Positions 1 to 64,000 of a stretch of 64,000 bases of DNA are shown piece by piece. Under the pieces are notes generated by a model. The model made no database searches. It saw nothing but the letters and a program-made list of their open reading frames with translations, and was not told the DNA's origin. Source of the stretch: Prevotella sp. Lineage in GTDB: Bacteria > Bacteroidota > Bacteroidia > Bacteroidales > Bacteroidaceae. The DNA lies in contig JAFYYV010000046.1 of NCBI GenBank assembly GCA_017557405.1, positions 1-64,000 of the forward strand, in the 5' to 3' direction. The number at the start of each line of letters is the position of its first letter. Position 1 is the first letter of the stretch. The position numbers and the translations under genes were made by a program.

Positions 1-155
1 ATATGCATATTATATATTATAATAAAATAATTATCCTTACATCCTATTCTATTTATACCCATCTATACTTTCAATCTCAAACCATTTTTCTCTCGAGCAG
101 AGGTTGAAAATCCTTAATGTTATAATGTTATATTGTTATAATGTTATATTTTGGG
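1..155. repeat. AT-rich core with TGTTATA direct-repeat array (right half of an element cut by the window edge)
   Basis: The first 50 bases are almost pure A/T (ATATTATAATAAAATAATTA type). Positions 118-148 hold tandem copies of a TGTTATAA/TGTTATAT unit at 8-10 bp spacing, preceded by CTTAATG. The arrangement matches the right side of the element at 23094-23347, where TGTTACA repeats also follow CTTAATG after an AT-rich core. The left side would lie before base 1. No gene is visible before 493. Confidence 0.5.
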
Positions 156-212
156 TGTATCTCCTTGATTTTGTGGACTTTAACAAATTTTCACGCGTGA
201 GCGGAGGTGAGA

Positions 213-244
213 TTTGGAGGTGTGGCGTTTTTTTAGTAACTTTG
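213..244 (+). promoter_or_regulatory. Candidate Bacteroidetes promoter P1 for the first ECF module
   Basis: TTTG at 213-216 and TAACTTTG at 237-244 are 20 bp apart, matching the Bacteroidetes housekeeping consensus (-33 TTTG, -7 TAnnTTTG, 19-21 bp spacing). It lies about 250 bp before the sigma-factor start, so it would give a long leader. Confidence 0.5.
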
Positions 245-298
245 CCCTTCGGTCGAAGATAGGCTGCACCTCAACAATAAAAATATAAGCGATTTTAT

Positions 299-329
299 TT
301 TGTATTGTCTTCGGTTTGCACTATCTTTG
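299..329 (+). promoter_or_regulatory. Candidate Bacteroidetes promoter P2 for the first ECF module
   Basis: TTTG at 299-302 and TATCTTTG at 322-329 are 19 bp apart. With P1 it gives two stacked promoters in front of the ECF sigma gene at 493. The predicted transcription start is near 336, leaving a leader of about 155 nt with no obvious ORF. Confidence 0.55.
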
Positions 330-492
330 TACCAATAGAAAATCTTTATCACTTTGTAAACAAAAACGACATGACGGGAACGGCTGAACGAGGTGGACGA
401 GCAGCGGGAAGGGGGCTTTTGTTAAGCAATGCTAAAAGAAGTTTGGTTTCGGTCGTCGGGCGTGTCTTATCAATGTAGAGCACAGTAACGGC

Positions 493-1002
493 ATGGACAA
501 AGGTGCATTTGAACAACAAGCCCGCACGTGGCGGATGAAGGCTGTAGGCGCGAGCCTGGGCTGCGGGGCGGGCAAGGAAGAGGCTGAGGACATCGCACAG
601 GATGTGATGCTCCGTCTGTGGCAGATGCACGACGAGCTGGATCGCTACGACTCGGTGGAGGCTCTGGCGGCGCTGATGGCGCGACACTTGCTGAGGAACC
701 ACCAACGGAGACGGCAACCGGAGAGGCTCGAGGAGGGAAAAGTGCCTATGGCCGCGCTGATGGGCTCCTACAACAGTCCGCACGACTTGCTGGAGATGAA
801 GGAGGACGACGAGTGGCTGAGGGCGCGACTGGAGCTTCTACCCACCACGCAGCGCACCTTGTTGTATATGAGACAGGTGGAACGGCGCAGCCACGAGGAA
901 CTGGCCCGACTGCTGGGCATTGAACTGACCTCGGTGAGCACACTGCTGGCTCGGGCTCGACGAACGCTGTTGGAGGAAATAAAAAGGAGAGCGGAGCTCT
1001 AA
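493..1002 (+). CDS. ECF-type RNA polymerase sigma factor
   Basis: A 169-residue sigma-70 family protein of ECF size. Region 2 covers roughly residues 13-75, with the acidic EEAEDIAQDVMLRLW segment typical of the core-binding helix. Region 4 covers roughly 105-165, with a helix-turn-helix (SHEELARLLGI, then SVSTLLARARRTLLEE). It would direct polymerase to a small regulon. The next gene downstream encodes a one-span membrane protein and is the likely anti-sigma partner. The first ATG of the frame is used. Family assignment is firm; the signal and regulon are unknown. Confidence 0.9.
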   Translation: MDKGAFEQQARTWRMKAVGASLGCGAGKEEAEDIAQDVMLRLWQMHDELDRYDSVEALAALMARHLLRNHQRRRQPERLEEGKVPMAALMGSYNSPHDLLEMKEDDEWLRARLELLPTTQRTLLYMRQVERRSHEELARLLGIELTSVSTLLARARRTLLEEIKRRAEL

Positions 1003-1061
1003 GTTAATAGTGATTAGTTAATAGTGAAAAGTGAATAGCCGAAGGCAATAAATAGTGAAGA

Positions 1062-1730
1062 ATGATGCACAACACAAAAAACGAGATAAAGGGGCTGCTC
1101 GCCAAGTTCATGGATGGCACGACGACGCTGGAGGAGGAGGACGCATTGGCCCGCTACTTCCGCGGTGAGGATGTGCCCCAGGAATGGGAGGACTATCGGC
1201 TGATGTTCCAGGAACTGGAGGCGATGAAACCCGCTGAAGAGGCGACGGAGACAGCCATCGTGACCGAACTTCACCCTGCTACGAAGCGCAGATGGATAGG
1301 GTGGGGCGTAGCGGCAGCCGTTGTGGCTGGTCTGTTGTATGTCATGATTCCGAAGGGTCAGAACGGGCAGACGGAAACAGCGACGTTGGTGGCGAAAGCC
1401 GACTCGACGGTGACTGTGGAAAAGGAGCCTTCGCCCGCTGTGTTGGCAGTTGACTCGATACCGAAGCCCGAGCAACGGCTGGAGACCGTTCCCACCAAGA
1501 GGAAAAGCCTGAGGAAGAAGGAGCCCACCATGATCGACATCGACAAGACCTACACGCTGCTGGCCGAGGCCGAGCAGGAACAGCAGGAGGCCGAACGGCA
1601 GATGGCGCAGGCGCAGCAGGAGGTGGTGAAGGCGCAGTTGGCTTCCTACGGCTACATGCCGGTGATGCAAGAAGATGGTACCATAATATACATTAACGAA
1701 CAAACAGAATTTATTGCATATGAAGAATAA
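1062..1730 (+). CDS. Single-span membrane protein, probable anti-sigma factor of the upstream ECF
   Basis: 222 residues. The cytoplasmic N-terminus (1-77) contains FMDGTTTLEEEDALARYF, like the N-terminal segment of FecR-type anti-sigma factors. One hydrophobic helix lies at about 78-96 (WGVAAAVVAGLLYVMI). The C-terminal part is periplasmic, with an E/Q/A-rich coiled coil at about 155-190. It lacks the FecR and DUF4974 sensor domains. There are two adjacent ATGs at 1062 and 1065. The gap after the sigma gene (1003-1061) consists of TTAATAGTGA-like simple repeats. Anti-sigma function is inferred from position and topology. Confidence 0.75.
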   Translation: MMHNTKNEIKGLLAKFMDGTTTLEEEDALARYFRGEDVPQEWEDYRLMFQELEAMKPAEEATETAIVTELHPATKRRWIGWGVAAAVVAGLLYVMIPKGQNGQTETATLVAKADSTVTVEKEPSPAVLAVDSIPKPEQRLETVPTKRKSLRKKEPTMIDIDKTYTLLAEAEQEQQEAERQMAQAQQEVVKAQLASYGYMPVMQEDGTIIYINEQTEFIAYEE

Positions 1731-2649
1731 AAACATTTTCTTGACGGCCATGCTGATGGCGCTGCCTTCGATGCTCATGGCGCAAAAGAACATTCAGAAA
1801 GCCTTCGACCAGTTTCTGGCTGAGAAGGAACAAATCGCGGTGAAGCCCCACCACATGTTGGAGAAAGACCCTGAGACGGGAAAGAAGATCGCCCAGTGCG
1901 ACGTCTATGACTTTGCGGTCGACAATAAGTCTCTGACGTCGTTTGCGAAAGAGTTGCTTGAGGACATCGAGTCGGCTTTCGAGCTGGACAAGGAGGCTGC
2001 CTACAAGCTCAACTCGGGCGAGAGCAACGAATACGCGCAATATGTGAATCTGACGGTGGGCGACGGCAGTCAGCCGGGTGTGGCCATCGGAAGGATTCCC
2101 AATTCGAGGTATGTCTATTCCTGCTTCCTCGACAAGGACGATCCCGACAAGAAGAACCGCTACGCCTACGCGCTGGAGTGGGCTGAGGAAGACGGGAAGA
2201 TAAATGGCCGGCTGGCTGTGACCTACGGGTTGATGCCCCAATATCAGCAGCACCGCGGGCGTATCACCTACAATAATTTGCAAATTCCTAATCTGTGGGG
2301 CGGCGCCATCCCAAGCGAAGAAGTCGAACTGGACTACGACACCCTTTTCGTTGACAGCCTTCCCGACTTCAATTCCATTCAAATCAAGGCGTTGTCAACG
2401 GTGTGGTTCACCCAGTTCAACGGCTTCAGCAACCTGTTCCGCAAGCAGCAGTCGTTGACAAAGGAGAAAGGCGATGCAGCCGCCACCCGTTACGCCACGG
2501 AGATCTACGGCCTCTGCAAGCGCGCCGACGCGTTGGACGACCACGACAAGGCTATGGCTGTCAAGGAACTCGAGAAACTGAGGAAGAGGACGAAGGACGA
2601 GTTTGTTCAGGAGTTGTTCGACAAGAGCATCGAACTGCTGAGGAAATAG
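1720..2649 (+). CDS. Secreted protein of unknown function in the ECF operon
   Basis: 309 residues starting at ATG 1720; a TTG two codons earlier is a less likely start. An N-terminal signal peptide ends near residue 22 (LMALPSMLMAQ). The remainder is charged and soluble-looking, with no motif I recognise. It overlaps the 3' end of the preceding gene by 11 bp, so the two are translationally coupled. Position suggests it is an envelope target or accessory of the sigma/anti-sigma pair. Confidence 0.8.
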   Translation: MKNKNIFLTAMLMALPSMLMAQKNIQKAFDQFLAEKEQIAVKPHHMLEKDPETGKKIAQCDVYDFAVDNKSLTSFAKELLEDIESAFELDKEAAYKLNSGESNEYAQYVNLTVGDGSQPGVAIGRIPNSRYVYSCFLDKDDPDKKNRYAYALEWAEEDGKINGRLAVTYGLMPQYQQHRGRITYNNLQIPNLWGGAIPSEEVELDYDTLFVDSLPDFNSIQIKALSTVWFTQFNGFSNLFRKQQSLTKEKGDAAATRYATEIYGLCKRADALDDHDKAMAVKELEKLRKRTKDEFVQELFDKSIELLRK

Positions 2650-2655
2650 AACGGC

Positions 2656-3258
2656 ATGCGGAAGACCATTTTCGTGTTCATCGCCCTCGTGGCGGCGGGT
2701 GTGTGCATCGGCTTGGTTCGCTCGTGTGGGAGCGACGAGACTGTCAGGGAGCGGTTCGCGCGGCAGTTGACCTATGCCCAAATGTTCGAACATCAGGACC
2801 AGGACTTCGGCTATACGCTGCGCTATCCGTCGTTCTTCACCGCGCAACCCGACTCGCTGCAGGAGGAGGCTGGCCGTGCAAGGTTCGTCTTCAACGACGA
2901 GGGTGTGACGGTGGTGGTTGAGGGCCACGTCGTGCGCAACAACGGTCTGTCGTTGCAGGAGGGGATGGACTCGTTTGCCAAACTGATGCACGCTACGGAA
3001 AGCAAGCTGGACAAGGATGGGTTTACGCTCTCGGGGCCGCAATACGAGGAGGGCAGTCGAATCAGCGACTACAGCTACTACTCGAGGTTCGTGGCCAATC
3101 AGAAGCTGTGGTTTGTCTATACGATGGTCTATCCGAACGACTATAAGGATGTGCTCGGTCGAATGTTCAAGGAGATTGACGAATGGCAGGTGTGGGAGCG
3201 ACCCAAGTTGGAATTCAAACAAGCCACATCGCAGACGCCGCGGAGCGTTTCAGAGTAG
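2656..3258 (+). CDS. Membrane-anchored or secreted protein of unknown function
   Basis: 200 residues with an N-terminal hydrophobic segment at about 4-20 (TIFVFIALVAAGVCIGL) followed by a Cys at 24 in a poor lipobox context (VRSC). It therefore reads as a signal anchor rather than a clear lipoprotein. The rest is a soluble alpha/beta-looking domain without a recognised motif. It starts 6 bp after the previous stop and is the last gene of the four-gene operon begun at 493. Confidence 0.75.
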   Translation: MRKTIFVFIALVAAGVCIGLVRSCGSDETVRERFARQLTYAQMFEHQDQDFGYTLRYPSFFTAQPDSLQEEAGRARFVFNDEGVTVVVEGHVVRNNGLSLQEGMDSFAKLMHATESKLDKDGFTLSGPQYEEGSRISDYSYYSRFVANQKLWFVYTMVYPNDYKDVLGRMFKEIDEWQVWERPKLEFKQATSQTPRSVSE

Positions 3259-3360
3259 GATGAATGTCCCTTTAACCCCCTACCACTCCTCTTTAAGCTC
3301 TTTATAAGCCCTTCCACTCCCCTTTATGCCCTTTAAACCCTTTAGGTGGAGCTTGCGAGA
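3259..3360. repeat. Pyrimidine-rich CCCTTTA-type intergenic repeat
   Basis: Downstream of the ECF operon lies degenerate direct-repeat DNA built on CCCTTTA/CTCTTTA units. The 24 bp at 3315-3338 (starting CACTCCCC, ending CTTTAAAC) recur with one difference at 34076-34099, about 31 kb away, also just outside a gene. No ORF is supported here. Confidence 0.55.
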
Positions 3361-3443
3361 CAAAAGTTAGTGATTCCACATCTTCAATAACACGTTGTTT
3401 TCAGGAATACAAATCTCTCTCTAAAAAACATAATGCTCTTTTG

Positions 3444-3490
3444 AAAAAGGCTTCCCATCGACAATATGTCGGGAGAAGCCTTTTGTTTTT
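3444..3490 (+). terminator. Rho-independent terminator after the first ECF operon
   Basis: AAAAGGCTTC pairs with GAAGCCTTTT, extended inside by CGAC/GTCG around a short AATAT loop, and is followed by a T-run (TTTTGTTTTT). It lies between the plus-strand operon and convergent thyA. Confidence 0.85.
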
Positions 3491-3513
3491 ATGTCCTTGA
3501 TGTCAGGTCGTAA

Positions 3514-4308
3514 TCAGACGCTCACCTCGGCCTTGATGTGAGGATGCGGATCGTAGCCGATGAGTTGGAAGTCTTCGTATTGGAAGTCGAAGATGGACTT
3601 CACATCGGGATTGATGAGCATGCGAGGCAGGGGGCGTGGGGTGCGCGTGAGTTGCAGCTTGGCCTGCTTGAGGTGGTTCAGGTAGAGGTGGGTGTCGCCC
3701 GTGGTGTGGATGAAGTCGCCCGCCTTCAAGCCTGTCACCTGCGCCATCATCTGCAGCAGGAGCGCATAGCTGGCAATGTTGAACGGCACTCCGAGGAACG
3801 TGTCGGCGCTGCGTTGGTAGAGTTGCAACGAGAGTCGGCCGTTGGCGACGTAGAACTGGAAGATGGTGTGGCAGGGTGGGAGCGCCATGCGGTTGACCTC
3901 GGCGACGTTCCAAGCCGAGACAATCATGCGGCGTGAGTCGGGATTGTTTTTGATTTGCTCCACCACCTGACTAATCTGGTCGATAGGACGTCCGTTCTCG
4001 TCGGGCCACGCACGCCACTGATGCCCATATACAGGTCCCAGTTCGCCATTCTCGTCGGCCCACTCGTTCCAGATGCTCACGCCTCGCTCTTGCAGCCATT
4101 TCACGTTGGTGTCGCCCCGTAGGAACCAGAGCAGCTCGTAGATGATGGACTTGAGGTGCAGCTTCTTGGTGGTGAGCAACGGGAAACCATTGTCGAGGTT
4201 GTAGCGCGACTGGGTTCCAAAGATGCTGAGGGTGCCTGTTCCTGTACGGTCGTCTTTTTTGACGCCATATTTGAGGATTCGGTCGAGAATGTCGAGATAT
4301 TGTTGCAT
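3514..4308 (-). CDS. thyA: Thymidylate synthase ThyA
   Basis: Converts dUMP and methylene-tetrahydrofolate to dTMP and dihydrofolate in the cytosol. At 264 residues it is the standard length. The catalytic Cys146 is in [14 protein letters not shown]. The phosphate-binding arginines are seen in DDRTGTGT (Arg21) and [13 protein letters not shown]. The dUMP-binding [16 protein letters not shown] block and [12 protein letters not shown] are intact. It lies 6 bp downstream of the methyltransferase gene and is presumably co-transcribed with it. A dihydrofolate reductase gene, a frequent neighbour, is absent here. Confidence 0.97.
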
Positions 4309-4314
4309 AGTCTT

Positions 4315-5613
4315 TTATATGATTTTAGGTAATGTTTCGGGTGTATGGGTCGACAGGATGCGCCAAGGCTTGGGGTAGAGGTTGTTGGCGCGGTTGCCCA
4401 CGTTCTTGGCGATGCCGAGTGGATGGCCTTCGTAGGCGATGATAACGATGCCACGCGGTGTTTCCGCAGGCAACGTGATGGCTTCGCGGCGCAGGTAGGC
4501 GATGGCTTGTGGGTAGCTGACATCGACCGTGGGCGCCTTTGCGTCGAGCGCCTCCTGTACCTCTTTTATAAATAGGTGGGGGAGGATGTTCAACCTCGTT
4601 TTCTCGGCTTTGAGTGCATCAAATGTTTTCTTCGTATGGTTGCCATCGGCTTCGCCTTTCTTCCTCAATACCGCCATGAAGAGTCCTTCGCCAGGCGTAA
4701 AGCCGGGGATGAAGCGATAGACGGGTGCGTCGAGCGAGGGGAGTAGGGAGCCGGTGATGTTCCATTCGGCTGGAATGTCCACGCTGAGTGGCTGTGCTTC
4801 GAGTTCGTCAATCAGCCATTGGATGTTCTCCTCGTTCTCGTGCAGGTTGAACGTGCAGGTGCTATAGACGAAAAGCCCACCAGGTGCAAGACAATGCCAG
4901 GCGTCGCTGACAATCTCGCGTTGCAGTCGGGCGCATTTTTCCACGTTGGCAGCACTCCACTCGCCGATGGCTGTAGGGTCTTTGCGGAACATCCCCTCGC
5001 CTGAGCAGGGCACATCGCAGAGGATGGCGTCAAAGACGAGTCGCTCTTTGCGGAAGTCGGCAGGCAGGTTGTTGGTGACGATGCATCGCGTGCTTGGCTT
5101 GTTCTTGTCGTTGTCGAGTGTAGGAAGCAACCACTTCTGCATGTTCTCCGAGAGCACTTGGGCGCGCTGGCGGTTGGGCTCGTTGCAAACAAGCAGACTT
5201 CCCTCGGGCAGGGCGCCGAAAATGAGCGTGGATTTTCCACCAGGTGCGGCACAGAGGTCTAAAAAGGTGTTGGGATTCCCGCTGAAGCGCCTACCCGTAG
5301 CCTTTGTTGGGTGTTGGCTGTTGGTGAGATGCTGTTGCAGGACGAGGTCGAGGAACATGGAAGAGGATTCCTGGACGTAGTAGAGGCCAGCATGGAAGAG
5401 CGGGTCGAACGTGAAGTTGGGTCGCCCATCGAGGAAACAAGCCCTACGACACCAGGCAACAGGCTGCTTGGGAGTGGCCGACTCAAGGGCTTTCGCTGGA
5501 TTCAGTCGAATGCTTGTCGGTGGCTCCTGCTGCAGTGCTTCGATGAAGGTGGCAAATCGTTCTTGCCCCATCATCGTGCGGGTGTAAGCTTGGAATTCCT
5601 CAGGTAGATTCAT
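4315..5613 (-). CDS. NSUN/RsmF-type RNA (cytosine-5) methyltransferase
   Basis: 432 residues of the NOL1/NOP2/Sun family, which uses SAM to methylate C5 of cytidine in rRNA or tRNA. The SAM loop LDLCAAPGGKST is at about 118-129. The two catalytic cysteines are visible: Cys203 in CDVPCSGEGMF and Cys253 in VYSTCTFN. A C-terminal extension (about 300-432), ending in the GHPLGIAKNVGNRANNLYPK segment, matches the RsmF-like branch. The exact target nucleotide cannot be read from sequence. It is the promoter-proximal gene of a two-gene operon with thyA. Confidence 0.92.
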   Translation of the reverse strand: MNLPEEFQAYTRTMMGQERFATFIEALQQEPPTSIRLNPAKALESATPKQPVAWCRRACFLDGRPNFTFDPLFHAGLYYVQESSSMFLDLVLQQHLTNSQHPTKATGRRFSGNPNTFLDLCAAPGGKSTLIFGALPEGSLLVCNEPNRQRAQVLSENMQKWLLPTLDNDKNKPSTRCIVTNNLPADFRKERLVFDAILCDVPCSGEGMFRKDPTAIGEWSAANVEKCARLQREIVSDAWHCLAPGGLFVYSTCTFNLHENEENIQWLIDELEAQPLSVDIPAEWNITGSLLPSLDAPVYRFIPGFTPGEGLFMAVLRKKGEADGNHTKKTFDALKAEKTRLNILPHLFIKEVQEALDAKAPTVDVSYPQAIAYLRREAITLPAETPRGIVIIAYEGHPLGIAKNVGNRANNLYPKPWRILSTHTPETLPKII

Positions 5614-5623
5614 GATGATAGTG

Positions 5624-5631
5624 CAAAGTTA
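5624..5631 (-). promoter_or_regulatory. -7 box of the methyltransferase-thyA operon
   Basis: On the minus strand this reads TAACTTTG, matching TAnnTTTG, 11 bp before the start codon. No good -33 TTTG lies at the expected distance. The predicted leader would be very short. Confidence 0.4.
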
Positions 5632-5750
5632 CTGAAAATATTGGAATTTTTATAGCGCAAAAAAAGAAAAATGGTTTTTTTTTTGTTTCTTTGCAACTAA
5701 ATTGTTGTTCGATTCGTCAAACGAATGTCAATAACCAAAACGAAAAGAAT

Positions 5751-6422
5751 ATGAAACAGAAATTGATAGCCATCGCACTGATGCTTTCGCTAAGTGCAAA
5801 TGTGAATCTCGCGGCGCCCAAACACCGCCATCATCAAAAAACAGAAGTCGTCCAGAAGAAGGACACTACCACCCAGGCTCAGGACGAAGTTGTAGCCTAC
5901 TCCGACACGACCAGCGTGGACGATGAAGACGAAGCCACGACAACAACAGTGAACGTCGGAAGACACAACATCGACTACGACGACTTTGAGAATCCATTCT
6001 CTTGGCTCGAGAGCCTTACAGTCTCAACTGGTGGAGTCGTAATTGCAGTCCTGGTATTGCTCATCATCCTGCTCATCGCATTGAGCCCGTTCATCATCCT
6101 CGCCTTGATTCTTCGACTCATCATCAGAAGGCACAACGACAGGGTGACACTCGCCGAGAAGGCAATGGAGACAGGTCAGCCGATTCCCGAGGAGTTGAAG
6201 CCCATTGACAAGCAGACCGACGACTATCTGTGGAGTCGAGGCATTAGGAACGTAGCCATAGGCGCTGGTATGTTCATCATGTTCTGGATATGGAAGTCCA
6301 CGATGCTCTCAGGACTGGGTGCACTGGTGCTCTGCTACGGAATCGGACAGATGGTGATTGCCCGCACGACGGCAAACAAGAACAGAGACAAGAATATTGA
6401 TGATATAGACCCCTTACTCTGA
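5751..6422 (+). CDS. DUF6249-like membrane protein
   Basis: 223 residues from ATG 5751; the frame is open upstream to a TTG but the signal sequence begins at 5751. A signal-like segment (residues 1-22) is followed by an acidic linker rich in D/T. A hydrophobic stretch (VVIAVLVLLIILLIALSPFI) comes next, then a charged loop, then a second hydrophobic pair near the C-terminus (AIGAGMFIMFWIW, LGALVLCYGIGQMVI). This layout matches DUF6249 proteins, which in Bacteroidetes commonly sit beside ECF sigma genes. The sigma gene starts 8 bp downstream. Function unknown. Confidence 0.8.
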   Translation: MKQKLIAIALMLSLSANVNLAAPKHRHHQKTEVVQKKDTTTQAQDEVVAYSDTTSVDDEDEATTTTVNVGRHNIDYDDFENPFSWLESLTVSTGGVVIAVLVLLIILLIALSPFIILALILRLIIRRHNDRVTLAEKAMETGQPIPEELKPIDKQTDDYLWSRGIRNVAIGAGMFIMFWIWKSTMLSGLGALVLCYGIGQMVIARTTANKNRDKNIDDIDPLL

Positions 6423-6429
6423 TACACAC

Positions 6430-6972
6430 GTGGCTCAAATAGACGATCTCTCTCTGGTAACGCAGGTGGCTGTATTTCACAACAAACGGGCTTTCGATCG
6501 CCTAGTTGTGAAATACCAGTCGCCTATACGTAGGTTCTTCCTAAACCAGACGTTAGGAGATGCGCAGTTGAGCGATGACCTGGCACAAGATACGTTTATC
6601 AAGGCCTACACTAGCATCGGACAATTCAAGGGCCTTTCGAGTTTCTCGACTTGGCTTTATCGCATAGCCTATAATGTGCTGTACGACCACACGCGTAGCC
6701 GAAAACCCACGGAGGATATAGAACAGCCGACGGTGGCACGACGCAGTTGCGCATTTGTGGACAGCAATTTGAAAATGGATATTTACGATGCCCTCGACAT
6801 CTTGTCGCCAGCTGAGCGTTCGTGCATCACGCTGCAACTGATGGAAGGGCAGCCTATTGACAAGATAAGTGAAATTACGGGAATGGCAGAAGGAACGGTT
6901 AAGAGCCATCTGTCGCGTGGTAAGCTGAAATTGGCAACTTATTTAAAAAAGAACGGTTATGATGGAAAATAA
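6430..6972 (+). CDS. ECF-type RNA polymerase sigma factor
   Basis: 180 residues beginning at GTG 6430; the start is supported by the conserved opening LSLVTQVAVFHNKRAFDRLV and by the 8-bp gap to the preceding gene. Region 2 includes LSDDLAQDTFIKAYTSIGQFKG and FSTWLYRIAYNVLYDHTRS. Region 4 includes LSPAERSCITLQLMEG and a helix-turn-helix ending GTVKSHLSRGKLKLATYL. It overlaps the next gene by 14 bp. It is the middle gene of a DUF6249-sigma-DUF5056 operon. Confidence 0.93.
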   Translation: MAQIDDLSLVTQVAVFHNKRAFDRLVVKYQSPIRRFFLNQTLGDAQLSDDLAQDTFIKAYTSIGQFKGLSSFSTWLYRIAYNVLYDHTRSRKPTEDIEQPTVARRSCAFVDSNLKMDIYDALDILSPAERSCITLQLMEGQPIDKISEITGMAEGTVKSHLSRGKLKLATYLKKNGYDGK

Positions 6973-7312
6973 GAAACTGACAGACGACGAACTGATCATG
7001 ATGTTCTTCGAGGACAATCGGGTGGAACTGCCCGACGACGGATTCTCGAAACGGGTGATGGCCCAGTTGCCTTCGCGCATGGTGAAGTTGAGCCGCCTCT
7101 GGACGGCAGCCTGCTGGGTGGTTGGCATCGTTGCCTTCATCGTCTTCAAGGGATGGCATCAGCTGGGCTTGTTGTTCCAGAATGCTTGGGGCAACCTCGT
7201 TGGCGCTTTGTCGTCGATGGACCTCATTACAGTATCGCCAGCCATCATCTGGATGTCGCTGATGATTCTGGTCTCGTTGGCTTTCTACGAGTTGGTCAGG
7301 TCGGAAGCGTAA
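6959..7312 (+). CDS. DUF5056-like two-span membrane protein, probable anti-sigma partner
   Basis: 117 residues with adjacent ATGs at 6959 and 6962. The N-terminal cytoplasmic part (1-45, DDELIMMFFEDNRVELPDDGFSKRVM) precedes two transmembrane helices at about 48-65 and 92-110. This is the DUF5056 layout seen directly after ECF sigma genes in Bacteroidetes. The 14-bp overlap with the sigma gene indicates coupled translation. The anti-sigma role is inferred from context only. Confidence 0.8.
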   Translation: MMENKKLTDDELIMMFFEDNRVELPDDGFSKRVMAQLPSRMVKLSRLWTAACWVVGIVAFIVFKGWHQLGLLFQNAWGNLVGALSSMDLITVSPAIIWMSLMILVSLAFYELVRSEA

Positions 7313-7381
7313 AAGAATTTACGATTGGACAATTTAAATTCTCAATTGACAAGGGATTATTGGCGATGATGGGAAAGACCA

Positions 7382-9469
7382 TCATTCGTCAATGATCAAT
7401 TCATATTCGCCGCCGTCGTTGTTGTTTTCTTCGACGTGTTGCTTGGGTTTGGGCGGATTCTTCAGATTACCTTGTTCGTCGAACATGCCGTAGGTAGTGC
7501 GTAGCACGATGAATTCGGTGCGGCGGTTCAACTGGTTGCAGGTCTCTTGGTTCTTTTCGTCTTGGTTCTTGATGAACTCTTCGGTGAGCACGTCGCCCTC
7601 TTTCAACCATTTGTATTTCGCGGCGACCTTCTTCCGAATGGTCTTTGGTTTTTCTTTTCCGTATCCTTTGGGTGTGAGTCGGTCGGCTGCAATGCCGTGC
7701 TCAATCAGATATCTCACGACGCTCTCAGCTCGACGCTGTGAGAGTCGTTTGTTGTATTCAGCCGATCCTTTGTAGTCGCAATGGGCAGACAGCTCGATGG
7801 TCACGTTGGGGTTCTCGTTGAGCAATCCCACAAGCTCGTCGAGCGCGGTCGCCGATTCAGGTCGCAAGGTGGCTTTGTCGAAGTCGTAGAAGATGTTGGC
7901 AATCAATACGGGAGCCGTTATGGAAGCCAACGGGAATTGCAACGTGTATTCCTCTGACTCTTCTGCCTGCTCCACTTTCAACTCCTCTTTGTGGTTCAAA
8001 TAGCCTCGGCAGGTGGCCAACAGCACATAGTTGACGCCAGGGGTTGCCACGTATGTGAACGAACCATCAGAGCGCACGCTGAGTTTGTCGTTCGTTCCAT
8101 CGTCGCCCACCAGATGCACCTGGGCTGCCGTGAGCTCGTATCCATCCATCTCGTACACCCAACCTTTGATGGTCTGCACGATTTCTGGATTCTCAAAGCT
8201 GAAGATGTGGTCCCAGCCGCGTCCGTCTCCTCTGTTTGAGCAGAAGAACCCTCGATTGTAAGGTCCTTCGAAGGTCATTCCGAAGTCGTCGCCTTGCGAG
8301 TTGAGAGGATAGCCGGGATGCTCCAGTTTGTAGCGCTTGGTTCGTTCGTCAATCTTTGCGATGAAGATGTCGAGACCTCCCATACCAATATGGCCGTTGC
8401 TCGAGAAATAGAAGTCGCCATTGGGTCGGAAGGCAGGGAACATCTCGTCGCCAGGCGTGTTGATGGGGTCGCCCAGATTCTCAACGCCGCCGAATGCTCC
8501 TCCTATCAAGCGAACTCGCCAGATGTCAAGTCCACCCTTTCCGCCAGGCATATCCGAACAGAAATAGAGCCATTGGCCATCGGGCGAGATGGCGGGGTGG
8601 GCGTAGCTGGAGAGTGTGTCGTTCGAGACTTTCACTTCCGAAGCCTTCCCCCATGCGGCGTCCGAGCGGTTGGACTTCATGATCTGCGCATATCGAGGAT
8701 AGCTGGGGTCGGTAACACATTGCGTGAGATACATCTCGCGACCATCGGGGCTGAACGAGCAGGCTCCTTCGTCGAAGTCGGTGTTCAATCCTCCGCTGAC
8801 GGGTTCGGGTCGGCTCCACTTGCCTTTGTCGTCTTTCTCGGAGACGAAGATGTCGGCGGGCTTTGTGCCTGTGATACCGCTTAGTTCATCGCCTTGTGCA
8901 TCGTTTCGAGTAGAGGTGAAGTATAGTTTGTCCGACTCGTCGCCTTGCAACATGGGCGAATATTCAGCACGACGCGAGTTGAAGAAGTCCATCTTCTTCA
9001 CGGTGTAGCGCGAACCTTCCTTCTTCCATTCGGGTGCTTGCTGAGCCGACTTGAGACCGTTCTTCGCCAGGATGTTGTCGGGCATCGAGTCGAGCACGGC
9101 CTTGAACTCCTCCACAGCCGTCTTGTATTCACCGTTTTTCAAGAGCAGACGGGCGAATGTCAATCGGTCGTCGATGGAAGCTTGTTTGTAGCGAATGGCA
9201 TTCCTATAGGCAGCCAATGCCGCGGTGGTTTGGTTGATTCGCTCGTAGCAGTAAGCCATCTTCAAGGCGCGTCGGCCACGTTCGTCGCGCTCCTTGGGCG
9301 GAGTCTTCCGATAAGCCTGCTTGAATTCGTTGGCGGCATCGTAATATTCGCCGATGGCGAGGTGCTTTTCGCCTCGTCTCATGTTCTTGTCGATGCCACA
9401 TGCGACAAACGTCATAGCCACAACAACTATGACGACTATTTGCTGGAATATCGTCTGTTTCTTCCTCAT
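7382..9469 (-). CDS. porE: PorE-like OmpA-family lipoprotein of the type IX secretion system
   Basis: 695 residues with the four-part PorE architecture. A lipoprotein signal has Cys24 in TFVACG. A TPR region spans about 30-140. A PD40/WD40-like propeller spans about 165-430 with repeated SPDGxxxYF motifs. A carboxypeptidase-regulatory-like beta domain spans about 435-520. A C-terminal OmpA peptidoglycan-binding domain spans about 545-660 (FYDFDKATLRPES, HCDYKGSAEYNKRLSQRRA). PorE links the outer-membrane secretion machinery to peptidoglycan. No other T9SS gene lies in the window, and some Bacteroidetes without T9SS have similar proteins, so the system assignment is probable rather than proven. 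Confidence 0.85.
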   Translation of the reverse strand: MRKKQTIFQQIVVIVVVAMTFVACGIDKNMRRGEKHLAIGEYYDAANEFKQAYRKTPPKERDERGRRALKMAYCYERINQTTAALAAYRNAIRYKQASIDDRLTFARLLLKNGEYKTAVEEFKAVLDSMPDNILAKNGLKSAQQAPEWKKEGSRYTVKKMDFFNSRRAEYSPMLQGDESDKLYFTSTRNDAQGDELSGITGTKPADIFVSEKDDKGKWSRPEPVSGGLNTDFDEGACSFSPDGREMYLTQCVTDPSYPRYAQIMKSNRSDAAWGKASEVKVSNDTLSSYAHPAISPDGQWLYFCSDMPGGKGGLDIWRVRLIGGAFGGVENLGDPINTPGDEMFPAFRPNGDFYFSSNGHIGMGGLDIFIAKIDERTKRYKLEHPGYPLNSQGDDFGMTFEGPYNRGFFCSNRGDGRGWDHIFSFENPEIVQTIKGWVYEMDGYELTAAQVHLVGDDGTNDKLSVRSDGSFTYVATPGVNYVLLATCRGYLNHKEELKVEQAEESEEYTLQFPLASITAPVLIANIFYDFDKATLRPESATALDELVGLLNENPNVTIELSAHCDYKGSAEYNKRLSQRRAESVVRYLIEHGIAADRLTPKGYGKEKPKTIRKKVAAKYKWLKEGDVLTEEFIKNQDEKNQETCNQLNRRTEFIVLRTTYGMFDEQGNLKNPPKPKQHVEENNNDGGEYELIIDE

Positions 9470-9470
9470 T

Positions 9471-9492
9471 TTCCTTTCTCCCTCACAAGGAG
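9471..9492. repeat. Short CTCCCTC/GAGGGA palindrome between porE and topB
   Basis: CTCCCTC, a 4-base ACAA centre and GGAGGGA form a small GC-rich hairpin just upstream of porE. It resembles the arms of the DUF559-linked repeat family but is much shorter, so membership is uncertain. Confidence 0.35.
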
Positions 9493-9532
9493 GGACGGTG
9501 GGATTTTTTATAATAACGGAAAATGTGTGGGT

Positions 9533-11614
9533 TTATTGTGATGAAAACGGCAAACGCCAAGTGCAACCCTCGCGCCAACGCGAACAACCATAGGCGGTGT
9601 TCCCCTTGATAACGGTTCCTTGACCACAAAGCGGGCAGGGTGAGCCGACGGCTGGCGGCTCCTGGGCCTCCTTCTTCTTCGCGACCTTCTTGGTCTTCTG
9701 TGCTCCTTGGGCGCTTCCCTTCTTGGCTGAGGCCTTCGGGGCTTTCTTCTCCTCTTCGGTGGTGATGGTGATATGTCGCGGCGAATTGTCGCGCATCACG
9801 TCGTTCACAATCTCGGTGATTTGCTGTTTCAGCTCTTCCACAAACCGGCCGGCGTCGTATTTCTGGTGCTCTATGTCGCGTAGTTTCTTTTCCCAGATGC
9901 CTGTCAGTTCGCAACTCTTCAGCAATTCCTCCTTGATGGTGTCGATGAGTTCGATGCCCGTAGGCGTTGCCAACAGGTTCTTGCGTTCCCTTCGGATATA
10001 ATGGCGCTTGAACAAAGTCTCGATGATGCCAGCCCTCGATGAAGGCCGACCGATGCCGTTCTCCTTCAAGGCGGCGCGTAGTTCCTCGTCTTCCACGAAC
10101 TTGCCAGCCGTCTCCATCGCACGAAGCAGGGTGGCCTCGGTGTAGTACTTCGGTGGAGTGGTCCATTTCTCGGTTAACGTGGGGGTGTGAGGACCGCTCT
10201 CGCCTTTGACGAATGTGGGGAGTGTGCGCTCTTCGGCGTCTCCTGCGCCCTCCAAAGGAAGGTTGCCAGCGCTCTCTTCTTTCTTCTCCTCTTTCTTCTT
10301 CTCCACCACTCGCCAGCCAGCATCCAGTATCTCCTTGCCCGACACCTTGAACTCAATGGCGCCCTCGTCGGTAGCCACCTCGCCCAAGACAGTGGTTGTC
10401 GAGAATTTGCAATCGGGATAGAAGACGGCGATGAACCGCAAAGCCACCAGATTATAGACATTGCGCTCGGCGTCGGAAAGGTTGTTTGGAATGACACCTG
10501 TGGGGATGATGGCGTGGTGGTCGGTCACTTTCGAGGTGTCGAACACCTTCTTCGATTTTTTCAAAGCCTTGCCACCCAATGGTCTGACGAATTCTGCATA
10601 GGGAGCCTGACCGCTGAACTTCGTCTGGAAGAGTCCGTTCATGATGCCCGGACATTTCGGATAGATGTCGTCCGAAAGGTATCGGGTGTCCACACGCGGA
10701 TAGGTAGTCAGCTTCTTCTCGTACAGGCTCTGGATGAGGTTCAACGTCATCTCAGCCGAATATGAGAACTTCCTATTGCATTCCACCTGCAAGGAGGTCA
10801 GGTCGTAGAGCTGGGGAGGTGCCTCGGTGCCTTTCTTCTTCTCCACATTGGTCACCGTGAAAGGCTTGCCGGCAATCTGCTCGAAGGCTTTCTCGCCCTC
10901 TTCCTTGCTGTCGAATCGACCCTTTGTGGCGGTGAATATCGTGTCGCGATAAACCGTTGCCAACACCCAGTAAGGCTCAGGTTTGAACGAGTCGATTTCC
11001 TTTTGTCGGTTCACGATGAGCGCCAACGTGGGCGTCTGTACGCGTCCGATGGAGAGCACTTGTCGGTTCTGACCGTATTTCAGGGTGTAGAGGCGCGTGG
11101 CGTTCATGCCCAATATCCAGTCGCCAATGGCTCGCGAGAGGCCAGCCAGATAGAGCGGTTGGTATTCCTTTTGGTCTTTCAGCTGCTGGAATCCCTCCCG
11201 AATGGCGTCATCGGTCATCGACGAAATCCACAATCGTTTGACGGGGCATTGCGCACCCGCCTTTTGCATCACCCACCGCTGAATCAGTTCACCCTCTTGG
11301 CCAGCATCACCGCAGTTGATGATGCCGTCGGCTTGTTTCATCAGTCGTTCGATGACGGCGAACTGCTTCTTGATGCCATCGTCTTCAATCAGCTTGATGC
11401 CGAAGCGTGGCGGAATCATGGGAAGTGCCGACAGGCTCCACCGTTTCCATTGGTCGGTGTAGTCGTGCGGTTCCTTCAACGTGCACAGATGGCCGAAAGT
11501 CCAAGTCACCTGATAGCCGTTGCCTTCCATATAGCCGTCGCGCGAGCTGGTGGCGCCGATGATGCGGGCTATGTCGCGAGCCACGCTGGGCTTCTCTGCT
11601 ATGCAAACAATCAT
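9533..11614 (-). CDS. topB: Type IA DNA topoisomerase III (TopB)
   Basis: 693 residues. The N-terminal TOPRIM domain shows MIVCIAEKPSVARDIA and the acidic NCGDAGQEGELI motif near 100-111. The catalytic tyrosine is Tyr305 in LTTYPRVDTRYL. The C-terminus has one four-cysteine zinc-finger-like motif (SPCPLCGQGT ... GCSRWREGCTW). It relaxes and decatenates single-stranded crossovers during replication and recombination. An insertion-like segment rich in K/E around 450-475 includes SAGNLPLEGAGDAEE, encoded by a GC-rich palindrome (see 10237-10268). Confidence 0.96.
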   Translation of the reverse strand: MIVCIAEKPSVARDIARIIGATSSRDGYMEGNGYQVTWTFGHLCTLKEPHDYTDQWKRWSLSALPMIPPRFGIKLIEDDGIKKQFAVIERLMKQADGIINCGDAGQEGELIQRWVMQKAGAQCPVKRLWISSMTDDAIREGFQQLKDQKEYQPLYLAGLSRAIGDWILGMNATRLYTLKYGQNRQVLSIGRVQTPTLALIVNRQKEIDSFKPEPYWVLATVYRDTIFTATKGRFDSKEEGEKAFEQIAGKPFTVTNVEKKKGTEAPPQLYDLTSLQVECNRKFSYSAEMTLNLIQSLYEKKLTTYPRVDTRYLSDDIYPKCPGIMNGLFQTKFSGQAPYAEFVRPLGGKALKKSKKVFDTSKVTDHHAIIPTGVIPNNLSDAERNVYNLVALRFIAVFYPDCKFSTTTVLGEVATDEGAIEFKVSGKEILDAGWRVVEKKKEEKKEESAGNLPLEGAGDAEERTLPTFVKGESGPHTPTLTEKWTTPPKYYTEATLLRAMETAGKFVEDEELRAALKENGIGRPSSRAGIIETLFKRHYIRRERKNLLATPTGIELIDTIKEELLKSCELTGIWEKKLRDIEHQKYDAGRFVEELKQQITEIVNDVMRDNSPRHITITTEEEKKAPKASAKKGSAQGAQKTKKVAKKKEAQEPPAVGSPCPLCGQGTVIKGNTAYGCSRWREGCTWRLPFSSQ
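10237..10268. repeat. GC-rich palindromic arm in frame inside topB
   Basis: The segment with GCCCTCC, AAA, GGAAGG in its centre resembles a diverged arm of the elements at 29664, 41527 and 44308. It is read through in frame as NLPLEGAGD within a low-complexity linker of TopB, between conserved domains. Confidence 0.5.
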
Positions 11615-11647
11615 TTTCTCTCTATTGCCTCAATGGGTTTCGGAATG

Positions 11648-11655
11648 CAAAGATA
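11648..11655 (-). promoter_or_regulatory. -7 box of topB
   Basis: The minus strand reads TATCTTTG, matching TAnnTTTG, 34 bp before the topB start. The -33 region is AT-rich without a clean TTTG. Confidence 0.45.
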
Positions 11656-11999
11656 ACGCTTTTTTTGAAATAAAACACTATGACGAAGGCGTTAAATATG
11701 GTCAAATTCTGTTGCATATCATGAAATAACGCGCTTCCCGAGTCGCTTTACAGGTAAAAACCGCCCCTCCTTTCTTCACATTTTTTCATTTTTCCCCTCC
11801 GGCAAATCGGTGGGGAATTATTTTCAAAAATCTTGACAGTTTTTGAAAAGGGAGTTAATAAGGAGTTAATAGGAAGTTACCGCTGCGCTCAGGGAGTTAA
11901 CGGACAAAACTCTTGGAAATGGCTGCTGCTACTCGTAGTCCCCTCCTCATGGGAGGAGGGGAAGGGGTGGTAGAGATAAACAATTACATAACCTAGTCT
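11656..11999. other. Intergenic region with GGAGTTAATA direct repeats and a GC-rich palindrome
   Basis: Between topB (start) and the LRR gene (stop). Positions 11845-11900 carry imperfect tandem copies of GGGAGTTAATA at 11-13 bp spacing. Positions 11937-11971 form a palindrome with arms CCCCTCCT and AGGAGGGG around a CATGGG centre. It has no T-run, so it is a weak terminator candidate for the LRR gene. No ORF is supported. Confidence 0.5.
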
Positions 12000-14603
12000 C
12001 TACTTCACCACAAACTTCCTGCCGTCCTTTATGTAGATGCCCTTCCTAATTTGACCATTTGACCATTTACTATTTGACAATTTGCGGCCTTGCAAGTCGT
12101 AGGTGTAGCCATCGGAGCCTTTTGTCGTTATTCCCTTGATGAAGGCGACGCGCTGCTTCATGTATTCCTCCACGCTGAAGATGCACCGCCCCGATTCATA
12201 GCACGACGTGAACTGGCCCATGCCGCTTCCCATGGGGAAAACGAACGGGAACCAGTTGCCTGTGACATCCAGCAATCCCGACAGGTTGCCAATGCCCTCT
12301 ATCCAAATGTCGGAACTCACGTACTTGCCTCCCGACATCTCGTGCCACAACTCCATTACGCGGAACTGCCCGCCCGACACATCCACATATTGTTCATCCA
12401 AAAGCTTATAGGTGGAACCGTTGTGCTCGATGAGGTCGCCATAATGAAGATTGAAATCGTAGTAGTGAACAACGGCATCGCTCCCATAACTGATGAAATC
12501 AATCTTCCTGTCGCTCTCCCTGACGGCGGCCCAATAGGTTGTCTCGCCATCGTCCTCGAAGAGCAGTTTTTTGTATGCCGTTCCGTTAATGACGGTGTCG
12601 CCACGTATCACCAAGGAGACATATCCTTTTCCGTCCTGTTGGCCGTCCGACTCTTTCGTGTACCGCCACTCCTTACCCTCCACCACCAGCGGATGGTAAG
12701 CCATCTGGTCAGCCAGCGCTACGATTTCCTTGAAACTGCTCCAAGGCTCTGTGGCTTGGTATGTGCCGAGAGATGCTGCAGGCACATGTAACGTTGCATT
12801 TTCGATATTGGAGTTGAAAAAAATAGTATTCTCTGTTTTAGGCACATTCTCAGCATAACAATAGACATCCATAAACTTATGACATTCTTCAAATGCCTGA
12901 TGGCCAATATAATTCACTTTGTTACCAATGGTGATTGAAGTCAGATTTTCACACCTTCTGAAAGCTGCCGCTCCAATGGAGGTCACGCTGTTGGGGATAG
13001 TGACAGAGGTCAGACCACTACATCTAAAAAATGCATCGCTACCGATTTCTGTCACGCTGTTAGGGATGGAAATGGAGGTCAGACTGTTGCAGTAAGAGAA
13101 GGCATTACCACCGATTTTTGTAACGCTGTTGGGGATAGTGACAGAAGTCAGACCACTACAATCAGAGAAAGAAAAAGGGCCAATCAATGTCACGCTGTTT
13201 GGGATGTCGATGGAAGCCAGGCGTTTACAACCTAGGAAAGCCCCATTCCCAATGGTGGTCACGCCGTTAGGTATGATGATAGAAGAAAGATGGTCGCAGC
13301 CAGCGAAAGTCATGTCCTCAATGGTGGTTACTCCGTTGGGAATATTGATAGAGCGGAGACTTCTGCAATCAAAGAAAGCACGACCACCAATGGCTGTCAC
13401 ATTGTTGGGGATGTCGAAAGAGCGCAGATCTGTACAGCCTTCGAAAGAACTATTACCGATTGTAGTCAGGCTGTTGGGGAGGGTGATAGAGCGCAGATTC
13501 GTACAGCCAAAGAAAGCATAATTACCGATGGCACTCACATCGTTAGGAATGGTGGTCGTCCGACATCCGACTAACAATTCATTTTCACTCGTCTTAATAA
13601 TGGCGTTGCATCCTTCACGAGAATCATAAACCTTGTTTTCTTTTTCAACAACAATGGATATCAAGCCGTTGCAACCCTGTAACGCAGCCTCTCCGATTTC
13701 AGTCACGCTGTTGGGAATGGTAATTGATGTCAGCTTACCGCAGTTTCTGAAAGCATAACTGCCGATTTCAGTCACGCTGTTAGGAATGGTAAAGGATTTC
13801 AAGCTAGTGCAATCACCGAAAGCAAACATACCGATTGTTTTCAAGCTACTGTTACTTTCGAAGGATACGGTGGTCAACCCTGTGCAATTCCAAAAGGCAT
13901 GATTGTGAATATTTGTCACACTGTTTGGGATAGTAACTGAAGTGAGGTTACTGCAGCTTTGGAAAGCATTGGTTCCAATGCTCTGCAAAGAGTTAGGAAA
14001 ATGAACCGAAGTCAGCCCTTTGCTGCCCACGAAAGCATTATCTGTGATAGCCGTCACACGGTATTCTGTTCCATTATATACGACTGTCTCAGGTATTTCG
14101 ATATCGCCAGTATAATTATAGTCTATCACCTTGGCTTCGTTGGTAGAAGAAAAAAGATAGTAACAAATGTCATCGATTTTAGCCATCACAAACGGCTCCC
14201 CGTCCGTCAGTTCCACATTTTTATTATACCACCAACAGTAAAAATCAAAATTGTTTGGTTCAAAGTCATGTATCGTGAATGATATGTTGAACGGACAAAT
14301 GCAGTTCATTGCAGCAGGAACGACAGGTTCTACATTGATAGAGACCCAATAGTGTCCGCTGCTGCTGTTTACGTATGGTGTCACGCTGAAGTCTGTCGTA
14401 CCGCAGTTGCTTTCATAGTTAAGCAGTTGTACAGACAAGGTACTTCCCTCTTTAGTCAGTACAATCGACTGTACACTCTGGCCCTCTTCCTCTTGTGTTT
14501 CATTTTCATACAGGCAGCCGCTGTTCTGCACGTCCGATTCTGTCTGGGCACTTGCCAGCATCGGCAAGAGCAGAGCGGAAAGGAAAAATAGTTTCGTTTT
14601 CAT
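12000..14603 (-). CDS. BspA-like leucine-rich-repeat secreted protein
   Basis: 867 residues. The signal peptide ends near residue 20 (LLLPMLASAQ). About a dozen LRR_5/BspA repeats run from roughly residue 190 to 600, with the pattern LTSVTIPNSVTEIGxxAFxxC. This is the family used for surface adhesion by oral and gut Bacteroidales. A separate C-terminal domain (about 630-830) resembles the whole of the upstream gene product at 14623. The last 32 residues, starting DLQGRKLSNSKWSNGQ and ending in FVVK, are shared almost exactly with two neighbours. It lies 19 bp downstream of the 14623-15405 gene and is probably co-transcribed with it. The binding partner is unknown. Confidence 0.9.
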   Translation of the reverse strand: MKTKLFFLSALLLPMLASAQTESDVQNSGCLYENETQEEEGQSVQSIVLTKEGSTLSVQLLNYESNCGTTDFSVTPYVNSSSGHYWVSINVEPVVPAAMNCICPFNISFTIHDFEPNNFDFYCWWYNKNVELTDGEPFVMAKIDDICYYLFSSTNEAKVIDYNYTGDIEIPETVVYNGTEYRVTAITDNAFVGSKGLTSVHFPNSLQSIGTNAFQSCSNLTSVTIPNSVTNIHNHAFWNCTGLTTVSFESNSSLKTIGMFAFGDCTSLKSFTIPNSVTEIGSYAFRNCGKLTSITIPNSVTEIGEAALQGCNGLISIVVEKENKVYDSREGCNAIIKTSENELLVGCRTTTIPNDVSAIGNYAFFGCTNLRSITLPNSLTTIGNSSFEGCTDLRSFDIPNNVTAIGGRAFFDCRSLRSINIPNGVTTIEDMTFAGCDHLSSIIIPNGVTTIGNGAFLGCKRLASIDIPNSVTLIGPFSFSDCSGLTSVTIPNSVTKIGGNAFSYCNSLTSISIPNSVTEIGSDAFFRCSGLTSVTIPNSVTSIGAAAFRRCENLTSITIGNKVNYIGHQAFEECHKFMDVYCYAENVPKTENTIFFNSNIENATLHVPAASLGTYQATEPWSSFKEIVALADQMAYHPLVVEGKEWRYTKESDGQQDGKGYVSLVIRGDTVINGTAYKKLLFEDDGETTYWAAVRESDRKIDFISYGSDAVVHYYDFNLHYGDLIEHNGSTYKLLDEQYVDVSGGQFRVMELWHEMSGGKYVSSDIWIEGIGNLSGLLDVTGNWFPFVFPMGSGMGQFTSCYESGRCIFSVEEYMKQRVAFIKGITTKGSDGYTYDLQGRKLSNSKWSNGQIRKGIYIKDGRKFVVK

Positions 14604-14622
14604 AGGCTTCTTGAATTATCGT

Positions 14623-15405
14623 TTACTTCACCACAAACGTGCGGCCGTCCTTTATGTAGATACCCTTCCTAATTTGACCATTTGACCATTTACTATTTGA
14701 CAATTTGCGGCCCTGGAGGTCGTAGGTGTAAGTTGTTGCATCCCGTTTTTGAACAGATGGTATCTTGCTAGTCCATTCATTCCTGTCGAAAAGCACCCGT
14801 TGCCCGATATAACATCTTTCCAACCATCCTTTGCTGTCCCGTTGCTTGTCACGTATAGGATAAACCAAGCCTGACAACGAGCCGATGCCTTCAATCCAAT
14901 ATTCCTCAACAGTATCAGTGGTGTTGTTTGTCACAGATTGATTTCGCAGATTAAAAGGCTTTGCACCAAGGTCATGTCGCTCCTCCATCAACATCTTCAT
15001 GTAACGGTATCGGTTTCCATATAACACAATACTGTCTTCTTCCACCACTTTTACATCGTATATAATCCAAGGGATGGGAGAAAAAACCATCGTTGTTTCT
15101 CCTTTATGTAAATTGAAATCATATAATAAGAGCCCATTCTCTACTTCACAACGCTTCCCTTCTTCGCGAACCGCCTCTAAAAAGGTATCATTACGATAGA
15201 GTTTATAGTAGGTGGTTTCATCTATAACTGTGTCACCGTCAATCTTATATGTATCATACTCAACTACGTCCCTATACACGACAGCACACACCCAAGTTTT
15301 GCCGTTTTCAAACAAACATGGCGTTTCATCGTTAGCCTTACAAAACTCAGTCGAATCGAATAATAAGATTCCGAGAAGAACTAAAACCAGTACTGTCTTC
15401 TTCAT
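14623..15405 (-). CDS. Secreted protein with the shared C-terminal tail; paralogue of the C-terminal domain of the LRR protein
   Basis: 260 residues with an N-terminal signal segment (VLVLVLLGILLF). The core matches the domain of the downstream LRR protein in layout: GKTWVCAVVYRD, then DGDTVIDETTYYKLY, LLYDFNLHKGE, then YWIEGIGSLSGL (compare GKEWRYTKES, GDTVINGTAYKKLLFED, HYYDFNLHYGD, IWIEGIGNLSGL). It ends in the same DLQGRKLSNSKWSNGQ tail. Comparable proteins in Prevotella lack an assigned function. It is transcribed from the conserved leader at 15406-15443. Confidence 0.85.
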   Translation of the reverse strand: MKKTVLVLVLLGILLFDSTEFCKANDETPCLFENGKTWVCAVVYRDVVEYDTYKIDGDTVIDETTYYKLYRNDTFLEAVREEGKRCEVENGLLLYDFNLHKGETTMVFSPIPWIIYDVKVVEEDSIVLYGNRYRYMKMLMEERHDLGAKPFNLRNQSVTNNTTDTVEEYWIEGIGSLSGLVYPIRDKQRDSKGWLERCYIGQRVLFDRNEWTSKIPSVQKRDATTYTYDLQGRKLSNSKWSNGQIRKGIYIKDGRTFVVK

Positions 15406-15443
15406 TGTCGTTTCCTCCTGTTATTCTTTGTTGCAAATTTAGT
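15406..15443 (-). promoter_or_regulatory. Conserved leader/promoter of the first surface-protein operon
   Basis: The minus strand carries TAAATTTG (15441-15434, a TAnnTTTG -7 box) and an AGGAGGAAACGAC ribosome-binding region immediately before the ATG. The same roughly 37 bp recur before the gene at 17427, so these two leaders are copies of each other. The -33 box is weak. Confidence 0.55.
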
Positions 15444-15568
15444 CGAAAAGCTATGAATATTTAATTTATTGTTTTGAAAATTATTCTTTGGCTAATGAGA
15501 TGTTTCTGATTTTTTTTCATAATATTCGTGAAATGATTCAATATTCAAATGCTATTGTTGCCCCCGTT

Positions 15569-16339
15569 TCACAGGTTGAACCGATAGCCCAGCGTGATGC
15601 TGAAGCATCGGTTGTCCATTATATTGTCGGGCGAATGCCTGACGATTTTCACAAGACCGAAATGATAGCGGGCGTCAACCATGAATTGTTTGTATTCGTA
15701 GGACAAACCTACGGGAATAGCGCAATAGAACCTGTGATACGTGTCTTTAGCGTCTTTGTGTTCCTTGTTACGGTATTCCACTATTTCTCCATACAGCCCG
15801 TCGGGTGATGGCTCGGGTGCTTTATCGCCGTCGGGATAATAGGTGTTGGGGTATTCATTGACAGGTCCGACGATTATAGTACCACTTTCTACTATCCCAT
15901 AATATCCATACTTCGTTCCGCAATCTCGAGCCGACAACAGATAGCCCACCTCAGCCCCCGTCTTCAGCGTAACACCTTTTCCCACATGGAAGTTCAGCAT
16001 TAGGGGAGCCTTCAGATAATGCAACTGATGGCTTTCAATATGCCAATTGATGTTCTTTGTCCAACTCCTGTAGTTCCACATTTCATTGGTGTTGCAACCC
16101 TGCGCCGAATAGGCCACGCCCAACGAGACACCGAGCATGGGAATTGCCTGAAACTCGGCATCCACGCCGCCGGTAAAGCCCAACCGCGTGGAATAGACGT
16201 CGAGGCTTCCTTCGCCGCCGATGTTCGACAAATTGAATCCCACCCGCGGTGTAATCGAGAAACGTCCCTTTGCCTCTGCCTCGGATGCCGACAGGAACAG
16301 CCCTGCCAATGCCATGATAATGAGTAATGTCTTCTTCAT
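15569..16339 (-). CDS. Outer-membrane beta-barrel protein (PorT-like family)
   Basis: 256 residues from ATG 16339; the longer open frame reads back into the neighbouring gene and lacks a signal peptide there. The signal peptide (IMALAGLFLSASEAEA) precedes alternating amphipathic strands: FSITPRVGFNLSNIGG, GFTGGVDAEFQAIPMLGVSLGVAYSAQG, LMLNFHVGKGVTLKTGAEVGYLLSA. It closes with a terminal strand ending in aromatic YRFNL. This is the usual form of a small OMP_b-brl protein. It follows the 16369-17427 gene by 29 bp. Ligand unknown. Confidence 0.85.
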   Translation of the reverse strand: MKKTLLIIMALAGLFLSASEAEAKGRFSITPRVGFNLSNIGGEGSLDVYSTRLGFTGGVDAEFQAIPMLGVSLGVAYSAQGCNTNEMWNYRSWTKNINWHIESHQLHYLKAPLMLNFHVGKGVTLKTGAEVGYLLSARDCGTKYGYYGIVESGTIIVGPVNEYPNTYYPDGDKAPEPSPDGLYGEIVEYRNKEHKDAKDTYHRFYCAIPVGLSYEYKQFMVDARYHFGLVKIVRHSPDNIMDNRCFSITLGYRFNL

Positions 16340-16368
16340 TGTCGTTTCTTCCTGTATTTTATGTCCCT

Positions 16369-17427
16369 TTACTTCACCACAAACTTGCGGCCGTCCTTCA
16401 CGTAGATGCCCTTCCTGATTTGACCATTTGACCATTTACTATTTGACAATTTGCGGCCCTGGAGGTCGTAGGTGCTCAGTCCCACGGGATCTTTGCTGGA
16501 ATCGTTAGTCGGTATAGAAATGCCTGCTGGCCTTTCATCCATGCTGTGAATAGAATATCCACCACTTTGAGGGGTAGGAAGGCCGTAGAACCAAGAGGTA
16601 TCATGATGCCACACGACATAAGCCGCCCCAGTCGCAGGACTTATGAGCCACACGTACACACAATACAAGCCATCGTCTACACGATAGAAAAAAGAGTACA
16701 CGCGATTCGGAGAATGCCATCCTATATTTTCGACCTTGAGGGTTCCGTCGTTGAAAGTGATGGTACGGGATGCTGATTCATTTGCTGGCTGTTCGTTTAT
16801 TTCATCTGGCTTGCCGGAATCATGTGTATAGAAAGGGTCTGAAGAGAATTCGCGAACCAAGTTATAACCGTATTCGTATTCCATCCAAAGGGTTTGCATT
16901 TGTCCGGATTCAATCATTGGTCGAATCATGAAATGGTTGGCCAAAGAGCCGAAGTCTTCGAGCCATTGGTCGGAATGTCGACCATCAACCGAGTGCACTT
17001 TCAACAGTCGCTTTGTAGTGTTCTCTCCCTTGCCCTTGTAAGATATATTCACGAGCGTGTCCATAGTTGCATCTACCTCCCATTCCATCCCGTTGTATGT
17101 AATGAAGTGGTCTCCAGCAGAAAGGGTGAAGTCGAAAGCCAAACGTTCCTCGTCTTTTTCAAAGTCATAGATAAATATCTGTTTATCTGCCATCCGATAA
17201 CCATACTGCAGTTTTATCGGGTTATAATATGACCCACTCATACGATAGTCATATATTCTCAAATATTCATTATCGTTTGCACCTTTTTCGGGCATACCAT
17301 GATACTCGGCGATTGTTGGCCAATTATCGCCGTCTTTTATTTCAGCCATAGCCCAACTGTTCTGGGCTTGTATCGCATGAGTGCTTGCAAGCATCAGAGC
17401 GGAAAGGAAAAATAGTTTCGTTTTCAT
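16369..17427 (-). CDS. Secreted protein of unknown function with the shared C-terminal tail
   Basis: 352 residues. The signal peptide (MKTKLFFLSALMLASTHA) is nearly identical to that of the LRR protein at 14603. The middle is unrelated to its neighbours and has no recognised domain. The tail from STYDLQGRKLSNSKW to FVVK is the shared C-terminal cassette. It heads a two-gene unit with the barrel protein. The same ends on different middles suggest exchange or duplication of gene ends in this block. Confidence 0.82.
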   Translation of the reverse strand: MKTKLFFLSALMLASTHAIQAQNSWAMAEIKDGDNWPTIAEYHGMPEKGANDNEYLRIYDYRMSGSYYNPIKLQYGYRMADKQIFIYDFEKDEERLAFDFTLSAGDHFITYNGMEWEVDATMDTLVNISYKGKGENTTKRLLKVHSVDGRHSDQWLEDFGSLANHFMIRPMIESGQMQTLWMEYEYGYNLVREFSSDPFYTHDSGKPDEINEQPANESASRTITFNDGTLKVENIGWHSPNRVYSFFYRVDDGLYCVYVWLISPATGAAYVVWHHDTSWFYGLPTPQSGGYSIHSMDERPAGISIPTNDSSKDPVGLSTYDLQGRKLSNSKWSNGQIRKGIYVKDGRKFVVK

Positions 17428-17465
17428 TGTCGTTTCCTCCTGTTATTCTTTGTTGCAAATTTAGG
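17428..17465 (-). promoter_or_regulatory. Conserved leader/promoter of the second surface-protein operon
   Basis: The -7 box TAAATTTG (17463-17456, minus strand) and AGGAGGAAACGAC ribosome-binding region are the same as in the leader at 15406-15443. A CAATTTTA-like -33 region upstream is poor. Confidence 0.55.
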
Positions 17466-17518
17466 CAAAAGATTTGGAATATGCAATTTTATTGGGGTGA
17501 ATGATTGAAAATAACGAC

Positions 17519-18274
17519 TCAGAAAGCCTTGAACGAGATGCCCGCCATGATGTTGGCGGTCTGCAGATAGGGGTTGGTATGCACTTCGACGAAGATGGGG
17601 AGTTTCGCGAAGCCCAGGCTGAGCTCCTTCTCGGCTCGCAGGGCGGCCATCGTGCAGGCGAAGCCCTCGGTGTCGTAGTTGAGGGCATCGTAGTAGTAGA
17701 GGGCATACTCGTCGCTCCACCGCATGCTGTAGCCGCTCTTGAAGGGCACGACGCCGGCCATGGCCGTGAAGTCGACGCCTCCGAGGCTGAAGGGGATGCC
17801 CAGCTCGATGTAGGTGGAGAAGGCCTGTTTGCCGTCGAGCTTGTAGTCGTTGCCCAGGAAATAGGTGTAGGCTTGCAGGCTTCCGTATTTGCAGGTGTAT
17901 CCGATGTTGCCTTCGAACTGGTGGGCGGTTTGCTGCTTTTTGTAGCCCATGTAGATGTCTTTGTAGGCCACGCCGCTGTTCCAATAGTCGGTGACGCCGA
18001 TGTTGAGGCCGAAGGGTGCACGGTAGCCGATGCTGAGGTCGATTTCGTCGCTCTCGCTGTTGTCGAAGGGCATGCTGCCCCACACGCCCACGTAGGCGCC
18101 TTTCCACGATAGTTCGGCACCGGGTTGGAGTGCTGCGCCACTGAGTTGCTGACCGCGCCACATGTATCGGCTCACGAGGTCGACTTGCAACGATGCCTCC
18201 GGCTTGTCTTGTGCGAATGCCAGTTGGCTGAAGGCTAAAGTGATGATGCCTAATAGGTATTGTTTCTTTGACAT
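17519..18274 (-). CDS. TorF-like putative outer-membrane porin
   Basis: 251 residues with a cleavable signal ending LAFAQ near residue 22. The body is beta-barrel-like: an opening SRYMWRGQQLSGAALQPG strand, repeated aromatic-girdle strands, and a terminal strand ending ISFKAF. SRYMWRG with a following GAELSWKGAYVGVWGS is typical of the TorF-type putative porins of Bacteroidetes and Proteobacteria. It is monocistronic and faces a long repeat-rich intergenic region. Substrate unknown. Confidence 0.8.
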   Translation of the reverse strand: MSKKQYLLGIITLAFSQLAFAQDKPEASLQVDLVSRYMWRGQQLSGAALQPGAELSWKGAYVGVWGSMPFDNSESDEIDLSIGYRAPFGLNIGVTDYWNSGVAYKDIYMGYKKQQTAHQFEGNIGYTCKYGSLQAYTYFLGNDYKLDGKQAFSTYIELGIPFSLGGVDFTAMAGVVPFKSGYSMRWSDEYALYYYDALNYDTEGFACTMAALRAEKELSLGFAKLPIFVEVHTNPYLQTANIMAGISFKAF

Positions 18275-18394
18275 TGAACTTTGTTGTTTGTTGAAATAAT
18301 CATATTATACCACATTCTACTTCTAAAACGAACGGGTATTGCAAATCTTGCATGGGATTTCCAAGTTTTTTAAAAAAAAAATTCGCTTCCCGTT

Positions 18395-18640
18395 TCTGTA
18401 TCCCTTTCGGTACGCGACACAGCACGGACGTTTTTATTTGTTCATGCAATTGCGGTCGTGTACCTACGGCACACCTTAATTATATTGGCCTTGCATTCCA
18501 GCCACGAGGACGTGGCTGGCTATCCCTCTTATGTCCCTACGGGACTTCCTTGGGCATATGATTCCCGAGCTACACATTGCTTTCCCGCTTTGCGACAGCT
18601 ACCGTTGGTTCCCGAGCAAGCTCGCCTACCCGTAGCCTTT
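18395..18640. repeat. Cluster of unrelated small GC-rich hairpins
   Basis: At least four palindromes are packed together: GTATCC/GGTAC near 18398, CCAGCCACG/CGTGGCTGG at 18498-18519 with a 4-base loop, GTCCCTACGGGAC at 18533-18545, and CGAGC/GCTCG at 18613-18624. The block differs in base composition from its AT-rich flanks. It does not look like a tRNA or rRNA remnant. Function unknown; it may be a structured RNA or a dispersed genomic repeat. Confidence 0.45.
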
Positions 18641-18650
18641 CAACCGCAGG

Positions 18651-18755
18651 TCATTTGTGGCCTTTGACACGCTCATTCCATAGCTTTGACAGCGTCATTC
18701 CATAGCTTTGACACGCTCATTTGTGGTCTTTGACAGTTCCATTCCATAGCTTTGA
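18651..18755. repeat. 22-bp-pitch array of 17-bp imperfect palindromes, five units
   Basis: Units start at 18651, 18673, 18695, 18717 and 18739, exactly 22 bp apart. The 17-mers are TCATTTGTGGCCTTTGA, TCATTCCATAGCTTTGA (twice), TCATTTGTGGTCTTTGA and CCATTCCATAGCTTTGA. The spacers are CACGC, CAGCG, CACGC and CAGTT. TCA and TGA mark the dyad ends. Confidence 0.8.
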
Positions 18756-18979
18756 CTTAATGATGAATGATTAACATTTTTTATTGCATCCCATTTGGAT
18801 AAATACAAGAATTTTATTGATGAGTTTTTTTGAAGGCTCAATGGTATGTAAGCGCTTGTTCCACAACGATTTATGGGATCGGAAGGAGTTTTTGAGTATT
18901 TTTTCTCAAAAAAAACTAATTAGAAAAAGAGTATAAAACTTTTATTCAATTTGCGGAAAAAACTCTAGGAAACCTTGCG

Positions 18980-19022
18980 AAGAGCCGTCTGACAGGGTGT
19001 TTCGGCGCATCAGACGGCTCTT
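18980..19022. repeat. 13-bp inverted repeat with 17-nt loop
   Basis: AAGAGCCGTCTGA (18980-18992) is repeated exactly in inverted form as TCAGACGGCTCTT (19010-19022). It could form a stable RNA hairpin. There is no T-run directly after it, so it is not a classic terminator. Confidence 0.7.
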
Positions 19023-19264
19023 GAAAAACTCTGAAAAAACTCTTCAAAACGTCTAAGGAACCTTGGAGTTTAGGAATTATTCTTATCATATTCCTTAATT
19101 TCCGAAATCCTTAGGATGTCAAGATAATTCCGAATTTTGGCCTCTAAAAACGGGCCATTGTTTGAAGCAAACGGGATATTGGCCGAAAAAACGCAAAAAA
19201 TCGACATTTTTGGAAATGGCTGATAATCAGCGACTTCCGTTTTTCTTACATTTTTCAGGCCAAC

Positions 19265-19391
19265 CAAAACGATGCTTTTCGGTTGTCAGAAGCGGCTTTT
19301 AAGACCGTCACCTGTAGCTTCTAAGGCTGTCAAATGCGGCAAGTGAGCGGGTAAGAAGCGGCATCTGACACCCTCAGAAGCCGCTTTTTAC
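19265..19391. repeat. 22-bp-pitch array of 17-bp imperfect palindromes, five clear units plus one degenerate
   Basis: Clear units start at 19287, 19309, 19331, 19353 and 19375; a degenerate one starts at 19265. The 17-mers include TCAGAAGCGGCTTTTAA, TCACCTGTAGCTTCTAA, TCAAATGCGGCAAGTGA, TAAGAAGCGGCATCTGA and TCAGAAGCCGCTTTTTA. The 5-bp spacers are GACCG, GGCTG, GCGGG and CACCC. The geometry is that of the 18651 array but the core sequence differs. Confidence 0.75.
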
Positions 19392-19692
19392 AATTCCTCT
19401 CTTCAAAAGTCGGGACGGAAGAGCACGAAAATCGCTATTTCTCCCTCTATTTCACTCTAGAATGAACGATAAAGTTGACAAGAATTTGTAATAATAATTC
19501 GGAATAATTTAGGGGTGGAAAGGGACATAAATCTTCATAAATAGGAACATAAATGAACCGTACAATCCGTGCCGAAAATGTTTTGCATAAGATTTTTTTG
19601 AAAAAAATGCGGAAAGTGATGCAAGATTTCCGAATTTCCACGTTTTACTAATAAAAAGCAATGGATGATTCACTAATAAATATAATGGAAAT

Positions 19693-20367
19693 ATGAAAAC
19701 TAAACGTTTCAATTGGGCCTATATCATAATAGGTATAGTAGGACTGCTGATGGCCTCGTGTGCTGAGGACGACGAGGATGTGGTGGGAGACCTTATTCCT
19801 CAGAACAACGCACAACCCCCCTCTGAACCGTATAAGCCAGTTGCCATTCCTGAGGGAGAGTTTGAAGGTGTGTGGTTCTCTATCGGAAACTACCAAGAGC
19901 CCGTCGATACGGCCATTATGACTGTGAAGAAAAATGGCAGCATGTCGTTTTCGTCGGTACCCTGTGACTCCATTATCAATTTTTTCGCTAAAACATTATC
20001 CAGAGAGTCGGGGGGGCCACCAACGGAATTTGGGAAGGCTCTTGAAGAGAACTTCAAAAGAACAGCTAAATCTACGATAGAGCCGAGTGCAAGTTTCACT
20101 ATTGTGAACACAGCCAATTCCAACACGTCGCTGTTCTTTGAATTGACCGATGAGAGCAAGACGTTCCCGTTGAGAGGAGAAATCTTGGATTATGTATTCG
20201 ATAAAATGACCATTCGGCTGGCTCCTCGCAAGTCGATAGCTGTTTACGATATCATGAATAAGCAGTGGGGGGTGTTCCTCTATTATGAAAGCGCAGTACT
20301 TCATGACATCATTGATTGGCCTTTTGCCCTTGAATATAAATTCATCACAACGAAGAAAATCAAATAA
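19693..20367 (+). CDS. Lipoprotein of unknown function, first of a tandem pair
   Basis: 224 residues with a lipoprotein signal: hydrophobic IIIGIVGLLMASC with the lipid-attachment Cys at 23, followed by an acidic DDEDVV tether and a P-rich linker. The domain from about residue 53 (GEFEGVWFSIGNYQEPVDTA) to the FITTKKIK terminus is shared with the next gene. No known motif was recognised. The two genes are about 5 bp apart and arose by tandem duplication. Confidence 0.82.
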   Translation: MKTKRFNWAYIIIGIVGLLMASCAEDDEDVVGDLIPQNNAQPPSEPYKPVAIPEGEFEGVWFSIGNYQEPVDTAIMTVKKNGSMSFSSVPCDSIINFFAKTLSRESGGPPTEFGKALEENFKRTAKSTIEPSASFTIVNTANSNTSLFFELTDESKTFPLRGEILDYVFDKMTIRLAPRKSIAVYDIMNKQWGVFLYYESAVLHDIIDWPFALEYKFITTKKIK

Positions 20368-20374
20368 TACAATG

Positions 20375-21037
20375 ATGAAGACTAAACGTTTCAATTGGGA
20401 CTGTATCCTCATGTGTGTAGTGGGGCTGCTCGTGGCCTCGTGTGCTGAGGACGACGGGGATGAGGATACATTTGTTCCGCTGCCTCCCTACTCAGAACCT
20501 TATCCACCAGCCGGCTATCCGTATGCTGGTGAGTTCGAAGGCGTGTGGTATTCCATCGGCAACGACAAAGAACCCATCGACACAGCCTATCTGACCGTGA
20601 AGGAATTTGGCTCTATGTCGTTGTCGTCGATACCCTGCGACTCCCTTATTAGTTATTTTGCCGAGTCATGTCTAAGAAAATATACATGGGAAGTGCCTGA
20701 ATGGAGCGACTTGGACGAGAGATTTAGAAGAACGGCTACATCTACGATAGAGACGAGTAATAGTTTCGTTATGGTGTATAGGGAAGAATCCGACAAGTCG
20801 TTCTATTTCGATTTGCCCGACGATACCATGACATTCCCGATGAGAGCGGAAGTCTTAGATCATACTCTCGAATCGTTGGTCATTGGGCTGGCTCCTCGCA
20901 AGTCGGTAGCCGTATTCGATACCACGACAAATCAATGGGGCGTTTTCCTCTACTATAACAAGGCAATTCTTACTGGTATTCTTGAATGGCGTATAGACTT
21001 GGGATATAAATTCATCACAACGAAGAAAATCAAATAA
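20375..21037 (+). CDS. Lipoprotein of unknown function, second of the tandem pair
   Basis: 220 residues from ATG 20375; an adjacent ATG at 20372 is also possible, and the longer frame overlaps the preceding gene. The lipobox is GLLVASC. Landmarks are shared with the preceding lipoprotein: MKTKRFNW at the N-terminus, GEFEGVWYSIGNDKEPIDTA, GSMSLSSIPCDS, LAPRKSVAVFD, QWGVFLYYNKA and FITTKKIK. The region between these landmarks has diverged considerably. An ECF sigma gene starts 23 bp downstream, so the pair may belong to that regulatory unit. Confidence 0.82.
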   Translation: MKTKRFNWDCILMCVVGLLVASCAEDDGDEDTFVPLPPYSEPYPPAGYPYAGEFEGVWYSIGNDKEPIDTAYLTVKEFGSMSLSSIPCDSLISYFAESCLRKYTWEVPEWSDLDERFRRTATSTIETSNSFVMVYREESDKSFYFDLPDDTMTFPMRAEVLDHTLESLVIGLAPRKSVAVFDTTTNQWGVFLYYNKAILTGILEWRIDLGYKFITTKKIK

Positions 21038-21060
21038 TCGACAAACGACGCTCATAAATA

Positions 21061-21600
21061 GTGACTGACCTCACGCTTGTTCATGATATGAAGAAGGGCG
21101 ACCGGACGGCCATGCGCAGGCTCTACGATCGCTATGCGGGATATGCCTTGGCCGTGGCGTCGAGGTATATCCCTGAGCATGAGGAGGTGAGGGACGTGGT
21201 GCAGGACTCTTTTCTGCGCATGCTGACCCACTTGGAGCAGTTCGACTACAAGGGCGAGGGGTCGCTCAGGGCGTGGGTGGCGCGTGTTGTGGCCAACGAA
21301 GCCATCGACCATGTGCGCCGCAACGAGCGGTTCGCGTTTGTCGACGAGATGCCCGACGATGCTGAAGAGGGCGAGCCCGACGTGGAGCGTGTGCCGCCCG
21401 ACGTGCTGACGCAGATGATTGGGCGGTTGCCTGCGGGCTACAGGGTGGTGTTGAACCTGTTCGTCTTCGAACAAATGCCACACAAGGAGATCGCCCGACG
21501 GTTGGGAATCAAGGAGAACTCGTCGGCCTCGCAGTTCTTCCGAGCGAAACAGATGCTGGCCAAAATGATTAACGATTATTTAAAAACAGAACGGATATGA
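21061..21600 (+). CDS. ECF-type RNA polymerase sigma factor
   Basis: 179 residues from GTG 21061. Region 2 includes RRLYDRYAGYALAVASRYI, VRDVVQDSFLRMLTHLEQF and LRAWVARVVANEAIDHVRR. Region 4 includes RLPAGYRVVLNLFVFEQMPH and KEIARRLGIKENSSASQFFRAK. The spelling ENSSASQFFRAKQML is characteristic of the Bacteroidales ECFs paired with barrel-type partners. The stop overlaps the start of the next gene (ATGA at 21597-21600). Confidence 0.92.
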   Translation: MTDLTLVHDMKKGDRTAMRRLYDRYAGYALAVASRYIPEHEEVRDVVQDSFLRMLTHLEQFDYKGEGSLRAWVARVVANEAIDHVRRNERFAFVDEMPDDAEEGEPDVERVPPDVLTQMIGRLPAGYRVVLNLFVFEQMPHKEIARRLGIKENSSASQFFRAKQMLAKMINDYLKTERI

Positions 21601-22973
21601 GCAAAAAAGATTGGACCGAAAAGCTGCGCGACAGATTGGAGAACCACCAGATGGCGGCTCCCGACGATCTGTGGGCTGGCATCGAGGCTGGTCTTGATGC
21701 CGCCGGGAAGGGTCAGCGTGGCGCTGGCTCCCTCCCTAACGGGGAGGGCGGGGGGAGAGGTCCCCGCAAGCGTAGTGCCGTCGTGACGCAATTGCGCCGA
21801 TGGGGCGTTGCTGCCGCCGTTGCCGCCTTGGCCGTGATGGGATGGCAGTTGACGAAGGATGACGCTGCGGCGCCCGACTCCTCTCTGTCGTCCGTGGAAA
21901 CGATGCAGCCGAAGACGCCGGCAACAGGGCACGAGGATGCGATGCTGGCTAAGGCCGAACCGTCGGTTTCGTCAGCGGCGGATGGCACGAATGCTTCTGT
22001 TTCTAAGGTTGCGAATTTCATGGCTTCTTCTGTTTCTAAAGTCGCGGATGACGCGGAGCATAATGTTGTGACAGACCATAACGTTGTCGTAGACAATAAC
22101 CTCGCGGACAACGCGGAAACGAAAGCCCCCGTTCCTGCGGCTTCGGACCATGCGGACACCCCCTCTGCTACGGATAACAACACATCAGATATCCCCTCAG
22201 CTACGAATCCCTCGGCTCATACTACCCAGCCATCATCGGATTTCGGCAATCAACATTCTCCTACGGAGGGAATAGGGACGAATTCCAACATCCCCCTACG
22301 GGGGGGAGCGAGGGGGACTCGCGCAGCAACCCTCGCCCTCTACGGCACCAACGGCCTGGCCGACAGCAAGAACGCCAATGGGGTGAGGATGGCCGAGCCG
22401 ATGGCGAGCCGATATGCGATGGCCGCCGAGTCGATGAAGCGCGGTGCTCCCACACCCGTCATCTACATGGCCGGATACGAGGAGCGCGAGCAGCATCGGC
22501 AACCGTTCTCTGTTGGCTTGTCGGTGGGCATCCCCATCGGCCAGCGCTGGACGGTCACCACGGGACTCGCCTACACGCAGTTGCATGCCGACTTCCTCAA
22601 GATCATGAACAAGCGGAAGCTGGCTACGGAGCAGGATCTGCAGTACGTGGGTTGTCCGGTGAACCTCAACTACAGCATTCTTCAGACCAAACGGCTGCGG
22701 GCCTACGCTGCCGCGGGCGCACAAATGGACGTGAATGTGAAGGCGAAGAGCGTGACCGAGGGTGTGGAGACGGAGATGAAGAAAGACCGCCTGCAGCTCT
22801 CCACGCAGGCCGCCGTGGGCTTGCAGCTCGACGTCATGCCGCAAGTGGGCGTGTACGTGGAGCCAGGCGTGAAATACTATTTCGACAACAATTCCAACGT
22901 CAGCACATTCTTCAAGGACAAGCCTTGCAACTTCAACCTACAAGTTGGCTTGCGCTGGAATTTTGAACATTGA
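21597..22973 (+). CDS. Sigma-linked membrane protein with N-terminal anti-sigma-like segment and C-terminal beta-barrel
   Basis: 458 residues. The cytoplasmic N-terminus (WTEKLRDRLENHQMAAPDDLWAGIE) resembles the sigma-contacting end of ECF partners. A transmembrane helix lies near 64-82 (GVAAAVAALAVMGW), followed by a long low-complexity S/T/N/D linker. The C-terminal part (about 300-458) is beta-barrel-like: FSVGLSVGIPIGQRWTVTTG, GVYVEPGVKYYF, LQVGLRWNFEH. Two GC-rich palindromic repeats are read in frame (SLPNGEGGGRG and NIPLRGGARGT). The single-chain join of anti-sigma segment and barrel is notable. Translation is coupled to the sigma gene. Confidence 0.82.
   Translation: MSKKDWTEKLRDRLENHQMAAPDDLWAGIEAGLDAAGKGQRGAGSLPNGEGGGRGPRKRSAVVTQLRRWGVAAAVAALAVMGWQLTKDDAAAPDSSLSSVETMQPKTPATGHEDAMLAKAEPSVSSAADGTNASVSKVANFMASSVSKVADDAEHNVVTDHNVVVDNNLADNAETKAPVPAASDHADTPSATDNNTSDIPSATNPSAHTTQPSSDFGNQHSPTEGIGTNSNIPLRGGARGTRAATLALYGTNGLADSKNANGVRMAEPMASRYAMAAESMKRGAPTPVIYMAGYEEREQHRQPFSVGLSVGIPIGQRWTVTTGLAYTQLHADFLKIMNKRKLATEQDLQYVGCPVNLNYSILQTKRLRAYAAAGAQMDVNVKAKSVTEGVETEMKKDRLQLSTQAAVGLQLDVMPQVGVYVEPGVKYYFDNNSNVSTFFKDKPCNFNLQVGLRWNFEH
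21723..21768. repeat. GC-rich palindromic arm in frame in the sigma-linked gene (1)
   Basis: CTCCCTCCC, TAACG and GGGAGGGCGGGGGGAG encode LPNGEGGG in the region before the transmembrane helix. It resembles the Bacteroidetes GC-rich palindrome family seen at 23833 and 25013. Confidence 0.55.
22257..22320. repeat. GC-rich palindromic arms in frame in the sigma-linked gene (2)
   Basis: Two palindromic pieces lie about 20 bp apart: CTCCTACGGAGGG, then CATCCCCCTACGGGGGGG. They are translated as SPTEGIG and NIPLRGGARG in the disordered linker. Their inverted pairing resembles the head/tail arrangement of the elements at 41527 and 44308. Confidence 0.5.
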
Positions 22974-23093
22974 CAATTCTCTTAGTAGTCAAATGAAAAA
23001 GGTTCAGTCAAATGTGAGAGAATTTCAAACGAGAGGACAAGCTTTTTAGAGAACAACTAAAGACCACCAAAATCAGGGGGGAAACATCGAAAA

Positions 23094-23347
23094 TGTAACA
23101 ATGTAACATTGTAACATTGTAACAATAAGGTGGTTCCACTTTTCCCAAATGAGAATTGTATTAAAAACTGAAAGAATTATATAGGTAAAAATAAATTGAA
23201 TATAATAATAGTAATTTTATTATAATATATAATATTTATATTATATATTATAATAACTTATGGTAGAGGAGGGCTTTTTGTACATGTGGAAGGTGCTTAA
23301 TGTTACAATGTTACAAAGTTACAATGTTACAAAATTACAATGTTACA
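23094..23347. repeat. AT-rich core bracketed by inverted TGTAACA/TGTTACA arrays
   Basis: Left array 23094-23126 is made of TGTAACAT units at 8-10 bp pitch. Right array 23301-23347 is made of TGTTACAA units, the inverted form. Between them 23160-23262 is nearly pure A/T with internal dyad symmetry. The element sits between convergent genes ending at 22973 and 23516. The rest of 22974-23093 shows no gene. Confidence 0.7.
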
Positions 23348-23378
23348 AAATGCGCTCCCCTCTTTGTTTCTAACCATG

Positions 23379-23505
23379 CAAAAGACCACAAATGACAGGC
23401 TCAAAGCTATGCAATGAAGTGCTCAAAGCTATGCAATGAGCCCCTCAAAGCTATGCAATGAGCCCCTCAAAGCTATGCTTTGACTCATTCAGATGATAGC
23501 TATGA
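23379..23505. repeat. 22-bp-pitch array of 17-bp palindromes, six units
   Basis: Units start at 23379, 23401, 23423, 23445, 23467 and 23489. Three consecutive units are TCAAAGCTATGCAATGA and the fifth is TCAAAGCTATGCTTTGA, a perfect 17-bp palindrome about its centre. The outer units are degenerate. The spacers are CAGGC, AGTGC, GCCCC, GCCCC and CTCAT. The array ends 10 bp from the stop codon of the convergent minus-strand gene. Confidence 0.85.
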
Positions 23506-23515
23506 GCCTTTATGT

Positions 23516-25096
23516 TTATTTGCTCAGATGGTTCACGTATTTGACGGGATCGACATCCTGTTTGAGGACGTCGGCGATGTTTTGCGGTTTCAGTTTGACG
23601 GGGCCGCTCATGAACTCGGGGATGTTGTAGCTCTTCATGAGTTGGCGATGATAGTCGGGGTCTTTGGAGGGCAGCTCGAAGGGTTTGGTGCTCTGCATGT
23701 TCTCGTCGATGTGGGCGATGAAGGGGCGTGTGTAAACGCCGTCGGTGCGGCGCGTGGAGAAGATGACCCATCGGCCGTTGCTCGACCAGGAGTGGTAGCT
23801 CTCGGTGTTGTCGCTGTTGAGGGCTTCAACGGGAGCCCCCTCCCATCCTCCCCCCGTAGGGGAGGTGTTCAGGTCGATGGCCCAGAGGTCGGCATCGCGA
23901 TGCCAGATGTGGAAGCAGCCCCATCCGCCGAGGGTGAAGAGGAGCCAGCGCCCGTCGGGTGAGATGCGGGGCAGGGTGGCACTCTTGTCGATGGCTGCGG
24001 CGTCGAACACCAATTCGCGTGGTCCGAACTCACGTTTGTCGATATCGAAGGGTTTGCGATAGATGTTGTATTTGATTTCCTTGGCGCGGGCGATGGTCTC
24101 GGAGGAGTTGACGGTGTCGGCGCTGTATTCGAAGTGGGCGCTGCAATAGTAGAGCCATTTGCCGTCGGGCGACCAGAAGGGGAAGACCTCGAACTCTTTC
24201 TTGTCGTTCTCGATGTTCATCACCTCGTTGCGCTCAACATCGTAGATGATGAGGTCGCTCTCGGAGTCGAAGACCTCGATTTTGTCAATGTCGCGCGTGT
24301 GGAACGTCTGCTGCGTCTTGTTGGTGGAGTAGGCGATGATCTTGAGCCAGGGGTGCCAGCTGGGATAGACGCCGGCGGAGAGGATGGAGTCGTTGCGCAT
24401 GTTCACCTTGTGAGGTTTGCCCTCATCGACGACGATGGTGCCTCCGTGGCTCTGGCGTGCGTGGAACTGCATCTGCTGGGGGTTGTACATCTGGTAGTTG
24501 TGGCAGTTGATGCATTGTCCGTTGACCTCGTCGCCGCAGAGCATGTTGTCGTAGATGACGCTCTCGTCGTAGTTCTCGAGGCAGCGTTGGTTGATGGTGA
24601 GCTCCTCGTAGGTGACATAGGAGGGCGAGATGAGTCGGTAGCTGATGTAGGGGTCGATGGAGTCGGGCGAGACGAATATCTCGAAGGGTTTGTAGCGCGT
24701 CCACGCGCCGTTTGCCTGTGCGAACACTTCCACCTTCAGGCTTTTGCCCTTTGCCTTGGCGGTCAATGCCTTCCAATCGTCGATGTCGGGTTGGGCCTTG
24801 ATGCCTCCCAGAACGATCTCCTCGTCGCCAAACGAATAGCGGGTGACGGCATCGTCGGCCTGGCTGCGCAACTCAATGGAGAGGGGCGCGATGTTCACAG
24901 GGATGGTGACGCCAACGTAGTCGGGGTAGATGTCGGGCGACTGCTGGCTGTCGGTGAACTGCGTGGGGATGCTGGCTCCCTGGCAGGCGGTGAGGAGGAG
25001 AAGGAGGAAGGCTAAGACCCCCCAGCCCCCCTGTTTAGGGGGGAATGAGTTATGGAAGATGGATGAAGGTTTTTTTGATGAGGGTATTGTAATCAT
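23516..25096 (-). CDS. PD40/TolB-like lipoprotein with a c-type haem motif
   Basis: 526 residues. The lipobox is LLLTAC (Cys38). The N-terminal half is a beta-rich domain (55-160). A CINCH motif at 195-199 matches the CxxCH haem c attachment site. The C-terminal half holds PD40-type propeller repeats (FPFWSPDGKWLYYCSA, LPRISPDGRWLLFTLGG, HSWSSNGRWVIFSTRR). Bacteroidetes homologues are usually called TolB- or PD40-domain proteins and neighbour DUF6057 genes, as here. The start lies in a GC-rich palindrome that encodes part of the signal peptide (PPKQGGWG). A second palindrome encodes SPTGGGWEG in a propeller loop. Redox or heme function is inferred from CxxCH only. Confidence 0.85.
   Translation of the reverse strand: MITIPSSKKPSSIFHNSFPPKQGGWGVLAFLLLLLTACQGASIPTQFTDSQQSPDIYPDYVGVTIPVNIAPLSIELRSQADDAVTRYSFGDEEIVLGGIKAQPDIDDWKALTAKAKGKSLKVEVFAQANGAWTRYKPFEIFVSPDSIDPYISYRLISPSYVTYEELTINQRCLENYDESVIYDNMLCGDEVNGQCINCHNYQMYNPQQMQFHARQSHGGTIVVDEGKPHKVNMRNDSILSAGVYPSWHPWLKIIAYSTNKTQQTFHTRDIDKIEVFDSESDLIIYDVERNEVMNIENDKKEFEVFPFWSPDGKWLYYCSAHFEYSADTVNSSETIARAKEIKYNIYRKPFDIDKREFGPRELVFDAAAIDKSATLPRISPDGRWLLFTLGGWGCFHIWHRDADLWAIDLNTSPTGGGWEGAPVEALNSDNTESYHSWSSNGRWVIFSTRRTDGVYTRPFIAHIDENMQSTKPFELPSKDPDYHRQLMKSYNIPEFMSGPVKLKPQNIADVLKQDVDPVKYVNHLSK
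23833..23872. repeat. GC-rich palindromic arm in frame in the PD40 gene
   Basis: CCCCTCCCATCCTCCCCCCG followed by TAGGGGAGG is read on the minus strand as TSPTGGGWEGAP in a loop between propeller strands. The host blade motifs on both sides remain intact. Confidence 0.55.
25013..25046. repeat. GC-rich palindromic arm inside the signal-peptide coding region
   Basis: CCCCCCAGCCCCCC, TGTTTA and GGGGGG form a hairpin. On the minus strand it is read as PPKQGGWGV, just before the hydrophobic LAFLLLLLTAC core. It has therefore lengthened the n-region of the signal peptide and may have supplied the present start. Confidence 0.6.
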
Positions 25097-25135
25097 GACT
25101 CTTATTATTGGGTGAATGATGGTTGTTGGGGTTGT

Positions 25136-27028
25136 TTAATACGATTTTTGTCCACGAGTGAAGAAATACTCGAAGTAGAAGGTGCTACCGAATCGGTTGT
25201 ACATCAGTGGCTTCATCTGCTCTTCGGTCATGTTCGAATATTGTTGGGCGGCAGCCATGAATTCATCGTAGTTGCTGATGACCTCCTTGTCGAAGGGCAT
25301 GTGGCTGGTATCGACCTCGCTCTCCAGCTTGCCATACAGATAGGCGGCCTCCTGGTAGTGGACGGGCATGCGCTCGCCTTTGTGCAGGTTGGCATAGTGG
25401 AAGAAGCGCGGCCAGAACATCTGGATGTCCTTCACCTGCAGGGCTGCCAGCAAGGTCTGCTCCTGATAGATGGGGTCGTCGCTGTCGTCGTTGGAGAAGT
25501 AGTTGAGCAGATAGAGCTCGATGAGCGTGTTGTCGCTCGTGAGTCGGTCGTTGGGCGAAAGCATGTGGAGGATGGGTTCGAACTCCTTGTCTTTCTTGAT
25601 GAGCGACGGGTCTTTGATGTAGGCCTCGTAGTGTTGCGCCCAGTCGGCATAGTATTTCGTCTTCTTCAGGATGTCGATGTATTTCTGTGCGACGGCGTAT
25701 TCGCCATTCAGCAGGGCGCATTTCAGCATGTAGCGATAGTAGTCGACTCGCCAACCATATTCCACACCGTCCTCGAGACACCAGCGGTAGCAGAAGTTGA
25801 GCTGTCCGTAGTGGAGGTAGAGAATCTTGGCGCCTGTCTGCGTCATCCTGACCTTGAAGGGGGCGTTGCAAGCCTTGTCGCTGTTCTTGTAGTGGTACAT
25901 CTCGTCGCCCTGTCGGCCGAGTCGGAAGAGGGCGAGATTCTTCATCATCCAGAGGGAGCGCGTGGGGTCGTCGCAGTCGCGGGCGATGGTGAGAACGCCT
26001 TCCCAGTCGAGGTTCTCAATGCAATGAACCATCTTCAGCTCTTTGTGGAAGTTGCCGTCTTTGTACCAGAATTTCCACACGCCAAAGACGAGGAGAGCCA
26101 ACACAATCAGTTGCGCCCCACACCAGAGGATGGGCGTCTTCACCTCCTGCTGGCGTTTCTTGCTGTAGAAGACTGCCATGAGGGCAAAGGCTGCCACTAG
26201 GAGATAGAACGGGATGTAGTATTGATAGTGGTGCTCCTCGATGCGATAGAGTGGGATGGCTGTCCAGTAGATGTTGATGATGTTGGTTTGATAGTACACC
26301 AACCGATAATAGATGAGGGGGATGGCGATGATGGCCAATGCGGCGACAATGCCATCAATAAGTCGGCGCGAGATCTTGTAGTCTTCCATCCGCCACGCCA
26401 TGATGCCCATGAGCAGGGTTGCCATGAGGGCGTAGAAGCCGATGAGCGGGTAGAACAGAGCGGTGGAAAGGATGATGAACACCAAGCGGAATCGTTTGGG
26501 CAACGACCGATAGAGCCACACCAATGCCACAGCTATGGTGCATCCGATGGTGGCAACAAAGAAGTGGCCGCGCAGCTTCAGGTAGAATATCCAATAGCCA
26601 AGGTCGACGTCGGTCAGCAACAGCACGGCGACGGGTATGAGCAACACCACTGCCCAGCTGGCGGGGATGTTGAACGCCTTCTTCGTGAGCCACATGAGCA
26701 ACGCCCACCAGGCGCAGAGCAGGGTAACGCCCAGCCAGGGATGATAGAAGAACTGGGTGAAATAGGTGCCTATCCACGTGAGGAATCCGCCCGAGACGAC
26801 CATCTGTTGCTTGAAGAACAGGGGCGTGTAGAGGAACAGGTTGAGTTCTTGGACGCGGAAGAGGAATGTCGACTCGTATACCAACAGGCAGATGGCGATG
26901 GTCAGTAGGGCAAGAAGTGGTAGGACGAACGACCATACGGAGAGCGTGCGTGCTCCAATGCTCCACGTTTTCTTCGTGGCTTTCTTGGTTTCCTTGTTAT
27001 TGGTTTTCTTTTTGTTTTTTTTGCTCAT
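25136..27028 (-). CDS. DUF6057-like polytopic membrane protein
   Basis: 630 residues. A lysine-rich N-terminus (KKNKKKTNNKETKK) is followed by about ten hydrophobic segments up to residue 325. The remaining 300 residues form a soluble alpha-helical, TPR-like region (DWEGVLTIARDCDDPTRSLWMMKNLALFRLG, ALLNGEYAVAQKYIDILKKT). This combination is that of DUF6057, which neighbours haem-PD40 lipoprotein genes in Bacteroides and Prevotella. It is upstream of the PD40 gene in the same direction with a 39-bp gap. Function unknown. Confidence 0.82.
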   Translation of the reverse strand: MSKKNKKKTNNKETKKATKKTWSIGARTLSVWSFVLPLLALLTIAICLLVYESTFLFRVQELNLFLYTPLFFKQQMVVSGGFLTWIGTYFTQFFYHPWLGVTLLCAWWALLMWLTKKAFNIPASWAVVLLIPVAVLLLTDVDLGYWIFYLKLRGHFFVATIGCTIAVALVWLYRSLPKRFRLVFIILSTALFYPLIGFYALMATLLMGIMAWRMEDYKISRRLIDGIVAALAIIAIPLIYYRLVYYQTNIINIYWTAIPLYRIEEHHYQYYIPFYLLVAAFALMAVFYSKKRQQEVKTPILWCGAQLIVLALLVFGVWKFWYKDGNFHKELKMVHCIENLDWEGVLTIARDCDDPTRSLWMMKNLALFRLGRQGDEMYHYKNSDKACNAPFKVRMTQTGAKILYLHYGQLNFCYRWCLEDGVEYGWRVDYYRYMLKCALLNGEYAVAQKYIDILKKTKYYADWAQHYEAYIKDPSLIKKDKEFEPILHMLSPNDRLTSDNTLIELYLLNYFSNDDSDDPIYQEQTLLAALQVKDIQMFWPRFFHYANLHKGERMPVHYQEAAYLYGKLESEVDTSHMPFDKEVISNYDEFMAAAQQYSNMTEEQMKPLMYNRFGSTFYFEYFFTRGQKSY

Positions 27029-27066
27029 GGGTATCTAATATCTCTTTATCTCTTATCTTATATCTA

Positions 27067-28032
27067 TTATCTATTATCTTTTATCTCTTTATCTGAAATG
27101 TTCCATTCGTATGTGTCATAGCAGACGGCGCGACCTCCATATCCCTCCTTGTGGGCAATGAGCCCTTCGTTGATGATGCTCCCTTGCTCCTCGGTGGAAC
27201 TGCCAAAATCGAGATAGGGAATGTTGGGGTAGTCGTGAACCATTACGCGGTCGTAGATGGCCTCCATTGCCCCCGTTTGTTTGCCAATGTCGTTGGTTCC
27301 ACTATATTGTCCGTGGAGCACCTGAGAGGTGACATAGAAGGTGATGCCGCCAACAATCTGGTCGCCTTGATAAGCGTTGTATTGAATAATGTTGTCAGGA
27401 AAACGCGACTTCAGCAGCAACATCTCCTGCAGGGTGTGTACGGGTTGGGCATCAAAGCGTTTCTTCAGATTCTCCTCCAACAACGGCCAGAAGGCCTCAA
27501 GGCGGTCATCGCGCACCACTCGGATGTCGGCGTCTTGGGCGTTCTTCAATCTGCGGCGATGGTCTTTGCGCCAAGGAATGTGCTGGTGCATGATGATGGT
27601 AGTTCCCACATTGCGCAGCATGAGATGGGCGTGGCAATGCCAGAAGATGGCATAGAGGTCTTCCTCGGCGGGCACTTGATGGTATATCCAAGGCACAGGG
27701 CGATAGACGACACGGTGGAAGCCTGCTGCGCGGAGGTATTCGTTGAGCTCTTGGAAGAGCTGGACGGTATCGGCGATGGTCACATTGATGTCCATAATCA
27801 GACCGCCGTAGGTGAGTCCGTAGTGCGAATAGAGCGTGTCGCCCACCTCATGGGCTGGCAGCAACGAATGGAGATGATGGCCGACGTAGAACAGCAGGGA
27901 GTGGTCTTTGAAGCGGTCGGCATGATAGTCCATATAACCACGCTTGAAGAGGAACGTGGCGTTGCGGGCGGAATCAACATATCGATCCCACGCAGCCTTG
28001 TCAGCCTCGGTGTAGCGTCTGATTTCAAACAT
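27067..28032 (-). CDS. GNAT/FemAB-like acyltransferase
   Basis: 321 residues with an acyl-transfer fold of the FemAB/GNAT_6 type: an opening IRRYTEADKAAWDRYV, and a second half with FWPLLEENLKKRFDAQPVHTLQEMLLL, VGGITFYVTSQVLHGQYSGTND and a terminal YLDFGSSTEEQ. Such proteins transfer acetyl or aminoacyl groups to sugars or peptides. The gene follows a sugar-nucleotide isomerase by 24 bp, suggesting it acts on the same deoxysugar pathway. The acceptor is not predictable. TATCT simple repeats at 27030-27093 overlap its 3' end. Confidence 0.8.
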   Translation of the reverse strand: MFEIRRYTEADKAAWDRYVDSARNATFLFKRGYMDYHADRFKDHSLLFYVGHHLHSLLPAHEVGDTLYSHYGLTYGGLIMDINVTIADTVQLFQELNEYLRAAGFHRVVYRPVPWIYHQVPAEEDLYAIFWHCHAHLMLRNVGTTIIMHQHIPWRKDHRRRLKNAQDADIRVVRDDRLEAFWPLLEENLKKRFDAQPVHTLQEMLLLKSRFPDNIIQYNAYQGDQIVGGITFYVTSQVLHGQYSGTNDIGKQTGAMEAIYDRVMVHDYPNIPYLDFGSSTEEQGSIINEGLIAHKEGYGGRAVCYDTYEWNISDKEIKDNR

Positions 28033-28056
28033 CAGGGTGATTTACTATTTGACGAT

Positions 28057-28464
28057 TTACAATTTACTATTTACTGTCTGCAAGAACTCTTCGTAGTCAT
28101 AGATGTATTCATCCTCATCGAACAGCTCGGAAGCGAGCACTAAACAGACGGCACCCGAGGAAAAATCCTCCAAGGTGCGCCATATACCTGTGCCGATGTA
28201 CAAGCCCTGATAGGGATGGTTCAGGTGATGCACTTCCTTGCCTCCGTGTCCGTCGTCGACCGTCACATCGAACGAGCCACTCACAGCAATGACAATCTCT
28301 TCGCACGTGCGATGGGCATGGCCACCGCGCCGCTCTCCACCTGGTACATCGTACGTCCAATAGACGCGCGCGATGTTGAACGGAACATTCTTCAACTCCT
28401 CGGCAACGGTGAGATTGCCGCGTGGGTCGTGAATGCGTGGGAGATCAATGATTTTTCCTATCAT
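28057..28464 (-). CDS. FdtA/QdtA-family dTDP-sugar ketoisomerase (cupin)
   Basis: 135 residues, the full FdtA/QdtA length. The cupin motifs are [24 protein letters not shown] and [24 protein letters not shown]. The family converts dTDP-4-keto-6-deoxyglucose, the product of RfbB, into 3-keto-6-deoxy sugars. An rfbB gene is 1.7 kb upstream on the same strand, so the pathway link is credible. The aminotransferase and hexapeptide acetyltransferase that usually follow are not present. Its start overlaps the purT stop by 4 bp. Confidence 0.88.
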
Positions 28465-29660
28465 TTCTTCATATAGGGGTTGGTTCCTAATACGGTGGCA
28501 GCGAGTCGTTTGGCTTTGTCGCGCAGGGTGTTCACATCGGTTCCCAGCTCATCGTAGCACAAGACAACGCCCATGCGGCGACCTTTGTGAGCCTCAGGTT
28601 TGCCGAAGATGCGGATGCGAGTGCGGTCTTCCTTCAGGGCTTCCTCCAAGTTGTAGGGCAGCAGGGAGCGGTCAACAGGCGTGGATACTTCCACAGGTGA
28701 GAGGATGACAGCCGATGCTCCAGCGTGCTCGAGGTGGATGGCAGGAATGGGCAATCCCATCACAGCGCGGAAATGCAACTCGAACTCCGAGAGGTTGGTG
28801 GTATGGCCAAGGGTCACCATTCCCGTGTCGTGTGGACGTGGAGAGAGCTCCGAGAAGATGACCTCGCCTTGCTTTGTGAGGAAGAACTCAACACCCCAGA
28901 TGCCGGCGCCTGTCAATGCTTTCGTTACTTGGTCGGCCATGTTTTGCGCTTGTTTCAAAGCCTCATCGCTAATCTGGTAAGGTTGCCACGACTCACGATA
29001 GTCGCCACCTTTCTGGACATGTCCGATGGGTGGGCAGAAGAGGGTAGGCCAACCATTCTTCTGGGTCACGGTGAGCAGCGTGAATTCAGATTCGAAGTCG
29101 ATGAATTCCTCGATGATGACCTCCTTCACATCGCCACGACTACCTTCCATAGCATCGCGGAAAGCCTGTTCCAATTCGTCGTCGTTGTGAACATAGCTCT
29201 GTCCGTGTCCAGAGGATGACATCAACGGCTTCACCACACAAGGGAAACCAATCTCGTCGGCGGCAGACTTGAACTCTTCGAACTTCTTGGCGTAGAAATA
29301 TTTAGCCGTACGCAAGCCTAACTCCTTTGCTGCCAAGTCGCGAATGGCGCGGCGGTTCATGGTGTAGTTCACGGCACGAGCCGATGGAACGACTTGAATG
29401 CCTTGTTCTTCGAACTTGAAAAGTCGCTCAGTGCGGATGGCCTCAATCTCAGGCACGATGATGTCGGGTTTGTGTTTTTTCACCACAGCTTCCAACGCAT
29501 CACCATCGAGCATTGAGAATACCTCGCGCTCGTCAGCCACCTGCATGGCTGGGGCATTGTCATAACGGTCGCAGGCTATTACATACTGGCCAGCACGCAT
29601 GGCGGCGATTACGAATTCCTTGCCCAGTTCGCCGCTTCCTAATAATAATATTTTCTTCAT
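28461..29660 (-). CDS. purT: Formate-dependent phosphoribosylglycinamide formyltransferase PurT
   Basis: 399 residues of the ATP-grasp superfamily. The N-terminus has [16 protein letters not shown]. The ATP-grasp domain has [18 protein letters not shown] and a metal-binding [26 protein letters not shown]. The [12 protein letters not shown]-terminal part is typical of PurT. The enzyme uses formate and ATP to formylate GAR in purine synthesis. Its coupling to a sugar isomerase gene is unusual. The DUF559 element ends 7 bp upstream of its start codon. Confidence 0.95.
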
Positions 29661-29663
29661 ATA

Positions 29664-30142
29664 AAAAGCCTCCCCAAGCCCCTCCCAAGGAGGGGGTGTT
29701 TGATTACATATTTATGTTATTAACGATTTTATTATTATAGACATAACAGATTCCATATCTGTCAACACTTGATGATTCGTAAAACGAATGACACGATAAC
29801 CCTTACCCTGTAGATAGTCTGTACGATATTGGTCAACCAACTGTTGTTCTGAGGTCTGATGATACTCGCCATCCACCTCAATGACAAGATGATTTTTCAG
29901 AGAAACGAAATCAGCGATATATGTCCCTATGACATGCTGGCGGCGGAAATGAATACCCAGCTTGTTTCCCTTTAACACCTGCCAGAGCTTGTCTTCAGCA
30001 GGTGTCATAGGCTTGCGGTTCTTCACTGCGTTATTCTCCACTGCAGTATAAGCCAACGCATCGGCAGTTGCCCATTTCATTCTCTTTTCTTCGTCCATCA
30101 GCTATCTAAACATCCCTCCCTTGGGGAGGGCTTGGGTAGGCT
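29664..30142 (-). mobile_element. Inverted-repeat element carrying a DUF559 endonuclease gene
   Basis: The tail arm 29667-29698 (GCCTCCCCAAGCCCCTCCC, then AAGGAGGGGG) and head arm 30111-30141 (minus-strand GCCTACCCAAGCCCTCCCC, then AAGGGAGGG) form an inverted pair enclosing only the DUF559 gene. Both arms are themselves palindromic. Inside the arms, GATTACATA and CTATCTAAACATCC match the inner flanks of the gene-less copy at 44308. The head arm abuts the rfbB stop codon and the tail arm sits 7 bp from the purT start, so the element has inserted between two same-strand genes. Confidence 0.7.
29712..30098 (-). CDS. DUF559 (Vsr-like) endonuclease-fold protein
   Basis: 128 residues. The core reads MTPAEDKLWQVLKGNKLG, FRRQHVIGTYIADFVSLKNHLVIEVDGEYH, then YRTDYLQGKGYRVIRFTN. 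IADFVS...LVIEVDG carries the Asp and Glu-x-Asp residues expected of the PD-(D/E)xK-like catalytic centre of DUF559, related to Vsr mismatch nickases. The start codon is 12 bp inside the head arm of the surrounding inverted repeat. It is the only gene in the element. DNA nicking is inferred from the fold; no target is known. Confidence 0.85.
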   Translation of the reverse strand: MDEEKRMKWATADALAYTAVENNAVKNRKPMTPAEDKLWQVLKGNKLGIHFRRQHVIGTYIADFVSLKNHLVIEVDGEYHQTSEQQLVDQYRTDYLQGKGYRVIRFTNHQVLTDMESVMSIIIKSLIT

Positions 30143-31274
30143 ATCTGTTCTTGTACATTTGTTCGTAATACTTCTGGTAATCACCTGATGTGACATTGTC
30201 CAGCCACTCCTGGTTGTCCAAATACCAGCGGACAGTCTTCTCGATGCCTTCCTCGAATTGCAGACTTGGCTCCCAACCGAGTTCGCGTTGCAATTTCGTG
30301 GAGTCAATCGCATAGCGCAGATCATGTCCGGCACGGTCGGTGACAAAGGTAATGAGGTTCATGTCCTCACCCTCCTGGCGGCCCAACAGACGGTCAACGG
30401 TGTTAATCAAAACCTTGATGATGTCGATGTTCTTCCATTCGTTGAAGCCACCGATGTTGTAGGTCTCGGCAATCTTTCCTTCATGGAAAATGAGATCGAT
30501 GGCACGAGCATGATCCTCCACAAACAACCAGTCGCGCACGTTCTCGCCCTTGCCATAGACAGGGAGCGGTTTGCGGTGGCGGATGTTGTTGATGAAGAGC
30601 GGAATGAGCTTCTCAGGGAACTGATAAGGTCCGTAGTTGTTCGAGCAGTTGGTCACTACCACGGGCATACCGTATGTATCGTGGTAGGCGCGCACGAAGT
30701 GGTCGCTCGAGGCCTTGGCAGCACTATACGGCGAATGAGGATTGTACTTAGTTGTCTCCACGAAGAATTTATCACCATAAGCCAGATGATGCTCAGCACT
30801 CGAGGCGGTGGTGGTGAATGGCGGCTCTATGCCTTCAGGATGCGACAATTCCAAAGCGCCATACACCTCATCGGTGGAGATGTGGTAGAAGCGTTTGCCT
30901 TCATATTTCTCGGGCAACGACTCCCAATAGAGTTTGGCTGCCTGCAAGAGCGACAAGGTGCCCATCACGTTGGTCTTGGCAAACGTGAAGGGGTCTTTGA
31001 TGGAGCGGTCCACGTGAGACTCGGCAGCCAAATGGATGATGCCATCCACCTTCTTGTCCTGCATGAGCTGGTAGAAGGCCTCGAAGTCGCATATGTCCAT
31101 CTTCACGAACTCGTAGTTGGGTTTGTCCTCGATATCCTTCAAGTTGGCCAGATTGCCCGCATACGTCAGTTTGTCGAGGTTGATGATGTTGTACTCGGGA
31201 TACTTGTTTACAAACAGGCGCACCACGTGGCTTCCAATGAAGCCTGCGCCACCAGTAATGACGATTGTCTTCAT
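30141..31274 (-). CDS. rfbB: dTDP-glucose 4,6-dehydratase RfbB
   Basis: 377 residues of the extended SDR family. The NAD loop is TGGAGFIGS (residues 7-15). The active-site STDEVYG is at 133-139 and Tyr183/Lys187 in YSAAK. NCSNNYGPYQFPEKLIPLFI and the NIGG motif are typical of RfbB. It makes dTDP-4-keto-6-deoxyglucose for surface polysaccharide synthesis. It has about 25 more residues than the usual 350. No rfbA, rfbC or rfbD lies in the window. The stop codon abuts the DUF559 element. Confidence 0.95.
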   Translation of the reverse strand: MKTIVITGGAGFIGSHVVRLFVNKYPEYNIINLDKLTYAGNLANLKDIEDKPNYEFVKMDICDFEAFYQLMQDKKVDGIIHLAAESHVDRSIKDPFTFAKTNVMGTLSLLQAAKLYWESLPEKYEGKRFYHISTDEVYGALELSHPEGIEPPFTTTASSAEHHLAYGDKFFVETTKYNPHSPYSAAKASSDHFVRAYHDTYGMPVVVTNCSNNYGPYQFPEKLIPLFINNIRHRKPLPVYGKGENVRDWLFVEDHARAIDLIFHEGKIAETYNIGGFNEWKNIDIIKVLINTVDRLLGRQEGEDMNLITFVTDRAGHDLRYAIDSTKLQRELGWEPSLQFEEGIEKTVRWYLDNQEWLDNVTSGDYQKYYEQMYKNR

Positions 31275-31280
31275 ATATCT

Positions 31281-31475
31281 TTATTTTTTCTTGTTTTTCT
31301 TGTTGAAATGTTCAGAGATGGGAATGTAGATCACCGAGAAGAAAAGACCTTGCAAAGGCACGATGAACCAATCGGTTTGCCTTCCGATAATCAGATTCAG
31401 CAGGGCATAGATGAGGCTGAAAATGATGGTTAGTGTAAGGATTTTCAAGAGGTATCTCAGAATCTTATTTTCCAT
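31281..31475 (-). CDS. Small two-span membrane protein
   Basis: 64 residues with two hydrophobic helices at about 9-27 (LKILTLTIIFSLIYALL) and 36-53 (WFIVPLQGLFFSVIYIPI) and a lysine-rich C-terminus (NKKNKKK). The 6-bp gaps on both sides place it in an operon with rfbB and the phosphoesterase, supporting a real gene. No family recognised. Confidence 0.7.
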   Translation of the reverse strand: MENKILRYLLKILTLTIIFSLIYALLNLIIGRQTDWFIVPLQGLFFSVIYIPISEHFNKKNKKK

Positions 31476-31481
31476 ATATGT

Positions 31482-31973
31482 TTATCTTCCTAATGTAATA
31501 ACTTCGCAATCGGTGAATTTATTGCCTTCGATGGTCAATCTTATGAGGGTTCTCTCCTTGTGCCATCCTTGGAGGCCTGCCGCTCCGGGGTTGATGTGGA
31601 GCAGATTGAGCGTCTTGTCGTATTTCACCTTCAGGATGTGGGAATGGCCGGCGATGAAAAGTTGGGGTGGCGAGGCATAGATTTGCGAACGGATTCGCGG
31701 GTCGTAGTTGCCAGGATAGCCACCGATATGAGTCATCAGCACGTCCACATCCTCGCACTTCCAACGGAGTCGTTCAGTGTATATGCGGCGCAGGTCGCCT
31801 CCATCGCAATTGCCATAGACGGCTCTCAATGGGCGGAATTCATTCAGCCTCTCTGCCACTTCCATCGAGCCGATATCCCCCGCATGCCATATCTCATCAC
31901 ATGGCTCGAAATAGTGCAGATATTTGTCGTCCCAATAGGCATGGGTATCGCTGATGATTCCTATCTTCTTCAT
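31482..31973 (-). CDS. YfcE/MJ0936-type metallophosphoesterase
   Basis: 163 residues, the family's normal size. All metal-binding motifs are visible: SDTHAYWD, HAGDIGS, VYGNCDGG, MTHIGG and AGHSHI, ending in NPGAAG. It is a cytosolic phosphodiesterase acting on small phosphate esters or cyclic nucleotides; the true substrate is not predictable. It lies in a close-packed run between a kinase gene and the small membrane protein. Confidence 0.9.
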   Translation of the reverse strand: MKKIGIISDTHAYWDDKYLHYFEPCDEIWHAGDIGSMEVAERLNEFRPLRAVYGNCDGGDLRRIYTERLRWKCEDVDVLMTHIGGYPGNYDPRIRSQIYASPPQLFIAGHSHILKVKYDKTLNLLHINPGAAGLQGWHKERTLIRLTIEGNKFTDCEVITLGR

Positions 31974-31984
31974 TTCCTACCTTT

Positions 31985-32608
31985 TTAGATATTGAATCGT
32001 TGGTGGATGAACTCAGCCACGTATGCCGCCGTTTTGTCAATGCCCAGTAGCGAGGTGTTCACACAGAGATCATATCCGTCAGCATGCCCCCAATGTTTGC
32101 CTGTGTAGTAGTTGTAGTAGCTGGCGCGATGGTTCTCGCCGTGCTCAATCATCTTCTGAGCCGTATCGTGGTCACACTGATGGCGCTCCATAGCTCGTCC
32201 GATGCGATCTTCGAAATCGGCAGTCACAAAGATGTTCACCACGTTTTCAAAATCGCGAAGCACATAGTCGGCGCATCGTCCCACGAAGACGCACGAGCCT
32301 TCGCTGGCGGCCTTCTGGATGGCCTCGCATTGGAACAGGAACAGACTCTCTTGCGAGAAGCGGCTGTTGTAGAAATTGTTATCGCCAATATGTGGGGCGT
32401 GCAGATGGAAGAGCGATTTCAGGAACCCCTTCTGCTCATCGTTCTGCTCGAAGAACTTCTCGGAGAAACCACTCTCTTTGGCAGCTAGGTTCAGAATCTC
32501 GCGATCGTAGAACTTGCAACCGAATTCCTCAGCCAGTTTCTGGGCGATAACGCGGCCTCCCGAGCCGATTTGCCTACCCACATTGATGATGATGTGTTTA
32601 TCTTCCAT
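31985..32608 (-). CDS. Cytidylate-kinase-like P-loop kinase
   Basis: 207 residues of the cytidylate kinase-like family. The P-loop is the glycine-rich GRQIGSGGRVIAQKLAEEFG. A nucleoside-binding block reads SEGSCVFVGRCADYVL, followed by NIFVTADFEDRIGRAMERHQ and NYYTGKHWGHADGYDLCVNTSLLG. It is distinct from true Cmk in lacking the CMP-binding insert. The substrate is probably a nucleoside or nucleotide. The start overlaps the MATE gene by 11 bp. Confidence 0.85.
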   Translation of the reverse strand: MEDKHIIINVGRQIGSGGRVIAQKLAEEFGCKFYDREILNLAAKESGFSEKFFEQNDEQKGFLKSLFHLHAPHIGDNNFYNSRFSQESLFLFQCEAIQKAASEGSCVFVGRCADYVLRDFENVVNIFVTADFEDRIGRAMERHQCDHDTAQKMIEHGENHRASYYNYYTGKHWGHADGYDLCVNTSLLGIDKTAAYVAEFIHQRFNI

Positions 32609-33968
32609 ACGACAGTTCCTTATGTTGTTGCTTGAATTTTCTCATATAACGAATCATTACAATCCAGGTCACCACAAAGGCGATGGTGTCGCTCGCGGGC
32701 ATGGCTGTCCACACGCCGTCAACGCCCATCAGCGGAGGCAGGGTAATGAGCAGCGGCAGCAGGAAGATCATCTGACGCGAGAGCGAGAGGAAGATGCTGA
32801 TCTTGGCCTTTCCAATGGATTGGAAGAAGTTGGTGATGACCGCCTGCGAACCTATCAAGGGGAAGACGAGCATGTTAATTCGTATGCCTCGCACCGAGTT
32901 TTCCAGCAGTTCAGGATCGCTCGTGAAGAGCCGTGCACATTGCCAAGGAATCAGTTCGCCTACCAGCCAACCTACTACCATCACGATTGTTGCGGCGGTC
33001 ATCGAGAGCTTGAGCACGCGCAACATGCGATCCAGTTGTTGGGCGCCGTAGTTGTAGCCCGCAATGGGTTGCATTCCTTGGTTGATGCCCATCACAATCA
33101 TGAAGAACAAGAATCCGAGCCGGTTGGCTATTCCATAGGCTCCCACCGCCATATCACCCCCGTGGCGCACCAGAGCGGTGTTGATGAAGATGACCACGAT
33201 GCACGAACAGGCGTTCATGGCCAACGGAGAGACGCCGATGGCGAGGATGTTCTTGATGATGCTCCACTTCAACCCGTAGATGCCGCGTTTGAAATGCAAC
33301 AGCTCCTTCGGCTTGCTGAATTGCCACAGCTGCCAACTCAACGCCGTCATCTGCGAGAGGATGGTGGCCAAGGCGGCTCCTCTGATTCCCATGTGGAAGG
33401 TGTAGATGAACAGCGGATCGAGCGCCGTGTTGAGCACCACGGTGAATATCGTGGCATACATGGCTTGCTTGGGCTTCGAGGCGGCTCGCAGCAGGGCGTT
33501 CATGCCGAAATACAAGTGTGTGAACACATTGCCCAGCAGGATGATTTCCATGTACTCGCGGGCATACGGCAGCGTGTTGTCAGTGGCTCCGAAGAATCGC
33601 AGGATGGGGTTGAGGAATATGAGGCTCAATGCTCCGAAGATGATGCCCGTGATGATTTTCAATACGATCGAGTTGCCCAGAATGTGTTGGGCGGTGGAGT
33701 AGTCTTTCTGTCCGAGTTTCACCGAGAGGTAGGTGGAGGCACCCACGCCGATACAGGCGCCGATGGCTCCGCTCAGGTTCATGAAAGGGAAGGTGATGGC
33801 AAGTCCGGAGATGGCCATCGGACCCACGCCCTGGCCTATGAAGATGGAGTCCACCATGTTGTAGAGCGACGAGGCCACCATCGCCACGATGGCGGGCATG
33901 GCATATTGCATGAGCAGCCTGCCCACTGGCTTCGTTCCCAACTCTAATGTGGCTTTTTTGTTGTCCAT
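32598..33968 (-). CDS. MATE family efflux transporter
   Basis: 456 residues from ATG 33968; the open frame extends 14 codons further but the conserved start is MDNKKATLELGTKPVGRLL. Twelve hydrophobic segments, with family motifs YNMVDSIFIGQGVG in the first half and GANYGAQ-like AGYNYGAQQLDRM in the second. It exports cationic drugs or metabolites using a Na+ or H+ gradient. It is the first gene of the minus-strand run down to 27067, judging by close spacing. Confidence 0.93.
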   Translation of the reverse strand: MDNKKATLELGTKPVGRLLMQYAMPAIVAMVASSLYNMVDSIFIGQGVGPMAISGLAITFPFMNLSGAIGACIGVGASTYLSVKLGQKDYSTAQHILGNSIVLKIITGIIFGALSLIFLNPILRFFGATDNTLPYAREYMEIILLGNVFTHLYFGMNALLRAASKPKQAMYATIFTVVLNTALDPLFIYTFHMGIRGAALATILSQMTALSWQLWQFSKPKELLHFKRGIYGLKWSIIKNILAIGVSPLAMNACSCIVVIFINTALVRHGGDMAVGAYGIANRLGFLFFMIVMGINQGMQPIAGYNYGAQQLDRMLRVLKLSMTAATIVMVVGWLVGELIPWQCARLFTSDPELLENSVRGIRINMLVFPLIGSQAVITNFFQSIGKAKISIFLSLSRQMIFLLPLLITLPPLMGVDGVWTAMPASDTIAFVVTWIVMIRYMRKFKQQHKELSYGR

Positions 33969-34315
33969 TGTCTGTCTGTAGTTATATTCGCATTGCTCAC
34001 TCCACTTCAAGGGCTTAAAGGGCTTAAAATGGAGTGAAGGGGTCTAAAGGGTGTGTTTGTCCTTTTATGCCTTCTCACTCCCCTTTATACCCTTTAAACT
34101 TCAACTTGCAAAGTTGAATTATGATTCACCATGCAAAATTACAAAATAATGCTGAAAAATCAACGAGATTTGGGAAGATTATTGCAAAGAGGTGAAGAAA
34201 ACGTGGGGTGCAGAGTGTTAATGTTCCCTAACAAATATGGTTTTATGTTTTACTTTTGCCCTCAAATGGCGTCAAAACATAAATTTCTAACCAACAAAAT
34301 GATTTATTATTACTT
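33969..34315. repeat. Intergenic region with AAGGGCTTA and CCCTTTA repeats
   Basis: Positions 34011-34060 contain direct repeats of AAGGGCTTAA at 11-bp pitch. Positions 34076-34099 duplicate the 24-bp segment at 3315-3338 with one change. An apparent 62-codon frame from 34131 overlaps the esterase start and has no coding character. A promoter box is at 34251. Confidence 0.55.
34251..34258 (+). promoter_or_regulatory. -7 box of the esterase gene
   Basis: TACTTTTG matches TAnnTTTG, 57 bp before the ATG at 34316. No exact TTTG is found at -33. Confidence 0.4.
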
Positions 34316-35626
34316 ATGAAAAAATTATTTCTTTCATTGATGGCGCTTTCTGCTCTGACGGCGTCAGCTCAGTTTGGTGCGCCCAGACAAAACCCCACAG
34401 TTCCCTCTGTAACTGAAAACGTGACTGAAGACTTCAAGCCTGCTTCCTCCAACCAGGACAACAAGCAGTACCCGATGGTCAACTCGCAGCGCATGGTTCG
34501 TGCCCAGATTTCGGCTCCTAATGCCACTTCTGTAGGCCTCGATATCGCTGGCAAGATCTATTCGATGACCAAGGACGAGAATGGCGTGTGGACAGGTACT
34601 TCCGAGCCTCAAGACGAGGGTTTCCACTACTATCAGCTCAACATCGATGGCGCTTCTGTGCCCGATCCAGGTAGCCTCTACTACTATGGTGCCAGCCGTT
34701 GGGGCAGTGGTATCGAGATTCCTTCCGATGACCAGGATTTCTGGCAGGTGAAGAACGTTCCTCAGGGCTCTATGTGCGAGGTGTTCTATTGGTCTACCTA
34801 CACCGAGAAGATGCGCCGTTGCCATGTATATCTGCCCGCAGAGTATTTCACCAATCCTACCAAGAAATTCCCAGTGTTCTATCTGCAGCACGGTATGGGT
34901 GAGAACGAGTATGGATGGGCTGAGCAGGGTCACACCGCTCAGATCATGGACAACCTGATTGCCGAGGGCAAGGCTGTTCCTTGCATCATCGTGATGGACA
35001 ACGGTCTGAACACGAGCCGTCCTGGTGAGCAGGGTGGTTTTGGCGGCTTCGGTGGCGGTCAGCGCCCACAGCGTCCTCAGGGTGCTCCTCAGGGTATGGG
35101 TCAGCGTCCTCAAGGTGCTCCTCAGGGAGGCTTCGGTCAGGGTGGCCAGCGTCCTCAGGGTGCTCCCGGACAGGGTGGCCAGCGCCGCGGTGGCTTTGGT
35201 GGTTTCGGAGGCTTCTCCGAGGGCTTCAAAAACGTGCTCTTCAATGATATCATCCCCATGGTTGAGAAGAACTACCGTGTGATTGCCGATGCTCAGCATC
35301 GTGCTTATGCCGGACTGTCAATGGGTGGTATGCAGGCTCGCGAGATCACGCTCGCCAATCCCGAGAAGTTCGCTTATGTAGGCTCGTTCAGCAGCGGCGC
35401 ATGGAGTGTCGACCAGGTGAAGAATGCTGAAGGTTTCACAAAGAACGTCAAGCTGCTCTTCATGAGTGGTGGTGGCAAGGAGAACATGGGTTGCGTTGAG
35501 GCAGCCAAGAACATCAAGACTGAACTCGGCATGAACGCCGTGGGTTACGAATCGCCGGGTACTGCCCACGAGTGGCATACATGGCGTCGCAGCCTCTACC
35601 AGTTCGCTCAGCTGATTTTCAAATAA
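34316..35626 (+). CDS. CE1-like secreted esterase with a Gly/Gln/Pro repeat insertion
   Basis: 436 residues. The signal peptide ends near 18 (LTASAQ). An immunoglobulin-like CBM48-type domain spans about 55-150 (VGLDIAGKIYSMTKDENGVWTG). An esterase domain of the D/CE1 type follows, with YLQHGMGENEYGW, the nucleophile elbow GLSMGGMQA and a terminal histidine in HEWHTWR. Such enzymes release ferulate or acetate from plant xylan. A segment of about 65 residues (roughly 228-292), made of QRPQGAPQG and GGFGGFGG units, interrupts the esterase fold after IIVMDNG. It is monocistronic. Confidence 0.88.
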   Translation: MKKLFLSLMALSALTASAQFGAPRQNPTVPSVTENVTEDFKPASSNQDNKQYPMVNSQRMVRAQISAPNATSVGLDIAGKIYSMTKDENGVWTGTSEPQDEGFHYYQLNIDGASVPDPGSLYYYGASRWGSGIEIPSDDQDFWQVKNVPQGSMCEVFYWSTYTEKMRRCHVYLPAEYFTNPTKKFPVFYLQHGMGENEYGWAEQGHTAQIMDNLIAEGKAVPCIIVMDNGLNTSRPGEQGGFGGFGGGQRPQRPQGAPQGMGQRPQGAPQGGFGQGGQRPQGAPGQGGQRRGGFGGFGGFSEGFKNVLFNDIIPMVEKNYRVIADAQHRAYAGLSMGGMQAREITLANPEKFAYVGSFSSGAWSVDQVKNAEGFTKNVKLLFMSGGGKENMGCVEAAKNIKTELGMNAVGYESPGTAHEWHTWRRSLYQFAQLIFK

Positions 35627-35693
35627 GAACAGTCACAAGCAAACAGCTCTATAAGCTTTTAAGGACTTTCACAATAAACTCTCATAAGCTTTC

Positions 35694-35736
35694 GCGGGAG
35701 CCGCTCACCATTAGCGGCTTCCGCTTTTCTTTTTCT
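35694..35736 (+). terminator. Rho-independent terminator of the esterase gene
   Basis: GCGGGAGCCGCT and AGCGGCTTCCGC form a 12-bp stem with one G-T pair and a 7-nt loop, followed by TTTTCTTTTTCT. Confidence 0.88.
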
Positions 35737-35765
35737 ATTCATGTCACTTCTATCCTCTGACGTCC

Positions 35766-35980
35766 TCATTTGCGGCAAATGAAGCCGTCACTTGTGGCTT
35801 CTTGTCAAGTAAAATAATTTATTTTACTCGATAAAATAATTTATTTTACACGGCAAAATAATTTATTTTACTTTGCAAAATAATTTATTTTACCACATCA
35901 TATGTATGGAGTGACAACACAAGAGACCATAAGTGACAACGCAAGAGGCCGAAAATGAGGATACAAAAGGCCATAAGTGA
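35766..35980. repeat. 22-bp-pitch array of 17-bp palindromes, ten units, with a changing core
   Basis: Units start every 22 bp from 35766 to 35964. The first is TCATTTGCGGCAAATGA. The third to sixth are TAAAATAATTTATTTTA or the same with an initial C. The seventh is TCATATGTATGGAGTGA. The last ones are CAAGAGACCATAAGTGA, CAAGAGGCCGAAAATGA and CAAAAGGCCATAAGTGA. The spacers (AGCCG, TCAAG, CTCGA, CACGG, CTTTG, CCACA, CAACA, CAACG, GGATA) are always 5 bp. It lies between convergent genes. Confidence 0.88.
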
Positions 35981-36055
35981 TGCTTTTAAAAACATAATAA
36001 ATAAGGGCAGCACCAGCATCAGCGGCTGATGACTGCCCATCAAAACGAGAGAGAT

Positions 36056-38611
36056 TTATAGTCGGTTCTTTTCTTCGTTACCAGCACCCGTCCCCTTGTA
36101 TTTCGAGCGCGTGGTGTTGAAGTTGTAGGTCACTTGCAGGCTGATGCCGCGTGTCATACTATGGTTGTTGCAGTCCTTGCTGATCTCTACGCTGTGTGTA
36201 CGCATCTTCCACTTCTCCATGTTGGTGTTGAAGATGTCGTTGATGGTGAGATTGAGGGCCAGTGCGCCATTGAAGAAGCTCTTGTAGGCATGTGCACTGA
36301 CGCAGCAGCTGGCATCCACTTCCTGCGACATGTTATCGTGTGCGCAAGAATATTTTCCGCGAAGCGCCAACCAGCAAGACTTGTTGATGACAAACTTGTT
36401 GTTCAAGTCGAATTTAAAAGCAGGACGGCGCAGGTTTGTTACGAAACCATATTTCTTTGCATCGAAGAACTGCTGATAGTAATCCATTTCCAATTGCGGT
36501 TGATACCAGCCAAATTTAGGCTGAAGCACGAGGGAGGCACTTACTTCCTGCTTATGGTTGATATTTATCCAATGGGCGTAGGCCACTTCCTGCTCATTAT
36601 AAATACCATTTTTCCATAGCATATAATCTTTTATGTAGGTATAACCAAGGCTGAAGTTCAGCCATTTCCAGTTGAGCATCGCCTCCAGCAAATGGTTGAT
36701 GGCGGGCTGGAGGTCAGGACTACCGCCCTCGTAGGTATAGCGGTTATCATACTGCTGATAACTGCGTAGCTGACCGTAGGCGGGGCGGCGGGTCTTCTTG
36801 GCATACGCAAATTGCATCCCCCACCTGCCTTTGTTCCACGATGCAGAGAGATTGGGGAAGAATCCGCTATAGCGACGGCTGACATCGTTGTCCAGAACAC
36901 CATAGTTATAGTAGTCGGAGTGTACGTATTCATAACGTACTCCAGCCTCCAATGACCAATGCCCTAACTGCTGGTTGTATGAGGCAAAGCCCGCATAATT
37001 GTTTTCCTTGATTTTGTTATCCGACTCGGCAATATAACCTTCTGGATTATGGTTGTCGGCATTCACATGTGAATAGGTCAATTCTGTTCCGAATGAGAGT
37101 TCCCCATGCGGCAGTTTGCAGGCTGCAATCAGTTTGCCGGCATACAAACGGCTGTCTTGAGTGGAACTGGTATGGATGATGCGGCTGTCGTACTCTTGGC
37201 TGTTCTCTCGGATGAGTTGTCCTCTATCCACAATTGTATGAACATACGAGCCATCTGCATTGAGACCCCAACTGCCCACCTTGCCCGTATAATAAGCATT
37301 GGCATTGTGATAGACCACATCCCAATCGCGTGTATCGCTCGACTTCACTGCGCCTTGCTCCTTATCGCCGTAATAAACGGTATAGTCAGACGTTTGCTGA
37401 CCGTTATACTTTACTGTTTTCTGGTATCTGTAGGAGGCTCCAATGGAATGGTTGGCATCGAAGTCATAGCTGAGCTTGAAGTCGGGTACGAAGGATTGCG
37501 TACGGTCTGTAAATAATCCATGTTGCATGGTCTTCGTGTCATGGTCGTTCATATGCAGTGTGCTTATGAAATGATTATCCTCTCCTATGTAGTTGTTGAC
37601 GAAATAAGGGTAGAAGTTCATCTCCAGCCCACTCTTTCTATAGGTCATTGACACGCCTGCTGCATTGCCGAACTCATGAAAGTAAGTTCCTCTCGCCATG
37701 CTGTAGAGACCGAATCCGTCGCCGCGACGTTTGATAGTGTTGATGCGAATGACGGCATCAAGTTCTGCGTTATAGCGTGCACCAGGCATTGTTATGACCT
37801 CCACAGATCTAATGTCTTTTGAGGTCAATTGTTCCAGTTCGCCCTTGTTGCGCATCTTTCTCCCGTTGATGTATATCTCAGGTCTGCCTTTGCCGAACAC
37901 TTCCACACCACCATTTGTTGTGACATTTACACGAGGAAGTTGCGAGAGCACGTCAAGTGCAGATCCTGCATCGGCCAACAGCGTGTTCTGCACGTCTATC
38001 TCCATACCCCCTGAAATCATTTTCATTATAGGCTTATAGCCTTTCACGGTTATACCTTTCAATGTATAGTTATCCACTTGCATCCGTATTGTTCCCAATT
38101 CTGGTTGGTCACATGTTTTGTAGATGGTCTTGTAACCGACATAAGAGATGCGGACGAGGACTTTCGCCTGTTCATATGGAATGGCAAAGTATCCGCTCTC
38201 GTTCGACACGCCACCACTAAGCAGGGTGGAGTCAGTAGGATTGAGGATGGCAACGTTGGCATAGGCAACAGGTTGTCCGTGTTCGTCGATGATAGTACCC
38301 GTCAGGTGGCGGTCGGTCTTGTGGGTACACTCCACAACAATTTCCTTATCTTCAACCGTCATGCGAATAGGATAGAAGCCTATCATCTGGCGGATGGCAT
38401 CGGGCACAGATTTGCGGAGTACGTTGGTGGTGATGCGGAAGTCCTCCAATTCGTTGTAGAGGAAACTGATGGTGTAGTCATCAGTCTGCTCGTTCAGTTG
38501 GCGCAAAGCTTCGCTTAGTGTCACATTATTGTATGCATGCGTAATCTTTTGCGCAGCTACGTTGCTAAATGATAGATGAAAGATGATGAATAACAAACTC
38601 AGGTGTCTCAT
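36056..38611 (-). CDS. TonB-dependent-receptor-like outer-membrane protein with STN domain
   Basis: 851 residues. After a signal peptide (FIIFHLSFSNVAAQ) come an STN-like secretin/TonB signalling domain (25-95), a carboxypeptidase-regulatory-like domain (about 100-180, GTIIDEHGQPVAYANVAILN), a plug (about 190-290, GSALDVLSQLPRVNVTTNGGVEVFG) and a C-terminal barrel of the OMP_b-brl_3 type. No SusD partner follows. The ECF sigma and FecR-like genes immediately upstream (4-bp gap to the latter) make this the outer-membrane sensor of a Fec-type cell-surface signalling chain. The ligand is unknown. Confidence 0.88.
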   Translation of the reverse strand: MRHLSLLFIIFHLSFSNVAAQKITHAYNNVTLSEALRQLNEQTDDYTISFLYNELEDFRITTNVLRKSVPDAIRQMIGFYPIRMTVEDKEIVVECTHKTDRHLTGTIIDEHGQPVAYANVAILNPTDSTLLSGGVSNESGYFAIPYEQAKVLVRISYVGYKTIYKTCDQPELGTIRMQVDNYTLKGITVKGYKPIMKMISGGMEIDVQNTLLADAGSALDVLSQLPRVNVTTNGGVEVFGKGRPEIYINGRKMRNKGELEQLTSKDIRSVEVITMPGARYNAELDAVIRINTIKRRGDGFGLYSMARGTYFHEFGNAAGVSMTYRKSGLEMNFYPYFVNNYIGEDNHFISTLHMNDHDTKTMQHGLFTDRTQSFVPDFKLSYDFDANHSIGASYRYQKTVKYNGQQTSDYTVYYGDKEQGAVKSSDTRDWDVVYHNANAYYTGKVGSWGLNADGSYVHTIVDRGQLIRENSQEYDSRIIHTSSTQDSRLYAGKLIAACKLPHGELSFGTELTYSHVNADNHNPEGYIAESDNKIKENNYAGFASYNQQLGHWSLEAGVRYEYVHSDYYNYGVLDNDVSRRYSGFFPNLSASWNKGRWGMQFAYAKKTRRPAYGQLRSYQQYDNRYTYEGGSPDLQPAINHLLEAMLNWKWLNFSLGYTYIKDYMLWKNGIYNEQEVAYAHWININHKQEVSASLVLQPKFGWYQPQLEMDYYQQFFDAKKYGFVTNLRRPAFKFDLNNKFVINKSCWLALRGKYSCAHDNMSQEVDASCCVSAHAYKSFFNGALALNLTINDIFNTNMEKWKMRTHSVEISKDCNNHSMTRGISLQVTYNFNTTRSKYKGTGAGNEEKNRL

Positions 38612-38614
38612 GGC

Positions 38615-39259
38615 TTACTCCACTATTATCTTGTCCGACTTCAGTTCCGCGTTCACGCTCTCAAAGAGGTTGAGGCGATGCAGCACGACGTCGAGTGTTT
38701 CGTCTTGCTTCCACACGAAATAGAAACGGAGTTGGCGGACATCATCATTCAAGAACTCCACCTCTTTATTATAATAGGTGGCTATCTGCTCTAGCATTTT
38801 CTCCAATGGGATATTGTCGAAGACGACGGGAGAGGCCGCTCCCTCAGTTTTTCTTTCAGGGGAGATGGGAGTGGAACGCCTGATGGTATCGGATACTGAT
38901 GTGTATTCACTCTCTTCACCCTTTGTAGATGAGGCGGGGGAAGGGCTCCACAGATGGATGGCTGCAAAAGCCATGCCTGTGATAAATAGTATGCCGATGA
39001 TGGAGGCGGCAGTCTTGAACCAGTTGGATGTGGTGCCTGTGTGGGAGAGATGCTTTTGCTCGAAGTTGTTCCAAGCAGCATCCACGTCAATGGGTTCTGT
39101 GGCGTGTCGGTGGCGGCTGCTACGTTTGGCATCCACCATCAGGTGGTAGGCCTCGCGATTGTCGTCGTTGTTGATGATGTCGCGTATTTCTTGTTCGGAA
39201 TATGCCTCTGGATGGTCGAGCATTTCCAGCAGCTGGCGGAGGTGATGGTCTGTCGTCAT
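38615..39259 (-). CDS. FecR-like anti-sigma factor (DUF4974-type C-terminus)
   Basis: 214 residues, shorter than most FecR proteins. The cytoplasmic N-terminus (1-80) contains the YHLMVDAKRSS segment. A transmembrane helix lies at about 86-105 (AASIIGILFITGMAFAAI). The C-terminus (about 145-214, VVFDNIPLEKMLEQIATYYNKEVEF...LNLFESVNAELKSDKIIVE) matches DUF4974, a fold resembling STN. The central FecR domain seems to be missing. It would relay the receptor's state to the sigma factor encoded 13 bp upstream. Confidence 0.87.
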   Translation of the reverse strand: MTTDHHLRQLLEMLDHPEAYSEQEIRDIINNDDNREAYHLMVDAKRSSRHRHATEPIDVDAAWNNFEQKHLSHTGTTSNWFKTAASIIGILFITGMAFAAIHLWSPSPASSTKGEESEYTSVSDTIRRSTPISPERKTEGAASPVVFDNIPLEKMLEQIATYYNKEVEFLNDDVRQLRFYFVWKQDETLDVVLHRLNLFESVNAELKSDKIIVE

Positions 39260-39272
39260 TGTCGTTTTGGTT

Positions 39273-39776
39273 TTAACGTTTGAAATGATGTCTGATTTGC
39301 TGAATGCATTGGATGAGATACTTGTAGGTGGTGTTCGGGTTCATGTCGAGTCGTTGGGCAATCTCGGCAATCGTGAGGTCTTCGTCGAAGCGCAGGTGGA
39401 AGATGCTGCGATGGGGTTCTTCCAATTGTTGGTCGGCAAAGGTTTGTATTTCGTCAATCTGTTCCAGCTGTTTTTCTATGGGCTGTAGGAGTGGCTCGGT
39501 TTCCACCGGCAGCAGGTGGCACACTTGTTCGCGGAGCTGCATCTGGCGGATTCGGTTCAGACAGTTGTTACGCACGGCAGCCATCAGGTAGGCTGCCTCG
39601 TTGTCGGGTTGTGGAGGGTGGCTATTCATCAGCCGAAGAAACACGTCGTGGACAAGGTCTTTGGCTTCCTCGTCGTCGTGCATTAGGGTTTCTGCCAGTC
39701 GGAGCATCGCGCCATAGTGGCGTCGGAAGAGTTGCTCAAGGGTTCTTTTGTCAAGCATATCAAGTTGGTTGCTCAT
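39273..39776 (-). CDS. ECF-type RNA polymerase sigma factor of the receptor module
   Basis: 167 residues from ATG 39776; an in-frame ATG at 39797 would add seven. Region 2: RTLEQLFRRHYGAMLRLAETLM, DLVHDVFLRLMNS and AAYLMAAVRNNCLNRIRQMQ. Region 4: EEPHRSIFHLRFDEDLTIAEIAQRLDMNPNTTYKYL. It is first in the sigma, FecR-like, receptor order seen in Fec-type systems. Confidence 0.93.
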   Translation of the reverse strand: MSNQLDMLDKRTLEQLFRRHYGAMLRLAETLMHDDEEAKDLVHDVFLRLMNSHPPQPDNEAAYLMAAVRNNCLNRIRQMQLREQVCHLLPVETEPLLQPIEKQLEQIDEIQTFADQQLEEPHRSIFHLRFDEDLTIAEIAQRLDMNPNTTYKYLIQCIQQIRHHFKR

Positions 39777-39878
39777 TGTCGCCCACTTGGGGCGCATCTA
39801 TATATAAGGACAAATCAGACGGGGTGTTTTTTTACGGAAGTGCCGTTTTTTTTCGTAGCATCAGTTTGTCTGTGGGTG

Positions 39879-39886
39879 CAAAGTTA
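39879..39886 (-). promoter_or_regulatory. -7 box upstream of the receptor-module sigma gene
   Basis: The minus strand reads TAACTTTG (TAnnTTTG), about 100 bp before the sigma start. No matching -33 TTTG. Confidence 0.35.
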
Positions 39887-39993
39887 TGAAAAAACAGACG
39901 ACTTTTGGCATAATCTCTGAACCTATGGCCTTCGTTCGAGGCTTAATATAGTTTAAATTTCTGGAGTTTGTGGTTGGCAAGGTGGTTAAATGT

Positions 39994-40023
39994 TTTGTAT
40001 CTGCGGAAAAATGCTTATATTTG
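39994..40023 (+). promoter_or_regulatory. Promoter of the subtilase gene
   Basis: TTTG (39994-39997) and TATATTTG (40016-40023) are 18 bp apart. A start of transcription near 40030 rules out the longest open frame from 39990 and favours ATG 40041 or 40068. Confidence 0.6.
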
Positions 40024-40040
40024 CAGACGTGAAGAAAACA

Positions 40041-41492
40041 ATGACTAAACCTGTAACTTATACGGATATGAGAAGAAATGTGAAAGCCGCTTTGGCAAAT
40101 GCCTTTGTCGGTATATGTGTATGGCTCTTGTCGGGCATGGCAGCTCAGGCTGCTGGTGTTCCGCGCGAGGCTTATCCGGGTGGCCGTTGCCACTTGTTCC
40201 GCCTTCAACTGAAGGACAAGGCGGGTACGCCATTCAACCTGAAGCACCCCGAGGCCTACCTCTCTGCGAAGGCTTTGGAGCGTCGTGCACGGCAGAACCT
40301 GAAGGTGGACTCTACCGATCTGCCTCTGTCGCCCGTGTATCTGGACAAGATTCGCGAGACAGGGTTGCGGATTGTGAGCCAAAGCAAATGGAACAACACC
40401 GTGTTGGTGGCCACATCGATGAAAGACGATGAGCACAGGCTGCGCGCACTGCCGTTTGTGGAGCGCGTGACGCATGTTTTTTCTTCGCCTGACTCCATTA
40501 TCCCCTCGAAGCGCGATGTGCTCTTCCCGGAGCCGCAATTGCCTGATTCGGCAGTGAAGAACACGTATGGAAAGGCTGACACGCAGATAGAGATGCTCAA
40601 TGGCATGAAGCTCCACGAGGCTGGCTTCCGAGGGAAGGGCATGACCATCGTAGTGACCGATGGCGGTTTTATGAATGCCGATGTCATTCCATTGCTTCGC
40701 AACGTGCGGGTAGTGGCTACGCGCGACTTTGTCTATCCCTCGTCTGAGGATTTCTTTGGCGAGCTTGATCATGGAACGGAGGTGCTCTCTACGATGGCCA
40801 TGAACGAGCCCAACCTCTTTGTAGGAACTGCTCCCGAGGCTGAATATATCTTGGCACGCACCGAGGACGGACGCTCGGAGAGCGGTGCTGAGGAGGACTT
40901 CTGGGTGGCTGCTGCCGAATATGCCGACTCGATTGGGGCCGATGTGATTAACGCCTCACTGGGATATCATAATTTCGATGGTGACCTGGGCAATTACAAA
41001 TATGCCGACCTCGATGGACGAACCTCGCATAGTTCGCGTGCCGCCTCGTTGTTGGCTGGCAAGGGTATCATTTTTGTGACCAGTGCGGGCAACGATGGCA
41101 TGGGCGCATGGAAGAAGATTGGTGTGCCTGGCGATGCCGATGGCGTGCTGGCTGTGGGGGCTGTGACCGAGAAGCGTGTGAACACGGCTTTCTCTTCGGT
41201 GGGTCCTGCTGCCGATGGACGCGTGAAACCCGATGTGATGGCCATGGGCGCACATTCGGCTGTGGTGAATGGACGAGGGAAGGTGGTGAATGCCAATGGT
41301 ACTTCGTTCTCTTCGCCCATCACGTGCGGCATGGTGGCTTGTCTCTGGCAGGCATTGCCTCATAAGACGGCTGCCGAGATCATGGATTTGGTGCGGGCAT
41401 CGGCCGATCGTTTTGAGAAACCTGACAACATCTACGGCTATGGCATTCCTGATTTCTGGAAAGCCTATAAGCTGGGAGGTGGAACGGAATAG
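40041..41492 (+). CDS. Secreted subtilisin-like serine protease (S8)
   Basis: 483 residues from ATG 40041; ATG 40068 (MRRNVKAALANAF) is an alternative that still keeps the signal peptide ending SGMAAQAAG. The S8 triad is complete: Asp207 in IVVTDGG, His244 in ELDHGTEV and Ser422 in NGTSFSSP, with the oxyanion Asn in SAGNDG. An N-terminal prodomain-like region covers about 45-185. No C-terminal sorting domain is visible, so it is likely periplasmic or released. It is monocistronic. Confidence 0.92.
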   Translation: MTKPVTYTDMRRNVKAALANAFVGICVWLLSGMAAQAAGVPREAYPGGRCHLFRLQLKDKAGTPFNLKHPEAYLSAKALERRARQNLKVDSTDLPLSPVYLDKIRETGLRIVSQSKWNNTVLVATSMKDDEHRLRALPFVERVTHVFSSPDSIIPSKRDVLFPEPQLPDSAVKNTYGKADTQIEMLNGMKLHEAGFRGKGMTIVVTDGGFMNADVIPLLRNVRVVATRDFVYPSSEDFFGELDHGTEVLSTMAMNEPNLFVGTAPEAEYILARTEDGRSESGAEEDFWVAAAEYADSIGADVINASLGYHNFDGDLGNYKYADLDGRTSHSSRAASLLAGKGIIFVTSAGNDGMGAWKKIGVPGDADGVLAVGAVTEKRVNTAFSSVGPAADGRVKPDVMAMGAHSAVVNGRGKVVNANGTSFSSPITCGMVACLWQALPHKTAAEIMDLVRASADRFEKPDNIYGYGIPDFWKAYKLGGGTE

Positions 41493-41526
41493 GGAAAGCC
41501 TATCCAAGACTTCCTAAAATGATGAA

Positions 41527-41672
41527 GGCCTACCCAAGCCCTCCCCAAGGGAGGGGGGGTAAATTCATGAAGAATGGGTGTGAATAGATGAAAGAATGAA
41601 GGAAGAGCAATTTCAATCGAAGAATTCAGGTAATCAGACATCCCCTCTTCGGGAGGGGCTTGGGGAGGCTCA
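41527..41672. mobile_element. Gene-less inverted-repeat element that spans the xseA start
   Basis: The head arm 41527-41560 (GCCTACCCAAGCCCTCCCC) and tail arm 41641-41672 (minus-strand GCCTCCCCAAGCCCCTCCC) are inverted around about 80 bp. The arms are of the same two classes as in the DUF559 element. The inner flank of the tail arm (minus strand GATGTCTGATTACC) matches the inner flank of that element's tail arm. The xseA ATG at 41596 is inside it. Confidence 0.65.
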
Positions 41673-42963
41673 TGTCCTATCTTTATACGAACTGAACCAG
41701 ATGGTGGGCGAGGTGATTAGCATCTCGATGCCAGACGACTATTGGGTGGAAGCCGAATTGTCGGAGGCTCGTGAGGTGCGTGGGCACTGCTATATGGAAT
41801 TGGTGCAGAAGGACCTCTTTGGCAACACGCCCGTGGCGCGTGCTTCGGCAAAGTGTTGGAAGAGCACTTGGATGCAGATTCGCCCCCGATTCGAACGGGT
41901 GACAGGACAGCAGTTGCACGCGGGCATGAAGGTGATGCTCAAGGTGACTGCCGACTTCCATGCTGCTTATGGATTCTCGTGGATTGTCAACGATATAGAC
42001 CCTACCTACACGATGGGCGACATGGCTCGCAGGCGGCTGGAGATTGTCAACCAACTGCGACAGGAGGGTGTGTTCGATTTGCAGAAGGAGCTCGAAATCC
42101 CGATGTTCGCCCAACGCATAGCGGTGGTGTCGAGTGAGAATGCAGCTGGATATGGCGATTTCTGCAACCAATTGGCCGACAACGAATACGGTTTCGTGTT
42201 TCGCACAAGGCTGTTCCCTGCCATCATGCAAGGCGAGCAGGTGGAGCAGAGTGTGATTGCCGCCCTGAACGCCATTAACGAGGAGATTGACGATTTCGAT
42301 GTGGTGGTCATCATTCGCGGTGGAGGTGCTACTGCCGACTTGTCAGGCTTCGATACGCTGGCGTTGGCGGAGAATGTGGCCAACTTCCCTTTGCCCATCA
42401 TCACAGGCATCGGACACGACCGAGATGAGAGCGTGCTGGACATGGTTTCGCACACGCGTGTAAAAACGCCCACAGCGGCTGCCGCCTTCTTGATAGACCA
42501 TCTGGCTGAGGTGGATACCATCATCGACAATTGCCTGTCGGACATCGTGGCTTGCGTGAATCGGCGCATGGAGATGGAACGCATGCGGTTGGAGCGCCTT
42601 TCTGGGAAGATTCCCTTGATGTTCTCGTTGGTGAAGAGTCAGCAGACGGCGCGGCTGGATGCTTTTTCGGCTCGGTTGTCAGCTTCGTGTAAGGAGCAAT
42701 TGCTGAGGGCAGCCCATCAGGTGGACGTGTTGGAGGCTGGAATACCATCGGCAGCCATGCAGCGAATGATGGTGGAGCGCCATCGGATTGACATGATGGA
42801 GCAACGCGCCAAGGCCCTTGATCCACATCTGCTCTTGAAGCGAGGATACAGCATTACGATGCATGAAGGCAAGGTGGTGCGCGATGCCAGTGGGTTGAAG
42901 GCAGGTGATGAGATTGAGACCCGATTGGAGAAAGGGCGAGTGAAGTCGGTAGTCAAAAATTAA
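41596..42963 (+). CDS. xseA: Exodeoxyribonuclease VII large subunit XseA
   Basis: 455 residues. An OB-fold N-terminal domain (about 27-130, LSLYELNQMVGEVI...YWVEAELSE) precedes the catalytic domain (RIAVVSSENAAGYGDF, FDVVVIIRGGGATADLSGFD, PIITGIGHDRDESVLD, KTPTAAAAFLID) and a C-terminal helical region. It degrades single-stranded DNA into oligonucleotides with XseB, encoded 34 bp downstream. The first 26 residues, including TSPLREGLGEAH, are not family sequence. They derive from the GC-rich repeat element, which also supplies the start codon. Confidence 0.95.
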   Translation: MKEEQFQSKNSGNQTSPLREGLGEAHVLSLYELNQMVGEVISISMPDDYWVEAELSEAREVRGHCYMELVQKDLFGNTPVARASAKCWKSTWMQIRPRFERVTGQQLHAGMKVMLKVTADFHAAYGFSWIVNDIDPTYTMGDMARRRLEIVNQLRQEGVFDLQKELEIPMFAQRIAVVSSENAAGYGDFCNQLADNEYGFVFRTRLFPAIMQGEQVEQSVIAALNAINEEIDDFDVVVIIRGGGATADLSGFDTLALAENVANFPLPIITGIGHDRDESVLDMVSHTRVKTPTAAAAFLIDHLAEVDTIIDNCLSDIVACVNRRMEMERMRLERLSGKIPLMFSLVKSQQTARLDAFSARLSASCKEQLLRAAHQVDVLEAGIPSAAMQRMMVERHRIDMMEQRAKALDPHLLLKRGYSITMHEGKVVRDASGLKAGDEIETRLEKGRVKSVVKN

Positions 42964-42997
42964 AAAATTAAGGAATTAAAAAATTCAAAAATATATT

Positions 42998-43192
42998 ATG
43001 AAGGAGATGAAATACGAAGAGGCTGTGCGCCAGTTGGAGGAGATTGTGCGGAAGATGGAGGACAACGAGTTGGACATCGACGAGATGGGCGAACAACTGA
43101 AGGAGGCGCAACGGCTGATCAAGCTTTGCAAAGACCGATTGACCAAGACCGACGAGGAAATCAAAAAGATACTCGGTGAGGATAAATCGTGA
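42998..43192 (+). CDS. xseB: Exodeoxyribonuclease VII small subunit XseB
   Basis: 64 residues, the standard length. It is a helical hairpin: YEEAVRQLEEIVRKMEDNEL, DIDEMGEQLKEAQRLIKLCK, then a charged tail. It stabilises the XseA catalytic subunit. It directly follows xseA. AAAATTAAAA simple repeats fill the 34-bp gap. Confidence 0.95.
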   Translation: MKEMKYEEAVRQLEEIVRKMEDNELDIDEMGEQLKEAQRLIKLCKDRLTKTDEEIKKILGEDKS

Positions 43193-43219
43193 TGTTTTAG
43201 CAGTTTTTGGGTGTAATAG

Positions 43220-43250
43220 TTGCAGAATATCACAATTATTTGTAATTTTG
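43220..43250 (+). promoter_or_regulatory. Promoter of ilvE
   Basis: TTG at 43220-43222 (partial -33) and TAATTTTG at 43243-43250 (-7) are 20 bp apart; the start codon is 38 bp downstream. Confidence 0.5.
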
Positions 43251-43288
43251 CAGTGATTTTAAAACTGAGGATTTAAAAAAGTAATAAT

Positions 43289-44305
43289 ATGAAAAATCTG
43301 GATTGGGGTAGTCTGTCGTTCGGATACATGAAGACCGACTACAATGTACGTTGTTACTATCGCGATGGTAAATGGGGCGAGATCGAGGTTTGCTCCGATG
43401 AGTATCTGAATCTGCACATGGCTGCCACATGTCTGCACTACGGACAAGAGGCTTTCGAAGGTTTGAAGGCCTATCGTTGTCCTGATGGCAAGGTGCGCGT
43501 TTTCCGCATGGAAGAGAATGCCGCCCGCCTGCAGTCAACCTGTCGTGGCATCATGATGCCCGAGGTCAGCACAGAGTTGTTCTGCGAGATGGTGAAAAAG
43601 GTGGTGCGCCTGAATCAGGAGTGGATTCCCACTTATGAGAGTGGTGCCACGCTCTACATCCGTCCGTTGCTCATCGGTACGAGCGCCCAGGTGGGTGTGC
43701 ATCCCGCCAAGGAGTATTGCTTCCTGATCTTCGTCACTCCCGTAGGCCCGTACTTCAAGGGTGGCTTCGCTGCCAATCCTTATGTCATCATCCGCGACTT
43801 TGACCGTTCGGCTCCTCTGGGAACTGGTAAATATAAGGTGGGTGGCAACTATGCCGCTTCTCTCTTTGCCAACAATTTGGCTCACGAGAAGGGCTACGCT
43901 TGCGAATTCTATCTTGACGCCAAGGAGAAGAAATACATGGACGAGTGTGGTGCTGCCAACTTCTTCGGCATCAAGGAAAACACGTATGTCACACCAAAAT
44001 CATCCAGCATCCTGCCCTCTATCACCAACAAGAGTTTGATGCAGGTGGCTGAGGATCTGGGCATGAAAGTGGAGCGTCGCCCGATTCCTGAAGAGGAACT
44101 CGAGACCTTCGAGGAGGCTGGTGCCTGCGGAACAGCAGCCGTCATCTCACCCATCTCTTATATCGATGACCTCGATACTGGCAAGCGTTATTCGTTCGGT
44201 GAGAAGCCTGGTCCATTGTCTAAGAAACTCTTCGATACGCTTCGTGGTATCCAATATGGAGAGATTGAGGACAAGCACGGCTGGACAACGGTAGTGATTG
44301 AATAA
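43289..44305 (+). CDS. ilvE: Branched-chain amino acid aminotransferase IlvE
   Basis: 338 residues of fold-type IV PLP aminotransferases, class II (long) BCAT type. The PLP lysine is Lys183 in TGKYKVGGNYAAS. GQEAFEGLKAYR, LYIRPLLIG, the EYCFLIFVTPVGPYF block and DECGAANFFG are all present. It transfers amino groups between glutamate and the branched-chain keto acids. Its own promoter precedes it. A gene-less repeat element separates it from trmB. Confidence 0.96.
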   Translation: MKNLDWGSLSFGYMKTDYNVRCYYRDGKWGEIEVCSDEYLNLHMAATCLHYGQEAFEGLKAYRCPDGKVRVFRMEENAARLQSTCRGIMMPEVSTELFCEMVKKVVRLNQEWIPTYESGATLYIRPLLIGTSAQVGVHPAKEYCFLIFVTPVGPYFKGGFAANPYVIIRDFDRSAPLGTGKYKVGGNYAASLFANNLAHEKGYACEFYLDAKEKKYMDECGAANFFGIKENTYVTPKSSSILPSITNKSLMQVAEDLGMKVERRPIPEEELETFEEAGACGTAAVISPISYIDDLDTGKRYSFGEKPGPLSKKLFDTLRGIQYGEIEDKHGWTTVVIE

Positions 44306-44307
44306 AA

Positions 44308-44398
44308 AGCCTACCCAAGCCCTCCCAAAGGGAAGGATGTTGGATTACATAAATAACTATTTAAACATCCCCCCCTTGGGAGGGGCTTGGGGAGGCTC
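44308..44398. mobile_element. Gene-less short copy of the inverted-repeat element
   Basis: The head arm 44308-44338 and tail arm 44366-44398 are inverted around about 28 bp (GGATTACATAAATAACTATT and so on). That inner sequence resembles the joined inner flanks of the DUF559 element at 29664, as if the gene were missing. It lies between ilvE and trmB and could form a long RNA hairpin acting as a terminator. Confidence 0.65.
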
Positions 44399-44412
44399 TA
44401 GAGTTCTTATAT

Positions 44413-45183
44413 ATGGGCAAAGGCAAGCTGGCGAAATTTGCGGAGATGGAGACATTTAAGAATGTCTTCCAATATCCGTTTCGTGTGATGGATACTGTTT
44501 CCTTCACACTCAGAGGCCGTTGGCATGAAGACTATTTCAAGAACCAGAACCCCATCGTGCTCGAATTGGGTTGTGGCAAAGGGGAATATACGGTCGAGTT
44601 GGCACGCCTTTATCCCGAGATGAACTTCATTGGAGTTGACATCAAGGGAGCCCGCATGTGGACAGGAGCGAAGATGGCTTTGGAGGAGGGGCTCGAGAAT
44701 GTGGCTTTTCTGCGCACGAACATTGAGATCATCGATCGATTCTTCAGTGCTGATGAAGTACAGGAGATTTGGTTGACGTTCAGCGATCCGCAGATGAAGA
44801 ACGCCCACAAACGCCTCACTTCCACCTTCTTCATGGAACGCTATCGCCGTTTTCTGGCCAATGGTGGCATCATTCACCTGAAGACCGACTCCAACTTCCT
44901 CTTCACCTACACCACATATATGGTGGAGGAGAACCATCTGCCTCTGCTCTTCCGAACGGAGGACCTTTATCACACCGATGGCATTGACGAGGAGACGCAG
45001 AAGATATTGGCCATCCGCACCTATTATGAATCGATGTGGATGGAGCGCGGTCTGCCCATTCGATACATGAAGTTCCAGTTGCTTCACGATGTGGAGTTGA
45101 AGGAGCCTGACATTGAGATTGAGCTGGATGAATACCGCAGCTACCATCGTCCGAAGCGCAGTAGTTTGGAGAAAAGCAAGTGA
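44413..45183 (+). CDS. trmB: tRNA (guanine-N7)-methyltransferase TrmB
   Basis: 256 residues. SAM motif I is [35 protein letters not shown], the [19 protein letters not shown] substrate loop and [14 protein letters not shown] are TrmB signatures. It methylates G46 in the tRNA variable loop. It is longer than E. coli TrmB at the C-terminus. The start follows the repeat element by 15 bp. Confidence 0.95.
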
Positions 45184-45271
45184 AAAACCGTGATGATGGT
45201 TGATTTTGCGCGGAAAGAGCATGAATTTTTGCTCCAAATGCATTAAAATTTGTCAAAATTTCGGAAAACAC

Positions 45272-45302
45272 TTGTGTATTCGGAAAAATAAGTGTATTTT
45301 TG
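45272..45302 (+). promoter_or_regulatory. Promoter of the candidate small RNA
   Basis: TTG at 45272-45274 and TATTTTTG at 45295-45302 are 20 bp apart. No ORF of reasonable size starts downstream on this strand before the terminator at 45456. Confidence 0.5.
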
Positions 45303-45308
45303 CAATAC

Positions 45309-45489
45309 AAAAAAGCACCCCCAAAAATTAACTAGATGTCTACGGCGAAAGCCGACAAAGATACCTCATCATCCGATGAGTTTTTATTAATTAGTCATGT
45401 GTGCTTGTACTCGGGAGAGTATGGTATACAAATCAAAAAGTTGAGTTAACTAGTTAGCACCTTGTCGTGAGACAGGGTGCTATTTTTTT
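45309..45489 (+). ncRNA. Candidate small non-coding RNA, about 180 nt
   Basis: A promoter-like pair is followed by three short hairpins with tetraloops: CGGC-GAAA-GCCG (45343-45354), CTCATC-ATCC-GATGAG plus a T5 run (45365-45385), and TACTC-GGGA-GAGTA (45408-45421). A strong terminator ends the region. The 5' GCACCC could alternatively pair with the 3' GGGTGC. No coding frame is plausible. The length is near that of 6S RNA, but the multi-hairpin shape does not match 6S, and I recognise no known family. Confidence 0.4.
45456..45489 (+). terminator. Strong Rho-independent terminator
   Basis: AGCACCTTGTC and GACAGGGTGCT form an 11-bp stem closed by a GTGA tetraloop, followed by ATTTTTTT. Confidence 0.9.
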
Positions 45490-45529
45490 GCTAGTATCAA
45501 GTTCTGATTTCCTTCCAACTATTCCCCAA

Positions 45530-47704
45530 TTACCTCAATGCGGGCAAGATGGGGAACAGGTAGAATTTGCGGTCGGCATCGTAGTCAATCATCCATTGGT
45601 CAACGATGATATGCGGATCGAGGGCTTTGATGCTCAGCGTGTGGGTACCCCAACCGAGATACACGCGCATGGCTTGAACGGCTTGTCCGCGCATCACTTG
45701 CTGCTTCCATTGTTCGGAATGGTTGGACTCTTTCAAAGAGAACACTTGAGGCTCGTTGCCATCTATGCTCACCGCGAAGCGGATGTCGGCTTGGTTGGTG
45801 GCATGGGTGGGAATAAGCGCCACGCGCAAGATGGCGTCTCCACGCTTGTCTATGTTGAAGGTGTAGTCAAGTTGACCGTTTTTGGGCAATGAAATGGCTT
45901 TCATGCTATGCCCCAGCATCTCGATGGGCGTTGCACCTTTGGTGGCCTTCGAATAATCGCTGGCGTTCTTGACGATGCTTATTTCTGGTTTCAGTTTGGC
46001 GGAGTATTTCTCTGGCGCACCATATTTCTGGATTTCCTCCTCGCTGAGCTGGTCGGGCAGCGTGGGTTCACCGAATACAGGTAATGCCCGAGGAGCCATG
46101 CTCATGCTGTTGTGCCATTTTCCACCTGACATCTTCTGATTGTAATACGCCGTCAACTGCTGAATCTCTCGATATGCATTGATGCTTCGGGCTGCCGATT
46201 CGAGTGCCTCGTCATCGATGTGGAACGATTGCGGACGAGCCAGCGAGCGTGCTTCTTGCGCCTCCAACTGCTTGACAGCCATCGCTGAAGCGCTATACAC
46301 TGGGTATTTGATGGCGGCGAAGAAGGCATCTTTCAACTCAGGTCGAATGTTTTTTTCTACTTGGTCAACGATTTTCTTGACTTTCTGATAATCACCCAAA
46401 TATCGTTCGATTTCGTTTCCGAATGCCAACGCGCTGAACTCGGTGTTGCCAGCCGGAGAAAAGCCTTGCTTGTACAACTGTTTGTCAAGCTCCACTTGGC
46501 TCCATCCCATGAATTCAGGGCGGCGATTGCCAGTCAATCTATAGAACTCGGTCATGGCAGGCAGCAGTAGTTCACCTGCTTCTTTGCCGAATTGCTGTTT
46601 CAACCAAGCCAACAAGTGCTCCTGAACGGTGTTGGCATGTACGTATTCGATGTTCCACGCCATGTCCATGAAAAGCGAAAGACCATATGCGGCCACTTTC
46701 GGGTCGTGAATGTTGACAACCCACGTGTGCTTCGCTCCCATATCGTAGGCGGTGCGCAACTCATTGAAGATGAGGCCTGGCTGGGTGGTGGAGAGCCACA
46801 GATAATCGTGGGGCTGCCCCTTATGACTCAGGTGATAAAAGACGCCCAACCCGCCCTTGCGTTGTTGTTGCTGCTCATCGGGCATTCGGGTGAGATAACC
46901 ATAGTTGTCATCACACCACAGGAGTTTCACGTCATCGGGATTGCCAACGCTGATGTCGCACGAGTCAGCCACCTCTCGGTTGCCCTTCACTCTGGCAAAG
47001 GGAGTTGTTCCTTCGTGTGTGGCAGGCCATATCATGTTGGCGCGCAGACGCAGCAGCAATTCGAAAATCTTCTTGTAAGTGCGTGGCCCTATATCGCCTT
47101 TGCGTAGTCGGGTGTCCGTGCGATCGTTCGCCCAGGCGCGCATGCTCCAGTCTTCATCGCTGATGGAGATGCCTCGCCATTCCACCGATGGCGCTTGGAG
47201 GGTCTTGAATTTCTCAGACATCACGAGTCGTTCTTGCCTCTCAGGTTTGACATCACCCCACCAAATCCAAGGTGAGACACCTGCCAGACGAGACAGTTCA
47301 AGAATGCCATAAGCCGTACCACGTCCGTTGCTGCCGATGATGACAATATGCCCTTCGTGCACACCAATATAAAAAGCGTCTTTCAGGGCGATGACCTGCT
47401 GATAGGGCAGACGTTGCTTGTTCAACTTCTTGAACTCCTTGTTCGTGAGCTGGTCCAATTGGATGATTTGGATGGTGCCCTTTCCGCTGTTCTCAATCTT
47501 CCTGCCTGTGACGGCTTTCATATCGCTGTTGAACATGTCGAGTGCGATTCCCACCACGGGCGAGAGCTTCTGCTGACGGGTGTAGCTCACGGCATGTTGG
47601 CCATCGAACCATACCACGGGACCTCCCCAAGCGTGGGAGGAAAGAACCAACAATGCGGAAATAGCAATCGTCCTTAATGTCATATGATGAGTTCTGATAT
47701 TCAT
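45530..47704 (-). CDS. GH115-family xylan alpha-glucuronidase-like hydrolase
   Basis: 724 residues; the start may instead be ATG 47683 (MTLRTIAISALLVLSSHAWG, a signal peptide). GH115 landmarks are visible: VIIGSNGRGTAYGILELSRLAGVSPW, FEWRG-like VEWRGISISDEDW, LLRLRANMIWPATHE, KLLWCDDNYGYLTRMP, GVFYHLSHKGQPHDYLWL and WVVNIHDPK. A C-terminal beta domain (about 570-724) follows. GH115 enzymes remove glucuronic acid branches from xylan. It is at the short end for the family. It stands alone, with no SusC/D pair nearby. Confidence 0.87.
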   Translation of the reverse strand: MNIRTHHMTLRTIAISALLVLSSHAWGGPVVWFDGQHAVSYTRQQKLSPVVGIALDMFNSDMKAVTGRKIENSGKGTIQIIQLDQLTNKEFKKLNKQRLPYQQVIALKDAFYIGVHEGHIVIIGSNGRGTAYGILELSRLAGVSPWIWWGDVKPERQERLVMSEKFKTLQAPSVEWRGISISDEDWSMRAWANDRTDTRLRKGDIGPRTYKKIFELLLRLRANMIWPATHEGTTPFARVKGNREVADSCDISVGNPDDVKLLWCDDNYGYLTRMPDEQQQQRKGGLGVFYHLSHKGQPHDYLWLSTTQPGLIFNELRTAYDMGAKHTWVVNIHDPKVAAYGLSLFMDMAWNIEYVHANTVQEHLLAWLKQQFGKEAGELLLPAMTEFYRLTGNRRPEFMGWSQVELDKQLYKQGFSPAGNTEFSALAFGNEIERYLGDYQKVKKIVDQVEKNIRPELKDAFFAAIKYPVYSASAMAVKQLEAQEARSLARPQSFHIDDEALESAARSINAYREIQQLTAYYNQKMSGGKWHNSMSMAPRALPVFGEPTLPDQLSEEEIQKYGAPEKYSAKLKPEISIVKNASDYSKATKGATPIEMLGHSMKAISLPKNGQLDYTFNIDKRGDAILRVALIPTHATNQADIRFAVSIDGNEPQVFSLKESNHSEQWKQQVMRGQAVQAMRVYLGWGTHTLSIKALDPHIIVDQWMIDYDADRKFYLFPILPALR

Positions 47705-47762
47705 GTGTTGTAAGTTTTTGTCGTTTTAAGCCTATGTATCTCAAGTTTATGACTTGAATGTG

Positions 47763-47770
47763 CAAATATA
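47763..47770 (-). promoter_or_regulatory. -7 box of the GH115 gene
   Basis: The minus strand reads TATATTTG (TAnnTTTG), 59 bp before the start. It is divergent from the Mrp promoter box at 47784. Confidence 0.45.
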
Positions 47771-47783
47771 CAAATAATTTTGC

Positions 47784-47791
47784 TATCTTTG
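47784..47791 (+). promoter_or_regulatory. -7 box of the Mrp gene
   Basis: TATCTTTG, 38 bp before the ATG at 47829. It makes a compact divergent promoter pair with the box at 47763. Confidence 0.45.
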
Positions 47792-47828
47792 CATGTTGAA
47801 AAACTTAAAAACTCATAAACGCATAGAC

Positions 47829-48929
47829 ATGACGCTGTATCCCAAACTAATCATGGACGCGCTTGCCACTGTTACCTATGCTGGCACGAAGAAGAATCTC
47901 GTGGAGAGCAACATGGTGGCTGATACGCCGAGCATCAATGGAAATCAGGTGCGAGTGGTGCTGGAATTCCCGCGCGACACCGATCCTTTTCTGAAGTCAA
48001 CGGTCAAGGCTGCCGAGGCTGCCATTCACTACCATTGTGGCCAGGATGTGCAAGTGGAAATCCAAACGGAATTCCGTTCGAAACCTCGCCCTGAAGTGAG
48101 CAAATTGTTGCCGCAGGTGAAGAACATAGTGGCTGTGAGTTCGGGCAAAGGTGGCGTAGGAAAGAGTACTGTCGCCGCCAATCTCGCCATTGCTTTGGCT
48201 CGCCTTGGCTATCGTGTGGGATTGCTCGATACCGATATATTCGGTCCTTCTGTGCCCAAGATGTTTGGTGTGGAGGATGCTCGCCCTTATGCCGTGGAGG
48301 TGGATGGCCGTCAACTCATTGAGCCCATCGAGCGTTATGGTGTACGTGTGCTTTCAATTGGCTTTTTCGTGAGTCCTGACACAGCTACCTTGTGGCGTGG
48401 TGGAATGGCCACTTCAGCATTGAAACAGTTGATTGCCGATGCTGATTGGGGTGAGTTGGATTATTTCATCCTCGACACGCCTCCAGGTACCAGCGACATT
48501 CATCTGACGCTCTTGCAGACGCTTGCCATCACGGGCGCCATTATCGTCTCAACACCTCAAGAGGTGGCTTTGGCTGATGCTCGCAAGGGTATTGACATGT
48601 ATAGGAATGAAAAGGTGAATGTTCCCATTCTTGGATTGGTGGAGAACATGGCGTGGTTCACACCCGCCGAACTGCCTGAGAACCGCTACTACATCTTCGG
48701 TCGTGAAGGTTGTAAGCAGCTGGCAGCCGAGATGCAAGTGCCGTTGTTGGCACAGATTCCCATCGTTCAGAGCATTTGCGAGAATGGTGACAAGGGAACA
48801 CCAGCCGCCCTCAATGCCGATACCATCACGGGGCAGGCTTTCTTGGCTTTGGCGCAATCGGTGGTAACTGTTGTCAATCGCCGCAACCGCGAACTGCCTC
48901 GCACGCAGATTGTAGGGACGGGAGAGTGA
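47829..48929 (+). CDS. Mrp/NBP35-family iron-sulfur carrier ATPase
   Basis: 366 residues from ATG 47829; the upstream extension lacks family sequence and overlaps the promoter. A MIP18/DUF59-type N-terminal domain (1-88) precedes the ParA-like ATPase with deviant Walker A SSGKGGVGKST (about 104-114), LLDTDIFGPSVPKMFG and ILDTPPGTSDIHLTLLQ. It loads Fe-S clusters onto target proteins. The CxxC pair normally found after the ENM motif is absent: VENMAWFTPAELPENRYYIFG is followed by a single Cys. Confidence 0.93.
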   Translation: MTLYPKLIMDALATVTYAGTKKNLVESNMVADTPSINGNQVRVVLEFPRDTDPFLKSTVKAAEAAIHYHCGQDVQVEIQTEFRSKPRPEVSKLLPQVKNIVAVSSGKGGVGKSTVAANLAIALARLGYRVGLLDTDIFGPSVPKMFGVEDARPYAVEVDGRQLIEPIERYGVRVLSIGFFVSPDTATLWRGGMATSALKQLIADADWGELDYFILDTPPGTSDIHLTLLQTLAITGAIIVSTPQEVALADARKGIDMYRNEKVNVPILGLVENMAWFTPAELPENRYYIFGREGCKQLAAEMQVPLLAQIPIVQSICENGDKGTPAALNADTITGQAFLALAQSVVTVVNRRNRELPRTQIVGTGE

Positions 48930-48939
48930 TTTCAAAGGC

Positions 48940-49044
48940 TCAAAGGCTACAAATGAGGTTGTTAAAGCTATGCTTTGACGTCCTTAAAGCTATGCTTTGA
49001 GGGGCTCAGATGCCATATGTAAGACCCTCAGATGCCACCTTTGA
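48940..49044. repeat. 22-bp-pitch array of 17-bp palindromes, five units
   Basis: Units start at 48940, 48962, 48984, 49006 and 49028: TCAAAGGCTACAAATGA, TTAAAGCTATGCTTTGA twice, TCAGATGCCATATGTAA and TCAGATGCCACCTTTGA. The spacers are GGTTG, CGTCC, GGGGC and GACCC. The array starts 11 bp after the Mrp stop codon. Confidence 0.82.
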
Positions 49045-49186
49045 CAGAGCAATCGTATGCGCTCCCAAAACAATGCTTTATCATCCGAAAATGGTGGTTT
49101 TTGATTCATTTTCGTGGAAAGTCGGCACAAAACAACCACTTATCGGCATCTTCTGGAATGGCAATTTCGGGGCAAAATCCATGCGT

Positions 49187-49503
49187 GTGACAATTGGGAC
49201 AATTAGACACCCCTTTTTTGCGTGCCCCAATTTTGAGTTATTCGCGCATGGAGTTGATTATCAATAAGTTACAATAATTAATTATTAATAATTAATAATA
49301 ATTATATATATATTAACATATATATTATATTATATATATACATTTATATAGATATATAGATAGATTTAGTTGTTTCTATCTCTATTTTCAGCTGGAAAAA
49401 CTGCTACTTGAAAACAGCCTCAATCATGTTCAATGGTCAATGTTCAATGTTCAATGATTTCCGACCGTGTAAAAAACGACTGTCTAATTGTCACAATTGT
49501 CAC
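49187..49503. repeat. AT-rich core bracketed by a 23-bp inverted repeat
   Basis: Positions 49187-49209 and 49481-49503 are inverted copies with one mismatch, built from two TGACAATT-type units each. Between them lie about 120 bp of TTAATAATTA/TATATA sequence (49265-49365) and ATGTTCAATGTTCAATG simple repeats (49425-49455). The element ends 3 bp before the stop codon of the permease gene. It parallels the elements at 1-155 and 23094-23347. The rest of 48930-49505 has no gene. Confidence 0.72.
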
Positions 49504-49505
49504 AA

Positions 49506-50786
49506 CTATTCCTCGCGCTCGTTGGTAGCAAGCTCCCTCTTCAATTTTTCCTCGGTTGCTTTCTGCTTCAGGCGTTCAATGCGCTCACGGGCATGTCTAT
49601 GGGCTTGTTGTATCTGGAATCGATACACCAGACAGGTGGCGAAGAAATAAACAAGCGTCTGCAGCCACAACGCTTGGTATTCCACCGTGATGTCTGAAAG
49701 ACTGGCACCCATTGAGTTGAGTCGCACGAAACCGCGCACTCCGAATGTGGAGGGGAGAAGGCAGGCAATGCTGCGCCATACGCCGGGAATGTTGCTTTGC
49801 GGCCATGATATGCCTGCGAGGAAAAGGAAGGGGATGCTGGTGAATACAACAAGCAGGATGACATTCTCACGATAGCGCACAATACACGAAAGCATCATTC
49901 CAAAGAAGATGCACGAGAGCAGGTAGGGTGTCATCAGGGCGATGAGCGACCCTGCGTGTAGCATGGACGTGTAGCCGAAAAGGCGAGGAACGACCAACGT
50001 GAGATAAGCGGATATCACGGCAAAAATCATGAAATAGCAAAGCGACTTGCCGAGCACGATGCGGAAAATGCCGTTGTAGTGTCGGGAAACAGGTACAAGA
50101 TCTTGATATCTGTTGGTTTCACGTGCTGTTCCAGCCGAGAGTCCGATGCCAAGCAATAGGATTTGCTGGATGATGAGAATCAACACGGGAGGGATGATGA
50201 AGTTTCCATATCCTCCTGTAGCGTTGAAAATAGGCACCTCTTCAAACGCCAACGGTTGGGTGGAGATTTGGTCTTCGCGGTCGGTTTGGTTGCCCGACAA
50301 AGCCACTTGCGTGTTCGTGTTCATTTTCGTAGCCACCGCCTGAGCCGTTTGGTAGATGGCCTTGTAGGTGAGCATCAGACTCATATCGCAATAGACGCCC
50401 ACATGGCTTTGTTCCAAGCGACTGAGATGTGTGTCAAAGTCGGGTGGGAAATATAGCACACCATGTACCACCTGCTTGCCCACGAGCGCACGAGCCTCGT
50501 CAAGACTGCTGCAATGGTAGGTGGCTTTGGTATCGGGCGATGCATTGAAAAGTCGGATGAACTCACGGCTCTTTTGGCTGTGAGAGAGGTCAACAATGGC
50601 CACAGGAACCTCGCGCACCACCTCGTTGCTGTAAGCCCACGAATAGAGCAAGGGGTAGAGCAGCGGCACAAGGATGAAGAAGATGAGCACACCCTCGTCT
50701 TTGACCGTGGCGCGCATCTCCTTTGCCCAAATGTAGCAGAGGTCGCTGATACCTTCTTTGATTCTATATATGAGGCTCTCTTTCAT
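49506..50786 (-). CDS. ABC-2-type permease, efflux operon (distal)
   Basis: 426 residues. One N-terminal helix (VLIFFILVPLLYPLLYSWAY), a large periplasmic loop (about 60-195) and five C-terminal helices form the ABC2_membrane_3 layout of YbhR/YhiP-like exporters. The charged C-terminus (RERIERLKQKATEEKLKREL) is a probable coiled coil. It is the last of five genes; 6 bp separate it from its paralogous permease. No ATP-binding subunit is encoded in the operon. Confidence 0.88.
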   Translation of the reverse strand: MKESLIYRIKEGISDLCYIWAKEMRATVKDEGVLIFFILVPLLYPLLYSWAYSNEVVREVPVAIVDLSHSQKSREFIRLFNASPDTKATYHCSSLDEARALVGKQVVHGVLYFPPDFDTHLSRLEQSHVGVYCDMSLMLTYKAIYQTAQAVATKMNTNTQVALSGNQTDREDQISTQPLAFEEVPIFNATGGYGNFIIPPVLILIIQQILLLGIGLSAGTARETNRYQDLVPVSRHYNGIFRIVLGKSLCYFMIFAVISAYLTLVVPRLFGYTSMLHAGSLIALMTPYLLSCIFFGMMLSCIVRYRENVILLVVFTSIPFLFLAGISWPQSNIPGVWRSIACLLPSTFGVRGFVRLNSMGASLSDITVEYQALWLQTLVYFFATCLVYRFQIQQAHRHARERIERLKQKATEEKLKRELATNEREE

Positions 50787-50792
50787 CTTTCT

Positions 50793-51965
50793 CTATGGAA
50801 TGTAAACGTATTCGAGCATGGCGCGTCTGATTTTTGCCAACACGAAGAACGGAAGGGCAATGAAGATGGCCATAGCCATGAAGTTGAACCACGCGTCAAT
50901 GTAGGAGAATCCGTTGAAAACGCATATCTGATAAATCATGTAATAGTGGCGTAGCGGGAACAATAGGGCCATTGCCTCGATGGCGGGGTGCATGGCGAAG
51001 ACGGGGAAGGTGGCTCCACTGGCGGTGAAACTGAGCATTGCCCACAACGAACAGACACTCATTGACATGCGAAGCGAGGGCATCAAACCGAAGGCGAAGA
51101 CTCCGAATGCCTGCGAAGCGAGCACAGTCAGCAATCCAAGCAACATGATGGTGAACACGCCACCAGGATGGGGAAATCCCAAATGGCCGAACACGTAGTA
51201 CATGTGGGCGTACATGATGGTGAGGAATACCAGGAATTGAGGCAGCAGCTTGCCCGTGAGCGCCACGATGATGTCTCCGTTGGCCATCTCAAGCCATTCC
51301 TTTGAGCGTTTGAATTTCAACTCCGTACCGAGCGAATAAGCTGTGATGAGGAACATGAAAAGCATCAGCAAACCTGGTATGAGCAATGTGCTGAGATAAA
51401 CGTTGTAGTTCGCCCACGGATTGTTGATAGCGTGCATATCGAGCGCAATGGGTTGCAGGAAAGTCATAATCTGCTCATCCGTGTATCCTTTGGCTCTCAT
51501 AGTGGCTTGTTCCACTCCTGCCGAACCCAACATGGAGATGGTTTTCAGGTCTTTGTAGAGCAACGAACCGGCTGTGAGCGACACATTGCTGTAATAGAAC
51601 GAGATCTTGGGTTGGCGCATTGACAACAACTTGTCGGTTGTGCCTTTCGGGATGTAGAGGAAAGCGTATATCTCGTTGCGCTGAATGGCGTTGCGTGCTT
51701 CGTTGATGTTGGGATAGCTGGCCACCACTTTGCTCGACTGGAATGCATCAAGACGGCGAATCATGGAGCGTGTGGTGGTTGTATTGTCTTGGTCAACAAT
51801 GCCAATGGGCATCTTCATGGGTTGCCCTTCATTCATCATCGAGGTGAAAAAAACGGTAACCAAGATGGGAAATGCCACCATGCAGAAGAAATACATCGGA
51901 TTGCTCCGAAGTATTCCGCATTCGCGCAATGCTATCTTGTATATTCGTTTCAGCACTATTGACAA
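50793..51965 (-). CDS. ABC-2-type permease, efflux operon (proximal)
   Basis: 390 residues with the same layout as the next gene: an N-terminal helix (PMYFFCMVAFPILVTVFFTSM), a periplasmic loop with PIGIVDQDNTTTTRSMIRRLDAF, and five or six helices at the C-terminus (LLIPGLLMLFMFLITAYSLG, LPQFLVFLTIMYAHMYYVFG). With the adaptor and TolC proteins it would form a tripartite exporter. The partner ATPase must be encoded elsewhere, or the pair works without one. Confidence 0.88.
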   Translation of the reverse strand: MSIVLKRIYKIALRECGILRSNPMYFFCMVAFPILVTVFFTSMMNEGQPMKMPIGIVDQDNTTTTRSMIRRLDAFQSSKVVASYPNINEARNAIQRNEIYAFLYIPKGTTDKLLSMRQPKISFYYSNVSLTAGSLLYKDLKTISMLGSAGVEQATMRAKGYTDEQIMTFLQPIALDMHAINNPWANYNVYLSTLLIPGLLMLFMFLITAYSLGTELKFKRSKEWLEMANGDIIVALTGKLLPQFLVFLTIMYAHMYYVFGHLGFPHPGGVFTIMLLGLLTVLASQAFGVFAFGLMPSLRMSMSVCSLWAMLSFTASGATFPVFAMHPAIEAMALLFPLRHYYMIYQICVFNGFSYIDAWFNFMAMAIFIALPFFVLAKIRRAMLEYVYIP

Positions 51966-52037
51966 TTAATATAATTCACAATTCACAATTATACCTTCAT
52001 CCTTCATCCCTATTCCTTCATCCCTCATCCAATTCTC

Positions 52038-53024
52038 TCACTTCTTGATAATCAGCGACATACCTGGGCGGAGACCATCGAAAGCCTCTTCAGGGCGTGC
52101 TTTCACCTCAAAAGTCTTCAAGTCGTATTGCCCATTGGCTTTTGTGGCTTTCCATACCGCATACGAACCTTGGTCTTTGATGTAGAAAACCTTCATCTTC
52201 ACATCCTTGTTGAAAGCAGGTGAGAAAGCTGTGAAAGAATCACCAACCTTCAAACCATTCAACTGGTCTTCACGCACGTTGAACGTTCCCCACAAATCGT
52301 TCATGATGGAGATGCTCATGATAGGCGAGCCAGTGCCAACGAGCTCACCCACTTTGGGATAGATGTTGCTGACTTCGCCCTCTACTTGCGAAACTTGGAC
52401 AGTCTCTTTGATGTAGCTGTTCACTTCCTGAACTGCACCACGAGCGCGGTTTACTTGGGCTTGAGCGGCGCGTTTCTCTTGTTGGCGAGCTCCGTTCACA
52501 GCCATATCGTATTGGCTCTTGGCTGCTTTCTCTTGCGCTTCCAAAGCCTTGTAGTTGGCAAGAGCCTCATCTCGTTTCTGGGCGCTCATCACACCTTCAT
52601 CGAACAACCGTTGGACACGCTCATACGATTTCTTCGCGATTTCAAGTCCTGCTTTGGCTTGCTGCCACAGTTGGTAAGCACCACTAATCTGCTCCTGGCG
52701 TGCACCAGCTTGCGCTAAATCGCTCATTGCGGCAGCTGCATCTTCAGCGCTCTGAGCTTGTGTCCTTTTGGCGCGCACTTCAGGCGCATCGAGGATTGCC
52801 AACGTGTCGCCTTTGTGGACATAATCGCCCTCTTTGACGCGCAACTCCAAGATACGGCCAGGCACTTTGCTCGACACCCTGTATTCAGACACCTCAACTT
52901 CACCTTGTATGATTTCGGGTGAACGATCAAGAAGGAAAAATCCCAATACACCTACAATGACTACTACGGCTATGAAACCCAGCACGGCCAGAAGTATGTT
53001 GTTGTGTTGTGTTTTTGCTGACAT
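52038..53024 (-). CDS. HlyD/EmrA-family periplasmic adaptor
   Basis: 328 residues. A transmembrane anchor at about 10-32 (AVLGFIAVVVIVGVLGFFLL) precedes a split biotinyl-lipoyl domain (VSSKVPGRILELRVKEGDYVHKGDTLA ... VSNIYPKVGELVGTGSPIM), an alpha-helical hairpin (about 85-195) and a beta-barrel C-terminus (MSLIIKK end). It bridges the inner-membrane permeases and the TolC channel. Order in the operon: coiled-coil protein, TolC, adaptor, two permeases. Confidence 0.92.
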   Translation of the reverse strand: MSAKTQHNNILLAVLGFIAVVVIVGVLGFFLLDRSPEIIQGEVEVSEYRVSSKVPGRILELRVKEGDYVHKGDTLAILDAPEVRAKRTQAQSAEDAAAAMSDLAQAGARQEQISGAYQLWQQAKAGLEIAKKSYERVQRLFDEGVMSAQKRDEALANYKALEAQEKAAKSQYDMAVNGARQQEKRAAQAQVNRARGAVQEVNSYIKETVQVSQVEGEVSNIYPKVGELVGTGSPIMSISIMNDLWGTFNVREDQLNGLKVGDSFTAFSPAFNKDVKMKVFYIKDQGSYAVWKATKANGQYDLKTFEVKARPEEAFDGLRPGMSLIIKK

Positions 53025-53065
53025 AATATTTCGATTTTTATTTTTTCATTTTTCATTTTTAATCT

Positions 53066-54583
53066 TCAGCGGAGTACTCCCAATGCTTTCTGCAGGTTGA
53101 TTTGTGCAAGACGCACATCAACTTCAGCATCGATTTTCTGGCTTTGAGCCATCTGCCAAGCCGTTTGGGCGGCCATCACATCGGTGGCTTGCATCACACC
53201 CTCGCTGAATCCCACGTTCGCACAACGCAGATTCTCCTCAGCGCTGGCAATGCTCTTTTTGGCCATCAGCAGCCGTTTGTTGGCTTCGCTCACTTGGAAT
53301 TTGCATTGAGCAATCTGCAAGTCAATCTTCTCTTGCACATCGTTTTTCTCCATCAGAGCGATGTTGGTGGCAGCTTCGGCAGCGCGAACTTTGTATCGGC
53401 CTTCGAACCAATTCCAAACAGGAACACGAACAATGACTCCCACATTCCACGCACCAGCGAATTCCTTTTCAAATCCGTTGAAAGGATTGGGGTTGGCAAC
53501 CAAAAAACCAGCCGTCAGAGCCACTTGAGGCAGATAGGCGGCCCGCACAATCTTGGTGGCTTCCTTCGAGAGATCAACAGCATTCTGAAGCATGCGAACC
53601 TCAGGTCTTCCATCTGTTCCATTACTCTCATTCACGGTTTCAACCACAGCAAGATCCTCGCGGCCTTCATCAGCCAGCACAATATCGGCGCTGACAGGGA
53701 TTCCACAGAGTTGGCAAAGCAACATCTTCGCCAATGCAACACCATCTTCGACTTGCGTGCATTGCATTTCCGCCTCGTTCACCTTCACGTCCACTTTCAA
53801 TCCATCGGCTCGAGTGGCCACACCTTCATCAATCATCTTGTGAACGTCCTCATCGAGCTTCTTCACCAGTTCAAAATAGCTCTCAGCCAACTTCTGCTTT
53901 TGTTTCAACGAAACGACTGTCCAATATGTTTGGTCAATGTTATGAAGTGTGGATTGCGTGCGCAGATCAATGTCGTTGGAAGCCATTTCCTCACCGATGT
54001 CGGCCATTCGGTTGGCGGCTGAAATGGCACCACCCAGATAGACAGGTTGGCGCAACATCAATGCACCTGCCCAAATGTTGCGCGTGTCGGTTCGGAAAGC
54101 ATCGCGCAAACCTTGTCCTATCTCGTTGCCTCTCTCCACCAACGGCGTCATCATCTGCGTGAGCAAGCCACCCAATTGCTGGGCTTCTTGGGGTGTTACA
54201 ATACCCTGCTGAGCCAAAGCCGTGATGGTTTGGGTTGCATCGCCAGCCAATTTCGAGCCCGCTACCGTACCCAGATTGCCCAGCATCTCCTTCTGGTCGT
54301 TCTTCAGCAGCGAAACTTCTTTGCTCACATGTTCATATCCAGCCAAAGCGTCAACTTTCGGCAGATACTTCGTTCTGACAGCTTTGCGCGTGTTGTAAGC
54401 CACGTCTTGCTTCAGCCGAGCCACGTTCAACTGCTTGTTGTTGCGCAAAGCCAAAGAGCGGCAACTGTCGAGCGACAGCACCTGTTGTGCTTGTGTTTGG
54501 AGGATGAAGAATGAAGATTGAAGCATGCAGAACGTTGCACATAGCAACATCCGCTCTTTCCAACTATTCATTTCCTTGTTCAT
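53066..54583 (-). CDS. TolC-family outer-membrane efflux channel
   Basis: 505 residues. The signal peptide is FCMLQSSFFILQTQAQ. TolC-like domains begin SLDSCRSLALRNNKQLNVARLK and repeat at about 280-500 (EVRMLQNAVDLSKEATKIVRAAYLPQVALTAGF). The long helical segments and ALGVLR C-terminus are typical. It provides the outer-membrane exit for the adaptor and permeases encoded downstream. Confidence 0.93.
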   Translation of the reverse strand: MNKEMNSWKERMLLCATFCMLQSSFFILQTQAQQVLSLDSCRSLALRNNKQLNVARLKQDVAYNTRKAVRTKYLPKVDALAGYEHVSKEVSLLKNDQKEMLGNLGTVAGSKLAGDATQTITALAQQGIVTPQEAQQLGGLLTQMMTPLVERGNEIGQGLRDAFRTDTRNIWAGALMLRQPVYLGGAISAANRMADIGEEMASNDIDLRTQSTLHNIDQTYWTVVSLKQKQKLAESYFELVKKLDEDVHKMIDEGVATRADGLKVDVKVNEAEMQCTQVEDGVALAKMLLCQLCGIPVSADIVLADEGREDLAVVETVNESNGTDGRPEVRMLQNAVDLSKEATKIVRAAYLPQVALTAGFLVANPNPFNGFEKEFAGAWNVGVIVRVPVWNWFEGRYKVRAAEAATNIALMEKNDVQEKIDLQIAQCKFQVSEANKRLLMAKKSIASAEENLRCANVGFSEGVMQATDVMAAQTAWQMAQSQKIDAEVDVRLAQINLQKALGVLR

Positions 54584-54641
54584 GGTTTATGCAAATAAGA
54601 TATTATCCTTTATCTCGAATCTTTTTTCTTAATATCTTTCT

Positions 54642-55514
54642 TTAGTTGAAAGCGAAGTTCTTCGAGCCAATCATGTTTCCATCGGCGAAGATGCTTACGT
54701 TGTAGGTTCCACCCACCAAGGCTTGCGAAACGTTCCAATAGAGGGTCACAGGGGTCTCCTGACCGCCATACTCCACGCTCTTCTTCATCGAGCATTGCAA
54801 CGTTTTGCCCTCATAGTTGAAACTGCCAGCATCGCCCAGCAACGAACCAGTAGGCGACATAATGCGAACATAAATGTTGCGCAATCCGCTTGTGGCTGTT
54901 ACATTCTTTGCAAGCGCGAAATTCACCTGAATCGTCTTGCATTTGCTCATCTGCTTCGTGTCTTTTCCACGTTTGTCCTTGGGTTGCATAGAGATTCCAA
55001 TAGCGTCCAATTGGGCGGCAATAGCCACCTTCTCCGAAAGCGATTGCTTCTCCGTGTTCAACCCCTCAATCTGCTGGGTGGCCTCTTGATACTGGGCCTT
55101 CACACGCGTGTTTTCTTCCACAAGATTTTGGTTCAAACGGTTGAGCGAATCGATTTCAATCACATACGAACGCAACACCGCCCTCACGGTTGCCAATTCC
55201 TTCTTCAATCGAGTGATTTCGCGCGCATCGTTGGCTTTCACTTGTTGAAGCTCTTTCAGCAGTCGTTGCGTTTTTTCCTGTTCAGCCGAGAGTTGTGCAA
55301 CGATGGAGTCGTTGTTGATTTGGGTCTTCATCTCGCTGTATTGCAACGCAAACTGCCGATACTCGTTCTCCATTTCCTTCTTGTCAAGTTCAGCCAGCTC
55401 CTGCATCTCTTGGTTTTCCTGTTTCTGCTTGTCAAGGTCTTTGTAAAGCCAAGCAGCCAAGCCTGCCAAAGCCAGAATGGCGATGACGGCCAATGCAATC
55501 CAAAGTTTCTTCAT
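54642..55514 (-). CDS. Membrane-anchored coiled-coil protein at the head of the efflux operon
   Basis: 290 residues. An N-terminal anchor (5-23, WIALAVIAILALAGLAAWL) precedes a long coiled coil (about 28-175, LDKQKQENQEMQELAELDKKEME...). A C-terminal beta-sandwich-like domain follows (about 190-290, IQVNFALAKNVTATSGLRNIYVRIMSPTG, NYEGKTLQCSMKKSVEYGGQ). Similar proteins are annotated only as hypothetical. It lies 58 bp upstream of the TolC gene and has the operon promoter at 55565. Confidence 0.8.
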   Translation of the reverse strand: MKKLWIALAVIAILALAGLAAWLYKDLDKQKQENQEMQELAELDKKEMENEYRQFALQYSEMKTQINNDSIVAQLSAEQEKTQRLLKELQQVKANDAREITRLKKELATVRAVLRSYVIEIDSLNRLNQNLVEENTRVKAQYQEATQQIEGLNTEKQSLSEKVAIAAQLDAIGISMQPKDKRGKDTKQMSKCKTIQVNFALAKNVTATSGLRNIYVRIMSPTGSLLGDAGSFNYEGKTLQCSMKKSVEYGGQETPVTLYWNVSQALVGGTYNVSIFADGNMIGSKNFAFN

Positions 55515-55564
55515 CTTTGATTTATCATTTTGATTTTTTTATTTTCCTTTATTCAAATACGAAG

Positions 55565-55595
55565 CAAAAATACGAGTTTTCATCGAAACTGCAAA
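55565..55595 (-). promoter_or_regulatory. Promoter of the efflux operon
   Basis: On the minus strand TTTG (55595-55592) and TATTTTTG (55572-55565) are 19 bp apart, a canonical Bacteroidetes spacing. The leader is about 45 nt. Confidence 0.65.
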
Positions 55596-55797
55596 GCATT
55601 TTTGCGTTTCTAAATAATTAACAACTTAAATTTTGTAATAATAAGGAAAAAAGGAACAATTTCGTATGTAAAACCTTGCGGTTGAACGCGAAAATCAATG
55701 TGTAAGCAAATCGTTGCAAACGCTGACATTATGTAAACTAAAACAGCGAATCAAATAACCGATTTGTTGAATGTTTTTACTAAATGCCCTTGTTTTC

Positions 55798-55880
55798 TTA
55801 AAGCATAGCTTTGACCCTCTCAAAGATATGCTTTGACTGCCTCATTGCTATGCTTTGACAAGCTCAAAGCATAGCTTTCA
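55798..55880. repeat. 22-bp-pitch array of 17-bp palindromes, four units
   Basis: Units start at 55798, 55820, 55842 and 55864: TTAAAGCATAGCTTTGA, TCAAAGATATGCTTTGA, TCATTGCTATGCTTTGA and TCAAAGCATAGCTTTCA. The spacers are CCCTC, CTGCC and CAAGC. A degenerate fifth unit may begin at 55886. Here the array lies between divergent genes, about 50 bp upstream of the cydAB promoter. The rest of 55596-55797 is AT-rich without a gene. Confidence 0.85.
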
Positions 55881-55930
55881 TTTTGTCAAATGGCCGTTTT
55901 GGGTTTTTGTTGAGATTTTTTCCGAATAGT

Positions 55931-55962
55931 TTTGGTGGTTCCATGATTTTTGTTTATATTTG
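55931..55962 (+). promoter_or_regulatory. Promoter of the DUF4492-cydAB operon
   Basis: TTTG (55931-55934) and TATATTTG (55955-55962) are 20 bp apart, matching the consensus. The leader is about 24 nt before the ATG at 55992. Confidence 0.7.
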
Positions 55963-55991
55963 CGAAAAATATATAGAAACCCTTACACGCC

Positions 55992-56213
55992 ATGAAGAAA
56001 AACAGTTTCCTGTATCGGGTTTTCGATCTTTACTACGATGGTTTCCGCCACATGACTCTGGGCAAGACGCTCTGGGCGGTCATCCTCATCAAGCTCTTCA
56101 TCATTTTTGTGGTGTTGAAACTCTTCTTTTTCCCTGATTTCCTGAAATCCAATGCGCCCGAGGGTGGCGAAGCAGAGTATGTATCTACGGAATTGTTGAA
56201 TCGGACAAACTAA
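55992..56213 (+). CDS. DUF4492 small membrane protein of the cyd operon
   Basis: 73 residues. A conserved FLYRVFDLYYDGFRHMTLGKTLW segment precedes one transmembrane helix (VILIKLFIIFVVLKLFFF). DUF4492 genes typically precede cydA in Bacteroidetes and epsilonproteobacteria. It may be a small accessory subunit of cytochrome bd, analogous to CydX, but that is inference. cydA starts 12 bp downstream. Confidence 0.9.
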   Translation: MKKNSFLYRVFDLYYDGFRHMTLGKTLWAVILIKLFIIFVVLKLFFFPDFLKSNAPEGGEAEYVSTELLNRTN

Positions 56214-56225
56214 TACTATTACCAT

Positions 56226-57827
56226 ATGACAAACTTATTGCTTGACATCACAACAGGTACGATAGATTGGGCGAGGGCGCAATTTGCCCTCACGGCCATC
56301 TATCACTGGCTTTTCGTGCCGCTCACATTGGGCTTGGCGGTCATCATGGGCATCATGGAGACCTGCTATTATCGCACGAAGAAGCGATTCTGGAAAGACA
56401 CGGCCAAATTCTGGCAGAAACTCTTTGGCGTCAATTTCGCGATGGGTGTAGCTACGGGCATCATCCTCGAATTTGAGTTTGGAACCAACTGGAGCAACTA
56501 TTCTTGGCTTGTGGGCGACATCTTCGGAGCTCCGCTGGCCATCGAGGGCATCATCGCCTTCTTCATGGAGAGCACGTTCGTAGCTGTGATGTTCTTCGGA
56601 TGGAACAAGGTCTCGCGTGGCTTCCACCTCGCTTCCACGTGGCTCACAGGTCTTGGAGCCACCATCTCGGCTTGGTGGATTTTGGTGGCTAATGCTTGGA
56701 TGCAGAACCCTGTGGGTTGCGAATTCAATCCCGACACTATGCGTAATGAGATGGTTTCGTTCGTTCAAGTGGCATTGTCGCCCTTTGCTGTAGGCAAGTT
56801 CTTCCATACGGTCACATCTTCTTGGATTATAGGTGCCATCTTCACGGTGGCCGTCAGCTGTTGGTATCTGATGAAGAAACGCGAACAGAAGATGGCTGTC
56901 GAGAGTTTGAAGATTGGCGCTGTTGTTGGAATGGTGGCTTCGTTGTTGGCTGCTTTCACGGGTCATCTTTCTGGTGAGCAGGTTGCCAAGTCTCAACCGA
57001 TGAAGTTGGCGGCTATGGAGGCGCTTTACAATGGTGGAACCGATCAGAGCCTGACGGCTGTGGCGTGGGTGAATCCTTTCAAACAACCCGATTATGCCAA
57101 CGAGGAGGAACCTTCTTTGCGCATCGCAATGCCCTACGCGCTCTCAATCATGGCTACGCGCGACATTCATGGTTATGTGCCGGGCGTGAACGATCTGCTC
57201 AAGGGTTATACGCTTCCTGATGGAACGCAAGAGATTTCTTATGAGGAGAAAATCAAGCGTGGGCGGTCGGCCATCTATTCGCTGATGACTTATCGCAATG
57301 CGAAGAAGACAGGAAACGAGGGTGCGGCCGAATCGAGTTTGAAGAATCTTCGCGAGAATATGCCGTATTTCGGCTATGGATACGTAAAGAGCACCGACCA
57401 GCTAGTGCCTTTCATCCCCGTCTGCTTCTGGTCATTCCGCATCATGGTGGGATTGGGTTGCCTGTTCATCTTGTTCTTCGCGCTCGTTTTGTATTTGGTT
57501 CGTAAAGACCAGTTGTATCGTTTCAAGTGGTTGCCTTATGTTGCCATTGCGTTGGTTCCTCTGGGTTACATCTGTAGCGAAGCGGGTTGGATAGTAGCCG
57601 AGATGGGGCGCCAGCCTTGGACAATACAAGACATGCTCCCCACGTGGGCGGCTGTGAGTAATCTGAATGCAGGTTCTGTGGCCTTCACGTTCTTCTTGTT
57701 CCTCATCTTGTTCACCACCATGTTGGCTGTTGAGATCAGCATTCTTCTGAAGGAAATCAAGAAAGGTCCTAAACTCTCTGTGGAAGCTCCCGAAAAGGAA
57801 GTGAGCGTTGAAATCAGTGAATCGTGA
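56226..57827 (+). CDS. cydA: Cytochrome bd quinol oxidase subunit I CydA
   Basis: 533 residues, nine-helix CydA type. Haem-ligand and quinol-loop landmarks are visible: ARAQFALTAIYHWLFVPLTLGLA (haem histidine), GVATGIILEFEFGTNWSNYSW and the diagnostic AGWIVAEMGRQPW. It oxidises quinol and, with CydB, reduces oxygen to water with high affinity, allowing respiration or oxygen scavenging at trace oxygen levels. It is second of three genes. Confidence 0.97.
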   Translation: MTNLLLDITTGTIDWARAQFALTAIYHWLFVPLTLGLAVIMGIMETCYYRTKKRFWKDTAKFWQKLFGVNFAMGVATGIILEFEFGTNWSNYSWLVGDIFGAPLAIEGIIAFFMESTFVAVMFFGWNKVSRGFHLASTWLTGLGATISAWWILVANAWMQNPVGCEFNPDTMRNEMVSFVQVALSPFAVGKFFHTVTSSWIIGAIFTVAVSCWYLMKKREQKMAVESLKIGAVVGMVASLLAAFTGHLSGEQVAKSQPMKLAAMEALYNGGTDQSLTAVAWVNPFKQPDYANEEEPSLRIAMPYALSIMATRDIHGYVPGVNDLLKGYTLPDGTQEISYEEKIKRGRSAIYSLMTYRNAKKTGNEGAAESSLKNLRENMPYFGYGYVKSTDQLVPFIPVCFWSFRIMVGLGCLFILFFALVLYLVRKDQLYRFKWLPYVAIALVPLGYICSEAGWIVAEMGRQPWTIQDMLPTWAAVSNLNAGSVAFTFFLFLILFTTMLAVEISILLKEIKKGPKLSVEAPEKEVSVEISES

Positions 57828-57854
57828 ATATAGAAATCAAAACAATCAAGCCTT

Positions 57855-58997
57855 ATGACATACGTTTGTTTACAACAATATTGGTGGTTCCTGGTTTCGT
57901 TGTTAGGAGCCTTGTTGGTCTTCCTCATGTTCGTGCAGGGAGCCAACTCCATGATTTTCCAGTTGGGGCGCGATGCTGAAGAGCGTCGTATGCTTATCAA
58001 TTCAACTGGTAGGAAATGGGAGATCACGTTCACCACGCTCGTTACTTTTGGTGGTGCGTTCTTCGCTGCTTTCCCGTTGTTCTATAGCACCAGCTTTGGT
58101 GGCGCCTATTGGTTGTGGATGATTATCTTGTTCTCGTTTGTCTTGCAAGCTGTCAGCTATGAGTTCCAAAACAAATTGGGCAACCTGCTGGGCACTCGTA
58201 CATTCCAGATTTTCCTGGTCATCAACGGCATCTTGGGTCCGCTGTTGTTGGGTGGAGCGGTGGCTACATTCTTCACGGGAAGCAATTTCATCGTGGAGCG
58301 CGACAACATCTTCCAAATGGCACAACCAGTCATCAGCCGATGGGCGAATGCTTCCAACGGCCTTGATGCATTGCTCGATCCGTGGAACATTGTGTTCGGA
58401 TTGGCTGTGTTCTTCTTGGCGAGGGTGTTGGGAATCCTTTATATCATGAATAATGTGAACGATGAGAACATCCGTTCGCGCGGTAGTGTGCAACTGATTG
58501 GCAATTCGATCATCTTCCTGATTCTCTTCTTGGCTTTCTTCATCCGCACTTTGCTGGGATACGGCTATGCTTACGATCCGCAGACGGGTGTTGTTGGCAT
58601 TGTTGAAGGGAAATACTGGCAGAACCTCATGGATATGTGGTATCTGGTGGTAGGCATCTTGGTGGGTGTTGTCCTGTTGCTCTATGGTATTGTGCGCACC
58701 ATTGTTTCCAAGACCTACATACGTGGAATTTGGCCTGCAGGCATTGGTGTGGTCATCGTAGTGTTGTGCTTGCTGTTGTGTGCAGGTTGGAACAACACGT
58801 GCTATTATCCTTCAAACGAAGATTTGCAGAGTTCGCTTCACATCATGAATTCATGCTCCAGTGAGTTCACTTTGCGCACGATGGCGTGGGTCAGCCTTTT
58901 CATTCCCTTTGTCTTGGCTTACATCGCCTATGCTTGGCGTGCACTCGACAGCAAGAAGATTGACCGTGATGAGATGAAACGAGGCGACATCTATTGA
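57855..58997 (+). CDS. cydB: Cytochrome bd quinol oxidase subunit II CydB
   Basis: 380 residues with about eight or nine hydrophobic helices. The N-terminal QQYWWFLVSLLGALLVFLMFVQGANSM is typical of CydB. ITFTTLVTFGGAFFAAFPLFYSTSFGGAYW corresponds to the conserved second helix. It pairs with CydA as the structural half of the oxidase. It ends 8 bp before the next 22-bp array. No cydC or cydD ABC genes lie in the window. Confidence 0.95.
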   Translation: MTYVCLQQYWWFLVSLLGALLVFLMFVQGANSMIFQLGRDAEERRMLINSTGRKWEITFTTLVTFGGAFFAAFPLFYSTSFGGAYWLWMIILFSFVLQAVSYEFQNKLGNLLGTRTFQIFLVINGILGPLLLGGAVATFFTGSNFIVERDNIFQMAQPVISRWANASNGLDALLDPWNIVFGLAVFFLARVLGILYIMNNVNDENIRSRGSVQLIGNSIIFLILFLAFFIRTLLGYGYAYDPQTGVVGIVEGKYWQNLMDMWYLVVGILVGVVLLLYGIVRTIVSKTYIRGIWPAGIGVVIVVLCLLLCAGWNNTCYYPSNEDLQSSLHIMNSCSSEFTLRTMAWVSLFIPFVLAYIAYAWRALDSKKIDRDEMKRGDIY

Positions 58998-59004
58998 TAA
59001 AAAG

Positions 59005-59087
59005 AATACAGGGGCTTTGTACGAGTTGTACATGGCCCCTGTATTGTCAGTATATGCCGCTTGTATTAGTAATACATGCCACATGTA
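59005..59087. repeat. 22-bp-pitch array of 17-bp palindromes, four units
   Basis: Units start at 59005, 59027, 59049 and 59071: AATACAGGGGCTTTGTA, TGTACATGGCCCCTGTA, AGTATATGCCGCTTGTA and AATACATGCCACATGTA. The spacers are CGAGT, TTGTC and TTAGT. The first two units also pair with each other as ATACAGGGGC and GCCCCTGTAT. It fills the gap between convergent cydB and the lipoprotein gene, and may double as a terminator. Confidence 0.75.
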
Positions 59088-59102
59088 CTCATTCAATATC
59101 TG

Positions 59103-60275
59103 TTATTTCATGAGCTTATGCCATTCAGGTTTGGGTTCGTAGAGGGCTTTTGAGAGTGTTGCTTCGAACGCTTTTCCTTCCTCCACCGTGATCTCTTTTC
59201 CATCAAGTGTGAACTCTGAGTCCTCATAAATATCCATACGGATGAAGTTATGGGCGCGTTGGCTGTCTTTCACCGTGATGGTGTTGGTGTAGTAGGAGGG
59301 ACCTCCAGCAGGACCTCCAACTGTCACACGCCCAGGTGCAAATGATGGTTGGAAGCGGCTTGTTTCGGAAACAAGCAGTTGGGGGCCATCAAAATCGCCA
59401 AATGCGAAGAAAGCTCCATTCTTGTCATTGTCGGCTCTCATCCACACTTCGTTCACGCCATCTTGGTCAATGTCTATCAAAGCGAACTTCGTGAGACGGA
59501 TTCCACCATCTTCGGCTTTGTCTTCATTGAAAAGCTGGATAAGCTTTTCTTGGTCTTGAATGCGGATTCCAGCTAGTTTGAAGTCGTTTCCATCGAATCG
59601 ATAGATGTGGCGTAATGCCACTCCTGCTTCTTCTTCGATGACAAACTCCTTGTTTCCTTGTGGCAGAATGTAATTCAAATAGGGCTTCTTCAACAAGCCT
59701 TTGAAGTTGGCGGTGGGACTTTCTTCAGGAGTGAGTTTGCCTGTTGCGGGATCATAATCGTATGCGCAGACAAATTGGTCAACTCTTGCAATGGGCCAAG
59801 CCAAGCAAACCATCAAAAGCTTGTGACCATTCTGTTTATCCACTACGCTGGCCATCATGTCTTCTGCATCGCCTCCTTGACTTCCAAATGCCTCCATATA
59901 TCCCTTTTCTTTCTCAACTTTCACTTTCAAGTTGGGATATCCGTTTTCTTGCGGCACGTTCTTTCCTTCGGCTTTCAACGTCAGCGTGTTGCCAATGGCT
60001 GTAGGCCAAGCCTTGTTGAATGCTTTTGCTAGTTGCACGATGTCAATGTCCTTGGTGGCGCCTTCAACAGGGATGGTCAGGTTTTTCCACCCCTCGTTCA
60101 CCTCTTTCAACTCGTAGATGGCTTTGCGTGTTGGCAATCCATCGTCAGCTTTAGCTGTTGTTTGCTCGGTACTATCGGCAGTTGCGTCATCTGTTGCATC
60201 ACCGCCTTTCTTCCCTTGGTTGCACGAAGCCAATGCCGTAATCAGGCATAAGGCGATAAAGAGCTTTTTCTTCAT
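59103..60275 (-). CDS. Lipoprotein of unknown function (paralogue of the next gene)
   Basis: 390 residues. The lipobox is ITALASC (Cys18), followed by a D/T/A-rich tether. Landmarks shared with the gene at 60323 are VQLAKAFNKAWPTA, YDYDPATGKLTPEES and TKFALIDIDQDGVNEVWMRADND. The DIDQDGVNE segment is like the calcium-binding loop of FG-GAP/EF-hand-type repeats. It probably lies on the periplasmic or outer face. Function unknown. The gap to the next gene upstream is 47 bp. Confidence 0.82.
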   Translation of the reverse strand: MKKKLFIALCLITALASCNQGKKGGDATDDATADSTEQTTAKADDGLPTRKAIYELKEVNEGWKNLTIPVEGATKDIDIVQLAKAFNKAWPTAIGNTLTLKAEGKNVPQENGYPNLKVKVEKEKGYMEAFGSQGGDAEDMMASVVDKQNGHKLLMVCLAWPIARVDQFVCAYDYDPATGKLTPEESPTANFKGLLKKPYLNYILPQGNKEFVIEEEAGVALRHIYRFDGNDFKLAGIRIQDQEKLIQLFNEDKAEDGGIRLTKFALIDIDQDGVNEVWMRADNDKNGAFFAFGDFDGPQLLVSETSRFQPSFAPGRVTVGGPAGGPSYYTNTITVKDSQRAHNFIRMDIYEDSEFTLDGKEITVEEGKAFEATLSKALYEPKPEWHKLMK

Positions 60276-60322
60276 ATTCTATTTCTTTTGCTTCTTAACT
60301 TAAAATTTTTCAACTTATAAAC

Positions 60323-61432
60323 TTATTTGGCAAAAGAATGCCATTTGGGATTCAATTCTATACCGTCATCGAGTGCCTTCATGAACTTGTCGCCTTCGGC
60401 TTCTGGTATCTCTTTTTCGTTCTTCCACCATGTGCTAGTTCCTGGGTCGTCATCTTCAAAACCGTATTCCGTGATGACTTTATATACATCATCAAGTTTA
60501 CTGTTTTTCACCAAGGTGAATGTGGTAGTTTGACAACCTGTTCCACATCCTCCTGATTGTTGAACGATGCCTTTGTGGAACGTTACGGTCGAGTGGTAGT
60601 TCTCGGTTTCGAGCAACCAAATCTTCCCTTGATTGATGGCATAGATGGCTCCATCTTCCTCATTCTCATTACGCGTCCAGAGTTCAGGGCTGCCATCTTG
60701 ATCGATGTCCACAAGAGCATATTTCACCATTGTGGGATTGCTGCCTCTATACATGTCATCTTTGTCATCGTATAGTTTCTTCATCTTGGCATAGTCATCT
60801 ATATCGGTGCGTGCGAACTTGTGCTTCGTTCCATCGAATGAATAGGTGTGCCTGATGTATTTCTCCCATCCTGGGATGAACTCGCTGACCACGATGTCCT
60901 TCCCTTTTTGTGGTAGTTTGTATTCTACCACATTCCCCTCGAAGCTCGTCTTGAAGTCCTGCAAGAGGCTTTTCTCGGGAGTAAGTGTTCCTTTGGCAGG
61001 ATCGTAATCGTAGAACATCAGGGTGTTGATGGTGGGCTCGATGGGTTGGGATAGGTTCACAGCAAACAACCGATGTCCATTGTTGCGTTTCCAGAAGCAG
61101 GCTGTCATTTTCTGTCCTTCTACTTCGCTAGTCGCATAACCGTTGGCAGCATCTACGGTTGCCTTGCCCTTGCTGGCGGCTGTAGGCCAAGTCTTGTTGA
61201 ATGCCTCTACCAATTGTTCGATGCTAGGGGCTTGTCCACCATTTTCCACAGTAATGGTCTTGTCTGCCCATTGCTTGGCAATGGCCTCCACTCCAAGGGT
61301 TCCTTCCTCATCTTTTACAGCTGAGGTTTTCTCGTTGGCGTTCTCGTTTTCGTTTGATTCCGATTTGGGTTGATTGCCGCAAGCCGTCAAAAGCAGGCAG
61401 AGGCAAATCAGCGTTGTCAATGGCTTGTTCAT
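60323..61432 (-). CDS. Lipoprotein of unknown function (paralogue of the preceding gene)
   Basis: 369 residues with lipobox LLLTAC (Cys19) and an N/E-rich tether. It shares IEQLVEAFNKTWPTAAS, YDYDPAKGTLTPEKS and VKYALVDIDQDGSPELWTRNEN with the 59103 gene. Their identity is low elsewhere, so the duplication is old. It contains CGTGCQ near residue 290, absent from its partner. The two probably form an operon from the promoter at 61467. Confidence 0.82.
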   Translation of the reverse strand: MNKPLTTLICLCLLLTACGNQPKSESNENENANEKTSAVKDEEGTLGVEAIAKQWADKTITVENGGQAPSIEQLVEAFNKTWPTAASKGKATVDAANGYATSEVEGQKMTACFWKRNNGHRLFAVNLSQPIEPTINTLMFYDYDPAKGTLTPEKSLLQDFKTSFEGNVVEYKLPQKGKDIVVSEFIPGWEKYIRHTYSFDGTKHKFARTDIDDYAKMKKLYDDKDDMYRGSNPTMVKYALVDIDQDGSPELWTRNENEEDGAIYAINQGKIWLLETENYHSTVTFHKGIVQQSGGCGTGCQTTTFTLVKNSKLDDVYKVITEYGFEDDDPGTSTWWKNEKEIPEAEGDKFMKALDDGIELNPKWHSFAK

Positions 61433-61466
61433 ATTGCTCTTTTGTGGTTAAATGATTGTTTTGATG

Positions 61467-61497
61467 CAAAAATACGAATAATATTGAAATATAGCAA
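61467..61497 (-). promoter_or_regulatory. Promoter of the paired lipoprotein genes
   Basis: On the minus strand TTG (61497-61495) and TATTTTTG (61474-61467) are 20 bp apart. It overlaps the divergent cyclophilin promoter. Confidence 0.5.
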
Positions 61498-61514
61498 TTT
61501 TTTTTGTATTTTTG
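61484..61514 (+). promoter_or_regulatory. Promoter of the cyclophilin gene
   Basis: TTG (61484-61486) and TATTTTTG (61507-61514) are 20 bp apart. It is interleaved with the lipoprotein promoter on the other strand, so the two may compete. Confidence 0.5.
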
Positions 61515-61581
61515 TACGCAAAAAGATGAAACTCGATATCTTACAATACTCAAGAATTCAAAAACTTAATAACTCAATAGA

Positions 61582-62271
61582 ATGAGACGATTGTTTTTTC
61601 TTTGCGCATTTTCTGCCATGTTTGCATTGAATGCTTTGGCTCAAGAGGCCGATACTGTGCGCCATGAGGTGCTTTTCCAGACTTCGATGGGCGATATCCG
61701 TGTGGTACTTTACAACGAGACACCCCGCCATCGTGATAATTTCTTGAAACTGGTGGGTGAGGGGTTCTATGATGGAAATCTGTTCCATCGAGTGATAGCC
61801 GATTTCATGATTCAAACGGGTGATTCCACAACGCGTCATGCAAAGCCTGGTGAAACAGTGGGATTGCATTCACCCGATTATACGGTGCCTGCCGAAATAG
61901 TCTTCCCTCAGTATTTCCACAAACGTGGCGCATTGGCTGCTGCGCGTGAGGGTGATGCTCAGAATCCTGAGCGTGCATCATCGGCCAGCCAATTCTATAT
62001 CGTCTATGGTACGAACTACAGTTCGCTGTCGCTTGATCGTTTCCAAGAGCGACTTGACCAAGCAACAGGAGGAACGGTGAAACTGACCGAGGATATCCGA
62101 GATTATTACCGTAAGTATGGTGGAACTCCCCATCTTGATGGGCAATATACCGTTTTTGGCGAAGTGGTGGAAGGTATGGATGTGGTCAGGAAAATCAATT
62201 ATGTGCAAACTGATGATTATGCCCGCCCTGTTGACGATGTTCGTATCGTGAAGGCCACCATCGTGAAATAA
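61582..62271 (+). CDS. Exported cyclophilin-type peptidyl-prolyl isomerase
   Basis: 229 residues. The signal peptide is LCAFSAMFALNALAQ. Cyclophilin landmarks: VLFQTSMGDIRVVLYNETPRHRDNF, GFYDGNLFHRVIADFMIQTGD (containing the FHRV active-site Arg), RASSASQFYIVYG and LDGQYTVFGEVVEGMDVV. An insert of about 40 residues with LDRFQERLDQAT before the GEVV region is common in Bacteroidetes forms. It accelerates proline isomerisation in the periplasm. It converges on the next gene with a 3-bp gap. Confidence 0.93.
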   Translation: MRRLFFLCAFSAMFALNALAQEADTVRHEVLFQTSMGDIRVVLYNETPRHRDNFLKLVGEGFYDGNLFHRVIADFMIQTGDSTTRHAKPGETVGLHSPDYTVPAEIVFPQYFHKRGALAAAREGDAQNPERASSASQFYIVYGTNYSSLSLDRFQERLDQATGGTVKLTEDIRDYYRKYGGTPHLDGQYTVFGEVVEGMDVVRKINYVQTDDYARPVDDVRIVKATIVK

Positions 62272-62274
62272 GAG

Positions 62275-62958
62275 CTATTCTTTGTTGCTCTGTTCTTCCT
62301 TTTTATCGTTGCTCTGCCAATTGGGAATGAACACCAGGCGCATCCGCCAGAAGACGTAGATGGCCAAGATCAATTCTACGATTATGAGGGAAGGGTAAGG
62401 ATCGAAATTTTGATTGCTAATTGTCCAAACCAATGCATACAACATGGGGAGGATTTCCGGAACAAGCATCCATGCGATGATAGCCCATCCCAAATGACAC
62501 AATCGACCTCCATGATTGGCACTCAACAACGCCCCCACCGCTAGCATGCAGATGAGGTAGATGAAAAAGATGAGCGCCCGTCCTGCTTGATAATACTTGA
62601 ATTGACCTAAATGGTCAAAAGTGAAATCGGGTATGGGTACAATCCATCCATACAGCCAACGAACCAAGTATATGACGATGGCTGCCCATAATAACCAACG
62701 TAGCCAGCGTTGCGATTTGGGTAGATGCATGGAGATTTGCCAAAGCATCCACGAGAAGGCGGCGATGTATACAACATTAAAAGCAATTTTCATCCACGGG
62801 GCGGTAATGAGATCGCGCAGGACGTCAAGTCCCGAATAGCCAGTAATAGGAGTCGTGATAGGCGCTGGGATTTTAGCCAATGTGTAGGCTACCACGATGA
62901 TCCAAAACCATGTGGCAATGTGTTTTACTTTGTTGGGTGAGACGATGAAATTGTTCAT
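62275..62958 (-). CDS. Polytopic membrane protein of unknown function
   Basis: 227 residues with six hydrophobic segments at about 13-30, 57-75, 85-108, 128-147, 155-180 and 187-207, and a lysine/glutamate-rich tail (NDKKEEQSNKE). No motif recognised. It follows the SGNH hydrolase gene by 36 bp on the same strand. Confidence 0.78.
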   Translation of the reverse strand: MNNFIVSPNKVKHIATWFWIIVVAYTLAKIPAPITTPITGYSGLDVLRDLITAPWMKIAFNVVYIAAFSWMLWQISMHLPKSQRWLRWLLWAAIVIYLVRWLYGWIVPIPDFTFDHLGQFKYYQAGRALIFFIYLICMLAVGALLSANHGGRLCHLGWAIIAWMLVPEILPMLYALVWTISNQNFDPYPSLIIVELILAIYVFWRMRLVFIPNWQSNDKKEEQSNKE

Positions 62959-62994
62959 AGTCGAGGTTGTTTATGTAGGATGAAATAGATTTCT

Positions 62995-63810
62995 TCAGAA
63001 AGTACAGGGGAGTGTTAGTAATTGATACATCAAGGTGCGAGCCATACGTTGATGCCCCCAATCGTTAGGGTGTAATTGGTCAGTATCAGGCTTGGCGAAA
63101 TATTGCAGATGTTCAGGTAGCAGGGGATAGAGTCCGCTTGTTGCATTCCAGTCGATGACTGGCACGGCCCATATATTTCCAGCCTCTTTCAGACTTTCCA
63201 CGTAGGCGTCTACATATTCACCACATTTGTTCTGATAGGCTTCTGTGGGTTGTACATTTTTGTCGTTTGGTCCGAAGTATCCACGATGGATGGGAGTGAG
63301 CAGAACAATTTGCTTGGTGGGATAGAGTGCCTTAACATGAGCCAATGCAATGTTGATGCGTCCACGATAAGTGGAGTCGGTCATGATGGGTTGTCTCATC
63401 CGACGTGTCTGCAATGTTTTCGTGGCACCACGTGCAGCATATACCTGTTCATCACTCTCGCTGAACCATTTGCCTATGGGAACAGCGTTGTTGTAGTCGT
63501 TGGTTCCACAAAAGATGATGATGGCATCAACGTCGTCTCCATGTTCTTCGTGTAAACGGTCTGCTTGTTTGGGAATATCATCCCATTGGCGTCCGCTGAT
63601 ACCGTAGACAAAAGGTGTGATTTGCAACCAATCTTCAAGGAATCCCCAGTATTTCTTTTTCGAGCCGCTATTGCGAGGGTCGGTAATGGAGTCTCCAAGA
63701 TAGGCTACTCGCTTGCCTTGCCAAGGATGTGCTATCAAGGCTTGTGATAGCATAGGTGTGGCTATAAGCAAACAAAGGCTGAGGCAGAATGCTTTCTTGA
63801 GGTTTTTCAT
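62995..63810 (-). CDS. Secreted SGNH/GDSL hydrolase
   Basis: 271 residues. The signal peptide is LSLCLLIATPMLSQA. SGNH blocks are complete: VAYLGDSITDP (nucleophile Ser), GISGRQWDD (Gly), IIFCGTNDYNN (Asn) and DQLHPNDWGHQRMA (Asp/His). It is an esterase or deacetylase of carbohydrate or lipid esters; the substrate is not predictable. It lies 24 bp downstream of a phosphoesterase gene cut by the window end. Confidence 0.92.
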   Translation of the reverse strand: MKNLKKAFCLSLCLLIATPMLSQALIAHPWQGKRVAYLGDSITDPRNSGSKKKYWGFLEDWLQITPFVYGISGRQWDDIPKQADRLHEEHGDDVDAIIIFCGTNDYNNAVPIGKWFSESDEQVYAARGATKTLQTRRMRQPIMTDSTYRGRINIALAHVKALYPTKQIVLLTPIHRGYFGPNDKNVQPTEAYQNKCGEYVDAYVESLKEAGNIWAVPVIDWNATSGLYPLLPEHLQYFAKPDTDQLHPNDWGHQRMARTLMYQLLTLPCTF

Positions 63811-63834
63811 TTGAGAATATGATGAGGTTGTTTG

Positions 63835-64000
63835 TTATTTGGATGAAGGTTCTAGATGCGCCACAACGTACTCTGATTGGGTGCCAATACGGAATTTGCC
63901 TCCCCAAATGCCAATGCCGCTTGTTACGTAGAATTGGGTTTTTCCTCGCTGGGAGGGTCCGTAGGCATTCTCATACATGGCATCTTCAATCCAACTGATG
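63835..64000 (-). CDS. Metallophosphoesterase, 3' end only (partial)
   Basis: The last 54 codons of a minus-strand gene that continues past the window end. The readable part includes SQRGKTQFYVTSGIGIWGG, KFRIGTQSEYVVAHLE and a stop at 63835-63837. The YVTSGIGxWG...RIGTxSEYVV ending is like the C-terminus of YkuE/YaeI-type calcineurin-like phosphoesterases. The catalytic motifs lie outside the window. Confidence 0.65.
   Translation of the reverse strand, partial: ISWIEDAMYENAYGPSQRGKTQFYVTSGIGIWGGKFRIGTQSEYVVAHLEPSSK

Follow-up and report, generated by a model that had tools for sequence, protein, structure and literature searches.

What, if anything, do neighbouring palindromic arrays share when their sequences differ from one gap to the next? 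The question arises from a 64,000-nucleotide stretch of Prevotella sp. DNA (the window), in which an initial annotation described seven intergenic arrays of 17-bp palindromes in an exact 22-bp register. All seven are present (Table 1), and the ORF map places four of them between convergent genes and three between divergent ones, as had been claimed. ORF calling relied on a length rule, not on a gene finder, and the gap typing ignores two short ones, 49010-49267 (overlapping array 5) and 55983-56225; when these are counted, the scripted gap labels of arrays 5 and 6 become co-directional.

Table 1. Arrays and the class I element in the window.
Feature	Coordinates	Strand	Description
Array 1	18651..18755	+	five TCA-type units, 22-bp pitch, divergent gap 18275-19692
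Array 2	19265..19391	-	within class I element; core differs, pitch unchanged
Array 3	23379..23505	-	six units, chiefly TCATTGCATAGCTTTGA (minus-strand reading), convergent gap
Array 4, composite	35766..35980	.	ten units, one register
Array 5	48940..49044	.	five units, convergent gap
Array 6	55798..55880	+	four AAAGC..GCTTT-type units, divergent gap
Array 7	59005..59087	.	four 15-bp palindromes (TACATGCCACATGTA type), 22-bp pitch
Class I element, diverged copy	19117..19474 (about)	-	leader, array 19265-19391, tail

Arrays 1 and 2 occupy the same divergent gap. Between the end of array 3 and the stop codon of gene 23516-25096 there are 10 bp, array 5 starts 10 bp past the stop codon of an apbC-like gene, and array 6 lies upstream of a cytochrome bd subunit I-like gene (cydA), the apbC-like and cydA labels coming from matches below the model's cut-off. 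Array 7, preceded by a gene named cydB from its position alone, fills most of the convergent gap 58998-59102. The description as 17-bp palindromes holds insofar as these are dyad units at a 22-bp pitch; its wording is loose, as the symmetry is partial or the length is 15 bp. In array 1, 3-4 of the 8 base pairs match and the constant part is TCA...TGA, and array 7 combines its palindromes with 7-bp spacers.

The same pitch recurs across the home genome. Two units followed by the start of a third (TCA-N11-TGA-N5-TCA-N11-TGA-N5-TCA) gave 191/190 matches genome-wide, overlapping matches within one array being scored separately, against 0/0 for the reversed control. TCA.{11}TGA matches at most 70 bp apart in the home-genome sample are separated only by 22 (61), 44 (42) or 66 bp (27). 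Triple 17-bp dyads in 460 kb numbered seven at pitch 22 and five at pitch 33, with no more than three at any of 18 further pitches tested in the range 17 to 50. A single Markov-shuffled set, a kind of control proposed in the initial annotation, had none at pitch 22. Tandem similarity in home intergenic DNA gave 41 pairs at lag 22 and 29 at lag 44, the other lags from 12 to 60 giving 0-13. The 20 home-genome stretches were partly placed on known matches, and densities from them are not unbiased.

One 22-bp register can hold two cores, which strengthens the claim of a fixed geometry with a variable core. Array 4 has at least ten units with two unrelated cores in a single register, namely two TCA-type units, four of T/CAAAATAATTTATTTTA type (35810-35892) and four degenerate TCA-type units, and a possible eleventh begins at 35744. 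Nine TAAAATA...TATTTTA arrays of the home genome sit in register within runs of degenerate TCA-type units. Around them, TCA stands at unit phase 0 in 18/33 cases (binomial p 3.7e-16) and TGA at phase 14 in 13/24 (binomial p 5.5e-12), these p-values being guides, with thresholds that varied among exploratory scripts. The 54 flanking units, chosen by register alone, yielded the symmetric motif YYANAKSNNNSMTNTRR with 7.36 bits, against 1.06 +- 0.20 bits (maximum 1.85 of 500) in a random-phase control. Identity between flank units was 0.392 at the same offset vs 0.373 at different offsets, and the flank motif could be the decay of an older homogeneous array instead of a present constraint.

The geometry also recurs across Prevotellaceae, in a patchy manner. 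Among palindromic tandem pairs from 80 Prevotellaceae loci, 21 pairs (17 loci) fell at lag 22 and 16 pairs (12 loci) at lag 44, with at most three at each of the remaining 36 lags from 12 to 49. As the cores of the palindromic 22-bp arrays in these 17 loci are mostly different, the proposal of constant geometry and changing core is supported and extended beyond the window. With the palindrome test off, similarity alone gave 54 pairs at lag 22, 43 at lag 14, 39 at lag 21, 28 at lag 28 and 26 at lag 42, and genome G028 gave 20 pairs at lag 16 vs 19 at lag 22; those at lags other than multiples of 22 bp are repeats with 7- and 8-bp steps. In the 80 loci, pairs were palindromic in 43% of cases at lag 22 and 46% at lag 44, against 0-9% at 13 other tested lags. 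Twenty other Bacteroidales families, sampled lightly through 20 stretches of which several were short (422 to 20,000 bases), show no lag-22 excess. No arrays were seen in the S. buccae sample, the X. ruminicola sample held a single, non-palindromic pair, and P. communis E15-14, whose genome is complete, had few arrays in its sample.

Genomes G066 and G067 were chosen because one locus carried arrays, and the stretches of G028, G012, G065 and partly G003 were placed partly on known matches or match-bearing contigs. Of 201 family genomes, the home genome was the sole one to match a strict two-unit TAAAAYA pattern; G028 and G066, whose genomes do carry TAAAAYA-type arrays, are absent from that list. 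The pattern was not found in the viral contigs searched. Counts of a YAAA...TTTR pattern were clean in G012 (16/15, control 0/0) and G065 (28/30, control 1/1). They are not clean evidence in the home genome (G000; reversed control 17/17 vs 16/15 matches), G066 (32/32 vs 135/141), G069 (279/276 vs 1/2) or G028 (3/3 vs 5/4). The top 20 spacers of the home genome include 65% of 20 spacers from G066, 38% of 8 from G012, 23% of 13 from G067 and 0% of 19 from G028 (background 2.9%). The spacer vocabulary is partly common to genomes while the arms differ, which shared descent would also yield.

Array 2, with a core of TTAGAAGC/TCAGAAGC type, is part of a dispersed 358-bp element, class I, whose window copy is 71% identical to the home query copy over 140 tail columns. 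The 14 class I copies lie in 4 divergent, 7 co-directional and 2 convergent gaps and at 1 contig edge; found in every gap type, class I looks like a spreading element. Judged by eye, 12 aligned copies carry ACAAA in direct orientation at their two ends, with no clear inverted termini. Class I had no match among the plasmid or phage records searched, and no common flanks were visible around the non-class-I arrays examined.

Such dispersal fits a selfish or neutral satellite, a reading that is live and that we consider rather unlikely, in which slippage, quasi-palindrome template-switch arm repair and the spread of elements such as class I multiply the units. Selection would merely purge insertions near promoters, and the 22-bp pitch would be inherited from a single ancestral array within which cores turn over. 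Adjacent units are direct-like rather than inverted-like in 74 of 83 informative pairs of the home genome (74 vs 9), and 18 vs 5 in G066 and 11 vs 5 in G028; G067 reverses the trend (2 vs 8). Alongside the home-genome pairs, the occurrence of class I in any gap type, the lack of positional conservation across compared gaps and the avoidance of start codons (see below) favour a satellite, and layered expansion would leave mixed-core arrays in register. What it accommodates poorly is that degenerate units with few symmetric positions left still keep the exact register, that TCA-type units within 70 bp of each other are never off-register in the sample, and that an identical pitch underlies mostly unrelated cores at 17/80 loci. 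The partly common spacers between differing arms also weigh against it, though shared descent would produce them as well. Slippage or copying, one of the roles first suggested, surely contributes, as the home-genome pairs indicate and those of G067 do not, but alone it does not explain one pitch over unrelated cores.

The arrays are located towards gene ends, with a median distance of 243 bp to a start codon (2/62 under 50 bp) and 94 bp to a stop codon (28/96 under 50 bp). They are borne by 35/155 convergent, 33/505 co-directional and 25/222 divergent gaps, and the length-stratified odds ratio for convergent gaps is 4.2. This excess derives mainly from array-rich genomes, and the 80 loci on their own show it weakly (7/77 convergent, 14/247 co-directional, 8/127 divergent); three control lags, pooled under the same criterion, picked out 6, 14 and 4 gaps of these respective types. 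When three window gaps were compared with orthologous gaps in 3, 5 and 7 other genomes, one array was found (G028, after cydB). Conservation at the orthologous apbC gap was rejected: among the 33 gaps of sufficient length, lag 22 came first in 4.7 (ties shared) and lag 19 in 3.6, a signal that is mostly noise.

Proximity to stop codons raises the prospect that strings of small hairpins in 3' UTRs terminate transcription or stabilise the RNA. AAAAGGC...GCCTTTT-like units do resemble bidirectional terminators, and class I units three and five are often near reverse complements (by eye). The arms of a unit, however, combine freely: in none of four genomes did complementary pairs significantly outnumber those of arm-shuffled units (z -3.9, -0.7, -0.8 and, in G028, a slight excess of +1.4), a test that informs the inner positions, the outer ones being fixed by the search pattern. 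The arms thus show no significant covariation of the kind that keeps the stems of intrinsic terminators complementary, the commonest home-genome units pair at just 4-5 of 8 positions, and divergent gaps also hold arrays. Terminator-like sites outside arrays occur in 7/32 array-bearing vs 39/118 array-free convergent gaps, counts that further disfavour the RNA role and give no clear sign of arrays replacing intrinsic terminators. Rfam had no gathering matches within the window, and none of 9 matches at E up to 0.5 in four loci fell on an array. We regard the hairpin strings put forward in the initial annotation as very improbable. Long hairpins between neighbouring units were rejected as a rule, direct-like pairs prevailing except in G067.

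GC content alternates with an 11-bp period in most arrays. The 11-bp component exceeds the 22-bp component in 93/121 arrays with consistent phase (R 0.81); in random sets the share was 56% (palindromes) and 58% (intergenic stretches). The arrays might thus be BIME-2-like topology elements, another live reading that we judge unlikely, in which DNA gyrase (or HU) would wrap the DNA more readily where AT and GC alternate with an 11-bp period over ~80-220 bp. Gyrase would remove positive supercoils accumulating between converging genes, and the core would be irrelevant, phased bendability alone counting. GC peaks at the unit centre and spacer in most groups, and arrays are overrepresented in convergent gaps, both as expected of such elements. 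According to the available part of an E. coli study, the gyrase motif covers 130 bp with a 10.75-bp GC periodicity, gyrase sites occur in BIME-2, and cleavage is enriched there; the signal at BIME-2 rose, not fell, under transcription inhibition, which speaks against this function (PMC6379681). So do the weak 11-bp component of the home genome (0.15 vs 0.12 at 22 bp; ahead in 11/16 arrays), its lack of dominance in P. communis (1/4 arrays) and a species-specific identity at most positions that exceeds what bendability needs, unless copying accounts for it.

The nearest described systems are BrickBuilt and PINSR. BrickBuilt is a minisatellite MITE of Porphyromonas gingivalis, also present in P. 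gulae, which like the arrays here is intergenic, dispersed and made of tandem short units (23 nt), with a conserved leader and tail present or absent (in the available part of PMC4596501); here, a leader and tail surround the array in class I only. Its 23-nt units are described as spacer-free direct repeats and the element has IS5-like terminal inverted repeats, whereas our arrays have a 22-bp pitch, dyad symmetry and cores varying across a family, and no clear IS-like terminal inverted repeats were seen by eye in the 12 aligned class I copies. The same part of that paper notes that 22-nt repeats had been reported before from strain W83, and no description of fixed geometry with a variable core was found in it (PMC4596501). 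PINSR, a 188-bp repeat of Prevotella intermedia/nigrescens that occurs between genes 177 and 184 times in two strains, resembles class I by description, being intergenic, lineage-specific and without terminal inverted repeats (PMC4755523, in the part available).

The REP/BIME elements of enterobacteria likewise array palindromic units between genes. Their sequence is species-specific, and we know of no fixed 22-bp pitch or in-register mixing of unrelated cores among them. A RAYT (Y1) search of the home genome gave one partial Y1 match (24.9 bits vs a cut-off of 23), whose nearest array is degenerate and ~970 bp off with another ORF between; a RAYT origin thereby gained no clear support, with no RAYT directly adjoining an array in this one case checked. 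CRISPR loci have near-identical repeats and unique spacers much longer than 5 bp, while the spacers here are 5 bp and recur.

Fixed spacing with variable unit sequence suggests that something reads DNA geometry, and of the roles initially offered a DNA-binding array remains the best. We see about an even chance that the arrays are one-faced, dyad-symmetric sites for a putative architectural protein, spread by copying. This reading is favoured by the pitch, the register kept across cores, the freely combining arms, the 11-bp GC alternation of most arrays and their gene-end location. Against it count the weak convergent excess in the 80 loci, the lack of arrays at orthologous gaps, the possible decay origin of the flank motif, the presence of class I in every gap type and the 1/4 arrays of P. 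communis in which the 11-bp component leads. Each 22-bp unit, two helical turns long, would be a dyad-symmetric site of two half-sites about one turn apart plus a 5-bp spacer. The sites of an array would therefore all face one side of the helix, and a symmetric (dimeric) protein of Prevotellaceae could bind them next to one another. Binding would require the register and A/T at about 6 and 4 bp from the dyad on both sides, and the remaining bases would be free to drift or be replaced, giving each lineage its own core. Units would be gained via tandem duplication and whole-element dispersal, and selection would tolerate or favour gene-end arrays, particularly between convergent genes, where bound arrays may act as topological or transcription barriers.

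More tentatively, and with doubt prevailing, the arrays may form a family-wide "ruler", a putative Prevotellaceae nucleoprotein reading 11-bp-phased, two-turn-spaced dyads at gene ends. The base specificity of this nucleoprotein would change rapidly, with its sites keeping pace through in-register replacement, and what is inherited would be the geometry and not the sequence. Repeats are usually recognized by their common sequence, whereas these arrays conserve spacing and symmetry, and a sequence-based repeat search therefore overlooks how the arrays of different species are related. Should the pitch be read by a protein or by gyrase, the arrays would be a copy-rich map of a chromosome-organising activity in bacteria of the rumen, gut and mouth; neutral arrays would instead be a bacterial parallel to layered satellite turnover.

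The home genome of the window is 3.56 Mb in size and 99.89% complete, the window being its contig C35. Judged by an ApbC-like protein, the closest relatives found are Prevotella communis (88%), followed by uncultured Prevotellaceae (87% and less). Re-examination of the window sequence upheld all seven arrays and their exact 22-bp register, and ORF calls, with two short ORFs set aside, placed four in convergent and three in divergent gaps, as the initial annotation had claimed. Its description of the units as 17-bp palindromes held only in part, as the dyads are uneven across arrays and the last array consists of 15-bp palindromes. Out of eight possible pairs, TAAAATAATTTATTTTA units form 7-8, those of AAAGC...GCTTT type 5-7 and those of the 18651 array 3-4. 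The TTCCCGAGCAAGCTCGCCTACCCGTAGCCTTTCA stretch adjoining array 1 has further copies in the home genome, with matches of 97% in P. communis and of 92-97% in X. ruminicola.

Positions of the arrays and of other repeats, in the window unless a locus is named
Feature	Position	Basis
Arrays 1 to 7 (starts)	18651; 19265; 23379; 35766; 48940; 55798; 59005	window sequence
TAAAATA...TATTTTA units	35810-35892	
TTCCCGAGCAAGCTCGCCTACCCGTAGCCTTTCA stretch	18609-18642	
AGCCTCCCCAAGCCCCTCC-NAA-GGAGGGGATGT element	29664-29700; 30109-30143; 41560-41673; 44304-44400	BLAST
ATGTTCA-step repeat	49426-49458 and downstream; locus L095 15349	
ATTTGACC repeats	12049-12084; 14672-14707; 16418-16453	
BspA-type leucine-rich-repeat gene	12000-14603	
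Stretch matched by structured-RNA models	locus L166 (genome G067) 8638-8816	

A 19-letter unit gave 84/121 genome matches at up to three mismatches, and the pattern TCA-N11-TGA-N5-... (a pair of units and the beginning of the next) gave 191/190 in the home genome, with no reversed-control match in either case. Among 39 other genomes, the latter pattern matched once each in G014 and G049 only, G014 also having one reversed-control match. TCA.{11}TGA neighbours less than 70 bp apart in the fetched home-genome sample were spaced by 22 (n = 61), 44 (n = 42) or 66 bp (n = 27) and by no other distance, and 115 more matches were isolated.

The proposed constancy of geometry under a changing core was supported by a survey of 80 Prevotellaceae loci, with cores TAAAAGGCGGCCTTTTA, CAAAATCGGCGATTTTG, TTTCCACGGCGTGGAAA, GTTTGAAGCCTCCAAAC (two loci), CAAAGTCAATGAGTTTG and others. 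A scan of these loci for three dyads regardless of core found 17 cases at pitch 22, 10 at 33, 6 at 44 and at most four at every other pitch tried, and one shuffled set gave none at pitch 22. At least one of the 17 (locus L057) looks like chance, and nine of the ten 33-bp cases are in loci also holding a 22-bp array, being mostly the same arrays at a half-unit offset. Tandem pairs that were palindromic and at least 25% GC numbered 21 at lag 22 (17 loci), 16 at lag 44 (12 loci) and between 0 and 3 at any of the 36 remaining lags. In genome samples, the palindromic share of lag-22 pairs was 10/20 in G066, 8/14 in G067, 8/13 in G028 and 3/9 in P. communis, and 2/14, 0/6 and 0/3 passed the dyad cut-off in G003, G016 and G024. 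S. copri has three lag-22 pairs, all in one stretch and one palindromic; the X. ruminicola sample has a single, non-palindromic pair and the S. buccae sample none. A small sample from families beyond Prevotellaceae (20 genomes, 272,622 bp) contained two lag-22 pairs, neither palindromic.

Other repeats were also noted. One, AGCCTCCCCAAGCCCCTCC-NAA-GGAGGGGATGT, is again palindromic and dispersed but unlike the 22-bp arrays, and is common to the home genome, G003 and G028, with tens of BLAST matches in G003, mostly 88-97% over about 36 bases. The 7-bp ATGTTCA steps are followed by a conserved GATTTCCGACCGTGTAAAAAACGACTGTCTAAT, of which the home genome has further copies. The ATTTGACC repeats form an identical stretch, set in about 85 near-identical bases, at each of three neighbouring places, one of them inside the BspA-type gene. 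In L166, one stretch draws hits from several structured-RNA models, none reaching its gathering score; an inverted repeat is the probable cause of these hits.

The strongest new result is that unlike cores coexist in a single register. Nine home-genome arrays, each built of three or four units of TAAAATA...TATTTTA type and one of them in the window, have degenerate TCA-type flanking units in phase, and in G066 a TAAA-type unit of that species continues the register after two TAAAACAA...TTGTTTT arrays. Among five G028 loci or stretches inspected, one (L258) has an in-register run of extra units after its array; the other four have no recognisable ones. Fifty-four home-genome flanking units, picked by register alone, yield a symmetric motif of 7.36 bits versus 1.06 at random phase, with A at positions 3 (46/54) and 5 (35/54), S at 7 and 11 (42/54 each), and T at 13 (42/54) and 15 (49/54). 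The base is retained in 43-52% of flanking units at positions 1, 2, 16 and 17, which vary little or not at all in the fresh TCA family, and in 85-91% at positions 3 and 15. This uneven retention suggests constraint on the flanking units, but the same picture would result from an older consensus in which fewer positions were fixed. Neutral layered satellites are a plausible alternative reading of the arrays.

Units acting as RNA or cruciform hairpins would be expected to show matching changes in their two arms. When right arms were exchanged at random between units, pairing did not drop significantly in any of four genomes, which speaks against the RNA-hairpin role suggested initially. In three genomes z was -0.7, -0.8 and +1.4; in the home genome shuffling raised pairing (z -3.9; 0.3 with unique units only). 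Each arm behaves as a half-site of its own, taken from a repertoire that includes TCAAAGC, TCATTGC, TCATTCC and TCATTTG.

Arrays occupy 35/155 convergent, 33/505 co-directional and 25/222 divergent gaps, thus favouring convergent ones, and lie closer to stop than to start codons. The orthologous gaps that were compared do not consistently carry an array, and ordinary terminators show no clear shortage in array-bearing convergent gaps. An 11-bp GC component, peaking at the dyad, exceeds the 22-bp component in 93/121 arrays. The E. coli gyrase motif is described as a symmetric 130-bp pattern with a GC periodicity of 10.75 bp, and gyrase cleavage as enriched at BIME-2 elements (PMC6379681), so attraction of gyrase was considered as an explanation and is plausible.

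Two kinds of array occur. One is a bare run; the other is part of class I, a dispersed element of 358 bp in which a leader and a tail, both conserved, flank about seven units whose order is conserved too. Among 11 of 188 candidates scored, ten copies beyond the query align with 79-85% identity, starting at position 1 and ending at 356-359; six of ten copies in another alignment are absent from those 11, giving at least 17 copies. A search of 59 other genomes yielded two short matches, both in G012. The window 19265 array is a diverged copy with a different core. The 14 copies examined lie in divergent (n = 4), co-directional (n = 7) and convergent (n = 2) gaps and at a contig edge (n = 1). In class I copies (edges of L134, L139, L140, L142 and L144), ACAAA is preceded upstream by either GCTGAAAAAACACG or AGTATTTTTATTT. 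Several copies with the second flank also have sequence further downstream in common, and the dispersed unit may therefore exceed 358 bp.

The nearest repeats described in the open-licence literature searched are BrickBuilt of Porphyromonas gingivalis and the Prevotella PINSR, and no description of a constant pitch with changing core was found there. Pitch, register and symmetry were observed, as were the free arms and the location of the arrays. Most likely, each array is a series of dyad sites, all on one face of the DNA, for a putative architectural DNA-binding protein whose existence, binding and role we infer; duplication and dispersal would have spread the arrays.
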